Positions 1-52,986 of a DNA stretch of 52,986 nucleotides are shown piece by piece. The DNA lies in NCBI GenBank assembly GCA_903913285.1, contig CAIWKO010000027.1, forward strand, positions 1-52,986, in the 5' to 3' direction. The notes beneath the pieces are model-generated. The model saw only the letters and a program-made list of their open reading frames with translations, was not told the DNA's origin and did not search any database. This stretch comes from an uncultured Bacteroidales bacterium. Lineage in GTDB: Bacteria > Bacteroidota > Bacteroidia > Bacteroidales > CAIWKO01. A program made the position numbers and the translations under genes. How positions within the stretch are numbered: position 1 is the first letter of the stretch; every line of letters starts with the position of its first letter.

Positions 1-477
1 AATTGTACCTGTTTGTTTATACCATTGATAGGTAGGTGTAGAACCGCCACTGGGAGCAGTGGTATAAGTAATATTTGCCGGTTGGGTATTATTACAAATA
101 GTTTGTGTTGAACTGGCAATAGTGCCCGCTGTGAATGCTCCACGAACTGTGATTACTTGTCGGTCGCCGTTCCAAACATCGAAACAGCTAGTTCCTCCGG
201 CATCGGTAACTCTAAGAGCAAAAGTATAAGTACCGGTTGTAAGAGCGCCTATTGTAGATCCCGCTAAAGTAAGGCTGGTGCCTCCGCTTACCGCAGTCCA
301 GGAGCCCAGAGACCATGTACCGGTGGGAGCAGCAATTGTACCTGTTTGCTTATACCATTGATAGGTAGGTGTTGTGCCGCCACTGGGAGCTGTGGTATAA
401 GTAATGTTTGCCGGTTGGGTATTATTACAAATAGTTTGTGTTGAACTGGCAATAGTGCCCGCTGAAAATGCTCCACG
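1..477 (-). repeat. 111-residue (333-bp) tandem repeat inside the adhesin gene
   Basis: In the coding direction a unit beginning RGAF runs from 477 to 145, and the next begins at 144 and leaves the window. Positions 1-150 and 334-483 are nearly identical in DNA at an offset of exactly 333 bp. Both encode TIASSTQTICNNTQPANITY and TPTYQWYKQTG. Near-identity at DNA level means recent duplication or conversion, so the number of units beyond the edge may vary between strains. Confidence 0.85.
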
Positions 478-3400
478 AACTGTAACAGCTGAAGTACCGG
501 AATTAGTACAACCTGTACCTGCTGCTGTTGCAGTAGATATATATGTTGTAGTAGTAGTTGGTTTAGCATAAACCGTTGTTGCAGCAGTTCCTGTATAAGC
601 TATAGTTGCAGGGGCATCTGTGTACAAACCTGTTGTTGGAGACCATGTAACAGAAGTACTTTCCGTTCCTGTAATGCTAACATTATCTATTGCCCAGTAA
701 TAACCATAACTGGAAGTATAATTAAAACGAATGTAAACGGTTGCTTTATTAAGAAAAGCAGCAGTGAGCGGTACAGATGCACTTGCAAAAGCTGAGGCAG
801 TTCCTACTATTGCACTATATGTTTGCAAAGTAGTCCAAGTAGCGCCATCGGTAGAAGCTTCAACTTTTGCTGCATCACTTAAATAATAGAAATAATGATA
901 GAAATTAATGGAAGCAGATGTAAAACCTAAGGTGCTAAATGCTGGTGATTGTAGAATAGTAGCAGTAGTACCGCCTGAACCTTGTTGATCGCTATTAGAC
1001 AGATAAAACTGCGAATTATCATTACTAATGAAATAAGTTGTGGAATAAAGATAATCATATGGCCTCAGAGTCCATGCAGCATAAGAAGGAGTGCCACCTG
1101 TAGAATTATTTATTGTGGTCCAGTTATTTGTTGCTCCGTTAAAGTTTTCGGACAAAATAGTTATTCCCGTCATTGTACCTCCACTTGCAACTAACGATTG
1201 AATAGTTCCACTACAAAGAGTCGCACTGGAGGGTGTAACGGTTACAGTTGAAGGAATTGGATTTACTGTAACAGCAGTTGTGCCTGATGTAAAACATCCG
1301 TTTGCCGCAGTTGCTGTGAATGTATACGTTCCGCTTGCTGCAGTGGTAGGTGATGTAATAGTTGGATTTTGGCTTGTTGATGTAAAACTGTTTGGCCCCG
1401 ACCAACTATAGGATGTACCTGTGCTGGTAGTACCGGTAAAGTTTAGTGGCGAACCGGCACATACAGGCTGATTGCTCGATGCTACAGCAGTTGGAGCCGC
1501 TTTAACTGTAATGGTAACCACAGTTGAATTGGCAGTTGTCGTACCTGCAGGGCATGTAACTTTTAAACGATAATAGGTAGTTGCCGAAACCACGCCTGTT
1601 GTTAATGCAGTCGGATTGTTTTGACCCACAAAATCGTGAATGTCGCCAACAAAATTATCGTTCGAATATTGCCATTGGTAAGTACTTCCGCTTCCTGTTG
1701 AAAATCCGCTGGCAGTAATTGTTGGTGTTCCCGAACCACATAATGAGGTAGTACCGACGGCAGTCCCACCACCAGCACCCGTGCATGGTGGAGCTATCGC
1801 ACAACCTGCGAGAGCATATACACTAAGAATTGCAGTACTTGCAGAAGTATTGGCAAAAGTTATGGAAGTTATGAGTTTCGATTGGTTTCCTGCACTTATT
1901 GCCAAAGCTGTTTCAGACATGTATTGACACTGGGTAGCGCCACAGGTAGTATTTGTATTTCGTATTGTTCGGTAAAATTCAGCAGTAGTTGCAGTGGCTG
2001 GAGTACACCAGTCGTTTACTGAATTTCCTGAAAATACCTGAGTGCTGGCATCAGAAAATGTAACGGTAACATTAACCGTTGCCGGGCCATTACCCACTAA
2101 ACCAAGAAAATATAAATTAGTAGCATAAACCGGTGTTGAAAGTGTTATTGTTCCTGAATTACCGCCTACCACCCTCATTGCATTATTGCCACTGGCCGAC
2201 TGTAAAGTATAGGTAAAGCCTGTTCCGCCTGAAGTAGGCATACTGGTACTATAAACACCTGTTGTTTGACAAATACCAGAACCGGGATTAAATGTGTTGT
2301 CAATAAAAACGTAACCGTCCTGATCAAGAACATTTGACGTAGAAGCCTGAGAAGTAAAAGCACCATTGGCGACAACATCATCAGTATAACCTGTAAAGGG
2401 TATGTTTTGTAATAAAAACACGTTTAATGTTTGAGCTGTGCCACTGCCGCAGGCATTCGAAGGGGTAACAGTGATAGAACCACCACCTGTGCTTGCTGTT
2501 GCAGTGATGCTGCTGGTACCTTGCCCTGTTGTGATATTCCATCCGCCGGGCACTACCCAGGTGTATGTAACTCCCGTTACATTGGTAACAGAATAGGTTT
2601 GGGATGAACCTGAAGCAATGCATGAACTGTTACCTGTAATGACACTTGGTTGAGCAGGCACAGCGGAAGAAATCGTTACGTTCCCTGTCATGGTAATTGC
2701 ACAATACCCACCTGTAGTAGTAGTTTGTACTGTATATGTACCCACTGTACTTTGAGTTCCAAATGAAATCGAAGAACCTGTACCTAAAACAGGACCTCCA
2801 ACTGTAGAGGCTCCGAGATATAGTTGATAGTAAACACCACTTTGCGAACCGTTTAATCCCACAACAACGCTGGTATTACAGCTATTTCCACCCGTAACTG
2901 AATACAATGTGGGTGTGGTGCAGGGGATTAGTTCATCTGCTCCTATAGTTGGAGTTGATAATGAACGTGTCTGACCATCAATATCCGTAGTAACAGCGGA
3001 AATTGGTGTACCAACGTTTAATGCTATATTAGTGATGTGTACATTACCCGTGGCAGTGAATGTAGGATTTAAATTAATCGAATGAGTATCGTATGTTGAA
3101 GTAGATTTATATGTTGAAAATGTTGCTGTTGAGTAATCTGTACCGAGATAAGTAACTAAATATGTGTATGTAGTGTAGTAGTCATTATAATCAATAGTCA
3201 TATTAGCAGGATTTGAACCGGATCCACTGGCTGAGGCTATATTTACTGCATAACCGGCACCTGTATTATAAACAATATTATCTTCAAAAATATTATATGA
3301 CCAACCACCGTAATATGTGCCAAAATGGAAAGTAGCACTGGTAGATGCTCCTGCAAATGTATTAAATAGAAATTTAGTATAACTAACACTACAAAGGTCG

Positions 3401-6400
3401 GTATTCCAATTTGTACCCGCTGAATAGAAATAATTATTATAGATTAAAGCTTCACTTCCTACTCCAACTCCTGAAATACTTGTCCATCCGGAAAATGCTA
3501 ATCCTGTACCAAGATTCAATATATTATTATTATATATTTTCCATAAGCCACTTAAATAATCTACCCATAAACAGGTTGCACTGCTTCCTGATGGTACTTT
3601 GATTGTATTATAGCTTAAATTAAAGCCATTAAGATCTCCCAGTTGAACACAATTTAATACTCCGGATGTTCCACCGTAAAAAGTATTGTTTGTTATCGCA
3701 ATTCCTGTATTATTCGCAGAAGCTGTAGATGGATAAAAATACAAACAAAAGCTTCCTTTATTTAAAAAGTTATGATCAAGTGTTATATTTGTATACGAAT
3801 AACCTGAGATTGTAACCACTGTTGCAAGAGAATATGGGCTTGCATCAGTTCCTGTATTTATTCCATTTATTGAACAATTCAGAACATTTACATTACTAGT
3901 GCTATTCGTAAAAACTACAGCATTCGCATAACTTGAGCCTAATGCTTTTATTTTAAGTGCATTAATTGTAATATAATTGGCACCGTTAAACCTTACAACA
4001 TAATTATTGGCAGCAGCTGTAGCGCTAAACTGAAGTATCGTAGTATTAGTGTCTCCCTGAAATGTAATCTTGTTTGTTGCAGATGTTCCTGCTATCACTC
4101 CTAAATCAATTTGCTCTGTATACGTTCCAGCTGCAACATTAAATATTACAGGTCCGCTGATACCGCAACTTAATGCTGCAACTGCCGCAGTGAAGGATGT
4201 ATAACTGCCGCTTGGACCTATAGTATAGGTTCCCCCCGCTAATGGAATGCAAGTAGCAACAGATAATGAAGAACCTGCAGTATTATAACATAGACCCGTG
4301 GTATTATATTCATAAGCTGTAAAAGTATAGTTTGTACTTGCCGTTAATCCGGTTATATTTACAGTTGTACCCGTGCCGTTATAAACCACGAAGTTTCCGG
4401 TGCCTGTAGTAGAACCCGAACCAAAGGCAGCATTTGCCGTGTATGATGTGCCGCTAGTAGGTGCAACAGCAGTAGTTGAAGTTAGCCTGCCTACAATAAG
4501 TACGTTATTTCCGTTTCCCCGTGTCCAGTTGGCGGTAACAGTAGTTCCGGTTACAATATTTGTATAAGCTCCCATGCTTGCCTGAGTTGTGGGGGGAGTG
4601 CATGCCGCAATAACATTAATTGTATAATCTTCAACTTCCCCAAACGATGCTGTATTACATGGGTCCAATCCAGTGTTATAACAAATCCTTATGCGCATAC
4701 GTGTATTGCCTGTTAACGCATCAATCGGAGGTGTAATCGTTGCTGTATAAGGGCCTACTGTTCCGGACCCTGTTATTGTAATAGTTTCATTTGCGTCACT
4801 AAAATTCCCATTATGATACCAATCAATCCAAATTCCGCATTGGTCTCCTGAATATCCGTGTCCATTTGTTATTGTGGCCGGATATCCGGTACCAATCGTC
4901 ATTGAAGTGGTGTTTGACGTATAGTCAGCATATCCTCCCGCCGTACAATTCGTAGTATTATCTATACTTCCGCATTGGACCCTGCTAATAAATTCATCAC
5001 AAGTGGTTGAATTAGCAGCACAATAACTTAATACTGGTGTTGCCGTTGTTTCTATTCCACTGCTCCAGGTATTACCATTCCGTGTAAATACTTTAAAATA
5101 GTAAGGCGTTCCGTTTGTCAAACCAGTAACAACCTGAGGCGAAGAAGTGCCTTCATAAACAACAAATCCGTTACCAAAAGCAGTGCCGCTGCCATACGTT
5201 AAACTTTTTGTATAAGCTGTACCATCGCCTGTGGGGGTACCTCCTGTATTGGCAGCAGGCGATGCAACTATCAACACATCGCTGTAACAACCTGTTGGAG
5301 CAACCCAGGCTACAGAAACCTGTCCTGCACCTGCTGTTGGGGTTACAGATGCTACATTGTTTGGAGTAGCAGCTGCAAAACTTTTTAAAGTACCAATAGT
5401 AGCAGTATTGGTTGAAGTAGAGGTGTTATAATTCCCCGTTAATTTACTGTTGGCAATAGCTGCAACCTGTATTGTAGTCCCAATGGTTGCACAAGTTACA
5501 TCGGTTGTGATATAAAAATAACCGGTACTGCTTGCAGCAACAGCCTGAGAAAATCCTGAAAATGACAACTCAGCACCCGATGCCCCAATACTTGTAATGG
5601 TGCTTCCTAATTGTGTAAACAAACTAACTGCAGTTGAAGAACTTGTATAATAAAACAATTTATAATTTGTAATGGTACTGGTATTGGTTGTAAAAGTTGG
5701 AGTAAATTTAAGACCGGTAAGGGTGAATGAATTGCTGGCGTCATTATTGGCAATATTTAACTGATACAATATATTGGGTGTTGAAGTAGAAGCAGTAGTG
5801 TTTTGCGTAATTGAGCCTGCTGATCCTGTTGAACTAACCGTAATCTGGACAGGTGGTTTATACACCAATGTAAGAGTATACGCACCTGAACTACCCGAAA
5901 TGCTAACCGAGAAACCGCCAGTATAAGTAAGATTAGGGACACTAACAGCAATATAAGTTAATGAAGGTGCAGAAGCGTTGGTAAACGAAGCTATGGTCCA
6001 TGAGTAATTCGTATTATTATCGAATCCGCTTATAGTGCTTGTAGGTACATTAATAGTAAAAGTACCCGACGCAGGTGTAGTAAGGCTACCCGAAATTGTT
6101 AGCTTATCGCAATTTGTAGAACCTGTTCCTGTAATATCGCAGGTATATGCACCTCCATTGTTCCAGGTTTGAGCACCTGTGGTAAGTGTACCTCCTGTTC
6201 CGCTGCCGCCCGGGCTAATAGTACCTGTAACAGCTACCGTGCCTGTAATGCTATTTGAAGAACCACTGGTGAGAGTTGCACCCCCGGCAATCGAAACGCC
6301 TCCGGTAGAAGAAGATAATGAACCTGTTAAATTTAAGGTACCCGTACTAATAGTGGTAGCACCCGTATACGAGTTGTTAATGCCCGAAAGTGTTAAAATA

Positions 6401-8793
6401 CCTGCACCGCTTTTGGTAACACCTCCTGTGCCGCTAATAGCACCTGCATAAGCTGCCGGACTTGTACCGTCGGCACCAATTGTTAAAGTTGCCGCTCCAA
6501 GTGTAACATTTCCACCGTTTGTGCCACCACCTGTAAGTGATCCGATTGTATTATTAAAACCGGTAATATCCATTACTACACCTGATGTGTTGGCAAGTGT
6601 AACAGCAGATGCATTTCCGAATGCTCCGTTCGCACCTGTGGTGGCAACGCCTGCTTTTAGAGTTCCTCCGTTAACAGTAGTTGCTCCTGTGTAGGTATTT
6701 AGCCCCGAAAGTGTCCAGGTGCCTGCATCTTGTTTTGTGAGAGTACCGCTTGTGGTACCTATAATGCTGGTTAGTGTAGATGCAGTTCCGGTATAAGCAC
6801 CGCCAAGTGTTAGTCCATAAGTTGCTCCTGTTATAGTTCCGACATTGCTTATTTTAATAGCTCCGCTCCCGGCTATTATACTGCTTGGGCTTCCCAATAT
6901 TAATAATCCCGGAAAGGTTGCTGTTGTTGCTACTGAACTGTTAAAAACGGCTCCTCCGTTTGCTATCCCGGTACCATTTATGGTCAAACCTTCTGCACTG
7001 GCATAGGTTATCCCATTCAGGTCGAGTGCTGCTCCCGTTGCAGATACCGTAGTACCGGCAGCAGTTGTACCCAAAGCGGTTGTGTTCCCTATTTTAATTG
7101 TCCCGGAACTAATAGTTGTTGCACCACTATAGGCGTTTGTTCCATTTAATATAGTAGTACCGGTTGTGTTTGTTATTCCTCCTGTACCGCTAATATTGCC
7201 CGACAATGTTATGGGAAATGATGCATTGGGGCTCATTTTTAAAGTGTTGGCACCTAATGCAATAGGGCTTGTTAATAAGGCTGTTGCTGAACTTGTAAAG
7301 GTATGGTTACTGTTACCTATTGTTACATTGCAGGGTGCATAAGCGATAGTTCCGGGAAGAGTAACAGTACTGGCTGCACTTGTTAAAAAATTAGCAACAT
7401 AGCCTCCCGATACCGAAGGCCATGCTGCGTTTAGAGTACCAGTATTTGTTGTATTCCAGTTATTTGTAGAATTGTCCCACATTCCGTTTAATGTAGTAAT
7501 ATTATTACCATTCCAATAATAATTAGTACATGTTCCTGTAACGTTCCCTGAAATTGCAAATACATTAAGATAGGTACTGGATGCATTAGCATTATTAAAA
7601 TTAATTGACGTAATGTATTTAGAACTATTGGTAATGGGTATTGCAGCGCTTTCCTGAAAATATTCACAATATCCTTCACCACTACATGCAGTGGCTGTGG
7701 TTGGAATTCGATACATTTGTGCACTATAAACTGACTGTTGAGTACACCAGTCACCTATTGAAACTGTATGTGTTTCGTTTGATCCATCCGAAAAATATAC
7801 AGTAACAGTAATATTTAGAGGTCCTCCGAAACTACCGCCCATAGCAAGCATGTATAAGCTGGTGGATGTAACCGGCGTTACTAAAGTCATTGTCGCATTA
7901 TTACCCCCGCCAACCTGACAGGTATTATTTCCAGCGGCAGGTTGTAAAGTATAAGTAAGCCCCGTGCCTCCGGTTACAGGCATACTGGTGGAGTATACTC
8001 CCGTAGAACTACAGACAGATCCAGTGCCACACATAAATGTGTTATCAAACATAACATAGCTAACTCCATCTACATCTCCATTAACAGAACCGGCAGCAAA
8101 TGTAGGCAATACATTGCCATTAGCAACCACATCTTTATTATAACCTGTGCAAGGTATATTTATTGGTGGTGCAGCAAATGTTTGAACCCCACATATCGCA
8201 GCACTACCACTAGTTGCATTTGGAGTTATACTAGTAGACATTTCACCAATTTGAATAGTATGTCCAAATGTAACCGAAGCAGCTACATCCATTACAATCC
8301 AATAATAATATGTACTAGAAGTGGGTTGAGCAACAGAAAAACCGGGAAATGTTTGCGTACCTGTAGCACTAACAGTAATGGTAGATAATAAATGGGTAGT
8401 TGCAAATGTAGAGGTTGTTGTGTAATATAATTTAAAATCAGTAATATCGGCAACAGCCCAAGTTCCTGTAGTTGGAAATGTAAGCCCTGTTGTTGTATAT
8501 GTTCCAGAAGCAGTAGAACCAGTTACAATTGTAAAACATAACATTTTAACCGTTGAACTTGCATAAATATTTGCTGTAGTTGCAGTACCTGCAGCATATT
8601 CTGCCATAACTTTAGTAGTAGCAGCAGACGCATTCCCTGAACTAAAAAGGAAAAATAATAACATAAGCAAAGCCCAAATTGATTTAATTCTGTGCTTATT
8701 GGTGGACAGATTTTTTATTGAGTTATGTGTAGACTGTTCCATAGAAATGGTTTTTTCTGCGTTACTGAAAATTGAGGTGTAGAGGTTTTTCAT
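1..8793 (-). CDS. Giant secreted modular adhesin-like protein, 3' end beyond the window
   Basis: The frame stays open from an ATG at 8793 to the window edge: 2931 codons with no stop. It is probably a T9SS surface adhesin; its C-terminal sorting domain would lie outside. The N-terminus has a long basic n-region and a hydrophobic stretch (LLMLLFFLFSS, about residues 41-52) ending near NASA, a signal peptide; Met18 (8742) is an alternative start. Visible modules in order: a domain with CTGYNKDVVANG (about 213-413); three autotransporter-associated beta-strand repeats (for example TLSGLNTYTGATTVNGGTL; about 540-825); an FnIII-like segment (about 1140-1260); a GEVED domain ending FGEVEDYTI (about 1280-1395); a right-handed beta-helix-like region (about 1515-1935); a second copy of the first domain (about 2132-2327); then PKD/Ig-like repeats with TPTYQWYKQTG. 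Low-complexity Thr/Ser/Gly composition fits an extracellular stalk. The ligand cannot be predicted. Confidence 0.88.
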   Translation of the reverse strand, partial: MKNLYTSIFSNAEKTISMEQSTHNSIKNLSTNKHRIKSIWALLMLLFFLFSSGNASAATTKVMAEYAAGTATTANIYASSTVKMLCFTIVTGSTASGTYTTTGLTFPTTGTWAVADITDFKLYYTTTSTFATTHLLSTITVSATGTQTFPGFSVAQPTSSTYYYWIVMDVAASVTFGHTIQIGEMSTSITPNATSGSAAICGVQTFAAPPINIPCTGYNKDVVANGNVLPTFAAGSVNGDVDGVSYVMFDNTFMCGTGSVCSSTGVYSTSMPVTGGTGLTYTLQPAAGNNTCQVGGGNNATMTLVTPVTSTSLYMLAMGGSFGGPLNITVTVYFSDGSNETHTVSIGDWCTQQSVYSAQMYRIPTTATACSGEGYCEYFQESAAIPITNSSKYITSINFNNANASSTYLNVFAISGNVTGTCTNYYWNGNNITTLNGMWDNSTNNWNTTNTGTLNAAWPSVSGGYVANFLTSAASTVTLPGTIAYAPCNVTIGNSNHTFTSSATALLTSPIALGANTLKMSPNASFPITLSGNISGTGGITNTTGTTILNGTNAYSGATTISSGTIKIGNTTALGTTAAGTTVSATGAALDLNGITYASAEGLTINGTGIANGGAVFNSSVATTATFPGLLILGSPSSIIAGSGAIKISNVGTITGATYGLTLGGAYTGTASTLTSIIGTTSGTLTKQDAGTWTLSGLNTYTGATTVNGGTLKAGVATTGANGAFGNASAVTLANTSGVVMDITGFNNTIGSLTGGGTNGGNVTLGAATLTIGADGTSPAAYAGAISGTGGVTKSGAGILTLSGINNSYTGATTISTGTLNLTGSLSSSTGGVSIAGGATLTSGSSNSITGTVAVTGTISPGGSGTGGTLTTGAQTWNNGGAYTCDITGTGSTNCDKLTISGSLTTPASGTFTINVPTSTISGFDNNTNYSWTIASFTNASAPSLTYIAVSVPNLTYTGGFSVSISGSSGAYTLTLVYKPPVQITVSSTGSAGSITQNTTASTSTPNILYQLNIANNDASNSFTLTGLKFTPTFTTNTSTITNYKLFYYTSSSTAVSLFTQLGSTITSIGASGAELSFSGFSQAVAASSTGYFYITTDVTCATIGTTIQVAAIANSKLTGNYNTSTSTNTATIGTLKSFAAATPNNVASVTPTAGAGQVSVAWVAPTGCYSDVLIVASPAANTGGTPTGDGTAYTKSLTYGSGTAFGNGFVVYEGTSSPQVVTGLTNGTPYYFKVFTRNGNTWSSGIETTATPVLSYCAANSTTCDEFISRVQCGSIDNTTNCTAGGYADYTSNTTSMTIGTGYPATITNGHGYSGDQCGIWIDWYHNGNFSDANETITITGSGTVGPYTATITPPIDALTGNTRMRIRICYNTGLDPCNTASFGEVEDYTINVIAACTPPTTQASMGAYTNIVTGTTVTANWTRGNGNNVLIVGRLTSTTAVAPTSGTSYTANAAFGSGSTTGTGNFVVYNGTGTTVNITGLTASTNYTFTAYEYNTTGLCYNTAGSSLSVATCIPLAGGTYTIGPSGSYTSFTAAVAALSCGISGPVIFNVAAGTYTEQIDLGVIAGTSATNKITFQGDTNTTILQFSATAAANNYVVRFNGANYITINALKIKALGSSYANAVVFTNSTSNVNVLNCSINGINTGTDASPYSLATVVTISGYSYTNITLDHNFLNKGSFCLYFYPSTASANNTGIAITNNTFYGGTSGVLNCVQLGDLNGFNLSYNTIKVPSGSSATCLWVDYLSGLWKIYNNNILNLGTGLAFSGWTSISGVGVGSEALIYNNYFYSAGTNWNTDLCSVSYTKFLFNTFAGASTSATFHFGTYYGGWSYNIFEDNIVYNTGAGYAVNIASASGSGSNPANMTIDYNDYYTTYTYLVTYLGTDYSTATFSTYKSTSTYDTHSINLNPTFTATGNVHITNIALNVGTPISAVTTDIDGQTRSLSTPTIGADELIPCTTPTLYSVTGGNSCNTSVVVGLNGSQSGVYYQLYLGASTVGGPVLGTGSSISFGTQSTVGTYTVQTTTTGGYCAITMTGNVTISSAVPAQPSVITGNSSCIASGSSQTYSVTNVTGVTYTWVVPGGWNITTGQGTSSITATASTGGGSITVTPSNACGSGTAQTLNVFLLQNIPFTGYTDDVVANGAFTSQASTSNVLDQDGYVFIDNTFNPGSGICQTTGVYSTSMPTSGGTGFTYTLQSASGNNAMRVVGGNSGTITLSTPVYATNLYFLGLVGNGPATVNVTVTFSDASTQVFSGNSVNDWCTPATATTAEFYRTIRNTNTTCGATQCQYMSETALAISAGNQSKLITSITFANTSASTAILSVYALAGCAIAPPCTGAGGGTAVGTTSLCGSGTPTITASGFSTGSGSTYQWQYSNDNFVGDIHDFVGQNNPTALTTGVVSATTYYRLKVTCPAGTTTANSTVVTITVKAAPTAVASSNQPVCAGSPLNFTGTTSTGTSYSWSGPNSFTSTSQNPTITSPTTAASGTYTFTATAANGCFTSGTTAVTVNPIPSTVTVTPSSATLCSGTIQSLVASGGTMTGITILSENFNGATNNWTTINNSTGGTPSYAAWTLRPYDYLYSTTYFISNDNSQFYLSNSDQQGSGGTTATILQSPAFSTLGFTSASINFYHYFYYLSDAAKVEASTDGATWTTLQTYSAIVGTASAFASASVPLTAAFLNKATVYIRFNYTSSYGYYWAIDNVSITGTESTSVTWSPTTGLYTDAPATIAYTGTAATTVYAKPTTTTTYISTATAAGTGCTNSGTSAVTVRGAFSAGTIASSTQTICNNTQPANITYTTAPSGGTTPTYQWYKQTGTIAAPTGTWSLGSWTAVSGGTSLTLAGSTIGALTTGTYTFALRVTDAGGTSCFDVWNGDRQVITVRGAFTAGTIASSTQTICNNTQPANITYTTAPSGGSTPTYQWYKQTGTI

Positions 8794-9236
8794 GTATAAA
8801 ATTTTTAATAATTAATATTGACGTAATTTCACCACATGATATTGGTTTTTACGAGTAATATATCCTATTTATTATCAGGTTAAAAGACCTGTTTTAAAAA
8901 AAGTCTCCAAATTTAATTAAAAATCTTTCATTACGCAACTTTTTAACAAAAAAATATTAATTAATTATCAGATAATGCTATACTGTGAAAATGAGAACTG
9001 TTTGCAGGTCTTTATTTACCTACTATTATGGAAATTCTAGAGAAGTAACATACTTCTTAAGAACTTTTAATAAAAGATAATTTATTATGATTGGATGGAG
9101 TATTTTATATCAAACAAATAAGCGATTTTTTTCCTGTAACCTAATAGATATGTTGCAATAAATGTATCTTAATAAAATGATGATTTAATAATTGCTATAC
9201 GGTAGGTTCTTATTATATATTATTCTGCCTTGTTCG
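8794..9236. other. AT-rich intergenic region upstream of the adhesin gene
   Basis: This stretch contains the adhesin promoter candidate (8909-8940). Apart from that I see only AT-rich sequence, with no convincing reading frame, hairpin or repeat, before the gene remnant that starts at about 9237. Confidence 0.6.
8909..8940 (-). promoter_or_regulatory. Candidate Bacteroidota promoter for the giant adhesin
   Basis: Read on the minus strand, GTTG (8940-8937) is followed after 20 bases by TAAATTTG (8916-8909). This matches the Bacteroidota primary sigma pattern TTTG / TAnnTTTG. It would start transcription near 8902 and leave a leader of about 110 bases before the ATG at 8793. This rests on motif matching alone. 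Confidence 0.45.
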
Positions 9237-9350
9237 TCATCAGCCGTTACTTTAGCCGCAGTAAAAAACAATGCCCAACTTTTTCAAGATAAAAAAGTCG
9301 GGATTATTATTTCAGGGGGTAATGTTGATCTAAAAGAATTGCCATGGTGA
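9237..9350 (+). pseudogene. C-terminal remnant of a PLP-dependent serine/threonine dehydratase
   Basis: A 37-codon plus-strand stretch reads SSAVTLAAVKNNAQLF, then KKVGIIISGGNVDL, and stops after ELPW. This is the characteristic end of fold-type II PLP enzymes of the threonine dehydratase/serine racemase group, including the SGGN segment. Upstream the frame degenerates and meets a stop at 9189-9191, and no start or N-terminal catalytic domain (PLP-lysine motif) is present. The stop at 9348-9350 abuts the peroxiredoxin stop at 9351 on the other strand. I read it as the surviving tail of a deleted gene. Confidence 0.75.
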
Positions 9351-10082
9351 TCAGAGTTTTCTGAACCACATATACCAGGCTAAATTGTAGTATCCTGGTT
9401 TGTTCTTTTCAGCCATTTTTTTTGATTCATCCATAGATTTAGGCGAAGGGATAAGAACATCATCCCCCTGTTTCCAGTTTGCAGGTGTCAAAACTTGATC
9501 TTTATCCGCTGTTTGTAAGGCAATCAATATACGCTCAATTTCATCAATATTGCGTCCTATATTATCTGGATATGTGAGAATAGCCCTTATCTTGTTATCC
9601 GGATCAATAAAAATAACTGATCGCATGTCCTTGCGTTGCAGCGTATCTTTACTCAATAGATTATATTTTTTCGATACTTCCATGCTAACATCGGCAACCA
9701 ATGGAAAATTTATTTTTACTGTAGGTTGTCCTTTATACGAAATAGATTCCATCGATTTTTCCCATTCGATGTGACTGTTTAGTCCATCGGTTGAAATTAC
9801 TATAAGAGCTGTGTTTAATTTTTTAAATTCGTCTTGTTTTGCTGCCAGTGATATGATCTCAGAAGAGCAAACCGGAGTAAAATCTGCAGGATGACTGAAC
9901 AATATTCTCCATTTATTGTAGTAATCTGAAGGAAAATTAATTGTTCCGGTTGTCGATTCGGCTTTAAATGCGGGTGCATATTGCCCTACATAAGGAGTTT
10001 GTATACCGGTGTTTGTTTGTGCATTTAAATTTAGATATCCAAATATTAAAATAATTGTGGATAAGAGAATTTTTGTTTTCAT
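9351..10082 (-). CDS. Exported 1-Cys (Prx6-type) peroxiredoxin
   Basis: The enzyme reduces peroxides through a thiol. The frame extends to 10112, but the ATG at 10082 (MKTKILLSTIILIFGYLNLNAQ) gives a clean signal peptide and follows the promoter at the right distance, so I start there (243 aa). The peroxidatic motif HPADFTPVC is present, with Cys72 from this start. The C-terminal LTPANWKQGDDVLIP is typical of the Prx6/1-Cys subgroup. No thioredoxin or reductase gene is adjacent, so the reductant is unknown. The signal peptide places it in the envelope, which is less usual for a Prx6-type protein. Confidence 0.9.
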   Translation of the reverse strand: MKTKILLSTIILIFGYLNLNAQTNTGIQTPYVGQYAPAFKAESTTGTINFPSDYYNKWRILFSHPADFTPVCSSEIISLAAKQDEFKKLNTALIVISTDGLNSHIEWEKSMESISYKGQPTVKINFPLVADVSMEVSKKYNLLSKDTLQRKDMRSVIFIDPDNKIRAILTYPDNIGRNIDEIERILIALQTADKDQVLTPANWKQGDDVLIPSPKSMDESKKMAEKNKPGYYNLAWYMWFRKL

Positions 10083-10109
10083 ACTTTCGTTATTTAGAAT
10101 TATTACAAA

Positions 10110-10140
10110 CAAAGGTACTACAACTTAGTCCGAAAACAAT
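10110..10140 (-). promoter_or_regulatory. Candidate promoter of the peroxiredoxin gene
   Basis: On the minus strand ATTG (10140-10137) is separated by 19 bases from TACCTTTG (10117-10110), a close match to the Bacteroidota -33/-7 consensus. The predicted start of transcription is about 20 bases before the ATG at 10082, which supports that start codon over the upstream one at 10112. Confidence 0.6.
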
Positions 10141-10215
10141 ATTATTTTACAATTATTTTATTGAATAATGATTTAAATCAAAGATCCTACTGCAATTATA
10201 CTACGTTCTTATAAA

Positions 10216-11697
10216 CTACATTCTTGCTCTTTGCACCGCATTTTGCCAGGCTTTATACAAACCTTCGCGAGAGGTAGCATCTATTTGCGGATTGAATGTT
10301 TGTTCGAGCGAATGTAATGCAGGAAGCTGTTCTTCGGTCCAAAAGCCAACGGCAAGGCCAGCCAGAAATGCTGCACCTGTGGCTGTGGATTCGATATTTA
10401 CAGGACGATTCACTTTTACATCGAGGATGTCGGCCTGAAACTGCATCAGGAAATTATTGGCAGCGGCTCCGCCATCCACGTTGAGTTCTTTAAGAGTTAT
10501 TCCCGAATCGCGCTGCATGGCATTCAACACGTCTTTGGTTTGATAGGCCATAGATTCGAGGGCGGCACGCACAAGGTGTTTTTTTTCGGTGGCTAAGGTT
10601 AATCCGCTGATAAGCCCTTTGGCATTCATATCCCAATAGGGAGCTCCCAAGCCTGCAAAGGCCGGTACAAAATAAACGCCTTTGTTATCGCCGGCATCTA
10701 TGGCTATTTGTTCTGTTTCCGGTGCATTATCAATGAGCTGCATGCCATCGCGCAGCCATTTAATTACAGCACCCGCCATAAAAACACTTCCTTCGAGGGC
10801 ATATTGTGTTTTGCCGTTGATGCTCCAGGCAATGGTTGTGAGCAAACCATGTGCTGACACAACAGCTTTGCTCCCGGTATTCATCAGCATGAAACAACCG
10901 GTTCCATAAGTGTTCTTTGCTGTGCCTTCGTCGAAACAGGCTTGCCCGAACAATGCAGCCTGCTGGTCGCCGGCCATAGCAGCTAATGGAATATTTGCTC
11001 CATCGAACACACCTTGGTCAGTGTTTCCATAAATGGCAGAGGAATCAACTACCCGGGGAAGCATGGATGCAGGTATTTCGAAAAGTTGCAACAGTTCTTC
11101 ATCCCAGCAAAGTTTATCGATATTAAAGAGCATGGTGCGCGAGGCATTTGAAACATCGGTGATATGAAGTTTGCCTCCGCTGAGTTTCCACATCAGCCAG
11201 GTATCGATGGTGCCGAACAAGAGTTGCCCGTTATCGGCTTTTGCTTTGGCTCCTTCCACATGCTCCAGTATCCATTGAAGTTTGGTTGCAGAAAAATAAG
11301 AGTCGATGACCAAACCCGTTTTAGAACGAACAACGTCGCTCCACCCCTGCCCGCGTAGTTGTTCGCATCGGGCTATGGTTCGTTTGTCCTGCCAAATTAT
11401 GGCATTATAAACAGGCTGCCCGGTATTTTTATCCCAAACCACGGTGGTTTCGCGCTGGTTGGTGATGCCGATGGCGGCTATTTGCGATGCAGAAATATTA
11501 TTATGCTTCAAAACATTGCGTGCCACTTCCAACTGGTTATTCCATATATCAACGGCATTTTGTTCAACCCATCCTGCCTGCGGATACAGCTGCGCGGTTT
11601 CTTTTTGCTCGATGCCAACAACGGCAGCATTGGAAGCAAACAAAACAGCTCTGGAACTTGTTGTTCCCTGATCAAGAGCGAGGATATATTTTTTCAT
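10216..11697 (-). CDS. glpK: Glycerol kinase
   Basis: It phosphorylates glycerol to sn-glycerol 3-phosphate with ATP in the cytoplasm, the entry step of glycerol use. At 493 aa it has the usual FGGY-kinase length. The N-terminal phosphate-binding motif DQGTTSSRA (residues 9-17), the segment [13 protein letters not shown] holding the catalytic aspartate, and the C-terminal [17 protein letters not shown] are all present. The yitT-like gene upstream on the same strand ends 21 bases before this start, so the two are probably co-transcribed. No glycerol facilitator or glycerol-3-phosphate dehydrogenase gene is beside it. GC content is higher than in most of the window. Confidence 0.96.
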
Positions 11698-11718
11698 ACG
11701 CGTTTGGTTTTGGTTTGG

Positions 11719-12639
11719 CTATTCGCTTTTGGTGAGCGGCTTGAATCCTTCGCCCAATATTTCGTTGGCATTTATCACCGTAAGGAAAGCCATAGGATCA
11801 ACCTTATGCACAAAATCTTTGAGCAAGGCCAGCTCTTTGCGGCTCACGACGGTGAAGATTATTTTCTTTTCGGTACCTTTAAACATGCCCTGTCCCTGTA
11901 TGAATGTTCCGCCCCGATCCAATTCGTTGATGATAACATCGCGTATTTCGTCGTGCTTGTCGGAGATGATGAAGAGGGTTTTCTCATAGTTGATCCCTTC
12001 GATAACCGTGTCGATGACCTTGCCGGTGATGAAAATAACGAGCCACGAATATAAGGGTATTTTCCAGTCGCGGAACACTACCAAACCGATGAGCACGATG
12101 GCCGAATCAACATAGATCATCAACTGACCCATAGGCAAACGGGTGTATTTGGCGATTATCATGGCAATTATATCTGAACCGCCCGAGGTTGCCTTGGAGC
12201 GAAACATCAAACCGATGCCCAAGCCCATCAATACGCCGCCAAATATAGCCGAAAGCAATGGATCGCCTTCAACCAGCGGCTTGTCGCCCTGAAACAAAGT
12301 GAGTAACATGATGAACTGCGAAAGGGCCACGAAACCTACCACGGTTTTTACGCCAAACTTGGGCCCGAGTATTTTGGTGCCGATGATGGTAAGAGGTATG
12401 TCGAGCGCAAGGCCCATAAGCCCCACGGGTATGCCTGCAGGCGCGAAGGCCCACAATCCTTTGGTTACATAATGTATCACAATGGCAATGCCATAAACGC
12501 CACCCGGAACAAATTTATAGGGCGATATAAAATATACGAATCCAACCGCCATGATGAAAGCGCCAAGCAATATCAGGAAATATTCGAGAAACCATTTGCG
12601 GGTGAATTTCTTTTCGAGGTTGAGGAGTTTTTTCGGCAT
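11719..12639 (-). CDS. YitT-family membrane protein
   Basis: A 306-aa inner-membrane protein. After a short basic N-terminus it shows about five or six hydrophobic segments (for example YFLILLGAFIMAVGFVYFI, and a glycine-rich GVLMGLGIGLMF), matching the YitT/DUF161 membrane domain. The last 80 or so residues form a soluble DUF2179 domain (DVIINELDRGGTFIQGQGMF, then IIFTVVSRKELALLKDFV), as in YitT relatives. The substrate of this family is not firmly known. It is closely followed by glpK, suggesting one transcript, but that does not establish a glycerol role. A TACATTTG -7 element lies at 12689-12696 on the minus strand. Confidence 0.9.
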   Translation of the reverse strand: MPKKLLNLEKKFTRKWFLEYFLILLGAFIMAVGFVYFISPYKFVPGGVYGIAIVIHYVTKGLWAFAPAGIPVGLMGLALDIPLTIIGTKILGPKFGVKTVVGFVALSQFIMLLTLFQGDKPLVEGDPLLSAIFGGVLMGLGIGLMFRSKATSGGSDIIAMIIAKYTRLPMGQLMIYVDSAIVLIGLVVFRDWKIPLYSWLVIFITGKVIDTVIEGINYEKTLFIISDKHDEIRDVIINELDRGGTFIQGQGMFKGTEKKIIFTVVSRKELALLKDFVHKVDPMAFLTVINANEILGEGFKPLTKSE

Positions 12640-12720
12640 AGGATGATGTTTTTATATGATGGAATGAGATTATGATCAAAGAATAAAGCAAATGTACAAA
12701 ACTGTATGGTTTTTATAGCA

Positions 12721-13878
12721 CTAATGCTTCTCATAATATTTTAACACCACCACCCTGAAGAATATCAATCCCAAAGCACATACCGAAGCACACATCCAGA
12801 AGATGGCCGACAGCGATATTTGCTGGGCTATCAGTCCGGCCATGATCATGCCGAGACCCATGCCCAGATCAACAGCAGTGTAGAGCGTTGAGTTGGCTGC
12901 TCCGCGGTGCTTGGCATCGGCCAGATTGTTGACCATGCCCTGAAAGGTGGGAAATATCACCCCGTTGCCAAAGCCGATGATGACAGCCGAAATATAGAAT
13001 AACACGGCATTATGAGCCAGCGCTAGCAACGGAAAACCAACAACAAGCAGTATGAGGCAAAGCGTGATGATGCGGCGCGGACCTTTGCGGTCGAAGTGTT
13101 TGCCGGCGGTGAGCCTTGCCCCTGCTATGCCGAAAGAGAGTATCAAGAAATAGAGAGAGGAGTTTTGTATGCCTATTTCGCGGCCATAAAGCGCCACGAA
13201 CGACAGCAGTGCACCATAGGCTATCATGGTGAGAAACACGTTCATCGACGGACGGACAGAGGTTTTCTCAAACATGCTGTTAAGCTTTAGCTTGATGTGT
13301 TTGCCCACCACGAACCTTTTGCGCAAGCGCACTGCCCATGCACAGCCCAAGCTTGCCAAACTGATGAACACACCCGACACGAACATCACGGTGTAGCCCC
13401 ACTGATGGCACACAAACAACCCAATAACGGGCCCTACCGACATGCCGATGGTGGTCGAAAGGGCAAAATAACCTATACCCTGCCCGCGTTTGCGCGTGGG
13501 AGTGATATCGACGGCAATGGTGGAGCCCGAAACGGTGGTGAAACCCCAGGTGAGTCCCTGTGCGAAACGCAATAGTATGATGGAGGTGATGCTGAGTGCA
13601 ACCAGATAGCCCGCGAACAATACGGAATAGATTATTAATGCCAGTAAAAAGATGGTGCGGCGGCCAAACCTGTCTAAAGCGAAACCCGAAAATGGACGTA
13701 CCAGCACCGAAGCAATAGTGTAGGCGCCTACCACCACTCCTACCTGCATCTTGGAGGCGTGCAGATCGCTTACGAGATAGATGGGCAAGGCCGAAAGTAT
13801 GGCATAGTAGGTGATATACATCAGGAAGTTCGACCCGATGAGTAACAAAAAATCTTTATGCCAAATACGCTCGTTCAT
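12721..13878 (-). CDS. Major facilitator superfamily transporter
   Basis: A 385-aa protein from the start MNERIWHKDFLLLIGSNF at 13878; the frame opens at 13908, but those ten extra residues are not membrane-like. About twelve hydrophobic segments are visible. The MFS loop motif between helices 2 and 3 reads GFALDRFGRRTIFLLAL, and the equivalent in the second half is AGKHFDRKGPRRIITL. It resembles YfcJ/AraJ-like drug or sugar exporters, but the substrate cannot be assigned. A TACCTTTG -7 box lies upstream at 13906-13913. Base composition is among the most GC-rich in the window. Confidence 0.92.
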   Translation of the reverse strand: MNERIWHKDFLLLIGSNFLMYITYYAILSALPIYLVSDLHASKMQVGVVVGAYTIASVLVRPFSGFALDRFGRRTIFLLALIIYSVLFAGYLVALSITSIILLRFAQGLTWGFTTVSGSTIAVDITPTRKRGQGIGYFALSTTIGMSVGPVIGLFVCHQWGYTVMFVSGVFISLASLGCAWAVRLRKRFVVGKHIKLKLNSMFEKTSVRPSMNVFLTMIAYGALLSFVALYGREIGIQNSSLYFLILSFGIAGARLTAGKHFDRKGPRRIITLCLILLVVGFPLLALAHNAVLFYISAVIIGFGNGVIFPTFQGMVNNLADAKHRGAANSTLYTAVDLGMGLGMIMAGLIAQQISLSAIFWMCASVCALGLIFFRVVVLKYYEKH

Positions 13879-13988
13879 AGCAAGCCATGCAGGTGTTTGA
13901 GGATGCAAAGGTAGGGATTTTTGGGATTGGATTGGCTATTAGCCACGAAACACTATCCATGTTTAATGTTAACTCTAATACCTCCTTT

Positions 13989-14075
13989 AACCGCTATGAA
14001 CGCAAAGGTTTTCGCATAGAGGCACAAAGAAACTTCGCGTTCTTTGCCTTTTCTTTCTTTGCGGGCTTTGCGGTT
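13989..14075. repeat. 87-bp intergenic element with AACCGC/GCGGTT ends and GCAAAG runs
   Basis: The element begins AACCGC and ends GCGGTT, so the termini are inverted repeats. Between them are repeated CGCAAAG/CACAAAG/CTTTGC words (GAACGCAAAGG, GGCACAAAGAAAC, CTTTGCGGG). Similar 'CGCAAAG...' intergenic elements recur in Bacteroidota and other bacterial genomes. From sequence alone I can only say that it looks like a small non-autonomous dispersed repeat. Confidence 0.45.
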
Positions 14076-14079
14076 TGTT

Positions 14080-14160
14080 TCCCAATCTTCCATCTTTCCA
14101 TCTTTCCATTCTTTCCATCTCTCCATACCTCCCTTTTCCGTCTTCAATTCTTCCCCCAAC
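14080..14160. repeat. Pyrimidine-rich CTTTCCAT direct repeats
   Basis: The plus strand carries repeated TTCCATCTTTCCATC-type words, almost purely pyrimidine, for about 70 bases. Such tracts can slip and can form triplex structures. It separates the 87-bp element from the 21-bp array. No coding potential is evident. Confidence 0.5.
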
Positions 14161-14182
14161 CACCGTGTTTACTATGTTATCT

Positions 14183-14455
14183 ACATCCATACAAGTGTTA
14201 TCAACATCCATTATAATTCAATCGACATCCATTTTAATGTTTTTAACATCCATACAAATGCAAACGACATCCATTACGATGTAATCAACATCCATTTTAA
14301 TGTTATTAACGTCCATACAAGTGCAAACAATATCCATTCTGTTGCTGTTAATATCCATTCAAGTGCTGGCATCATCCATACAAGTGTAGCTTACATCCAT
14401 TATAATGTTAACACCATCCATACAGATGTTAATCACATCCAAATTTATTTTTACG
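14183..14455. repeat. 21-bp tandem array A (13 units)
   Basis: Units start with ACATCCAT or close variants at 14183, 14204, 14225, 14246, 14267, 14288, 14309, 14330, 14351, 14372, 14393, 14414 and 14435: every step is exactly 21 bases. The core is ACATCCATACAAGTG, with the 3' part of the unit varying. It lies between the divergent MFS gene and the unknown gene that starts at 14575. With the two preceding elements it accounts for most of the 13.9-14.57 kb gap; the remaining 120 bases show nothing I can identify. Confidence 0.92.
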
Positions 14456-14574
14456 ATAGTGTAAATTAATAGAACATTCTTTGTATCTTTGTTTATACTT
14501 TCGCTGATGCTCAATGCATCATCGTTTATTTATGTTGTGGTCTTAAAATAGAGTTTAATATAATTCTTCAGGCT

Positions 14575-15489
14575 ATGAACAAATATGAAAAAGCCCGTTT
14601 CCGCGCTTTCCGTCGCCTCGAATCCTTCATGAAACAAATTAATGATGAACTCATGACTGTAGAACTGTATCCCAATCAAAAAGCTGGGTTCGACAATGCC
14701 ATGCACAGACTTCGTAAAGCAATTCAAAAGCAGGCGAAACAAGTTAAGGGCACTACAACAGATAAAAGTGTTCTGAAAACCAACATGATTGAAACCATGC
14801 ATAAATTTACCAATCGTGCTTGCATTCAGGCTTTGGATCTTCAACTCAATAGTATCTATTTTGCACTTAAAAAGCCCGTCACGTATTTCTCCAGAGGTAA
14901 AGGTCATGACATAATTGGAAGAGCCACTGCCATCAAGAACATTATGTCCGATAATCTCACTGCTCTGCCGTGCCTTGCCGATGCCGATATTGCCGAAATG
15001 GAATTAGCTATTAAGCAATATTCAAAAATACAACATCGTCCTAAATTCGAAATTGGTCAGAATAAAGTTTTTGGCACCGATCAAATTCCGCTCTGGCTCA
15101 ACAAAACAGGTGAATTTGCCGATAACATCTGCATACTAATCACTTCCTACCTTCCCCACCACTTGGGCATTTGGAATGAACATGCAAAAGTGGGTAAACC
15201 TTTGGGTGTTCACCATGTTTCTCTTGCCATTCATCTGACTGACGAAGTCAATGATCTTCCGCTTATTAGAATAAAATGCACAGTTTTCAATGGTACCGAA
15301 ACCATTATAAAATACAGCTCAAAACGCGGTTGGATCCATTTTCACAGCTTTTATAGTGCAAGTATGGATATTGCCATCGAAGACCCCTACCACGAACCCG
15401 TCTACCTTCAAAACATCTCTGCAGTTGAAAAAAAGACAACCCGCATCAATCTTAAACTTAAGCTTATCGATCCCGAAGCAACCGCCTGA
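14575..15489 (+). CDS. Unknown protein with helical N-terminal half
   Basis: A 304-aa protein I do not recognise. It has no signal peptide or membrane segment. Residues 1 to about 170 are rich in Lys, Arg, Ala and Met and look mainly alpha-helical (EKARFRAFRRLESFMKQIND, FDNAMHRLRKAIQKQAKQVK). A middle part contains the hydrophobic ICILITSYLPHHLGIW. From about 200 onward the pattern alternates like a beta-sandwich (VHHVSLAIHLTD, TRINLKLKLID). Codon use is normal and no partner gene is close. It starts 120 bases after 21-bp array A, the only protein of wholly unknown function directly behind an array in this window. A link between the two is conjecture. I am confident that it is a real gene and have no functional call. 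Confidence 0.8.
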   Translation: MNKYEKARFRAFRRLESFMKQINDELMTVELYPNQKAGFDNAMHRLRKAIQKQAKQVKGTTTDKSVLKTNMIETMHKFTNRACIQALDLQLNSIYFALKKPVTYFSRGKGHDIIGRATAIKNIMSDNLTALPCLADADIAEMELAIKQYSKIQHRPKFEIGQNKVFGTDQIPLWLNKTGEFADNICILITSYLPHHLGIWNEHAKVGKPLGVHHVSLAIHLTDEVNDLPLIRIKCTVFNGTETIIKYSSKRGWIHFHSFYSASMDIAIEDPYHEPVYLQNISAVEKKTTRINLKLKLIDPEATA

Positions 15490-15672
15490 CAATGTCCGTT
15501 TTTTGCTATCCCAATACAACTATCCATTCAACCTATAGCTCCCGACTTCGGTCCCAGTACTTTTAACTTTTACTTAAAATACTTCGATTTATTTTTCCAT
15601 TCTTTTCCCAATTATAAAGCAATTTTCGGCGTTTATTAAGGACTTTTATTCACCAACTAAAACCGATATACT

Positions 15673-17109
15673 ATGAAAAAAACTTTACACTTTTCTGTAA
15701 CGATAGTGATGCTGATGATGGCTGCCATCGGGTTTCCTTCATTGGTTCATGCACAATGGAGCGCACGGGTGAACCTTTCGCCCCATGCAGTGAATGCCGG
15801 TTTGAACGAAAGCATGGGATCGTGTATAGGTGTGAGCGGCGATACGGTGCATGTGGTTTGGTGCGACCAGCGCAGTGGCACCCGAACGGTTATCTATTAC
15901 ATTCGTTCAACAGATGCGGGTCTCACCTGGAACACACCCATTGCCATCACCGACACCAACGGCAATGCATGGAATCCCGCTATAGCTGTTAACGGACCCA
16001 ACATACATGTTGTGTGGAGAACCGTGGTAGGAACCACCCGCTCGTCGCACTACAGACGCTCGTTGGATGCAGGCAACAACTGGCAACCTAACATCCTGCT
16101 CGACAGCGCCGTGGCCGACTGGCCTGCAGTGACCGTTTCGGGCAACTATGTTTATGTGGTCAACGACATACTTACAGCATCGTCGCCCTACAACACCGAA
16201 ATATTTTTCCTGAGATCGACCGATAACGGCGCAACCTGGAGTGCTCACCAGCAGGTTACATTCAGTGTGGGCCGTTCGGAAGACGAAGCCATAGCAGCTC
16301 AGGGTCCTGACATTTACATGGCATGGAACGATAACCGCAACGGAACCATGCAGATTTTCTACAAACATTCGCACGATCATGGTACCACCTGGGATGCCGA
16401 TGTGCTGATAAACAGCGAACCTTCGTACGGAACGATGGTAAATGTTGACGGAGCCTTTGTAGATATCCCATCTACCGGTGCACCATCGGGACATTACCAA
16501 ACGCATTTAAATCAATCGGCCGATACAGGCAACACCTGGGGTGCCGATCATAACCTGACCAACGATGCTGCCAATACCTATTATTATCCCTACATGGTGC
16601 GCGACGGTTCGGATCTGCATCTCACTTATGTGAAATCGGGCGTGGGCGGACAATATCTGCATTCGGGCGACGGGGGTACCACATGGGATGCTCCTTTGAG
16701 TACGGGCTTCAGCGGCATAACACCTTTTGTTGCATACAACCAATGCGTGGTGCATATCATCATGCCCGACTCGGGCCATATAAATTATATACGCAACCCA
16801 ACCGGAAACCACGGAACACATTGTCCGTTGTATACCGGCATCAAAGACCAACCGGAAAAAGGGTTTGCCGTTTCTGTTTATCCTAATCCTTTCGGCACAC
16901 AAACTACCTTTGAGATCGATTCACCCGAAACATCTGAAAACTGCGAACTGAGAATTTTGGATATTATGGGCAGAGAAGTAATAAACCTAAACTTCGGGAA
17001 CAATACCAGGATTATATTCGATCGCGGAAACCTGAACAGCGGGATCTATTTATACAGCATAGTGCAAAGCCGGACAATAGTTGCCACCGGAAAGATGATG
17101 GTAGAATAA
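15673..17109 (+). CDS. T9SS-secreted BNR/Asp-box repeat protein
   Basis: A 478-aa secreted protein with an N-terminal signal peptide ending at VHAQ. The body carries six Asp-box motifs of the S-x-D-x-G-x-T-W type: STDAGLTW, SLDAGNNW, STDNGATW, SHDHGTTW, SADTGNTW and SGDGGTTW. These indicate a sialidase-like beta-propeller. Residues from about 400 form a type A T9SS sorting domain (FAVSVYPNPFGTQTTFEI, then LNSGIYLYSI and a terminal KMMVE). Asp-boxes are structural, and no catalytic sialidase residues (FRIP Arg motif) are visible, so enzymatic activity should not be assumed. The region is more GC-rich than its neighbours. Confidence 0.92.
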   Translation: MKKTLHFSVTIVMLMMAAIGFPSLVHAQWSARVNLSPHAVNAGLNESMGSCIGVSGDTVHVVWCDQRSGTRTVIYYIRSTDAGLTWNTPIAITDTNGNAWNPAIAVNGPNIHVVWRTVVGTTRSSHYRRSLDAGNNWQPNILLDSAVADWPAVTVSGNYVYVVNDILTASSPYNTEIFFLRSTDNGATWSAHQQVTFSVGRSEDEAIAAQGPDIYMAWNDNRNGTMQIFYKHSHDHGTTWDADVLINSEPSYGTMVNVDGAFVDIPSTGAPSGHYQTHLNQSADTGNTWGADHNLTNDAANTYYYPYMVRDGSDLHLTYVKSGVGGQYLHSGDGGTTWDAPLSTGFSGITPFVAYNQCVVHIIMPDSGHINYIRNPTGNHGTHCPLYTGIKDQPEKGFAVSVYPNPFGTQTTFEIDSPETSENCELRILDIMGREVINLNFGNNTRIIFDRGNLNSGIYLYSIVQSRTIVATGKMMVE

Positions 17110-17145
17110 ACATGAGTTTATTTGATAGAAATATTAAATAAAAAA

Positions 17146-17535
17146 ATGAAAAAGAAAACAAACTGGAAACGCATCCTGTATATTATTGGCGTTGTTGCTT
17201 TGATCGTTGGTGTTCTCGATCCTTTAGAAGGCTCGGTTATGCTGACAGCAGGCAGTATACTCATTGTAATTTCAACATTTCTGATCCACGACCGCCACAG
17301 GAAAATATTTCTGGCATCCACTATCATGATCGTAACAGGAGTGTTTTTTCTGTTCTATTTTTCTTCACTGGGTGGTTTTGGCGGCACATCCACACTATCG
17401 TGGTGGTGGGGCACACTCATACTTCCCTATCCGATAGGATGGTTAATGTCGGTAGTAATTTTATTGGTCAGGGCTTTTACCAAAACAAAATCAAACGCTA
17501 CAATAGAGAAAGAAAACCTTAAGAACAAAGTTTAG
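17146..17535 (+). CDS. Small four-helix membrane protein, unknown function
   Basis: A 129-aa protein starting at the ATG in MKKKTNWKRILYIIG; a TTG eight codons upstream is less likely. Hydrophobic segments at about residues 9-27, 30-47, 54-74 and 84-107 suggest four membrane helices, followed by a charged Lys-rich tail. A Gly/Ser/Trp loop (FGGTSTLSWWWG) precedes the last helix. It ends 4 bases into the convergent START gene (stops at 17535 and 17532). I do not recognise the family. Confidence 0.7.
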   Translation: MKKKTNWKRILYIIGVVALIVGVLDPLEGSVMLTAGSILIVISTFLIHDRHRKIFLASTIMIVTGVFFLFYFSSLGGFGGTSTLSWWWGTLILPYPIGWLMSVVILLVRAFTKTKSNATIEKENLKNKV

Positions 17536-18182
17536 AGTTCCTTCACGTTCTTCATCACAGTCTTTGGGTAAAGCGGCGACTCGACTATGCTGCGCATGTG
17601 TTGTAAATTAATAAAAGGAGTTTCGGTTATATAGGCGTTCACAAGCACCGCGGGCACATAGCCGCCAATATCGCAGTGCTGCTGAAATACCACTTTGGTC
17701 ACCCCTTTTGCCACCGGAGTTAACTGCCACGAACCAATCAACTTAGGGATCCTTATCCTGCCTTCTTTTTCGGGCAAATAATCTTTCATGCCGGTGATGC
17801 TGACAGTGATAACTTTAGTAGCTGTATCCTGAGTAGCTTTATAAAACGTATAGGCATCCCGGTCGCTCACGGGCCAGGGAGCATCCACCACATAATAGGT
17901 ATAGCCCGAACTTGAACCCACTCTTTTAATAAGTTGTGAATATTCGCAATTGTGCATCCATTTTGGATATGCCGAAACACTGTCGATCAATTTTAATATT
18001 CCTGAAAGGTTGGATTTGATGGTAACCTCTCCGCGAAACTCGAGCACGTTAGACCCTTCAAAAGTGCGGGTAGAAACTTTGATACCGTCCTTGTCGACCT
18101 TAAGATCCCATTTCTGGCCGTAAGAAACAGCTGAGAAAAGCAGCGCGGCAAAAAGAAATATAAAAAGTTTCCGACAGTTCAT
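17532..18182 (-). CDS. Exported START-domain lipid-binding-like protein
   Basis: A 216-aa protein with a signal peptide (KLFIFLFAALLFSAVSYG). The mature part follows the START/Bet v1-like pattern: WDLKVDKDGIKVSTRTFEGS, YPKWMHNCEYSQLIKR, and YTYYVVDAPWPVSDRDAYTF, whose WPVSDRD is a hallmark of START proteins related to StAR. These domains enclose a hydrophobic ligand; here the ligand is unknown and the location is probably periplasmic. It stands alone, with a TACTTTTG -7-like element at 18222-18229 on the minus strand. Confidence 0.85.
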   Translation of the reverse strand: MNCRKLFIFLFAALLFSAVSYGQKWDLKVDKDGIKVSTRTFEGSNVLEFRGEVTIKSNLSGILKLIDSVSAYPKWMHNCEYSQLIKRVGSSSGYTYYVVDAPWPVSDRDAYTFYKATQDTATKVITVSITGMKDYLPEKEGRIRIPKLIGSWQLTPVAKGVTKVVFQQHCDIGGYVPAVLVNAYITETPFINLQHMRSIVESPLYPKTVMKNVKEL

Positions 18183-18351
18183 TAGTTGTTAACGATAATT
18201 AAATAAAAAACTAATTAAGTACAAAAGTACTAAAATTATTTCCAATAATTGTACTAAGTTTTCTAATTTCGCACTAAAATTATTAAGCTTGCAACTTATT
18301 TTTAACTAAATGGCTGTTTATCTATATAATGCCATCACTTAGCCAAACTTT

Positions 18352-19284
18352 ATGAAGATCGTCACTACTGCAATTCTATTAGCAATCACTCTGCTGCTGG
18401 TTCCCGTGTTCACTTATTTTTTCGGCACTGCTCCCGGCCCTGCCGAATGGAAAGCCATACACGAACTTATTTGGATAGTTGCCATTGCTGTTGCATATTC
18501 ATTTATAGTTGGAGAACTCACGGGCAACAACAGTCAGGTTGATAAACTGTGGAGTATTATACCTATTGTTTACACCTGGGTGGTTGCCGACGCAGGCCAT
18601 TATGCTCCCCGCTTGGTTTTAATGAGCGTGCTGGTATCGCTTTGGGGCATACGCCTCACCACCAATTTCGCTATGAAAGGAGCTTATCAGAGGCGTTTTT
18701 GGGCGGGCGAAGAAGACTACCGCTGGCAGGTGCTGCGCCAAAGACCGGAATTTAGTTCTCGTTGGAAATGGACACTCTTTAACCTGTTTTTCATTTGCGG
18801 ATATCAGAATATCATCATTGTGCTTTTTGTATTACCTACCATTATGGCTCTTCAGAATAATACAGTACCTCTGGGTATTTTCGATTATGTTGCAGCCGCA
18901 TTAATGTTGTTCTTTATACTGTTCGAGATGATAGCCGATATCCAGCAATGGAACTTTCAAAGCCTGAAATGGGCAGCCATAAAAAAAAGAGAAGAACCCA
19001 AAGGCGATTACAAAAAGGGATTTCTCGATAAAGGTTTATGGGCATTAAGCCGCCATCCCAACTATTTTGCCGAACAAGCTATCTGGATCAGTTTTTATTT
19101 GTTCAGCATTGCAGCCTGCGGACAATGGTTCAACTGGAGCATAGCTGGTTGTTTGCTGTTGGTGGTATTGTTTCAGGGCAGTTCGAGCTTCAGCGAAGAA
19201 ATAAGCAAAGGAAAATACCCCGCGTATGCTGAATATCAGAAAAAAGTGCCCCGTTTTCTACCCTTTGGCCGCAAACTGAAATAG
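18352..19284 (+). CDS. DUF1295 membrane protein, steroid 5-alpha-reductase-like
   Basis: A 310-aa integral membrane protein with about seven hydrophobic segments. The C-terminal signature LSRHPNYFAEQAIWISFYLF, and the acidic EEISKGKYPAYAEYQKKVPR near the end, match the DUF1295 / 3-oxo-5-alpha-steroid 4-dehydrogenase and isoprenylcysteine methyltransferase-like superfamily, in which this part binds the cofactor. The conserved DKLWSIIPIVYTW loop is also typical. The substrate is not known. It lies divergent from the START-domain gene, which makes a lipid-related theme plausible but unproven. Confidence 0.88.
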   Translation: MKIVTTAILLAITLLLVPVFTYFFGTAPGPAEWKAIHELIWIVAIAVAYSFIVGELTGNNSQVDKLWSIIPIVYTWVVADAGHYAPRLVLMSVLVSLWGIRLTTNFAMKGAYQRRFWAGEEDYRWQVLRQRPEFSSRWKWTLFNLFFICGYQNIIIVLFVLPTIMALQNNTVPLGIFDYVAAALMLFFILFEMIADIQQWNFQSLKWAAIKKREEPKGDYKKGFLDKGLWALSRHPNYFAEQAIWISFYLFSIAACGQWFNWSIAGCLLLVVLFQGSSSFSEEISKGKYPAYAEYQKKVPRFLPFGRKLK

Positions 19285-19377
19285 AAGTATCCGCTTTTTC
19301 AGGATCAAATTAAGTACTTCAGGCATCATAGTTCACATTTGCACATTTTATGTAATTTAGCGCTGCAAAAAAGCAGT

Positions 19378-22293
19378 ATGCAACAAAAACTCGGCAAATT
19401 AAAAGAACAACTTTCAGGCGAATTGCTCAGCGATGAAGTGACGCGAACGCTATACGCCACCGATGCATCGATCTATTTCGAAAAGCCGTTGGCTGTAGCT
19501 ATTCCCCGAACAGAAGCCGACATCGTGCTATTGATAAAATTTGCTACGCTCAATAACATTCCGCTAATTCCGCGAGCGGCAGGCACTTCGCTTGCAGGAC
19601 AAGCCACCGGAAAAGGAATTATTGTTGATATTTCGAAACATTTCGGCAGCATCATTGAATTTAACCGGGAAGAACAATGGGTGCGGGTTCAGCCGGGTGT
19701 GGTACGCGACGAACTCAACAAATTTCTGGAACCACATGGATTTATGTTTTGCCCAGAAACTTCCACATCGAACCGTTGCATGATAGGCGGCATGATCGGA
19801 AACAACTCGTGCGGAGAACATTCACTTATATATGGTAGTACCCGCGATCATCTTATTTCGTTGCGCTGTTTCCTGACCGATGGAAGTGAAGTAGTTTTTG
19901 GGAAAATTAGCAAAGATGAGTTTCAGGAAAAATGTAAAGGCGACACACTCGAAAACCGTATCTACCAAAAAATAAACGAAACCCTGAGCATGCAGGGTAT
20001 GGCAGAAGAAATTGACGCCAACTACCCTGAATCTGCTATAAAACGCAGAAACAATGGCTACGCTCTCGATGCTTTGATGCAAAGCCAAGTTTTTAATACC
20101 AAAAGTAACGAGGCGTTCAACTTGGCAAAGTTTATCTGCGGATCGGAAGGAACGCTGGCATTTATTGCAGAAGCAAAACTGAATGTGATCCCCATCCCTG
20201 CTGATAAAACTTTGTTTGTTTGTGCACATTTCAATACACTGGAAGAAGCCTTGCAGGCCAATTTGATCGCTCTCCGGCATAAGCCGACAGCCGTTGAACT
20301 GATCGATAAAACCATATTGGAAGGTGCTGAGCGGAACTTGGGTCAGCAGCAAAATCGATTCTTTATACAAGGGAAACCCGAAGCCATACTCATCATCGAA
20401 CTGGCTCAGTCGAACGATGAGTTGTTAATGAAAGATGCAGCGGCTTTAATTGAAGACCTAAAAAGCAGTCAACTGGGATATCATTATCCTGTCATCATCG
20501 GAAAAGATATGGCAAAAGTGCGCAGCCTGCGCAAAGCCGGTTTGGGAATATTGACAGGAGTTACAACCGTAAAAAAGCCGCATAGTTTTGTGGAAGATAC
20601 TGCAGTAGCTCCCGATAAAATGCCGCAATACATTGCCGAATTCCGTGCCATGCTCAAACGCTATGATACAGATTGTGCTTTCTACGGACACATTTCCACC
20701 GGAGAACTGCATTTCAAGCCCATTCTGGGTCTCAGAACCTGCGAAGGTGTTGAACTGTTGAAAACAATTGCCCGGGAGACGGCTATTTTGGTAAAAAAAT
20801 ATCATGGCTCATTGAGTGGCGAACATGGCGACGGGCGTCTTCGTGCTGAATTCATCCCGCTGATGCTGGGCGAAAAGATATACCACAGTCTTGAGGAAAT
20901 CAAAAACACTTTCGACCCTCATCATATATTTAACCCGGGAAAAATTATTGACGCTCCCTGCATGGCCACGGACCTTCGCGAACAACGTCTTGTGAGTGAA
21001 CCTGCCATAAGCACCTATTTTGATTATTCTGAAACCAATGGATTTCTGAGGGCCATTGAACGCTGCAACGGTTCGGCCGATTGCCGCAAAAGTCATGCAA
21101 TAGGCGGAGTGATGTGCCCCAGTTTTATGGTAACCCACGACGAAAACACCACCACCCGTGCCCGTGCCAACCTGCTGCGTGAAATACTTTATGATAAGAC
21201 CAACCGCAATGCTTTTGCAAACAAAGAACTTTACACCATTCTCGACCTATGTCTGATGTGCAAGGGATGCAAGGTGGAATGTCCTTCGGGGATAGACATG
21301 GCACGCTATAAAACCGAGTTCCTGCAACAATATTACGACGAACATCTGATGCCGCTGCGCACATGGCTAATTGCAAATATAACCCGTATCAACCGTTTGG
21401 GAATGATGATGCCCACAGTGTTCAATTATTTTGCGCGAAACCCTTTCTTTTCATCCGTACTTAAAAAAACTTTGGGATTTGCACCCAAACGTAGCATACC
21501 CCAATTAGGAAAATCTACTTTGAAGAAATGGGCACGACCATTTTTAAAACAAATGAACGGAAACGGCAAAACCATGTATTTCTTTGCCGATGAGTTTACC
21601 AACTATAATGATGTTGAGATAGGCAAGAAAGCCATATTTCTGCTTACTCAACTTGGATACACCATAAAAATAGCCCCTGTTTATGATAGTGGTCGTACAT
21701 ATTTCTCGAAAGGTTTGGTAAAAAAGGCAAAACTCATTGCCAATAACAATATCAGAAAGCTTAGCGACATTATTAAAGAACAATCACCTTTAATAGGTAT
21801 TGAACCTTCAGCCATTTTAGGTTTTCGCGACGAATATCCCGACATTGTTAATGATGAATTGCGACAAACAGCCAAAAATATTGCCAGATATGCATTAACT
21901 TTAGAAGAATTTCTGGCTGCAGAGTTTCAGCAGGGAAAGATAAATGCAGCACTTTTCACATCAGAACCTGCAAAAATAAAACTTCACGGGCATTGTCATC
22001 AAAAAGCCTTATCCACTACCCTGCCCACCCGACAAATACTTGAAATCCCTTCGAACTATAGTGTGGATGAAATACCCAGCGGTTGTTGCGGAATGGCAGG
22101 AAGCTTTGGCTTTGAAAAAGAACATTACGATATTTCGATGCAAGTCGGTGAACTGGTTTTATTTCCTGAGATCAGAAAAGAAAATTACGATATTATTGCT
22201 GCACCGGGCACCAGTTGCCGTCAGCAAATAAAAGACGGAACGGGAAAAATAGCCCTGCATCCGATCGAAGTACTTTTTAATGCATTGGTCTGA
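19378..22293 (+). CDS. FAD/Fe-S D-lactate (or glycolate) dehydrogenase, GlcD-GlcF fusion type
   Basis: A 971-aa enzyme that oxidises a 2-hydroxyacid, most likely D-lactate, and passes electrons through iron-sulfur centres toward quinone. I start at MQQKLGKLKE; the open frame begins 13 codons earlier. Residues about 35-210 form the FAD_binding_4 domain (PRAAGTSLAGQATGKGI), followed by an FAD-oxidase C-terminal domain with SLSGEHGDGRLRAEF. The Fe-S section has C563, C569 and C580 (CNGSADC...GVMCPS) and the classical C625-x2-C628-x2-C631-x3-C635. The tail is a CCG-type domain (GHCHQKAL and SGCCGMAGSFG). Fusion of GlcD-like and GlcF-like parts is common in this family. No lactate permease is adjacent. 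Confidence 0.93.
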   Translation: MQQKLGKLKEQLSGELLSDEVTRTLYATDASIYFEKPLAVAIPRTEADIVLLIKFATLNNIPLIPRAAGTSLAGQATGKGIIVDISKHFGSIIEFNREEQWVRVQPGVVRDELNKFLEPHGFMFCPETSTSNRCMIGGMIGNNSCGEHSLIYGSTRDHLISLRCFLTDGSEVVFGKISKDEFQEKCKGDTLENRIYQKINETLSMQGMAEEIDANYPESAIKRRNNGYALDALMQSQVFNTKSNEAFNLAKFICGSEGTLAFIAEAKLNVIPIPADKTLFVCAHFNTLEEALQANLIALRHKPTAVELIDKTILEGAERNLGQQQNRFFIQGKPEAILIIELAQSNDELLMKDAAALIEDLKSSQLGYHYPVIIGKDMAKVRSLRKAGLGILTGVTTVKKPHSFVEDTAVAPDKMPQYIAEFRAMLKRYDTDCAFYGHISTGELHFKPILGLRTCEGVELLKTIARETAILVKKYHGSLSGEHGDGRLRAEFIPLMLGEKIYHSLEEIKNTFDPHHIFNPGKIIDAPCMATDLREQRLVSEPAISTYFDYSETNGFLRAIERCNGSADCRKSHAIGGVMCPSFMVTHDENTTTRARANLLREILYDKTNRNAFANKELYTILDLCLMCKGCKVECPSGIDMARYKTEFLQQYYDEHLMPLRTWLIANITRINRLGMMMPTVFNYFARNPFFSSVLKKTLGFAPKRSIPQLGKSTLKKWARPFLKQMNGNGKTMYFFADEFTNYNDVEIGKKAIFLLTQLGYTIKIAPVYDSGRTYFSKGLVKKAKLIANNNIRKLSDIIKEQSPLIGIEPSAILGFRDEYPDIVNDELRQTAKNIARYALTLEEFLAAEFQQGKINAALFTSEPAKIKLHGHCHQKALSTTLPTRQILEIPSNYSVDEIPSGCCGMAGSFGFEKEHYDISMQVGELVLFPEIRKENYDIIAAPGTSCRQQIKDGTGKIALHPIEVLFNALV

Positions 22294-22362
22294 AAAAAAC
22301 TTCATTTTATCACAATAAAATTATTTTGGCAAACGTTCATATCTTAACCAAAACCCAAAGAT

Positions 22363-22980
22363 ATGAAAACACTAGTGTTAATAGTCGCAGTAGTTTTTAT
22401 ATTGCCAATTCAGGCACAAGAACTACACATTAGGAACAACCGTGCGGGTTTGATCTCGTTCGGAGTAAGAAGCAGTTTAGGATTAGTTAACGACGGAGTA
22501 TGGCAAAAAACAGCTTTCGGCACGGGAGCAGAATGCCGTCTTCAGTTTTCCGATCGTATCAACACCGAATGGTTTGCCGACCATCTGAAAGCAGATCTTG
22601 CGGATTATGCCTGGCGGGCCGACACCCATATAGGCTGGAGTGTGATGTATTATTTGAGAAAGAAACCCGACCCCATCGTTCAGCCGTTTCTTCTTGCAGG
22701 TCATTGTTTCGAATATCTTAAATTTACAGATAACGTAAACCCATCGAATTTTGCTGAACGCTGGAGCGCATCCGTTCAGGGTGGAGTTGGAACCCAGATA
22801 AACATCACCCAACGTTTCGATGTTTCACTGGTGGCTCAATATATGATGCACATCGGCACAAAGATAACCGCATCCCATGCCGAAAATGTAACAACCTTCA
22901 CAAAAAGCTCAGGCTTGGGAATTCAGGACCATATTTTAATTCATATTAGTTTAAATTATAAAATCGCTGACTTATGGTAA
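22363..22980 (+). CDS. Outer-membrane beta-barrel-like protein, first of an overlapping pair
   Basis: A 205-aa protein with a signal peptide (TLVLIVAVVFILPIQAQ). It then shows alternating polar/hydrophobic strands with aromatic residues at strand ends (IGWSVMYYLRKK, PFLLAGHCFEYLKF, DVSLVAQYMMHIG, ILIHISLNYKIADLW), typical of small eight-strand outer-membrane barrels. The final strand ends in an aromatic residue, the usual BAM signal. Its last codons overlap the next gene's start by 7 bases, so the two are translated from one message. The specific function is not recognisable. Confidence 0.75.
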   Translation: MKTLVLIVAVVFILPIQAQELHIRNNRAGLISFGVRSSLGLVNDGVWQKTAFGTGAECRLQFSDRINTEWFADHLKADLADYAWRADTHIGWSVMYYLRKKPDPIVQPFLLAGHCFEYLKFTDNVNPSNFAERWSASVQGGVGTQINITQRFDVSLVAQYMMHIGTKITASHAENVTTFTKSSGLGIQDHILIHISLNYKIADLW

Positions 22981-23555
22981 AGAGATCAATTTTCGGAATT
23001 GTTTTGCTGATCGCATCGCACAGCTTTGCGCAGCAAAATCCAGATATCATCAGAGCAGGTCTTTTAAAAGGTGATCTGGCATTCAACCAAAGTTTCATGC
23101 TCGAACATAAAAGCAAGAATGTATATCTGAGCGGATTTCTGGAGTATTATAGCAGCAAAAATCTAAGTTTGAGAGGCGACTGTATGTGGTATATGGATAG
23201 CCGTCAAAAAGATCCTGTGTTCAAACAAAATTATGTTGTGCTTTTCGGAGCAGTTTTGCATAAACCTATCGGACGAAATGATCTTTTTGGTGGTATTCAG
23301 CCGGGCATGTCGTTCACTCAGCCTGTCACACCTGCATTATCAGATAATACTTTGCCTTTGCGAATGATGCCCGTGTTGGATATCAGCATCGGGTATACTT
23401 TATATTTTTCGAAGTTCTGCAATTTCTTCCTTTCGGCAAACTATCTGGCTTCCCGATATCGCGGAGCCGATAATGGCTCGTTGAAACTCGATGAGTTTAT
23501 GATCTCAGGCGGCCTGGGCTTTCATATTAATACGATCAGAAAACAAAAGAAGTAA
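22974..23555 (+). CDS. Outer-membrane beta-barrel-like protein, second of the pair
   Basis: A 193-aa protein starting inside the end of the preceding gene (ATG at 22974), which implies translational coupling. The signal peptide is GIVLLIASHSFAQ. Mature strands alternate (VYLSGFLEYYSSKNLSLRGD, PVLDISIGYTLYFSKF, CNFFLSANYLASRY, EFMISGGLGFHINTI), again suggesting a small barrel. It may form a pair with its upstream neighbour. Function unknown. Array B begins about 15 bases after its stop. Confidence 0.75.
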   Translation: MVKRSIFGIVLLIASHSFAQQNPDIIRAGLLKGDLAFNQSFMLEHKSKNVYLSGFLEYYSSKNLSLRGDCMWYMDSRQKDPVFKQNYVVLFGAVLHKPIGRNDLFGGIQPGMSFTQPVTPALSDNTLPLRMMPVLDISIGYTLYFSKFCNFFLSANYLASRYRGADNGSLKLDEFMISGGLGFHINTIRKQKK

Positions 23556-23568
23556 GACAATACTTTTG

Positions 23569-23785
23569 CCTAAAGAACTTTCAGGAGAACCTGTAACACT
23601 CGCAGGAAAGCCTGCAACACTCGCAGGTTAACCTAATTCTCTCGCAGGTTAACCTAATTTACTTTTAGGTGAACCTAATTCACTCTCAGGTGAGCCTAAT
23701 TTACTTTTAGGTGAGCCTAATTCACTTTTAGGTGAGCCTAATTCACTCGCAGGTGAGCCTAATTCACTCGCAGGTGAGCTTAAAC
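23569..23785. repeat. 21-bp tandem array B (11 units)
   Basis: CCTAA or CCTG words mark the units at 23569, 23590, 23611, 23632, 23653, 23674, 23695, 23716, 23737, 23758 and 23779, always 21 bases apart. The common core is AGGTGAGCCTAATTCACT; first units read CCTGTAACACTCGCAGG. CTCGCAGGTGAG within the unit is partly self-complementary. The array lies between two convergent genes (barrel protein and SPFH protein), where a bidirectional terminator would be expected. Confidence 0.93.
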
Positions 23786-23829
23786 AATATTTCCAGAAAT
23801 AGTATTATCCGACTTATAAATGAGATAAA

Positions 23830-24720
23830 CTAAAAATCCTTCTTATCTGCCTGATCTTTCTTTTTTATCGGCAACGGCGTTACACCTGCCATATCGCCAA
23901 TGATATTAACCAGTTCGGAATTGGTTGGGAGCACTATTTTAGCATTATTTTCAAGTGAATGTTCCACAGCTTCGAGCTTACGAAGAACCTGCGCGTTGCC
24001 AATAAAGTATTTTTCTGCAGCCTCGTTCACCAGTTTAATTGCACCGGCTTCGCCTTCAGCATGCAATATTTTTGCCTGTTTCACACCTTCAGCCTCTTTT
24101 ATCTTGGCACGTTTCACACCATCAGCAACCGTTTCGGCAGCAGTAGCATAATCGATAGCAGCAATTTTTTCATTTTCGGCTTTCACAACTTTGTTCATAG
24201 TTTCCTGAACATCCTTGGGCGGGTCGATTTCCTTTAACTCTGTACGAACAATATCAATACCCCAGCTTTTCGTTTCTTCGCAAAGGGTTCTGTGCAACTC
24301 AGAGTTGATCTTGCCTCTTTCGCTGTTAGCAGATTTAAGGGTAAGCGTACCGATAATATTTCTTAACGTTGTGCGCGCCAAATTAACGATTTGCCATTGA
24401 TACCTGTTAACATTGTACTGCGATGATTTAACATTTTCTTCATCATCTTTAACTTTAAAATAAACCTGAGCATCAACGCGGGCATTCAGGTTATCATTCG
24501 TTATTATCTCCTGTGGTTCGGCATCTACCATTTGTTCAGTAACATTTACCAAAAACATTCTCTCAATAATTGGAATGACCCAATGAAATCCTGCATCGGC
24601 AAAACGGTGATATTTTCCCAAACGTTCTATTAATCCACGATGTGTCGGACGTACGATCCTGATTCCGATCAAAAACAAGAACAATATCGGAGCACCGATA
24701 TAAGCTAAATACATATACAT
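23830..24720 (-). CDS. SPFH/Band 7 stomatin-like protein (QmcA type)
   Basis: A 296-aa membrane-anchored scaffold protein. One N-terminal helix (LAYIGAPILFLFLIGIRIVR) is followed by the SPFH domain: RGLIERLGKYHRFADAGFHW, then NVTEQMVDAEPQEIITNDN and LRNIIGTLTLKSANSERGKI. A long Ala/Glu/Lys-rich coiled coil follows (KIKEAEGVKQAKILHAEGEA). This is the stomatin/QmcA arrangement; such proteins form oligomeric membrane microdomains. No NfeD partner gene is adjacent. AAGGAGGTTTAA directly before the ATG is a strong Shine-Dalgarno sequence, unusual in this window, suggesting high translation. Confidence 0.93.
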   Translation of the reverse strand: MYMYLAYIGAPILFLFLIGIRIVRPTHRGLIERLGKYHRFADAGFHWVIPIIERMFLVNVTEQMVDAEPQEIITNDNLNARVDAQVYFKVKDDEENVKSSQYNVNRYQWQIVNLARTTLRNIIGTLTLKSANSERGKINSELHRTLCEETKSWGIDIVRTELKEIDPPKDVQETMNKVVKAENEKIAAIDYATAAETVADGVKRAKIKEAEGVKQAKILHAEGEAGAIKLVNEAAEKYFIGNAQVLRKLEAVEHSLENNAKIVLPTNSELVNIIGDMAGVTPLPIKKKDQADKKDF

Positions 24721-24855
24721 TTAAACCTCCTTTTTTTTTATAAAAGTACAAAGTTTTATCAAACTGTATCTAAAAATAAATTAATATTCAAAAATATTAT
24801 TGTTTTTATTAGATTTGCGATACTAATTATTACCACTTAAATTGCAGAATCAGTA

Positions 24856-26073
24856 ATGAAAACAAATTTCAAGTCATTATTACCCAAAGGCTTTGTAATA
24901 TTTGCGATAGTTATCTTTTTGCTTATTTTCATATCTGAAAATATTAACGGACGTTTTTGGCTAAATGATTTTAAAGTTTATTATTCAGCAGCCCAAGCAT
25001 TAACTCACGGAACACAGGTTTATGGAATACATTTCGGTTTGGATTCCGGCTATTATAAATATTCGCCATTCGTATTGCTGCTTTTCATGCCCTTTACATT
25101 ATTGCCATATAACGTAGCTTGCATTATTTATTATTGTGGAATAATGTTCTTTGTGTTAGGTATCTTTGTTTTATTAAAAAGCATGATCAGGGAGTATTTT
25201 TTTAAGGATACTATCAAATACGAGGGATGGATACTTACTGTAATTTTTATTTTTATCTTAAACTTATTGTATAGGGAGTTCCATTTGGGCAATACCAATA
25301 TGTTGCTATTGTTTTTACTATTGCTGGTGATAAAGAATTTAGTTCGCTCACGTTATTTAATTTCAGGACTACTATTCTGTTTGATAATATTATTCAAACC
25401 TTTTTTTCTGATCCTGGCATTACCGATGTTATTACATAATAAATGGAAGATCTTGGGTGGCGGAATTGTATTTATGCTCGCTCAGTTATTAATTCTGATA
25501 CTATTTTTAGGATGGAATGCAACATTGTTACTTCATTCTGAATGGTTAAAAGCAATTCTTGACCATTCCTCTTCATTTCCAAGCAATAATAATATTGACT
25601 ATTTAGTACGCAGTTTTATTTATCCAGGATTAACGATATCATTCCAGTATTTTGTTCTGGCCGGTATAGTATTTTTTTTCATGTTATTATATGGTCTGAA
25701 CATTTTCTTCCGTCGAAATCAACAAAGAAGAATGCCTGATGCTGACTTTATTTTTGAGTGTTTTGTTCTGATAGCAATTCTCCCCAGCATATTAAACACT
25801 GATACGGAACATTTCTTAAACACACTTCCGTTGATCACTATGATCACCTACTACATTTTCAAACAAAAAAAAGTGTTCCCAATAATTTGCTTTTTCATTC
25901 TTTTTATTCTTTATGGAACAAACAGTAATGATATTGTAGGGAAAACAATCGGCGATTTTTATGATAAGATCGGAGTAGTTGGTATAAGCAATTTATTGCT
26001 GGTCATTTTTGCTTTTTTTGTTTACTTCAAAAGAATCAAAAAAACGTATTTTTGTATTTCCGAAGATCTTTGA
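24856..26073 (+). CDS. GT87/DUF2029-like polytopic glycosyltransferase
   Basis: A 405-aa protein with about ten membrane helices. The first periplasmic loop reads NDFKVYYSAAQALTHGTQVY and then YYKYSPFVLLLFMPF, matching the GT87 (DUF2029) polyprenyl-phosphate mannose-dependent transferases, in which the early Asp is catalytic. It would add a sugar to a lipid or envelope glycan on the outer face of the inner membrane; acceptor and donor are unknown here. The response regulator gene starts 22 bases after its stop, so they may share a transcript. A TAGATTTG -7 element lies at 24810-24817. Confidence 0.82.
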   Translation: MKTNFKSLLPKGFVIFAIVIFLLIFISENINGRFWLNDFKVYYSAAQALTHGTQVYGIHFGLDSGYYKYSPFVLLLFMPFTLLPYNVACIIYYCGIMFFVLGIFVLLKSMIREYFFKDTIKYEGWILTVIFIFILNLLYREFHLGNTNMLLLFLLLLVIKNLVRSRYLISGLLFCLIILFKPFFLILALPMLLHNKWKILGGGIVFMLAQLLILILFLGWNATLLLHSEWLKAILDHSSSFPSNNNIDYLVRSFIYPGLTISFQYFVLAGIVFFFMLLYGLNIFFRRNQQRRMPDADFIFECFVLIAILPSILNTDTEHFLNTLPLITMITYYIFKQKKVFPIICFFILFILYGTNSNDIVGKTIGDFYDKIGVVGISNLLLVIFAFFVYFKRIKKTYFCISEDL

Positions 26074-26094
26074 TGACAAATTAACACTATACTA

Positions 26095-26670
26095 ATGCAC
26101 GAAAAAATACTGATAATCGAAAATGAATTTTTAATAGCAGAAGATTTGAAAGTCATACTGCAATCCGCAAAATTCAATATTATTGGAATTGCAGACAGAT
26201 ATTCCGTGGCTTTAGATTTATTTCAGGAAAACCATCCTGATATTATCATAAGTGATATTGTAATAAAAGGCAAAATTAATGGTATAGAAACAGTAAAGGA
26301 CCTTTTGCGCATTAAACATATTCCTGTAATATTCATCACTGCTTATACTAATGATGACATCATCAACCAATTGGCAAACATCAGAGATATTTTTTATATA
26401 ACCAAACCTTTTTCTGATGTTCAGGTAATAGCAACTGTAAAAATGGCTTCAGCCAAAATTCAAAAAGCCGAAGCGCTGCCAAAAGCATCAAACAGGGAGC
26501 AAGAATTGATCGATCTAATGTTTAAAGGATATAATATTACACAAATTGCTGAAAAATTAAATATCGGTATAGAAACTGTAAAAACACACCGCAGGAATAT
26601 TTACACAAAATATGATGTAAAATCAGCCCCACAATTGCTAAACCTATTACTTAATCATAACTCGTATTGA
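26095..26670 (+). CDS. Response regulator with LuxR-type DNA-binding domain
   Basis: A 191-aa regulator. The receiver has the acidic residues E9/E11, phosphoacceptor D54 (IIISDIV), T82 (ITA) and K104 (TKPF). E9 replaces the usual acidic Asp, as in some receivers related to CheY-like RNA-binding regulators. The C-terminal helix-turn-helix (NITQIAEKLNIGIETVKTHR) belongs to the LuxR/FixJ class. No histidine kinase is adjacent; it follows the GT87-like gene by 22 bases, so it may be an orphan whose regulon includes that gene. The target is unknown. Confidence 0.9.
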   Translation: MHEKILIIENEFLIAEDLKVILQSAKFNIIGIADRYSVALDLFQENHPDIIISDIVIKGKINGIETVKDLLRIKHIPVIFITAYTNDDIINQLANIRDIFYITKPFSDVQVIATVKMASAKIQKAEALPKASNREQELIDLMFKGYNITQIAEKLNIGIETVKTHRRNIYTKYDVKSAPQLLNLLLNHNSY

Positions 26671-26716
26671 TACATCCGTACCAATAGGTTTAGCGAAAAA
26701 TAAAACAAAAAAACTT

Positions 26717-27814
26717 CTATTTTATTACTTTCTTTTTTGTTATTGGCTTTACCTTTTGTTCAACAGCAACTTTTGTCTGGATTTTTGACTTTTTCTCAAA
26801 TAATTTTGTCCATTCAAAGCTATTGCGTTTTCGCCAATCACCCTTATGATAAATATAACTGGCAATTAAAGGAATCACAGTTGTTGCCTCAGCATAAACC
26901 ATCTGTTCATAAACGGTATCTACTTTCCCCCATGACGAAGCTTCTTTTAGAGTGGAACTCGAACAAGCGCCATCACGAACATCAGCAACAGTGATCTGAA
27001 TTGCATATTGATGCATTGGAACGTCTTTGCCTAACACTTCTGCACAAACAACCGTATCCTGTGTAAAATTCTTTGGCACACCACCGCCAACCATAAATAA
27101 ACCAGATGTTTTAGCAGCCATTTTGATTTGGGTTAGCTCCAAAAAGTCTTTAACAGAATCAATGCTTACATGATTTTCGGGGTTTTCCCACTGGTGTTTG
27201 GCCAAACCAAATCCGGCACTGCTATCACTGAATGCAGGACAGAAAATAGGAACATTATTTTCATAACAAACCTGAACTAATGAATCTTTCTTTTTCGAAT
27301 TTTCACTCAGGTACTTTCCCATTTCCCAAATAAATTCGCGTGATGAATAAGGCCGGCGTTCCAACGAATTCGTTATCTTAAGAATTGTATTATCACAAGC
27401 CTGCAATTGCTCTTCGTCAATAAAAGTATCATAAATTCGGTCAATATATAAGTTGCGCAGCAAACTATCATCGATCCAGGGTGTTCCTTTATAATGTTTA
27501 TATCCTAAGGCTTCGAAAAAATCCATATCTACAATGGAAGCACCTGTAGCAACCACCACATCGATCATTTTGTTTTTCACCATATCAACATAAACTTGCA
27601 TACAGCCTCCTGCACTCGTACTACCTGCAAGTGTAAGCATAATAGTGCAATCCTTATTTTTGATCATCCTATCATAAATATCAGCAGCATTTGCTGTGTC
27701 GCGTGAGGTAAACGACATATCGCGCATAGCATTAATGATGGGAGTTGTATCAATTTTTTTGATATCAAAATGCTTTACAGTTTCTTTTAAAAGATCTTTC
27801 TTCTTTAGTGTCAT
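26717..27814 (-). CDS. Deoxyhypusine synthase-like enzyme (probable polyamine aminobutyltransferase)
   Basis: A 365-aa protein of the deoxyhypusine synthase family. Family motifs are GGGVPKNF (NAD site), DVRDGACSSSTLKEASSWGK and MVYAEATTVIPLIASY; Lys297 in SSWGK aligns with the lysine that forms the enzyme-imine intermediate in eukaryotic DHS. Bacteria lack eIF5A, so it cannot make hypusine. Bacterial homologues are thought to move the aminobutyl group of a polyamine to another amine, for example to make homospermidine. Its start follows the agmatinase gene's stop by 4 bases, so putrescine made there is the natural co-substrate. The tail after about residue 335 is Lys-rich. Confidence 0.85.
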   Translation of the reverse strand: MTLKKKDLLKETVKHFDIKKIDTTPIINAMRDMSFTSRDTANAADIYDRMIKNKDCTIMLTLAGSTSAGGCMQVYVDMVKNKMIDVVVATGASIVDMDFFEALGYKHYKGTPWIDDSLLRNLYIDRIYDTFIDEEQLQACDNTILKITNSLERRPYSSREFIWEMGKYLSENSKKKDSLVQVCYENNVPIFCPAFSDSSAGFGLAKHQWENPENHVSIDSVKDFLELTQIKMAAKTSGLFMVGGGVPKNFTQDTVVCAEVLGKDVPMHQYAIQITVADVRDGACSSSTLKEASSWGKVDTVYEQMVYAEATTVIPLIASYIYHKGDWRKRNSFEWTKLFEKKSKIQTKVAVEQKVKPITKKKVIK

Positions 27815-27818
27815 GATT

Positions 27819-28673
27819 TTATTTTTTATTAAATTTATAACTCAAGATTTTATATATAAGTTTGGATGCAAGAAAATCCGACGCCTTATTAATATCATTT
27901 GGACAAAGTTCCACAACGTCGAAGCCTACAATTGTGCATTTATTATTTACTTTACGAATCAATTCAAGAACTTCATTCCAATATAAACCACCAGGTTCTG
28001 GAGTTCCAGTTGAGGGCATGATAGAGGGATCAAACGCATCTAGATCGATAGTAATATAAACGTTTTCTGTAAGCAAATTAACAGCTTTGTTCATCCAATC
28101 GGGGTCATTTATCCTCTTTTCTGCATAAAAGATTCTATCAGGATTTATATATTTTTTTTCTTCAACATCCATACTGCGAATGCCGACCTGAACTATCGGA
28201 CACATTTCAACAGCGCGCGACATGGCACAAGCATGATTATATCGGCTTCCTTCATATTCCGGACGCATATCGGAATGTGCATCAAATTGCAATACCGTAA
28301 GGTTTTCATAGGTCTCTGAATATGCCTGAATAGCCCCAACACTAACAGAATGTTCGCCACCAAGAGTTACCAAAAACTTATTATCGCTAACATATTGCAT
28401 GGATTCTTTATAGACTGCTTCGGTCATTTTTTCCGGGCTACTGTTTTCTTTAACAGGTTTCGCCGTATAAATTCCTTTAGTAAATACTTCACTATCGGTT
28501 TCAATATCATACAACTCCATATTAGCAGAAGCTTCCAAAATAGCATCAGGCCCTTTATCGGCGCCTTTTATCCATGTACTTGTTCCATCATAAGGCACAG
28601 GAAGTATTACGATTTTCGCTTTTTCGAGATTATCATACTTTTTAGGAATACCTCCAAATTTTTTTACTGCCAT
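27819..28673 (-). CDS. speB: Agmatinase (arginase/ureohydrolase family)
   Basis: It hydrolyses agmatine to putrescine and urea in the cytoplasm. The 284-aa sequence has the three manganese-binding signatures of the ureohydrolase family: GGEHSVSVGA, FDAHSDMRPEYEG and ITIDLDAFDPSIMPSTGTPE. Length and the SVGA and PGGLYWNEV segments fit agmatinase better than arginase or formiminoglutamase. It is the first gene of a two-gene unit with the DHS-like gene. A TAATTTTG -7 element lies at 28735-28742 on the minus strand. No arginine decarboxylase gene is in the window. Confidence 0.9.
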   Translation of the reverse strand: MAVKKFGGIPKKYDNLEKAKIVILPVPYDGTSTWIKGADKGPDAILEASANMELYDIETDSEVFTKGIYTAKPVKENSSPEKMTEAVYKESMQYVSDNKFLVTLGGEHSVSVGAIQAYSETYENLTVLQFDAHSDMRPEYEGSRYNHACAMSRAVEMCPIVQVGIRSMDVEEKKYINPDRIFYAEKRINDPDWMNKAVNLLTENVYITIDLDAFDPSIMPSTGTPEPGGLYWNEVLELIRKVNNKCTIVGFDVVELCPNDINKASDFLASKLIYKILSYKFNKK

Positions 28674-28844
28674 CTTGTTTATTCTTAATTATTGAGGGTT
28701 ATTGTCAATTTATTCTTCTGACAAAAAATCACCGCAAAATTAATATTTTAAGCGAAATTTTTGACAAGATTTTTCTGCAATAGTATTTATATTTTTATCT
28801 AATTTTGAACTCTGAACATAAATATTATTACTTATCCTCCAATT

Positions 28845-29573
28845 ATGCTATATAAAAAACAAATTGAAGTTTGCTTCACTCCTGCCTTGCTTAACCTTTA
28901 CGATATTAAAGAAAAAAACGTTGTTCTTGTTGATATTCTGCGTGCCACATCGGCAATTTGTACAGCTTTTGCATGGGGTGTTAAAGAAATTATTCCTGTC
29001 GGTTCGATAGAGGAAGCCCGCAAGTGTAAAGATAAAGGAATGATAGTTGCCGGCGAAAAAGATGGAATAGTTTTGGATTTTGCAGATTTTGGCAATTCTC
29101 CCTATAATTTCATGAACAAAAAAATCAGAAATGCAAGTATTGCTTATTGCACAACAAATGGAACTAAAGCAATTAAAGCAGCTTCAAATGCGCATCTGAT
29201 GATTATTGGGTCGTATTTAAATTTCACCGCAATAAAGACTTTTTTACAGAACGATTCGCATGATGTACTTATCTTTTGTTCAGGATGGAAAAATAGGTTT
29301 AATCTTGAAGATACATTATTTGCCGGGGCATTGTCTGAGCAACTTTTAATCGATAATAATTTCACAACGATATGCGACTCAACTTTTGCTTCAGTTGATT
29401 TGTGGAAAACAGCAGAACCTAATTTGATGGAATATATTCAAAAATGCGCACATCGTAATCGTTTACGCAAACTCGGGCTCGATGATGTAATTGAATATTG
29501 TCATACTTTCGACAAAACGAATATTCTTCCCATACTTTCCGGACATAAAATCATTGCTTTTCGTGAGAAGTAA
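28845..29573 (+). CDS. ComB-like 2-phosphosulfolactate phosphatase family protein
   Basis: A 242-aa cytoplasmic protein of the ComB family. Diagnostic motifs are VLVDILRATSAICTAFAWG, GEKDGIVLDFADFGNSP (family form GE..G....FD.GNSP), YCTTNGTKAI and IFCSGWKNRFNLEDTLFAG. ComB was described in coenzyme M synthesis, but homologues are widespread in bacteria that make no coenzyme M, so the natural substrate here is uncertain. A TAATTTTG -7 box lies at 28800-28807. Its stop overlaps the next gene's probable GTG start. Confidence 0.88.
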   Translation: MLYKKQIEVCFTPALLNLYDIKEKNVVLVDILRATSAICTAFAWGVKEIIPVGSIEEARKCKDKGMIVAGEKDGIVLDFADFGNSPYNFMNKKIRNASIAYCTTNGTKAIKAASNAHLMIIGSYLNFTAIKTFLQNDSHDVLIFCSGWKNRFNLEDTLFAGALSEQLLIDNNFTTICDSTFASVDLWKTAEPNLMEYIQKCAHRNRLRKLGLDDVIEYCHTFDKTNILPILSGHKIIAFREK

Positions 29574-30552
29574 CAAAAATAGTATTCGAATTATTCTATC
29601 AATATTACTGATTTTTTCAGCAAACAACAAAGCTTTTACATTCGGTTTTTTAGCTCATAGAACCATTAATCGGATGGCGGTCTTTGCATTGCCTCCCGAA
29701 ATGTTTAGTTTCTATAAAAAGCATATTGAATATCTTTCAGAACATTCAATCGATCCTGACAAACGTTCACGAGGTATAATTGGCGAAGATAAAAAACACT
29801 ATATCGATATTGATCATTATGGTGACCATCCTTTCGATAGCTTACCCAAATACTGGAATGATGCCATAGCAAAATATACAGAAGATACCCTGCAAAAATA
29901 TGGTATTAACCCATGGTGGATAAACAAGATGGTTTATTCGTTAACGCAAGCATTCAAAGACGAGGATTTTGACAATATCCTGTATATTTCGGCCAATATA
30001 GGTCATTATATAGGCGATGCCTGCACTCCATTACATTCTACTCAATATTATGATGGAAAAGTAACTTACCAAAAAGGGGTTCACGCTTTCTGGGAAACCC
30101 GAATACCAGAACTCGAAGCAGATCAATACAATTTCTTGCTAGGACGAGCTGTATATGCAGAAAACATAACAGATTTTATCTGGCAAATAACAAAAGAAAG
30201 CCATTCAGCAATTGATACTATTTTCCAGATTTATGATTCACTAAATCTTAATTTTCCAGATGATAAGAAATTTGTTTACGACGAAAAGGGGATAATCATA
30301 AAAAAACAATTCTCACAGGCATATGTCACTGAGTTTTATAAAAGTTCGCACAATATGGTTGAAAAACGCATGCGACGAGCAGTTTTAGCAGTTGCAAGTT
30401 TATGGTTCACTGCCTGGGTAAATGCCGGCCAACCCGATTTGAGCCGCCTCGAAAATAAAGAGATCAGCAATAAATTAAAAAAAGAACACGAAGAAACCGA
30501 AAAAATGTGGGAAACCGGCAAACCAATCGGTCGCCCCAATCCTGAAGAATAA
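29563..30552 (+). CDS. Secreted zinc phospholipase C / S1-P1 nuclease-like protein
   Basis: The frame is open from a TTG at 29491, but the GTG at 29563 gives MRSNKNSIRIILSILLIFSA, a normal signal peptide, and places the start inside the preceding stop region; I choose it (329 aa). The mature N-terminus FGFLAHRTINRMA, then YIDIDHYGDHPF, ISANIGHYIGDACTPLHSTQ and GVHAFWE supply the His/Asp set of a tri-zinc all-helical fold shared by phospholipase C and S1/P1 nuclease. Whether it cuts lipids or nucleic acid is not decided by sequence. The C-terminus is Glu/Lys-rich with a PIGRPNPEE tail. Confidence 0.8.
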   Translation: MRSNKNSIRIILSILLIFSANNKAFTFGFLAHRTINRMAVFALPPEMFSFYKKHIEYLSEHSIDPDKRSRGIIGEDKKHYIDIDHYGDHPFDSLPKYWNDAIAKYTEDTLQKYGINPWWINKMVYSLTQAFKDEDFDNILYISANIGHYIGDACTPLHSTQYYDGKVTYQKGVHAFWETRIPELEADQYNFLLGRAVYAENITDFIWQITKESHSAIDTIFQIYDSLNLNFPDDKKFVYDEKGIIIKKQFSQAYVTEFYKSSHNMVEKRMRRAVLAVASLWFTAWVNAGQPDLSRLENKEISNKLKKEHEETEKMWETGKPIGRPNPEE

Positions 30553-30557
30553 ACGTT

Positions 30558-30659
30558 CGCTCAAAGAGCGGAGCATATCCCTGAGTCAGAACATAGCTTC
30601 GCCTATTCAGCAGAGCATATATCTGAGTCAGAACATAGCCTCGCTCAACGAGCGAAACC
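30558..30659. repeat. 42-bp tandem repeat with CGCTC/GAGCG hairpins
   Basis: Units start at 30558, 30600 and 30642 (partial), exactly 42 bases apart. The shared core is GAGCATAT..CTGAGTCAGAACATAGC. The outer copies contain CGCTCAAAGAGCG and TCGCTCAACGAGCGA, short hairpins. It lies directly after the stop of the phospholipase-like gene and may serve as its 3' end. Confidence 0.8.
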
Positions 30660-30760
30660 TACTTATAAAAATATCACCCTTTTAGTGAATACAAGAAAAT
30701 CCCATTCTTATAAATAAATGTTAAAATTTAAAAGAAATCTATTTACTATCAAAAAAATAA

Positions 30761-30768
30761 TAAATTTG
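30761..30768 (+). promoter_or_regulatory. -7 element TAAATTTG upstream of the BNR T9SS gene
   Basis: TAAATTTG fits TAnnTTTG and lies 58 bases before the ATG at 30827. No good -33 TTTG at the right spacing is visible, so the call rests on the -7 box alone. Confidence 0.4.
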
Positions 30769-30826
30769 TATTCTAATTCAGAAACCAATCAAATAATAAT
30801 AATCATTAACCAAACAAAAAACACGT

Positions 30827-32728
30827 ATGAAAAAAGTTTTATTTTTATTAGTAGCTTTAGCGTTTGCATTCAGCACTTTTGCCCAGTTGAAACCGGCAAA
30901 AATAGATAGCAAATACAGCAATCTTAAAGCAACAAGAGCGATGAGTGCCGTTCAGGAAACTATGAATTTTAGTACTGCTACAAATCCATCAGTAGCGCCT
31001 GTTCCATCCAAATCTATCAATGAAAAGCAAATTGGAACAACTCGTTACGATTTACAATCTAACGGATCTATTCAAAACAGGATTCTCCTGTATTCCGATG
31101 GTACAATAGGTGCAACATTTAACTTTGGAACAACTGAAATTAATTTTCCTGAAAGAGGCACCGGATACAATTATTCTTCTGATGGAGGAACAACATGGGA
31201 TGCATTGCCAACCACACGTATTGAAACAGAAAGAAGCGGATGGCCTTCGTATGCAGAACTTGGAGCAGGAGAAATCGTAGTTACACATAATGCGACAACA
31301 GGTTTATTAGTTTCGAAAAGAGCTGTTAAAGGAACCGGTGCATGGACAACAACTACCTTGATAGGCCCAATGTCAACAGGTAGTACTACTGCTTTGATAT
31401 GGCCCCGCATGATAACTTCAGGCAATACCATTCATATTATTGCTTGTACCGATCAGGCCACTGCCCCTGCAATATGGAAATATCAAGGACTTGCTTTAGC
31501 ATTGGTTTATATCAGATCAACTGATGGCGGTACCACTTGGGAGCCACCGGTAATACTTCCCGGTATGGACTCTGCATCAATTGTGAATAATGTTACTTTG
31601 GGTTTTGAAGGCGACTCTTATGGTTGGGCTGCTCCTAAAGGCGACACCATTGCTTTTGTGGTTGGCAACAGCTGGCAAAATGTTTTTGTTATGAAATCAT
31701 TTGATGGTGGTACAAACTGGACAAAAATTCCTGTTTATAATCTTCCTGCCATCACTTCTTTCCCAACACCAATAATTCCTACAACCGATGGAAATTATGC
31801 AATCGCGCTTGATAAAACGGGAAAAGCACATGTTGCTATGGGACGCCTGAGATATAGTAAATCCTCGGGTTTGATTGACTCTATTGGTTATTCTTCATTT
31901 TATCCTGTTACAGATGGTTTGGTTTATTGGAACGAAGATATGCCTGTTCTTGATTCAACTCGTATGGGCACCTTAGACTCATTGATTAATCATGGTCAAT
32001 TAATTGCAACTATGATAGATTATAACGCTAATGGAACCATCGATCTTCCATCAGTAGCCACGGGCACCTGGCCATTCGGAACATACTATGCTTCCTTAAC
32101 AAGTATGCCAAGTATGACTTTCGATGATGCCGGTGACCTTTATGTTTCATATTCATCTTGCAGAGAAGATTTGTTAACTGCAGATGCCTTAATGATTTAC
32201 AGACACTATTACATAACAAAATTGGCTGTTGATTCAGTCAATTGGGCAAATCCTATAGATTTGACAGGAAATGTAATTCATGCTTATGATGAATGTATTT
32301 TTGGATCTATGTCATATACTACAAATAACAAAATCCACATGGTTTATCAGGCTGATCCAGTCCCTGGCTTAGCAGTTAGAGGCGATAAAACACCTTATGA
32401 TGATAACCAGATTTTTTATGTTAATATTGACAAATCAGATATTGGTGCTGGAATACATGAAAATCAAAACAATGCTGTCAGCATGAGCATTTATCCTAAC
32501 CCAACTTCTGATTATGCTTATATTGATCTGAATTTAGCAAAATCTTCAGTTGTTTCGGTTATCGTTACAGATTTAGTAGGACAACAAGTTATGAATAAAA
32601 CTATGGGACAACTCAGCAGCGGAAGCCACAATCTTCCTATTGCTGTCGGTAGTCTTAAATCTGGTATTTATTTCTTTACAGTTCAGGCTGGAAACAATAA
32701 AATTACTAAGAAAATTGTTATTGAATAA
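30827..32728 (+). CDS. T9SS-secreted BNR/Asp-box repeat protein
   Basis: A 633-aa secreted protein with signal peptide (FLLVALAFAFSTFAQ). Asp-box-like motifs SSDGGTTWD, STDGGTTWE and SFDGGTNWT indicate a beta-propeller like that of the cargo encoded at 15673. The C-terminal 80 residues are a type A T9SS sorting domain: VSMSIYPNPTSDYAYIDL, LVGQQVMNK, LKSGIYFFTVQ and a final KKIVIE. A strong terminator follows. Active-site residues of sialidases are not evident, so the propeller may bind rather than cut glycans or peptides. Confidence 0.92.
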   Translation: MKKVLFLLVALAFAFSTFAQLKPAKIDSKYSNLKATRAMSAVQETMNFSTATNPSVAPVPSKSINEKQIGTTRYDLQSNGSIQNRILLYSDGTIGATFNFGTTEINFPERGTGYNYSSDGGTTWDALPTTRIETERSGWPSYAELGAGEIVVTHNATTGLLVSKRAVKGTGAWTTTTLIGPMSTGSTTALIWPRMITSGNTIHIIACTDQATAPAIWKYQGLALALVYIRSTDGGTTWEPPVILPGMDSASIVNNVTLGFEGDSYGWAAPKGDTIAFVVGNSWQNVFVMKSFDGGTNWTKIPVYNLPAITSFPTPIIPTTDGNYAIALDKTGKAHVAMGRLRYSKSSGLIDSIGYSSFYPVTDGLVYWNEDMPVLDSTRMGTLDSLINHGQLIATMIDYNANGTIDLPSVATGTWPFGTYYASLTSMPSMTFDDAGDLYVSYSSCREDLLTADALMIYRHYYITKLAVDSVNWANPIDLTGNVIHAYDECIFGSMSYTTNNKIHMVYQADPVPGLAVRGDKTPYDDNQIFYVNIDKSDIGAGIHENQNNAVSMSIYPNPTSDYAYIDLNLAKSSVVSVIVTDLVGQQVMNKTMGQLSSGSHNLPIAVGSLKSGIYFFTVQAGNNKITKKIVIE

Positions 32729-32750
32729 TAATAAGAGAATATTCTTAAAA

Positions 32751-32782
32751 AACCCGGTACGAAAGTATCGGGTTTTTTTTTC
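32751..32782 (+). terminator. Intrinsic terminator after the BNR T9SS gene
   Basis: AACCCGGTAC, a GAAA loop and GTATCGGGTT form a 10-bp stem with one G-T pair, followed by a run of T. This is a textbook rho-independent terminator 22 bases after the stop at 32728. Confidence 0.9.
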
Positions 32783-32826
32783 AAGCTTCAATAATGGAAT
32801 TATTTACTCAATTTGGGTTTATTATG

Positions 32827-32834
32827 TAACTTTG
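32827..32834 (+). promoter_or_regulatory. -7 element TAACTTTG upstream of the beta-CASP gene
   Basis: TAACTTTG matches TAnnTTTG 21 bases before the ATG at 32856, just after the preceding terminator. A correctly spaced -33 element is not clear. Confidence 0.45.
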
Positions 32835-32855
32835 TTCAAATAAACAATTATAGAA

Positions 32856-34259
32856 ATGAAAATAACTTTTTATGGTGCTGCTAAAGAAGTAACAGGGAGT
32901 AAACATTTAATTACAACTTCAGACGGAAAGAAAATTTTACTTGATTGCGGAATGTTTCAGGGTAAAGGTGAGGAAACAGATAAAATGGACCGGGATCTGG
33001 GTTTTGAGCCAAAAGATATTGATTACTTAATACTTTCTCATGCTCATATCGACCATTCAGGATTAATACCCTATATTGTAAAATATGGATTTGAAGGAAT
33101 GATATTATGCACACATGCTACGAGAGATCTTTGTGCTATTATGCTACTTGATTCTGGTCGAATTCAGGAACATGATACAGCTACACACAATAAAAAGCGT
33201 CAAGCACAAGGATTACAACCTGTTGATCCAATTTATACAGAAGATGATGCAATAAAAAGTATGCAACAATTCGTTAGTATTGGTTATAACCAAAAATTTA
33301 AAGTTACTGATGATGTATTATTGACATTTACAGATTCAGGGCATATTTTAGGAAGTGCTGCCGTAAACTTAACTGTCAAGGAAAATGACAAAATTTTGAA
33401 TTTCTGTTTTACAGGTGACATTGGAAGACAAAATAATAGTATTTTACGAAACCCTCAGCCTTTTCCTCAAGCGGATGTACTCGTTGCAGAGTCCACTTAT
33501 GGCAATCGATTGCACGATATACGTAGAGAGGCTCAGGACAAACTTCTAAAAGTAGTTATCAATACCTGCATTCAAAAAAAAGGCAAACTGATAATTCCTT
33601 CATTCAGCGTGGGACGAACACAAGAGATTGTTTATGCACTCAATCAATTAGTAATTGCCGGTCGTTTACCTAAAGTAAAAACATTTGTCGACAGTCCTTT
33701 ATCAGTCAATGCCACCAATATCTATCGGATGCATCCCGAATGCTTTAATAAGGAAATACTACAGGTAATGGAAAAAGACCCCGATCCGTTTGGTTTCAAT
33801 AATTTATTTTACATTCAAAGTGTTGAAGATTCAAAGCATTTGAATGATTCTAATGAACCTTGTATCATAATATCTTCATCAGGAATGATGGAAGCAGGTC
33901 GCATTAAACATCATCTGGCTAATAATATTTCTAATCCCAGGAATACGGTTTTAATTGTTGGGTACTGCGAACCATCTACACTTGGAGCAAGAATAAAACG
34001 TGGCGACAAAAAAGTTTCAATATTTGGTAATTCCTACGATGTTAGAGCTGATATTGAAGCACTAGAATCATTTAGTGCCCATGGCGACTATAGCGAGATG
34101 ATAGTCTACATGAGTTGTCAAGATAAAAAACAAATAAAAAGGATGTTTCTGGTTCACGGTGAAGAAGAGGTGATGGAAGATTATAAGAAGATTCTTACGG
34201 AAAACCTTTTCAGCAATATCCAGATCGCCGAAAAAGGTGTTGAATATGATCTGTTATAA
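32856..34259 (+). CDS. Beta-CASP metallo-beta-lactamase-fold RNase (CPSF73-like)
   Basis: A 467-aa cytoplasmic nuclease. The metallo-beta-lactamase core carries HAHIDHSG (H62, H64, D66, H67), TDSGHILGSA and FTGDIG. The beta-CASP insertion shows VAESTYGNR, IPSFSVGRTQE and ISSSGMMEAGR, and the C-terminal SAHGDYSEM completes the two-zinc site. The family processes RNA 3' ends or degrades RNA; the bacterial target is not known. The stop is 3 bases from the start of ccmB, so the ccm genes are probably expressed from this gene's promoter. Confidence 0.93.
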   Translation: MKITFYGAAKEVTGSKHLITTSDGKKILLDCGMFQGKGEETDKMDRDLGFEPKDIDYLILSHAHIDHSGLIPYIVKYGFEGMILCTHATRDLCAIMLLDSGRIQEHDTATHNKKRQAQGLQPVDPIYTEDDAIKSMQQFVSIGYNQKFKVTDDVLLTFTDSGHILGSAAVNLTVKENDKILNFCFTGDIGRQNNSILRNPQPFPQADVLVAESTYGNRLHDIRREAQDKLLKVVINTCIQKKGKLIIPSFSVGRTQEIVYALNQLVIAGRLPKVKTFVDSPLSVNATNIYRMHPECFNKEILQVMEKDPDPFGFNNLFYIQSVEDSKHLNDSNEPCIIISSSGMMEAGRIKHHLANNISNPRNTVLIVGYCEPSTLGARIKRGDKKVSIFGNSYDVRADIEALESFSAHGDYSEMIVYMSCQDKKQIKRMFLVHGEEEVMEDYKKILTENLFSNIQIAEKGVEYDLL

Positions 34260-34262
34260 AAA

Positions 34263-34919
34263 ATGTTCAAAGAAATCAGGATATTACTTACAAAAGATAT
34301 ACTTTCAGAAGTAAAGCAAAAAAATAATATCAGCATTATTTTATTGTATTCGCTTACTACGATTTTTTTGATCTATATGCTCTTTATTAGTGCAATTGAT
34401 ACTGCCACATGGAATGCTCTCTTTTGGATAGTAAGTTTATTTGCAGCAACCACTGCAATCTCAAAAAGTTTTGCTTTCGATTCAGGTTCCAGGCAACTTT
34501 ATATGTATTCATTAGCTTCGCCGCAAGCAATCATCATTGCAAAAATAATTTTCAACTGTTTATTCATGGTCTTACTATCAGCATTAAACCTGATAGTTTT
34601 TATAATAATTTTTAATAAAGCACCGGGTAATATTATTGGTTATAGCCTTGTATCTTTATTGGGGATTATTGGCATTTCAATTGTTATGACAATGGTTTCA
34701 GCTATTGCAAACCGTACAAATAATAATTTTTTATTAATGTCGGTCTTAGGGTTTCCTATCATAATTCCATTGTTATTATCAGTTACAAAAGCATGCAATG
34801 CTCTGTTGAATCTATCGACGGAAATTAGTTTGGCCTTCAATATTTTTATAATTTTGTTCCTGATTATTGCATCTGCTTTACTTTCGTTTATTTTATTTCC
34901 GTATATATGGAGAGAATAA
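34263..34919 (+). CDS. ccmB: Heme exporter membrane subunit CcmB
   Basis: A 218-aa protein with six hydrophobic segments, the CcmB size. Characteristic stretches are LLTKDILSEVKQKNNISIIL at the N-terminus, FAFDSGSRQLYMYSLASPQA after helix 2 and GYSLVSLLGIIGISIVMTMV. CcmB is the membrane part of the CcmAB ABC complex that releases holo-CcmE during cytochrome c maturation (System I). Its ATPase partner CcmA is not in this window. ccmC follows after 7 bases. Confidence 0.88.
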   Translation: MFKEIRILLTKDILSEVKQKNNISIILLYSLTTIFLIYMLFISAIDTATWNALFWIVSLFAATTAISKSFAFDSGSRQLYMYSLASPQAIIIAKIIFNCLFMVLLSALNLIVFIIIFNKAPGNIIGYSLVSLLGIIGISIVMTMVSAIANRTNNNFLLMSVLGFPIIIPLLLSVTKACNALLNLSTEISLAFNIFIILFLIIASALLSFILFPYIWRE

Positions 34920-34926
34920 GTTGTTT

Positions 34927-35592
34927 ATGAAAAGATATTGGTGGAAAATTCTTGCGTGCTTGCTGATTATTTATTCGATAATTGCAGGGCTGCTTATACC
35001 TGTTCCCGATTTGGATGTGATAGGGCAAAGTATCCGCAATTTATTTTATCATGTACCCATGTGGTTTGCTATGATGGCTATGCTAACTGTATCGTTAATT
35101 TATAGTTTGATATTTTTGAATAAGCAAAAAATGCAATACGATTTGATAGCTAACAGTGCAACAACAGTGGGATTACTTTTCGGTATTATTGGTATAATTA
35201 CAGGAATGATATGGGCAAAATATACCTGGGGTACGATTTGGGTGAACGACCCGAAACTTAACGGAGCTGCATTGGGAATTCTGGTTTATCTGGCTTATAA
35301 AGTCCTACGAAATTCTATTTCAGACACATTTCAAAAAGCTAAGATAGCAGCAGTTTACAATATTTTTTCATACACTTTGTATATCGTCTTTGTATTTATT
35401 TTACCAAAGTTAACAGGCAATTCAATTCATCCGGGTGTGCAAAACAATATGGTATTTGCTCCGGAATCACTTGACAACAATCTGCGTTTGGTTTTTTATC
35501 CGGCTTTCATTGGTTGGATATTATTCGCTTGCTGGATACTTCAGATTGTGATTCGCTATAAAAAATTAAAAGAATCTCCTAAACATTATTAA
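34927..35592 (+). CDS. ccmC: Heme-handling protein CcmC
   Basis: A 221-aa six-helix protein beginning MKRYWWKIL (ATG at 34927; the open frame starts earlier). It carries the two heme-ligand histidines expected of CcmC, in NLFYHVPMWFAMM and TGNSIHPGVQNN. The tryptophan motif normally WGxWWxWDxR is relaxed to WGTIWVNDPKL. CcmC loads heme onto CcmE. It sits between ccmB and a ccmD-like small gene in the usual order. Confidence 0.88.
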   Translation: MKRYWWKILACLLIIYSIIAGLLIPVPDLDVIGQSIRNLFYHVPMWFAMMAMLTVSLIYSLIFLNKQKMQYDLIANSATTVGLLFGIIGIITGMIWAKYTWGTIWVNDPKLNGAALGILVYLAYKVLRNSISDTFQKAKIAAVYNIFSYTLYIVFVFILPKLTGNSIHPGVQNNMVFAPESLDNNLRLVFYPAFIGWILFACWILQIVIRYKKLKESPKHY

Positions 35593-35593
35593 A

Positions 35594-35731
35594 ATGGAAA
35601 CGAAAATATACATTTCAATTGCAGTGCTTTCGACTATTTTTATAGTTCTGGCTGCTTTTATGGGATATATTGATAATCGCCTGAGAAAATTAGAGAAGAA
35701 AAATCCTATTCAAAAAGGAACAAAGTATTAA
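35594..35731 (+). CDS. ccmD: CcmD-like small membrane protein
   Basis: A 45-aa protein that starts 1 base after the ccmC stop. METKIYISIAVLSTIFIVLA gives one membrane helix; the rest is basic (NRLRKLEKKNP). Size, topology and position directly after ccmB-ccmC match CcmD, which stabilises the CcmABC-CcmE complex. Sequence conservation in this family is too weak to confirm it without context. Confidence 0.72.
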   Translation: METKIYISIAVLSTIFIVLAAFMGYIDNRLRKLEKKNPIQKGTKY

Positions 35732-35743
35732 TTTTTTGCACCC

Positions 35744-37402
35744 TTAGTTTTTACTTATTATCTTTTTGACACGTTTCAACGTCAATAAATTCATAGGATT
35801 ATTTCCCAACCCAAAAATATTTTTCTGAGAAAAACGAAGTACCATATCATAATACAAAACCACTATCGGCGCTTCATCCATAATAAGCCTGTCCATTTCT
35901 GCATATAACACTGTGCGCAGACTATCGTTAGTTTGAGTTCGTGATTTTTCAAAAAGTTCATCATATTTCGTGTTCGAAAAATGCGTATAATTCGGTCCTT
36001 TAGGGCAAAAGTTTTTTGAGTAAAACAATGATAAGTAATTTTCCATATCAGGATAATCGGCGATCCATGATGCCCTGAAAAAGCTAACCTTCGATTTAGC
36101 AATCATTTCACGCAGAGTTGCAGGAGGATTTACATCAACTTTTATTTTTATCCCAATTTCGCCCAATTGCTGTTGCAAATATTCACATAAATCGAGATAG
36201 GATGATGTTGTAGAAAGCACTATTTCGGGCAAACCTTCCCCGTTTGGATAACCTGCTTTCGAAAGCAGGGATCTGGCTTTTGCGGGATCGTAATCATACC
36301 CTTTGAATTGCAATGTATCGTAATATGGCATACCTATCGGAACAATTCCGTAGGTACCGGGTGTTCCAATACTATTTCGCAAATATTTTATCATTTTTCT
36401 GCGGTCGAAGCCATAATTAATAGCTTGACGAACTTCCTTTTTCAATAAAGGATTCTTTGAGTTTTCCGTACTTGAACCATCAACTAAAAAACCAAGGTAC
36501 TCGGTATTTAAATACGGTTGTAAATTAAGGTTTATCCGATTAGCATACTTTTCGTTCAGTTTTCCTTTTTTCGTAATCAATTCATCAATGTAGCTCGGTG
36601 CAATACCCGACATAAAATCAAGATTGCCCTGAATAAATTCTAAAAATACAGACTGTTTATCAACAACAAAAGATATTGATACAGCATCAATATACGGTAA
36701 ACGCTGTCCCTTTTCGAATTCAAAATAATTTGGGTTCTTAACGAGAATAAGTTTTTGATTTTCTTTCCACATTTTTAGTTTAAAGGGACCTGTTCCAATG
36801 GGATGTTTGCGAAAATCCTTACCATAAAAATCAGATACTTCGTGAGGAACTACTGAACAGTATTGCATTTCCAATAAACTTAAAAAAGGTGGAAAGGATT
36901 GCTTCAATTTAATAATGAAAGTAGTATCATCTGGAGCAGAAAAGTTGCCACAGCCTAAAGAATCTTTTTCAACATCATTAAATATCCAGTTGCCGGGGGA
37001 GGCGATTTTATCACTTAAAATTCGGTTAAAACTATACACAAAATCGTGAGCCACCACCCTCCTGCCCTTCCCATTTGGAAATATGGGATCATCGTGAAAA
37101 AAAACATCTTTACGTAATATAAAGGTATAGGTAAGCCCATTATTCGATATATTCCATGTTCTGGCAATACACGGACGGATATGCATAGAATCGTCGGGTT
37201 GAACTAATCCGTTATAAAGTTGATTGCAAACCCAAATCTGTGCCTGATCCTTTGCGAACGCCGGATCAAGAGAAGTGATACCAGCAGATTCGTTGTAACG
37301 AAATACCGTTCTGTTATCCTTTCCCTTCGAATTGTTTGTACAGGAGAACAAAAAAATCAAAGAAACAATTCCTGATATTAAAATGCAATGCTGATATTTC
37401 AT
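35744..37402 (-). CDS. Peptide-type ABC transporter substrate-binding lipoprotein (SBP family 5)
   Basis: A 552-aa lipoprotein with signal peptide and lipidated Cys21 (SLIFLFSC). It follows the OppA/DppA family 5 plan: SLDPAFAKDQAQIWVCNQLY near the N-terminus, HDFVYSFNRIL, HPIGTGPFKL, VRQAINYGFDRRKMI and a C-terminal TNDSLRTVLYAEMDRLIMDE. These proteins bind oligopeptides or nickel complexes. No permease or ATPase genes are adjacent, so it is an orphan binding protein or serves a distant transporter. A TAAATTTG element lies at 37417-37424 on the minus strand, with CTTG 17 bases upstream. Confidence 0.92.
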   Translation of the reverse strand: MKYQHCILISGIVSLIFLFSCTNNSKGKDNRTVFRYNESAGITSLDPAFAKDQAQIWVCNQLYNGLVQPDDSMHIRPCIARTWNISNNGLTYTFILRKDVFFHDDPIFPNGKGRRVVAHDFVYSFNRILSDKIASPGNWIFNDVEKDSLGCGNFSAPDDTTFIIKLKQSFPPFLSLLEMQYCSVVPHEVSDFYGKDFRKHPIGTGPFKLKMWKENQKLILVKNPNYFEFEKGQRLPYIDAVSISFVVDKQSVFLEFIQGNLDFMSGIAPSYIDELITKKGKLNEKYANRINLNLQPYLNTEYLGFLVDGSSTENSKNPLLKKEVRQAINYGFDRRKMIKYLRNSIGTPGTYGIVPIGMPYYDTLQFKGYDYDPAKARSLLSKAGYPNGEGLPEIVLSTTSSYLDLCEYLQQQLGEIGIKIKVDVNPPATLREMIAKSKVSFFRASWIADYPDMENYLSLFYSKNFCPKGPNYTHFSNTKYDELFEKSRTQTNDSLRTVLYAEMDRLIMDEAPIVVLYYDMVLRFSQKNIFGLGNNPMNLLTLKRVKKIISKN

Positions 37403-37540
37403 TTGCTAAAAAAAACAAATTTAGCGTATTTATAATTTACTCAAGAAGCGAATTATACTAAAAGTAAACATTTATTTGTTAAAAAAACATATCACTTCTG
37501 TGCTTATTCAGTATTAGGTAGTATTTTTACAAAAAAAACG

Positions 37541-38407
37541 ATGATCAAACGATTTGGAATTCTATTACTATTATTCAAATTTACACTTCTATCATACAGT
37601 CAGGAAGAAAACTCACTTTTATGGGAGATTTCAGGTAATGGTCTATCACAGAATTCTTATGTTTTTGGTACGATGCATTTGATAAAGAAAAAAGATTTTT
37701 TCATTACAGATATTGTAAAAGAAAAGCTAAAACACAGTCAGAGTTTTATCACTGAAATAGACATGGATATACCTTTTTCAAAACAATTGGAAATAGCTAA
37801 AAGAATGTATTTGCCAGAAGGTAAAACTCTAAAAGACTATTTGAGTGAAGAAGACTTTTCTTTATTTAAAACCATAGTGATCGATTCTTTGAATTTAAAA
37901 GAGTCAAAGTTTGAAAAATACACTAAACTAAAACCGTTCTTTCTAAGCGCTTTATTAACAAAACAAACCGCCGGAAGAATAAAAGCCTACGAGAAAGAAT
38001 TATATAAAATAGCTAAAAACAAAGGCATACAATCTGACGGACTTGAATCCTTTGATTTTCAGTTTTCATTAGTAGATGCAACCCCTATTGAGGAACAGGC
38101 TCGTTCATTACTAAATGAAATAAAAAACTTCAGACAATCCGAACAACTGTTGAATGAAATGGTGGAGTATTACAAACAACAGGATCTATCGAAAATCTAT
38201 AGTTTAATAGTTACCGGATCCGATTCGAACAGCGAGTTCAATGAAAATTATATTTTCAACCGTAATAAAAAATGGATACCTTTGATTGAAGAAAAGATAA
38301 AATCAAAAAGTTGTTTTATTGCTGTTGGAGCTGCACATCTGCCCGGCGAAAACGGAATACTAAATTTGTTAAAAAAGCAAGGTTATACAGTCTTGCCGAT
38401 CAAATAA
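37541..38407 (+). CDS. TraB/GumN-family exported protein
   Basis: A 288-aa protein with signal peptide (FGILLLLFKFTLLSYSQ). The family signature SYVFGTMHLIKK sits just after it and FITEIDMD follows; near the C-terminus FIAVGAAHLPGENGILNLL provides the second conserved motif. TraB/GumN proteins include the metalloprotease-like Tiki fold, so a peptidase role in the envelope is possible, but the activity of bacterial members is poorly known. The stop is 10 bases from the CDF gene start, so the two are likely co-transcribed. Confidence 0.88.
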   Translation: MIKRFGILLLLFKFTLLSYSQEENSLLWEISGNGLSQNSYVFGTMHLIKKKDFFITDIVKEKLKHSQSFITEIDMDIPFSKQLEIAKRMYLPEGKTLKDYLSEEDFSLFKTIVIDSLNLKESKFEKYTKLKPFFLSALLTKQTAGRIKAYEKELYKIAKNKGIQSDGLESFDFQFSLVDATPIEEQARSLLNEIKNFRQSEQLLNEMVEYYKQQDLSKIYSLIVTGSDSNSEFNENYIFNRNKKWIPLIEEKIKSKSCFIAVGAAHLPGENGILNLLKKQGYTVLPIK

Positions 38408-38417
38408 ATCTTTTGTA

Positions 38418-39308
38418 ATGATTACAGCAATATCGCAACATAAAAAAATCAAGACAGCACGCCTTTCGATATTTTCGAATACTTTTTTAATTATTATTAA
38501 ACTAGCAGCAGGTCTTATTGGTGGATCTGTAAGTATTATCTCTGAAGCCATTCATTCTTCGATGGATCTGATGGCAGCTATTATTGCATTTTTTTCTGTT
38601 AAAATATCCGGATTACCTCCCGACAAAGAACATCCATATGGGCATGGAAAATTTGAAAACGTTTCGGGAATTATTGAAGCATTGTTGATTTTTGTTGCTG
38701 CCGGATGGATAATTTACGAAGCTATTACTAAAATAATTGCTCCTAAACCTATTGATTCACTCGGTATTGGTTCGTTAGTGATGTTTGTATCTGCAACAAT
38801 CAATTTTTTTATTTCACGCAGATTATATAAGGTAGCAAAACAAACAGATTCTATAGCTCTTGAAGCCGATGCACTGCATTTGAAAACTGATGTTTATACT
38901 TCGCTGGGAGTAAGCATTGGATTAGCTTTAATTTGGATTACCAATCTTACATTCCTCGACCCCATTATTGCTATTTTAGTTGCATTACTTATATTAAAAG
39001 AATCATTTGCCCTTTTGAAAAAAGCATACTCACCCCTTTTAGACACCCAACTGCCAGAAGATGAAATTGCAATAATTGAGAATACAATTCACCATCACTT
39101 ATCACCCGAAATGTCATATCACATGTTGCGCACACGCAAGTCGGGACATACGCGATATGTTGATCTCCATCTTGAAGTGCCCGGTAATCTCAGTGTGATA
39201 GATTCTCATAATATTTGTGACAGTATTGAAGAAGATATAAAGAACAAACTGAACCATATAGAAGTGTATATTCATATTGAACCACTAGAACAAGGAGAAA
39301 AGATTTAA
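38418..39308 (+). CDS. Cation diffusion facilitator (zinc/iron/manganese exporter)
   Basis: A 296-aa inner-membrane antiporter with six helices and a cytoplasmic C-terminal domain. The transport metal site has HSSMD in helix 2 and HLKTD in helix 5, that is two HxxxD pairs, which resembles Zn-transporting members more than the DD-type FieF. The conserved loop HPYGHGKFEN is present, and the C-terminal domain carries YHMLRTRKSGHTRYVDLHLE. Metal specificity cannot be settled from motifs alone. Probable operon with the TraB/GumN gene. Confidence 0.9.
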   Translation: MITAISQHKKIKTARLSIFSNTFLIIIKLAAGLIGGSVSIISEAIHSSMDLMAAIIAFFSVKISGLPPDKEHPYGHGKFENVSGIIEALLIFVAAGWIIYEAITKIIAPKPIDSLGIGSLVMFVSATINFFISRRLYKVAKQTDSIALEADALHLKTDVYTSLGVSIGLALIWITNLTFLDPIIAILVALLILKESFALLKKAYSPLLDTQLPEDEIAIIENTIHHHLSPEMSYHMLRTRKSGHTRYVDLHLEVPGNLSVIDSHNICDSIEEDIKNKLNHIEVYIHIEPLEQGEKI

Positions 39309-39342
39309 GGACAATATTTACTAACAAATGTTATAACTACTT

Positions 39343-39374
39343 AAAAATTTATGATTTATAAATCATAAATTTTT
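39343..39374. promoter_or_regulatory. 32-bp perfect palindrome after the CDF gene
   Basis: The stretch is its own exact reverse complement, centred on TTTATAAA, with arms containing ATTTATGAT and ATCATAAAT. It starts 34 bases after the CDF stop and lies 15 bases upstream of a second palindrome. It could be an operator with ATGAT/ATCAT half-sites six bases apart, or an AT-rich transcription end. Confidence 0.6.
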
Positions 39375-39388
39375 CCTAAATTTTTATT

Positions 39389-39423
39389 AAAATGATGTAC
39401 ATCATTTTTTTTATCTATATTTG
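39389..39423 (+). promoter_or_regulatory. 20-bp palindromic operator candidate over a promoter
   Basis: AAAATGATGTACATCATTTT (39389-39408) is a perfect 20-bp palindrome with TGAT-N4-ATCA core, the layout of CRP/FNR-family sites. TATATTTG (39416-39423), a -7 box, follows 7 bases later. The palindrome covers the -33 position, where no TTTG is seen. This suggests a promoter controlled by a dimeric regulator and serving the T9SS gene at 39452. Confidence 0.55.
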
Positions 39424-39451
39424 ATTCCAAATTCATAAAAAATCAATAAAA

Positions 39452-40549
39452 ATGAAAAAACTTTTAGTTCTTATTTTTGTTTTAATCGGAGCATCGTCAT
39501 ATGCTCAAATTTCTTTAACATTAAGTGATATAGGCGCTCCGACCCGCACTTATAATGAACGAGTCGATACTGCAGCTGATGTTTCAATCGTACCTGGTGC
39601 TCCTGGAACCAACCTAACATGGAATTTTGCTGCTCTACATTCAACTTTGGACACAAGTTCTGTTGATTTTATCAACACTAGTTTAGCTCCGTTACATTCA
39701 TTATTTCCAACATCCAACTTTGCTGCACGTTTTGATAGTGTATTAAATTATTATTACTTTAATCGTTCAGCAACAGCTCTTACAATGCAAGGTGGAGTTA
39801 GCGATTATATGAGAAGCGGCGATTCAATCAAGATCGTTCTTAGTATACCTGACACGATCGTAAAATTACCAGCTCATTATGGAGACAGTTTTACATGTTT
39901 TAGCTTTGGAGATAGCAAATCGGGATCTCATATCACACACGATACAACAATAGCAGGTTTTCCTGTGACAATTAATATTGACTCTGTAAGAGTAAAACAC
40001 ATGCAAATTAAAACTTCTACTATGGATGCCTGGGGAAATGTAACAACACCTACACGCACTTTTCCTGCTTTACGCCAGAAAGAAATTGCCATGTCTATCG
40101 ACTCGTTATGGGGATATGCCGTTATTGCTGCATTTCCTACCTATAATGGCTGGCATTTTATATCGGTACGAAATGATACAACCGACACCTATAACTGGTG
40201 GATGAATCAATTGGGAATTACAGCCATTAAAATGACCATGGTGAAACAAACGGCAGCAATACAACGCATCGATTGGGTTTATGATGTTTATGCCGGTGTG
40301 GACGAAACGAATGTGCCAAGCATTGGTGTTTATCCCAATCCTGCTGATAATTTTATAAAGATCAGCAATACGAAACAATATAACGAAATGGTTATCTATG
40401 ATGTTTTAGGCAACGAACTAAAGCGTTTGAATATTGAAAACCATAACGATGTTTCTGTTCCGGTAAGCAATTTGGCTAACGGAATGTATTTTTATAATCT
40501 GAACGGAAAAGCAGATAAAGCAAGTGGAAAATTTGTTGTGAAACATTAA
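39452..40549 (+). CDS. T9SS-secreted protein of unknown function
   Basis: A 365-aa secreted protein with signal peptide (LLVLIFVLIGASSYAQ) and a type A sorting domain at the C-terminus (SIGVYPNPADNFIKISN, then LANGMYFYNLN and FVVKH). The central 270 residues, including APGTNLTWNFAALHSTLDTS and AFPTYNGWHFISVRND, look beta-rich. I recognise no catalytic motif. Similar 300-400-residue cargo proteins of unknown role are frequent in T9SS-bearing Bacteroidota. It stands alone between a likely regulated promoter and a strong terminator. Confidence 0.85.
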   Translation: MKKLLVLIFVLIGASSYAQISLTLSDIGAPTRTYNERVDTAADVSIVPGAPGTNLTWNFAALHSTLDTSSVDFINTSLAPLHSLFPTSNFAARFDSVLNYYYFNRSATALTMQGGVSDYMRSGDSIKIVLSIPDTIVKLPAHYGDSFTCFSFGDSKSGSHITHDTTIAGFPVTINIDSVRVKHMQIKTSTMDAWGNVTTPTRTFPALRQKEIAMSIDSLWGYAVIAAFPTYNGWHFISVRNDTTDTYNWWMNQLGITAIKMTMVKQTAAIQRIDWVYDVYAGVDETNVPSIGVYPNPADNFIKISNTKQYNEMVIYDVLGNELKRLNIENHNDVSVPVSNLANGMYFYNLNGKADKASGKFVVKH

Positions 40550-40567
40550 ACAATAATTCATTATTTA

Positions 40568-40606
40568 AAGAAGCCTCATTTTGACAAGAAATGAGGCTTC
40601 TTTGTT
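40568..40606 (+). terminator. Intrinsic terminator after the T9SS gene
   Basis: GAAGCCTCATTTT and its partner AAATGAGGCTTC, separated by a short GACAAG-type loop, form a long stem followed by TTTG and TTTTT. It lies about 20 bases after the stop at 40549. Confidence 0.88.
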
Positions 40607-40620
40607 TTTATACTTTTAAG

Positions 40621-40732
40621 GAAGCCGACCTTAATACAAAGGAAGCCGACCTTAATACAAAGGAAGCCGACCTTATTACAAAGGAAGCCGACCTTAATAC
40701 AAAGGAAGTCGACCTTAATTGAAAGGAAAAAT
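40621..40732. repeat. 21-bp tandem array C (5 units plus a partial)
   Basis: GAAGCCGACC begins units at 40621, 40642, 40663 and 40684; GAAGTCGACC follows at 40705 and a degenerate partial at 40726, all 21 bases apart. The unit core is GAAGCCGACCTTAATACAAA. Copies are nearly identical, so this array is young. It lies between convergent genes, just after the terminator. Confidence 0.93.
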
Positions 40733-40805
40733 TGCTATCAGAAAGGTATTATTAAGCAATAAAAAGCAGACTTGTAATCACTAAGAAAATAATGATTTTA
40801 ACGAA

Positions 40806-41750
40806 TTATTTTTTCTTACTCAAATTTAAGTCACGGGTAAGGCTAAATGCAAAAGAATATTTAGGTGAAAGCTGACGACCGTTGTAGTTTTTGTTTATCG
40901 GATAATCGAATAATCCGGCAATATGCCATTGATGAAATAAAGAGTAACTTATCTGCGCAGAAAGTATCATCACCTCTCCTCCGGTGTTTTCTTCATGCTC
41001 ATTTTTTGTATAATCTTTAAACCGAAATTCGTTTCGAACCTGCAAAACTGCAAAAAGGTTCTTCACTACTTTCTTACTAACAAAAATAGAATTAGTGATG
41101 TTGCTGCCATATTGATAATTGTCGGCATTGGCAAAATTATAATCGTATTTATTGACCGACATCAACCGCAATGTTATCTTCGGAAAATCTTTACTGAAGA
41201 TAAGTTGCCCTGTTAAACCAAAAGCATTTGATGAAGGTTGCAAGTCGATAGCCAAACGGGTACCATCAATATATAGTGGCTTGACTGAAAATGGAAACTT
41301 GACTCCTAAACCTACCGTGAGTTCCATTTGTTTTTGAGGTTTGATGTAGGCTCCGTATTTGCAGGTTAAACTTCCATTGGATAAACCGAACCCGCGAATG
41401 CGATAATCTTCGCCCGAAATATTGTAAACCTGAGTTTTGTTGATAAAATATCCAATATCAGCGTCCAATGTCAGACGTTTAGTTATTCCATAAGAAACAG
41501 TAATGCCTGCAAAATTATAGAATGATCTTTTAAGTGCAGTAGGAACTCCACTCACTTTGTTGCCCTCGAAATAAGTATCCAAATAATTATAACGATAGAA
41601 GGCGATAAAACGTAAATGATTTTTTGCCAGAACTCCAACATAGGTAGAGGCCCCAGCTGGACTCCCCATGGAACAACATTGTGAATAAGCCTGATTTGTA
41701 ATAAAAAATAAAAATAGTAAAACAGTAATTAAAGTTTTTTTGAAATACAT
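40806..41750 (-). CDS. Outer-membrane barrel-like protein with Cys-Cys mature N-terminus
   Basis: A 314-aa protein with signal peptide ending NQAYSQ. The mature N-terminus CCSMGSPAGASTYVGVLAKN has two adjacent cysteines. The rest alternates in barrel fashion (LRFIAFYRYNYLDTYFEG, TVGLGVKFPFSVKPLYI, FAVLQVRNEFRFKDY) and ends SFAFSLTRDLNLSKKK. The preceding lipoprotein gene ends 2 bases before its start, so they form an operon. The Cys pair could bind a metal or form a disulfide; neither can be told from sequence. Function unknown. Confidence 0.75.
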   Translation of the reverse strand: MYFKKTLITVLLFLFFITNQAYSQCCSMGSPAGASTYVGVLAKNHLRFIAFYRYNYLDTYFEGNKVSGVPTALKRSFYNFAGITVSYGITKRLTLDADIGYFINKTQVYNISGEDYRIRGFGLSNGSLTCKYGAYIKPQKQMELTVGLGVKFPFSVKPLYIDGTRLAIDLQPSSNAFGLTGQLIFSKDFPKITLRLMSVNKYDYNFANADNYQYGSNITNSIFVSKKVVKNLFAVLQVRNEFRFKDYTKNEHEENTGGEVMILSAQISYSLFHQWHIAGLFDYPINKNYNGRQLSPKYSFAFSLTRDLNLSKKK

Positions 41751-41752
41751 AG

Positions 41753-42109
41753 TTAAATTGTAGAGTGTATGTAGACAGATTTCGTTCCTGAGTTATTATA
41801 TTTATCGGCCACTGTGCAGTTTACTTTGAAATGCGAGCTATGGCATATACTCCATTGCACATCGCTACCACTTCCAATAATGGTTCCATAATTATTCCCA
41901 TCCATATCGGCAGATGTCCAGGAATAAGTCAGGTCATCGCCACTCGCGACAGCCACTATATGCAATGAAGCATTAACTACCACTATTGTATCTGAAGCAG
42001 TTAAACTTGAAAAAACAAATGGAGTCGTTTGGGTATTGGTATCTTTCTTTTTGCAAGAATAACACAAAATAAAAGTGGATGCAACTAGAAGTAAAAGGAG
42101 TTTTTTCAT
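41753..42109 (-). CDS. Small lipoprotein with PKD-like fold
   Basis: A 118-aa protein with a lipoprotein signal peptide (LLLLVASTFILCYSC, lipid on Cys19, followed by KKKD). The mature part resembles one PKD/Ig-like domain: SDTIVVVNASLHIVAVAS, LTYSWTSADMDGNNYGTIIG, then VNCTVADKYNNSGTKSVYI. It is first in a two-gene unit with the barrel-like protein, which suggests the two act together at the outer membrane. Function unknown. Confidence 0.75.
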   Translation of the reverse strand: MKKLLLLLVASTFILCYSCKKKDTNTQTTPFVFSSLTASDTIVVVNASLHIVAVASGDDLTYSWTSADMDGNNYGTIIGSGSDVQWSICHSSHFKVNCTVADKYNNSGTKSVYIHSTI

Positions 42110-42368
42110 AAAGAATAATTTAGGTATTGCGGTATAAAATTAAGCAAAGTTTGATTAATCTTTTAAAAATAAGACAAGTTCTTTAACTGATATTAATCAA
42201 TTCCTAAAAAAAACTGCATCAGTAATGGAAATACGAATTAAGATCCAGACATTTATCACAAATTGCGAATAGTCCGAATTTGATTAATTGAAATAAATTA
42301 TATTTTCAAAGCTTGATTAGCATAAAATATTAGCCGTAATAAATGCTTAAACACAGATATAAATGGGC

Positions 42369-42640
42369 GCGCAGACCATTGACGGTGACGCGAAGACCAT
42401 TGACAGTAACGCGAAGATGTTTGCGACTGACGCTTTGTCAGGTGCGTCTGCCACTATGTCAGGTGAGAGTGGCGTATAGTCATATTTCAAGTGACGCTTT
42501 TATGAGTGAGGGTGACGCGAAGACCATTGACGGTGACGCGAAGATGTTTGCGACTGACGCTTTGTCAGGTGAGACTGACACAATGTCAGTTGAGAGTGAC
42601 GCTTTGATGTGTGAGAGTGACGCTTTTTTTTTTGCAAGTG
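42369..42640. repeat. 21-bp tandem array D (about 13 units, one 1-base slip)
   Basis: GACGC-type words recur at 21-base steps from 42388 to 42451, then at 42494, 42515, 42536, 42557, 42578, 42599 and 42620. The two halves are out of phase by one base, so a single-base insertion lies near 42472-42494. Unit types alternate between GACGCGAAGACCATTGACGG and GACGCTTTGTCAGGTGAGA, giving a higher-order pattern. It lies between the divergent lipoprotein and barrel genes. The 250 bases before it (42110-42360) are AT-rich with nothing identifiable. Confidence 0.9.
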
Positions 42641-42769
42641 AATTGCGAAAAAAATTGACAAGAGAATTAATGTTTTTGTATGTCGTTTAATTATCTGATG
42701 CTTGATCTATAAATGCAGTTGTTTGAATTTGCAGGGTGGTGCCTACGAAAATTGATTGGTTTCGTTAAT

Positions 42770-43310
42770 TTTTTCTATTATAATTTAACTCCCACGGTGT
42801 TTTTCTCAGGCTTGTTAATAACTACATCAGATAGTTAATGCCCTACGGGCAAACCGTAATTCTAGGCATATTATTCTATTGGTATTTAAGCCCTACGGGC
42901 TATTTGCCAAAACACTAATAGTAAAAACATCATGAGATTAGATTATTGATTTATAAGTCCTTCGGGCTATCAAAATAATCGTTCAAATGGCGTATTATTG
43001 GTTTTGGTATTTCTTTCTACCATAATTTCACTCCCACGGTGTTTTTATCAGGATTGTTAAATGACCAAATTATGATAGTTAATGCCCTACGGGCAAACCA
43101 TAATTTGGGGTATATTATTATATTGACATTAAAGACCTTCGGGCTATAAGAGATTGTTAATGCCCTACGGGCAAAGCATAATTCGGGCATATTATTCTAT
43201 TATTATTTAAGCCCTACGGGCTATTAGCTAAAACCCTGATAGTAAAAACATCATTAGATTAGATTAGATTATTATATTGATTTATAAGCGATGCGGACTA
43301 TTAATGCTAT
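42770..43310. repeat. Cluster of CCCTACGGGC palindromes in two degenerate 230-300-bp copies
   Basis: Seven short hairpins are present: TGCCCTACGGGCA at 42839, 43083 and 43161; AGCCCTACGGGCT at 42889 and 43210; AGTCCTTCGGGCT near 42956; and AGACCTTCGGGCT near 43133. Shared flanks such as CTCCCACGGTGTTTTT, GATAGTTAATG, CATATTATTCTATT and AGTAAAAACATCAT show two related copies, starting at about 42770 and about 43000. This looks like a REP/BIME-type extragenic palindromic cluster. The last 100 bases before 43413 show nothing further. Confidence 0.82.
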
Positions 43311-43412
43311 TTTTTATGCGCATGATCCGATAAAATTATTCTCAAATATATTCTGTATCCGCTTAAATTGATTTATTTTTGAGTTCAATTACTTTTTAAA
43401 TTATGCTTTGGC

Positions 43413-44204
43413 ATGAATAGGTTTATTGTTACTCTTCTATTTTTTATTAGTTCGGTGATTGTTGAAGCACAAACGGCCGACATACCATATTTAACAGCCG
43501 ATCGTCCGGGTATGGCAACAACAGCCGATATTGTTCTTCCTTTAAAATTTCAGATCGAGACAGGATGCTCTTTTGAAAAGATGAGCAGCGGTAATACCTA
43601 TCAGGAGAATATTCTTTACAATACCTCCTTGTTACGGTTCGGAATAAATGAGAATGCCGAAATCAGATTACAGACCGATTTTGCGCAGGTAAAAACGGAA
43701 AGTTCAAGCCTCATTGGATTTAATCCGCTGACAATAGGAACAAAATTAAAATTAACGGAAGGAAACAGCTGGTTGCCCAAAACATCTTTATTGCTTAATC
43801 TTACTTTGCCATGGGTTGGCAAAAAGGATTTCAGACCGGATAAACTTTCGCCCTCGTTTTACCTGCTGATGCAAAATAATATTACCGACAAACTGAATAT
43901 TTGCTATAATGTGGGAGTGCAAGATGATGCCGAAAATTCTACTCCGCAGGAATTTGTTGCACTGTGTTTCGGATATAGTTTTACTGACAGGTTGAGTGCA
44001 TTTATTGAAAGCTATAATTGGTTTGAAGCCAACACTCCTCCTGCCAACTCTTTCGACCTGGGATGTGCTTGTCTTATAGGGAAAAACATCCAAATTGATG
44101 TGTCGGGAAATATGAATGTACAGGGTTTTAGAAATTACTTTATGGTTAATTGCGGCCTTGCCTGGAGAATTATGAAAAGAACCCGAAACATAAATCTTAA
44201 ATAA
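43413..44204 (+). CDS. Outer-membrane channel-like barrel protein
   Basis: A 263-aa protein with signal peptide (IVTLLFFISSVIVEAQ). The start of the mature part, TADRPGMATTADIVLPLKFQ, and strands such as LRFGINENAEIRLQTDF and IGTKLKLTEGNSWLPKTSLL follow the pattern of MetA-pathway 'transporter' barrels (Phenol_MetA_deg-like), with the final strand MVNCGLAWRIM. The substrate is unknown. It is preceded by the palindrome cluster and followed by the convergent Rrf2 gene. Confidence 0.8.
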   Translation: MNRFIVTLLFFISSVIVEAQTADIPYLTADRPGMATTADIVLPLKFQIETGCSFEKMSSGNTYQENILYNTSLLRFGINENAEIRLQTDFAQVKTESSSLIGFNPLTIGTKLKLTEGNSWLPKTSLLLNLTLPWVGKKDFRPDKLSPSFYLLMQNNITDKLNICYNVGVQDDAENSTPQEFVALCFGYSFTDRLSAFIESYNWFEANTPPANSFDLGCACLIGKNIQIDVSGNMNVQGFRNYFMVNCGLAWRIMKRTRNINLK

Positions 44205-44247
44205 TACCAAAAGAAATTCAAAAAGGCAATTAATAAAAAGAGAGAAC

Positions 44248-44655
44248 CTATAACAGGTCTTTTAAGGAAGTGTTTTTAAGAACATTTCTGTTATGTTCCC
44301 TAAGTTCGCTGTATACTTTACGCACTTTACACAAATCTTCGTCTTTGCAAAATTCGCAGGATTGATATGATTTTTCGGATACACACGGAACCCATGATAA
44401 TGTTCCTTCCGAAAAATCAATAATATCGAAAAGAGATATCTGAGAGGGTTCTTTAATAAGAAAATATCCTCCGCCTTTTCCCGGTTTGCTTCCTAAAAAA
44501 CCAATGCCTTTCATATCAGCGAGCAATACCTCAAGAAAACGTTGCGGAATTTTTTCGTTTGCAGCAATAACTGAAGATTGTATGGGTCCTTTACCGTATT
44601 CACCGGCTAGATATATCAGAGCAAGAACTGCGTATCGGGTTTTATTGGCAAGCAT
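44248..44655 (-). CDS. Rrf2-family transcription regulator with a cysteine cluster
   Basis: A 135-aa DNA-binding protein, starting at MLANKTRYAVLALIYLAGEY (44655); the frame extends 24 codons upstream, but those residues are not family-like. The winged helix has IPQRFLEVLLADMKGIGFL and GSKPGKGGGYFL, as in Rrf2 proteins. Four cysteines near the C-terminus (WVPC, SCEFC and DLC) could bind a 2Fe-2S cluster, although spacing differs from IscR. It is divergent from the methionine gamma-lyase-type gene, its most likely target, like CymR in sulfur control. A TAATTTTG -7 box lies at 44670-44677 on the minus strand. Confidence 0.9.
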   Translation of the reverse strand: MLANKTRYAVLALIYLAGEYGKGPIQSSVIAANEKIPQRFLEVLLADMKGIGFLGSKPGKGGGYFLIKEPSQISLFDIIDFSEGTLSWVPCVSEKSYQSCEFCKDEDLCKVRKVYSELREHNRNVLKNTSLKDLL

Positions 44656-44824
44656 AATTTCTATTTTGGCAAAATTACCTGATTTTTTTCGGAAAACTAG
44701 CATAAAGCATAGAAAAACTACCGGCAATTCAGTTAACGAAGAAAACTATTCTTTTAAAAAAGTCTTATTGTCATTATTTTTGAAATAAACATTAAAAAAT
44801 TTCTTAATGCTTTATAAAAAACTT

Positions 44825-44832
44825 TATATTTG
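44825..44832 (+). promoter_or_regulatory. -7 element TATATTTG upstream of the Cys/Met-metabolism enzyme
   Basis: TATATTTG lies 77 bases before the chosen start at 44902. No correctly spaced -33 box is clear, which fits a promoter needing or controlled by a regulator such as the divergent Rrf2 protein. Confidence 0.4.
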
Positions 44833-44901
44833 TTCATCTAATTGATGAGTTTTATGAGTTATTAATAATGATATTTATAATTTAAACCAATGGAGGTAAT
44901 T

Positions 44902-46137
44902 ATGGCAAAAAAAAGTTTTAACACTAAAGCAATTCATGATGGAAAACTCAATTGTAATCAGGAATCAATGTCAGTTCCAATCTTTCAAACGGTAGCCTAT
45001 AAATATTCTGATGCAAAGGAAGCAGCAGAAATATTTGCTGCTAAAAAACAAGGTTATACCTACGGTCGTTGGGATAATCCAACTGTAAATGTATTTGAAC
45101 AACGTATGGCCTCACTGGAAAATACAGAAGCAGCAGTTGCAACTTCATCGGGAATGTCGGCTATTTTTCTTTTATGTCATCAAATGCTAACACATGGTGA
45201 TGAAATAGTTTCTTCGAACCGGGTTTATGGTGGCACCTTTTCATTATTTGAAGTAGGTTTAAAAAAAATGGGGATAAAAGTCAACTGGATCACTTCACCA
45301 GAAAAAATAAAGACATGGGAAGCTGCAATAACTAAAAAAACTAAATTCTTGTTTGTAGAAAGCCCATCAAATCCTTCATTATTTATTGCCGATATACCTG
45401 CACTCGCCGAACTTGCCAAAGCTTATAAAATTCCATTAGTTGTTGATAACACCATAGCTACACCAGCATTGCAACAACCCACAGAACTTGGTGCAGACAT
45501 AGTGGTTCACTCTACAACAAAATACATTTGCGGAAATGCTTCAAGCCTTGGTGGTATAATATGCGGGTCAAATTCTGTTATTGAAGAAGGTATCCGAATG
45601 GGCCCGTTACGTTATCTCGGCCCTTCTATGGCTCCTTTTAATGCATGGTTAAACCTAAACGGACTGGAAACACTTGCTATACGCATGGAACGACATTGCA
45701 GTAATGCACTTGCTGTGGCACAGTATCTGGAAAAACATCCAAAAGTACTATCTGTGAACTATCCCGGGCTCAGTACGAATCCTTACCATAAAATGTTGAA
45801 AGTAAACAAAATTAAAGGCGCCAGCTCATTAATGTCGTTTGTGATAAAAGGAAGTTACGACGATGCCGTTAATTTTATCGATTCGCTTGAAACAATTATT
45901 CACGCAACGCATTTAGGGACCTGCAAGACCATTGTTACTCATCCTGCTTCCACTACCCATTCGTCGCTGGGTGAAAAAGAATTATTAAAAGCAGGTATTC
46001 CTCCATCTCTTGTACGGTTTTCAATCGGGTTGGAAGATGAAAAAGATATTATTGCTGATATTGAAAATGCTCTTTCGAAATCGGGAAAAAACAATAAATC
46101 GAAAAAAACAGACAACTATTTTCCTTCAGCTATTTGA
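44902..46137 (+). CDS. Methionine gamma-lyase / O-acetylhomoserine sulfhydrylase-type PLP enzyme
   Basis: A 411-aa Cys/Met-metabolism PLP enzyme. GGAGG directly precedes the ATG at 44902 (MAKKSFNTKAIHDG), so I reject the ATG four codons earlier. Motifs include YTYGRWDNPTVNVFEQRMAS, SSGMSAIF, the aspartate in PLVVDNTIATP and the PLP lysine in VHSTTKYICGNASSLGGII. The C-terminal THPASTTHSSL is shared by gamma-lyases and sulfhydrylases, so the precise reaction (methionine cleavage, homocysteine synthesis or cystathionine cleavage) is unresolved. The tail ends in a Lys-rich stretch. Confidence 0.88.
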   Translation: MAKKSFNTKAIHDGKLNCNQESMSVPIFQTVAYKYSDAKEAAEIFAAKKQGYTYGRWDNPTVNVFEQRMASLENTEAAVATSSGMSAIFLLCHQMLTHGDEIVSSNRVYGGTFSLFEVGLKKMGIKVNWITSPEKIKTWEAAITKKTKFLFVESPSNPSLFIADIPALAELAKAYKIPLVVDNTIATPALQQPTELGADIVVHSTTKYICGNASSLGGIICGSNSVIEEGIRMGPLRYLGPSMAPFNAWLNLNGLETLAIRMERHCSNALAVAQYLEKHPKVLSVNYPGLSTNPYHKMLKVNKIKGASSLMSFVIKGSYDDAVNFIDSLETIIHATHLGTCKTIVTHPASTTHSSLGEKELLKAGIPPSLVRFSIGLEDEKDIIADIENALSKSGKNNKSKKTDNYFPSAI

Positions 46138-46396
46138 CATTTCTGACCCGTTTCTTTTTTTCTGACTGATTCGTTCAATAAAGTTCATAAAGAATATTTT
46201 TAAAAAAAAACTTTATTATTCACTACTATGTTATAATCTTGCTTTAGAGTATCTTCTACATTAAACATCCTGATTTTCTATTATTTTTCAGACCAAATAA
46301 TTTTAATACAAAATAATTCTTGCATTATTAATCTGTAGCAATTATATTTGTCGTTCGATAAATAATCTAAGCAATTATTTTCATAAAAAATAAGGC

Positions 46397-49300
46397 GTGA
46401 GCGATACTAAAAATAAAAGAGGAAATAAATCAGCAATTCTTCATCAAAAGATAAATGACTTGCTGAAAAAGCGTTCAACAAAAAAGGACACCCAAAAGCC
46501 TGATCCGGAGGCTATACAACTTATCCGCGAATTGGAAACACATCTGCAAGAGCTGGAAATGCAGAATGATAGGCTGGTTAAAGATATGGTTGAGCGCAAG
46601 CAAATCGGAAAAAAAGTACATCTTGACGATACTCATATTCAACGTTATTTGAATTCGGATATTATCGGTGTTTTTATTGCAATACCTGAAGGTAAGATCA
46701 TTGAAGCAAATGATTACTATCTGGATATTATTGGCTACACACGTGCGGAATTTCTAACTCAAAAAGTTGACTGGCGTTCCTTCACTCCTCCCGAATGGTT
46801 GCCGGCCGATGAAAATGCTTTGCGTGAATTGAGCGAAACAGGTACTTGTAAACCATACGAAAAAGAATATATAAAAAGAGACGGAAACAGGGTTTCGGTA
46901 TTGCTTAACGATGTTATGCTTCCCGGGCCTGAAGAACATATTGTTGGGTTTGCAATTGATATTACACGACGCAAGCAAACTGAAAAGGCATTGCAGGAAA
47001 GCAATGAACGCTATCGGAATTTAATTGAATTGGCTGTAGACGGTGTGTTACTTGGAACTAATGAAGGTTTTATTATTGATGCAAATTCATGTATTTGCAA
47101 AATGCTTGGAAAAAACCGAAAGGAACTCATTGGTAAGCATATCAGCGATTCGATTTTTGCTTCCGAAAGTTTGAAAAAGACTCCTCTTGATTTCGAACAG
47201 TTGAGGAAAGGTGAAACAGTGGTAAATGAACGATTTATCAGGCATAAGGATGGTTCGGAAATTACGGTCGAAATGCGAACCAAGATGATGCCCGACGGCA
47301 CCTACCAATCTATTTACCGCGACATAACCAAACGTAAGCACCAGGAAGAAGAATTAAAACAACTCAATGAAGCACTGGAAGAACGAGTTCGACAACGTAC
47401 GGCAGAATTAATAAAATCGAATGAAACCATTACGCAGATAAGCCAAAATTATGAAACGTTTTTTAACACGATCGATGATTTTCTTTTTGTGCTTGACGAA
47501 CAGGGGAAAATTATTCACACAAATACAACGGTTAATAATCGTTTAGGTTATTCAAGTGAAGAACTATCCGGGAATTCTGTTCTTATGGTTCACCCCTTCG
47601 ACCGCCAAGATGAAGTAAATAAGATCGTTGGTGAGATGCTGAAGGGAGAGATTGACTATTGCCCGATCCCGTTAATTACGAAATCAGGTGTACAAATCCC
47701 GGTCGAAACCAGAGTTTCGTATGGGTTTTGGAATGATAAACCTGTGATATTTGGAGTCAGTAAGGATATTTCAAAGCTTCAATTATCGGAAGAAAAGTTC
47801 AAGAAAGTATTTTATCTCAATCCTTCTGCATGTAGTTTAACAGACCTGATCACTAAAGAATATATTGAAATTAACGAAGCCTTTAATAATCTGCTTGGAT
47901 TTAATAAAAATGAGGTTATTGGAAAAACATCCAGAGAACTTGGAATATTATCACCTAAAAAAATAAAAGAGATCAAGAGTACTGAAGATAAGAATGGAAG
48001 TGTTAAGAATATTGAAACTGAATTAATAACTAAGAATGGAGATATCAGGCATGTACTGATGTCGTGCGAAAATATTTATTTGCAAGATAGAAAATACCGC
48101 TTTACAGTTGTTCACGATACTACTGAACGAAAAAGATCTGAAAAAGAATTGAAAGAAAGTGAACTCCGTTATCGAACACTTTTTAAAACCTCTCCTATTG
48201 GAATCATAGTTTCGGACGAAAACGGGACTATTTTGGATGCTAATGAAGAAATTGAAAAAACTACGAAATTTTCTGTTGATGAACTGATAGGAAGTAATGT
48301 TCAGAAATTAAGCCCACCTAGTGATGTTGATACAGCTAAAAATAATATTCAACGGATACTTGCCGGGGAAATATTGGAACAGGAAGTCGTAAATGTAAGA
48401 AAAGATGGAGAGCATCGTATAATTCAATTACGCGAAACTGCTATCACTTTACCAAGCGGAAAAAAAGGTATACTTTCTATTTCTAAAGATATTACAGAAC
48501 ATAAGAATACAGAAAAGATGATGATGGATATTATTGAGAAAAATCCAATGTCGATTCAAATTCTCGATACAGAAGGATTTACGCTTATGTTAAACCCTGC
48601 ACATACCAAACTTTTCGGCTCGGTTCCACCCTCAACCTACTCGGTTTTCAAGGATCCATTGTTGATCAAGCAAGGACTAAGAAGTTATTTGGAACGTGTT
48701 AAAAAAGGTGAAGTAGTTCATTTACCGGATACTTTTTATAATGCCCATGATCTTTATCCTGATTATCCAGATATGGTTGTTTGGCTAAAATCAATAATAT
48801 TCCCCTTACTGAATAATGAGGGCAAGCCTGAACGTTTTGTAGTTATGCACGAAGATATCACCGAGCAAAAGATAACCCAAGACGCATTAAAAGAAAGTGA
48901 AGAAAAATACCGATTACTTTTTGATAATGCTTCGCAATGCATATTAGTAGCACAGGACGATTATTTTCAAATTGCGAATCCAAAAGCAAGTGAGTTGTTG
49001 GGATTTACGAATGAAGAACTACTTTCCAAACCTTATTTGGAGTTTATCTATCCCGACGACAGAGACATGGTTAGTTTAAATTACCGAAACCGATTAAAGG
49101 GGAACTATGTTCATCAAAGTTATCATTTCAGGGTCCTGCGAAAAGATAAAACCATCCGTTGGGTTGAAATTAGTGCGGTTTTGTTTAAATGGAAAGAAAA
49201 AAATGCCACACTTAACTTTTTATCCGATATTACACAACGTAAGCATGCTCAGGAAGCATTATTAGAAAGTGAAATGAAATATCGTACCATCTTCGAAAAT

Positions 49301-50692
49301 GTTCAAGATATTTTTTATAAGATCGATATTAATGGTAAGGTATTAGAAATAAGTCCATCCATTAAAAACTATTCAGGATTTAATGACAAAAATATCATAG
49401 GCACATCCGTTTTCGACCTTTATAATAACCCAAAAGACAGAATCACATTTCTGAGTAAATTAAAGAAGAAAAAAGAACTCCGGGATTTTGAGTTAAAATT
49501 GAAAAACAAAACAGGTGAACTAAAATATGTATCTGTTAATGCTCGTTTAGTTTTTGATAAAAACGGAAAACCTACTCATATTGACGGTGCAATTAGGGAT
49601 ATTAATGAGCGTCGACTGGTAGAAGAAGCGCTGAAAGAAAGTCAGGCAAAATATCAGTTCATTGTTGAAAACAGCGACGACCTGCTCTGGACCATGAACG
49701 GCGATCTAACGTTCGACTATGTATCACCTTCCGTATTCAAGTTTTTAGGTTATACTCAGGAAGAACACAGAAAACAAACGGTTTACGATTATCTCACACC
49801 CGAATCGGCCAAAATGGTGATCCATGAATTCACCATCGGTATGATGCATCAGCAACGAAAAGAATTTGATCAGATACGAAACCGGGCAGACCTTGATCTG
49901 GAGTTTATCCGCAAAGATAAAACACGTGGATATGCACGAACCACCATGATCATGGTACGCGATGAGAATCACCAGTTGGTGAAGATCCGAGGTTTTACAA
50001 CTGATACCACCATTCAAAAAAAAGCAGAAACAGATCTGAAAAACTCACTCGAACAACTGCATTTGTTGTCTGAACATGTTGAAAAAGTGAGAGAAGAAGA
50101 ACGAATTGCCATTTCGCGTGAACTGCACGACGAACTGGGTCAGGCACTAACAGCCATTAAGATCGATCTGGGACTGATAAAACAAAAAACATCCGACAAA
50201 GAAGTAGTTGACAGACTCAGTAAAGTTTCTGTTATGTTGAGTGATACCATAAAAAATGTACAGAAACTCACATCTCAGCTTCGTCCGCTAATGATAACAG
50301 ATCTGGGACTGGAAGCTACCACTGAATGGTATGCTGACGAATTTGAACGCCGAAACAACATTCCGGTATATCTGGATCTAAAAATTAATAAATCCTTACC
50401 TGATGATGTTTCTTTATCGATTTTCCGTATCATACAGGAATCTCTAACGAATGTTTCAAGGCATTCTAACGCAACACAGATAGGCATTCAGCTAAAACAA
50501 AATAAAGAAGCTATAAGCCTAAAGATCACAGATAACGGAATCGGAATAAGCGAAAAAGCCTTAACTTCAAATAAATCTTTTGGAATAATAGGCATGAAAG
50601 AACGGGCAAACTCAATGGGCGGAACTTTAGATGTGTATTGTGAAAATAAAAAGGGAACAGTTGTTAAGCTTGTTGTACCGAATCGGAAATAG
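46397..50692 (+). CDS. Soluble multi-PAS histidine kinase (nine PAS domains, NarX/DegS class)
   Basis: A 1431-aa sensor kinase with GTG start and no membrane segment, so it senses inside the cell. About nine PAS/PAC units follow one another: residues about 75-195, 196-315, 345-460, 463-580, 585-705, 707-830, 832-955, 956-1078 and 1080-1210. Many begin with an ALKESEEKYR-type linker. The dimerisation domain is HisKA_3 with phosphoacceptor His1244 (SRELHDELGQALTAI). The ATPase domain has IIQESLTNVSRHSNA, DNGIGI and FGIIGMKERA. It lies 143 bases upstream of a NarL-type regulator, its likely partner. No heme- or flavin-binding PAS motif stands out, so the signal is unknown. Confidence 0.93.
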   Translation: MSDTKNKRGNKSAILHQKINDLLKKRSTKKDTQKPDPEAIQLIRELETHLQELEMQNDRLVKDMVERKQIGKKVHLDDTHIQRYLNSDIIGVFIAIPEGKIIEANDYYLDIIGYTRAEFLTQKVDWRSFTPPEWLPADENALRELSETGTCKPYEKEYIKRDGNRVSVLLNDVMLPGPEEHIVGFAIDITRRKQTEKALQESNERYRNLIELAVDGVLLGTNEGFIIDANSCICKMLGKNRKELIGKHISDSIFASESLKKTPLDFEQLRKGETVVNERFIRHKDGSEITVEMRTKMMPDGTYQSIYRDITKRKHQEEELKQLNEALEERVRQRTAELIKSNETITQISQNYETFFNTIDDFLFVLDEQGKIIHTNTTVNNRLGYSSEELSGNSVLMVHPFDRQDEVNKIVGEMLKGEIDYCPIPLITKSGVQIPVETRVSYGFWNDKPVIFGVSKDISKLQLSEEKFKKVFYLNPSACSLTDLITKEYIEINEAFNNLLGFNKNEVIGKTSRELGILSPKKIKEIKSTEDKNGSVKNIETELITKNGDIRHVLMSCENIYLQDRKYRFTVVHDTTERKRSEKELKESELRYRTLFKTSPIGIIVSDENGTILDANEEIEKTTKFSVDELIGSNVQKLSPPSDVDTAKNNIQRILAGEILEQEVVNVRKDGEHRIIQLRETAITLPSGKKGILSISKDITEHKNTEKMMMDIIEKNPMSIQILDTEGFTLMLNPAHTKLFGSVPPSTYSVFKDPLLIKQGLRSYLERVKKGEVVHLPDTFYNAHDLYPDYPDMVVWLKSIIFPLLNNEGKPERFVVMHEDITEQKITQDALKESEEKYRLLFDNASQCILVAQDDYFQIANPKASELLGFTNEELLSKPYLEFIYPDDRDMVSLNYRNRLKGNYVHQSYHFRVLRKDKTIRWVEISAVLFKWKEKNATLNFLSDITQRKHAQEALLESEMKYRTIFENVQDIFYKIDINGKVLEISPSIKNYSGFNDKNIIGTSVFDLYNNPKDRITFLSKLKKKKELRDFELKLKNKTGELKYVSVNARLVFDKNGKPTHIDGAIRDINERRLVEEALKESQAKYQFIVENSDDLLWTMNGDLTFDYVSPSVFKFLGYTQEEHRKQTVYDYLTPESAKMVIHEFTIGMMHQQRKEFDQIRNRADLDLEFIRKDKTRGYARTTMIMVRDENHQLVKIRGFTTDTTIQKKAETDLKNSLEQLHLLSEHVEKVREEERIAISRELHDELGQALTAIKIDLGLIKQKTSDKEVVDRLSKVSVMLSDTIKNVQKLTSQLRPLMITDLGLEATTEWYADEFERRNNIPVYLDLKINKSLPDDVSLSIFRIIQESLTNVSRHSNATQIGIQLKQNKEAISLKITDNGIGISEKALTSNKSFGIIGMKERANSMGGTLDVYCENKKGTVVKLVVPNRK

Positions 50693-50835
50693 GTGTTAGG
50701 TGTTAGGTGTTAGGGATTTGTGTGTTTGTAAAGTATGAAGCCGGAAGTTATGGCAAATGGCTTTTCAAATCGCTAAAAAATGACAATAAAAGAATGTCCA
50801 TAAATAATTACTAATGCAAGTTAAATTTAAAGCCC

Positions 50836-51465
50836 ATGAAAATTCTTATTTGCGATGATCATAAAATTGTACGCGACGGTTTGCGTCAGATATTAAGTCA
50901 GCTCGACGATGTAGAATTGATCGGCGAGGCAGCCAGTGGTTCGGAAGCGCTGGAAATTTTAAAGGAAGTTTTTTTCAACATTCTTTTGCTCGATATTACA
51001 ATGCCCGGTATTAGCGGCCTGGAAGTACTTGAGATTGTTAGAGAAAGACATCCGCTATTGCACGTATTAATGCTTAGTATGCACACTCAGGAACAATATG
51101 CCCTGCGGGCACTCAAATTAGGGGCTTCAGGATATTTAACAAAAGATACAGCCTCGGAGGAACTTTTGCTCGCGGTGAGGAAAGTGATGAAGGATGGAAA
51201 GTATATTTCCGAAGCACTTGCCGACAGTATCGCGCAAAAATTTGATAACGATAATAAAAAACAAAAGCATGAACTACTTTCCGATCGTGAATTTAACGTT
51301 ATGATCAAACTTGCCGAAGGACGATCACTTCAGGAAATAAGTTCGGAGTACTTTGTTTCAAAAAATGCTATCAGCACCTACAGAGCCAGAATTCTGAAAA
51401 AAATGAATCTGACCACTAATAATGAACTCACGAAATATTGCTTTGAAAACAAACTGATTTTATAG
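50836..51465 (+). CDS. NarL/FixJ-type response regulator
   Basis: A 209-aa regulator with an intact receiver: D7/D8 (LICDDHKIVRDGL), phosphoacceptor D53 (LLLDITMPG), S84-type switch residue in LMLSMHTQ and Lys in YLTKD. The LuxR-class helix-turn-helix reads LSDREFNVMIKLAEGRSLQE, then VSKNAISTYRARILKKM. It follows the nine-PAS kinase and is probably phosphorylated by it. A degenerate paralogue lies 397 bases downstream. Confidence 0.93.
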   Translation: MKILICDDHKIVRDGLRQILSQLDDVELIGEAASGSEALEILKEVFFNILLLDITMPGISGLEVLEIVRERHPLLHVLMLSMHTQEQYALRALKLGASGYLTKDTASEELLLAVRKVMKDGKYISEALADSIAQKFDNDNKKQKHELLSDREFNVMIKLAEGRSLQEISSEYFVSKNAISTYRARILKKMNLTTNNELTKYCFENKLIL

Positions 51466-51682
51466 GCTAAAATTATTTGATTTTCGACTTTTAAAATCTT
51501 TCGGTGATAAAACCTTCTGTTTTTTTTTCAACAATTCGGATACTTTATTCCAGGGTAATTTAAAACTATTACCCTACCATCCCAATTTATATATCTAATT
51601 CGTATATTATTAAAAACCATTAAAGCCTCTTCATTAGGCAAACACATGAGTTTTTTAGTATAAATTCTAGAAGCTTGTAGTA

Positions 51683-51740
51683 TTTATACTACAAAACTTT
51701 CGTGTTTATACTACAAAACTTTCGTGTTTATACTACAAAC
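51683..51740. repeat. 22-bp tandem repeat F (2.6 units) with hairpin
   Basis: TTTATACTACAAAACTTTCG starts at 51683, 51705 and 51727 (partial), 22 bases apart. The first copy is preceded by TTGTAGTA, making a TTGTAGTA/TACTACAA hairpin. It lies in the 51466-51862 gap upstream of the regulator paralogue. The rest of the gap is AT-rich with only a TATTTTTG -7-like word near 51760. Confidence 0.8.
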
Positions 51741-51862
51741 TATTTTTTAATTGTATATTATTTTTGCTTTTCAAAAAATCAAATTATTTAAGAATGCCTG
51801 CATTAATATTTTTTTCAGAATCAATTTAGGCAAATAGTAATGGATATTAAAAATTTTGTATT

Positions 51863-52483
51863 ATGAAAATACTAATATGCGAAACCATCGGAGTGTATCG
51901 CGAAAGTTTGAAGAAATCGGCACAACAAATAAATAATATTACTTTTTTCGCTGAAGCAGCAGACGGAAACTTCGCCACCATGCTGGTAAATCAGATCAGT
52001 TTTGATTTGGTGTTGCTCGATTTCTCGATACCGGGTGTGAACAGTATCAAACTATTGAAATTCATCCAAAAAAACAGTCCTTCCACCAAGGTAATAATGA
52101 TGAGCCTTTGTGCTCAAAAACAATTAGCATTAAGAGCCTTGCTTAACGGGGCTTCGGGCTATATTACCAAAGAAATAGATGCCGATGACCTAAAGATTGC
52201 CGTAAATTCAGTTATGGAAGGCCGGAAATATATATCAAAACTTGTGGCCGATAGTTTTGCGCAGCAATTTAACACCAATTATGATTGGCTTCAAAGCAAT
52301 AATTTGTTGCCAAACGAATTTGAAGTATTGATACGCCTCGCAAACGGCAACACGGTGCAGGCCATTGCCAGGGAACTTTTGCTTACGGTAGACAATATTA
52401 ATAATATCAGGCACATGATAGAAAGCAAAATTGCTAATAACAGGAAAAGCATACTGTTAAATGATGTTGCGAATATTGCGTGA
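51863..52483 (+). CDS. Degenerate NarL-type response regulator paralogue
   Basis: A 206-aa protein clearly related to the regulator at 50836: both start MKILIC, share EAADG/EAASG, LLLDF/LLLDI, ALRALLNGASGYITK against ALRALKLGASGYLTK, and GRKYIS against DGKYIS. Phosphoacceptor D53 remains. However, the acidic pair D7-D8 is replaced by E7-T8, so metal-dependent phosphorylation is doubtful. The DNA-binding half (NEFEVLIRLANGNTVQAIAR, then LTVDNINNIRHMIESKI) has lost the usual TVKTH-type recognition helix. It could be a phosphorylation-independent or dimer-partner regulator. The open frame is intact, so it is not a simple pseudogene. Confidence 0.85.
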   Translation: MKILICETIGVYRESLKKSAQQINNITFFAEAADGNFATMLVNQISFDLVLLDFSIPGVNSIKLLKFIQKNSPSTKVIMMSLCAQKQLALRALLNGASGYITKEIDADDLKIAVNSVMEGRKYISKLVADSFAQQFNTNYDWLQSNNLLPNEFEVLIRLANGNTVQAIARELLLTVDNINNIRHMIESKIANNRKSILLNDVANIA

Positions 52484-52557
52484 TATAAAAAAGGCGAAAG
52501 GTGATAAAATATAATAAAGTAAGAATGAATTATGCAAATACATATTTGAAATGCAAC

Positions 52558-52851
52558 ATTGCAGACTTGAGTTGTGACATTGCAGAATTGAATTGTGATA
52601 TTGCAGACTTGAGTTGTGACATTGCAGACTTGAATTGTGACATTGCAGACTTGAGTTGCAACATTGCAGACTTGAGTTGTGACATTGCAGACTTGAGTTG
52701 CAACATTGCAGACTTGAGTTGCAACATTGCAGACTTGAGTTGTGATATTGCAGACTTGAGTTGCAACATTGCAGACTTGAGTTGTAACATTGCAGACTTG
52801 AGTTGTAACATTGCAGACTTGAGTTGCAACATTGCAGACTTGTATTGGAGA
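52558..52851. repeat. 21-bp tandem array E (14 units)
   Basis: ATTGCAGACTTGAGTTG recurs from 52558 to 52831 in steps of exactly 21 bases, with units ending TGTGAC, TGCAAC or TGTAAC. Both strands are open through the array, giving seven-residue repeats (IADLSCD on plus, MLQLKSA on minus). There is no good start context and no non-repeat domain, so I treat it as non-coding. The rest of the 52484-52986 stretch shows only the short hairpin near 52933. Confidence 0.93.
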
Positions 52852-52932
52852 CTATAAAGTAGATTGTGTAAACAGGATTTTTATAATTTGCATCGTTGTT
52901 CAAAGATAATTAGAATTTGGTTAAGGATTATG

Positions 52933-52949
52933 GGCCAATTGTAAATTGG
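52933..52949. other. Short inverted repeat GCCAATTGTAAATTGGC
   Basis: GCCAAT and ATTGGC are separated by five bases. With no T-run following, it is not a standard terminator; it could be a regulator site for a gene beyond the right edge. Confidence 0.35.
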
Positions 52950-52986
52950 CTTACTCCAAGCCATTTCTATATTTTTTATTGCTAAA

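Follow-up and report, generated by a model that had tools for sequence, protein, structure and literature searches.

The window, the whole stretch of 52,986 nt that was analysed, is contig 27 of a 4.0 Mb genome (3996 kb in 70 contigs; G000 hereafter), and it carries a series of short-period tandem repeats that we located with Tandem Repeats Finder (TRF) and a gapless lag scan (Table 1). The original prediction was that the arrays at 14183, 23569, 40621, 42369 and 52558, mutually unrelated in sequence, keep a common 21-base step. Both methods bear this step out for four of them, and in the array at 14183 the scores climb at 42 and 63. The array at 42369 does consist of 21-mers with a one-base slip, but it is a mosaic for which 127 (6 x 21 + 1) is the best-fitting single lag; an ORF of 115 aa (42343-42690), of doubtful reality, covers it. 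The 42-base array that had been placed at 30558 is present as a repeat, although with about two copies only, and while every listed array was found, the 22-bp array had been overlooked. The gap holding the array at 23569 measures 274 bp, and the orthologous gap in G001, a genome of the same genus, is 39 bp long and has no array. A terminator-like inverted repeat is visible directly before the array at 40618. None of 20 shuffled versions of the window (first-order Markov) contained an array, and the window arrays are confirmed as real and non-random.

Table 1. Tandem repeats of the window
Feature	Coordinates	Strand	Description	Method
21-bp array	14174..14441	.	about 13 degenerate units (12.8 copies, 65% matches); 42/63-bp higher-order structure	TRF, lag scan
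21-bp array	23569..23783	.	about 10 units, in convergent gap	TRF, lag scan
weak 42-bp repeat	30567..30644	.	about two copies only	
21-bp array	40618..40728	.	5.3 units, in convergent gap	TRF, lag scan
mosaic 21-bp array	42368..42626	.	related 21-mers, one-base slip; lags 21, 127, 148	
22-bp array	51683..51739	.	2.6 units	TRF
21-bp array	52555..52842	.	13.7 units, 91% matches	TRF, lag scan

The same period class recurs well beyond the window. Our sample comprised 870 kb of G000 (22% of the genome), 371 kb of G002, 368 kb of G003 and 396 kb of G001, all from one genus; it was a convenience sample, made up of the first contigs and of contigs that hits had pointed to, and not a random one. In the lag scan of this DNA, periods of 20-22 or 41-43 bp account for 42 of the 59 tandem arrays in G000, 38 of 54 in G002 and 40 of 47 in G003, and for 0 of 18 in G001. 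The main detector skipped the mosaic array of the window because of its best lag of 127, so that the count of 42 omits it; it was added by hand for the G000 and pooled spacing analyses. Among the 120 arrays of this class in the three array-bearing genomes, 81 have period 21, 18 have 42, six have 41, six have 43, five have 20 and four have 22. A sharp period distribution, which the original prediction had named as its check, is thus seen in the sampled fifth of the genome, but a step of always exactly 21 is not, since 21 of the 120 arrays are off by one (20, 22, 41 or 43). When arrays of fewer than three units are left aside, 112 remain, of which nine have period 20 or 22 and 11 have 41 or 43. 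TRF, which is more permissive than the lag scan, gave for the three genomes together 85 rows at 21, 31 at 42, 16 at 63, six at 84, 10 at 20 and four at 22. Other periods in these pooled rows were 14 (30 rows), 18 (22), 7 (21) and 31 (2), with none at 52-53. Rows at 7 and 14 mostly represent a separate heptamer class that is present in G001 too. In G001 itself TRF assigned period 21 to three of 27 best rows, all weak; altogether there are five weak period-21 rows of 1.9-3.5 copies, at least two of them of heptamer type. The density of arrays reaches about 100 per Mb, and the median array length is 238 bp. As to the longer units, 12 consensus units measure exactly 42 bp; seven of them have a clear inner 21-bp similarity (24-38 of 42 positions match at a shift of 21), and the other five do not. 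Judged from these sequences, the 42-bp unit is usually, perhaps always, a dimer of 21.

We found no periods of 20-22 or 41-43 bp in 318 kb from 15 genomes of the same order, hand-picked from 60 drawn (four arrays in all), nor in 100 kb from a further 29 order-level loci (two arrays). According to reciprocal best hits, G002 and G003 form a pair with a median amino-acid identity of about 93% (12-13 pairs), G000 shows 73-78% to these two, and G001 shows 63.5-67% to all three. Long DNA matches between G002 and G003 are mostly 82 to 94% identical. Given this kinship and the presence or absence of arrays in the four genomes, the trait was most simply gained within the genus, the alternative being its loss in G001.

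If the period is nearly constant, the sequence is not. On the basis of shared 11-mers, the arrays of three or more units in the three genomes (112) fall into 101 families, 91 of which have a single member, so the arrays are not copies of one family. No k-mer of length 4-7 exceeded the shuffle maximum in the pooled units, and none of length 4-6 did so in any of the three genomes separately, in agreement with the claim that the arrays are unrelated to each other. Single k-mers do lie above their own expectation, such as AAAGTT (10 vs 3.0) and CGGAA (14 vs 4.8) in the pooled units and GCATA (8 vs 1.9) in G002. Within the units we detected no strand bias or asymmetry and, in 24 units of the G000 sample, no global dyad symmetry (mean 5.33 vs 5.15). 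Inverted repeats or hairpins are not enriched in 26 arrays of 20-22 bp from G000 (mean mid-p 0.50), and units of 41-43 bp (n=8) lean towards hairpins (mean mid-p 0.26). TRF mismatch within arrays is about 18%. Units abut head to tail without unique spacers; we rejected a CRISPR array as a candidate, since such an array has identical repeats separated by unique spacers.

These properties bear on three functional explanations. Plasmid iterons are direct repeats spaced about two helical turns that share one common binding sequence. By analogy, monomers of a cooperative DNA-binding protein might sit on one helix face every two turns, with an own or very degenerate site in each array. The two-turn spacing is indeed alike, and arrays of 10-16 units resemble binding platforms. 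However, one shared initiator-binding sequence, the mark of iterons, is missing from the arrays, no motif stands above the shuffles at any of the k-mer lengths given above, and units at the three shared sites described below have strongly diverged, all of which makes such a scaffold improbable. Even less probable is the transcription of the arrays as regulatory repeat RNAs. Subirana and Messeguer discuss an RNA role and report transcribed 52-nt repeats in Bacillus coagulans (PMC8161180), but here hairpins are not enriched, the strands are not asymmetric, nothing in the window reached the gathering score of an Rfam family, and the units turn over. Finally, as 21 is seven codons, the arrays might encode small proteins with 7-residue repeats. 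Reading frames often remain open, and in L061:16377-16632, an array that G002 has conserved, variation falls on one codon-like position (p 0.007) and the translation reads as repeated hydrophobic heptads. Nevertheless, variation is codon-phased at p<0.05 in only 3 of 62 arrays (mean p 0.55), the open frames match those of dinucleotide shuffles (4.24 vs 4.19), and periods 20, 22, 41 and 43 break the frame. We therefore reject coding as a general account, as had been argued from the window alone, and consider this explanation the least credible of all.

The placement of the arrays along the chromosome is mostly intergenic. In the first sample 98 of 101 arrays lie outside called ORFs, a figure that is partly by construction, as the ORF caller skips ORFs shorter than 1500 bp lying mostly in arrays. 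For the 93 of 120 arrays that could be assigned to a type of gap, the density per kb of intergenic DNA outside arrays is 0.54 in gaps between tandem genes, 0.72 between divergent and 0.68 between convergent ones. With densities this similar there is little preference for promoters or terminators, and array density tracks intergenic length. Eight of 91 sampled contig ends have an array within 60 bp, compared to 2.0 expected. Assemblies thus tend to break at arrays, and the counts and lengths given here are probably lower bounds.

Several array sites are common to G002 and G003, with changed units. At three such non-coding sites the periods are kept (20/20, 21/21 and 21/21), the total lengths are similar (272/274, 230/252 and 268/317 bp), and the units are identical at 12/20, 11/21 and 15/21 positions, although the first two identities are no better than those of shuffled units, so that homology rests on shared flanks and array edges. 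Unit divergence at these sites is 29-48%, compared to 10.8% in intergenic DNA of the two genomes (with 0.076 indels per substitution). Accelerated evolution of the units was considered and set aside, as the difference may largely reflect ordinary homogenisation of variants already within the arrays. At these sites the units thus change fast while the step did not, the absence of period changes being suggestive but, in three pairs, not in itself significant (24 unit substitutions predict about two). We saw no sites common to G000 and G002/G003, where few are testable, and the candidate pair L170:7286 / L062:2779 was rejected for its lack of unit similarity (8/21).

Our most unexpected result is that, in the sampled DNA, the sites of arrays follow each other at more even distances than random intergenic placement would give, which hints at a role in folding or coiling the chromosome rather than in coding. 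For this test arrays within 1.5 kb were merged to sites, and in the null model sites were scattered at random over the intergenic gaps in which they could lie, each gap being weighted by its non-array length. Since the test was prompted by inspection of contig C10 by eye, results without C10 were also computed. In G000 the 30 intervals have a mean of 15.8 kb and a coefficient of variation (CV) of 0.516, compared to 0.847 in simulations, none of 1000 being as even; 17% of the intervals are shorter than 8 kb, compared to 40% in simulations. This evenness is robust to other weightings and merge distances. Leaving out the window changes little (1/1000 simulations as even), whereas leaving out C10 gives a weaker result (40/1000). 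In G003 there are 23 intervals with a mean of 10.7 kb and a CV of 0.539 vs 0.730 (11-16/1000), but taken alone this genome is fragile, with p of 0.07-0.45 once TRF rows are added and arrays under called ORFs dropped. G002 alone is not significant (12 intervals). When G000 without C10 was pooled with G003 after normalisation for local density, the 41 intervals had a CV of 0.490 vs 0.698 (2/2000), or 5/2000 after removal of one ORF-overlapping array. A second pooled statistic, the fraction of short intervals, was weaker (68/2000). Arrays of other periods are not evenly spaced (n=12, CV 1.095 vs 1.033).

The spacing is also what separates the two explanations that we weigh most seriously. One of them is that in this lineage a replication or repair enzyme makes and lengthens tandem copies by about 21 bp at a time, whatever the sequence, and that the arrays are its neutral by-products, tolerated between genes. 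This close rival explains everything but the spacing: the unrelated units, a density roughly proportional to intergenic space, the turnover of units at shared sites, the limited drift to 20/22 and 41/43 that would be expected from birth at 21 and rare indels, and the occurrence of arrays in three of four genomes of the genus. It also agrees with residual two-copy pairs at lag 21 outside arrays (33, compared to a mean of 3.9 pairs per lag), 12 of which are not heptamer-like, some lying beside arrays. On the other hand, this residual excess is small, even spacing is not predicted, and no candidate enzyme was identified. A search of the genomes G000-G003 (completeness 81-97%) turned up no canonical Ku end-joining protein, making Ku-dependent fill-in duplication unlikely. 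Taken together, we regard such an enzyme as possible, if on balance doubtful.

We prefer, with a probability of roughly 40%, the explanation that helix geometry holds these lineage-specific, mostly non-coding and locus-private arrays near 21 bp, and that their role is architectural. A turn takes 10.5 bp, so no unit shorter than 21 bp can span a whole number of turns. Any small bend of the unit would add up in the same direction in each 21-bp unit; if coherent bending is what is required, the step would be fixed and the letters left free. The sequence would be free and the period not, because any letters may bend coherently at a 21-bp step. On this view each array, at its median length, would serve nucleoid proteins that are tolerant of sequence as a platform, either bent or able to absorb supercoils, with roughly one array per topological domain. 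Bacterial supercoil domains are about 10 kb, near the scale of the array spacing, and it is from coherent bending together with this spacing that we infer selection on bending and propose an architectural role.

To put numbers on the bending, we used 200 random dinucleotide bend models and scored the mean squared coherent bend. For arrays built from random units the score is 16.1 at period 21, 8.2 at 31, about 8 at 32, 8.1 at 42, about 6 at 52, 53 and 63, and about 4 at 41 and 43. They score 0.04 at period 20 and 0.2 at 22, the range over 10, 11, 20 and 22 being 0.01-0.33. Real 21-bp arrays (the 39 long enough) score 12.2, compared to 2.0 in their flanks, shuffling letters within the unit changes the score little (17.3 vs 17.1), and three real arrays of period 20/22 score 0.49. 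In these models the result follows from the period itself, and it is no proof of function. Nonetheless, the bend calculation, the even spacing and the period kept at sites of the sister genomes together suggest geometry. Several observations count against it. The off-by-one arrays speak against a strict geometry, as at 10.5 bp per turn they would be poorly coherent, and the nine arrays with period 20 or 22 do not fit coherent bending unless the local helical repeat differs. A/T phasing at 10.5 bp is not enriched (W z -1.7, WW z -2.4), which is also against geometry; A-minus-T at 10.5 bp gave z +2.3 as one among 60 values. The weak period-21 rows in G001, the lack of sites shared between G000 and G002/G003 and the dependence of density on intergenic length point the same way. 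The original prediction had offered a geometric constraint or a dedicated generating mechanism; the nearly fixed step and the unrelated units agree with this pair, of which geometry is slightly the more probable.

Constant-size repeats of free sequence are not novel and neither is a size of 21 (PMC8161180). Repeats of fixed size and variable sequence are known from the work of Subirana and Messeguer, who give 20-21 nt for Bacillus and 20-23 nt for many bacterial groups, remark that this length makes two turns of the helix, and consider roles in the nucleoid and as small RNAs (PMC8161180; also PMC6749651, PMC8625621). The mention, in the original prediction, of a survey reporting constant repeat size with unconserved sequence is therefore right in substance. 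The satellites of PMC8161180 resemble the arrays studied here in their 20-21 nt unit, several unrelated families per genome, generally non-coding nature and species specificity. Correspondingly, one or two sizes dominate in our three genomes (periods of 20-22 or 41-43 in 42/59, 38/54 and 40/47 arrays), families of the same length are numerous (101 for 112 arrays), codon-phase signals are rare (3/62), and the partial conservation between close strains, described there for a 52-nt class, has its counterpart in the G002/G003 sites. A characteristic short sequence, found there in many species without being obligatory, is absent here, and nearly each array is a family of its own. The arrays here also differ in occurring at about 100 per Mb, in their common 42/63-bp higher-order units, in being absent from one genome of the same genus and in their even spacing, of which the sections of PMC8161180 consulted make no mention. 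The suggestion that the 21/42 set is a variant thus holds with regard to the missing short sequence but not with regard to size.

Two other kinds of repeats deserve comparison. Tandem repeats of archaeal Borg elements are similarly fast-evolving and arise independently, and are virtually absent from the host genomes (PMC9879509). Borg repeats, however, are perfect and A-rich, come in several lengths and lie in ORFs in about half of the cases, whereas the arrays here are imperfect, fall into one length class and lie between genes. Direct repeats of heptamers, exemplified by TAACTGA in Beggiatoaceae (PMC4679880), are likewise short and intergenic, and 21 is three times 7. However, the 21-mers have no inner 7-bp similarity (70 units, shift-7 z -1.4), and heptamer arrays are separate and also found in G001.

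What is added here is the on/off contrast within a genus, the turnover of units and the even spacing. In the open-licence literature we found no earlier report of even spacing or of a within-genus on/off contrast. Bacterial repeats of constant length and free sequence have been published yet left unexplained, and three array-rich genomes set against one without arrays in the same genus make the question testable. It is tempting to speculate, although we consider it unlikely, that the arrays, placed evenly along the whole chromosome at about one per 10-16 kb, are a sequence-free architectural element that inherits no other constraint than a step of whole helical turns, is read by its periodicity alone, arose within one genus and helps to set topological domains. 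Even spacing, if genome-wide, would be to our knowledge the first lead that such repeats work at the level of supercoil domains. In that case selection would be able to keep a DNA element for its period, whatever its letters.

Several classes of repeat are abundant in the genus. Matches to an 18-bp repeat are found at many places in the same-genus genome G003 and at more than 10 in the window's own genome (G000), and elements of about 190 bp occupy more than 20 places in G003 and some in G000. The window itself holds, at 42830-43250, a 77-78-bp repeat with CCCTACGGGC cores; counted on both strands, CCCTACGGG occurs 11 times in the 870 kb sampled from G000 versus 0-1 times in the samples of the three relatives G001, G002 and G003.

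Degenerate 7-bp direct-repeat arrays, with units such as CCAAATA, AGAATTC and ACTTTCA, are dispersed through the samples of all four genomes. G001 has these arrays too; the lag scan, a gapless detector of tandem repeats, showed no 21-bp arrays in its sample.

One 21-bp array, when read as protein, gives repeated hydrophobic heptads (IVVLGVA). Its variation falls at a single codon-like position, and G002 has the array conserved; it is possibly a rare coding exception among the 21-bp arrays. Some arrays are located where G002 and G003 differ in gene order or content, and such sites might be hot spots of recombination or insertion.

Locations of repeat features (L-numbers, sampled sequence stretches)
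Feature	Coordinates
Arrays at G002/G003 gene order or content differences	L076:15832-16634; L060:8050-11438
77-78-bp repeat with CCCTACGGGC cores	window 42830-43250
21-bp array, possible coding case	L061:16377-16632; L169:7670-7858; L170:13923-14114
Dispersed 18-bp repeat array (AGTACTTAAAGTGCCTAA)	L108:12294-12417; also L184:13827-14064, L078:1567-1659
Dispersed elements, about 190 bp each	L104:7134-7333 and 7490-7675
Degenerate 7-bp direct-repeat arrays	L118:8802-8912; L106:3532-3644; L081:15430-15545; others
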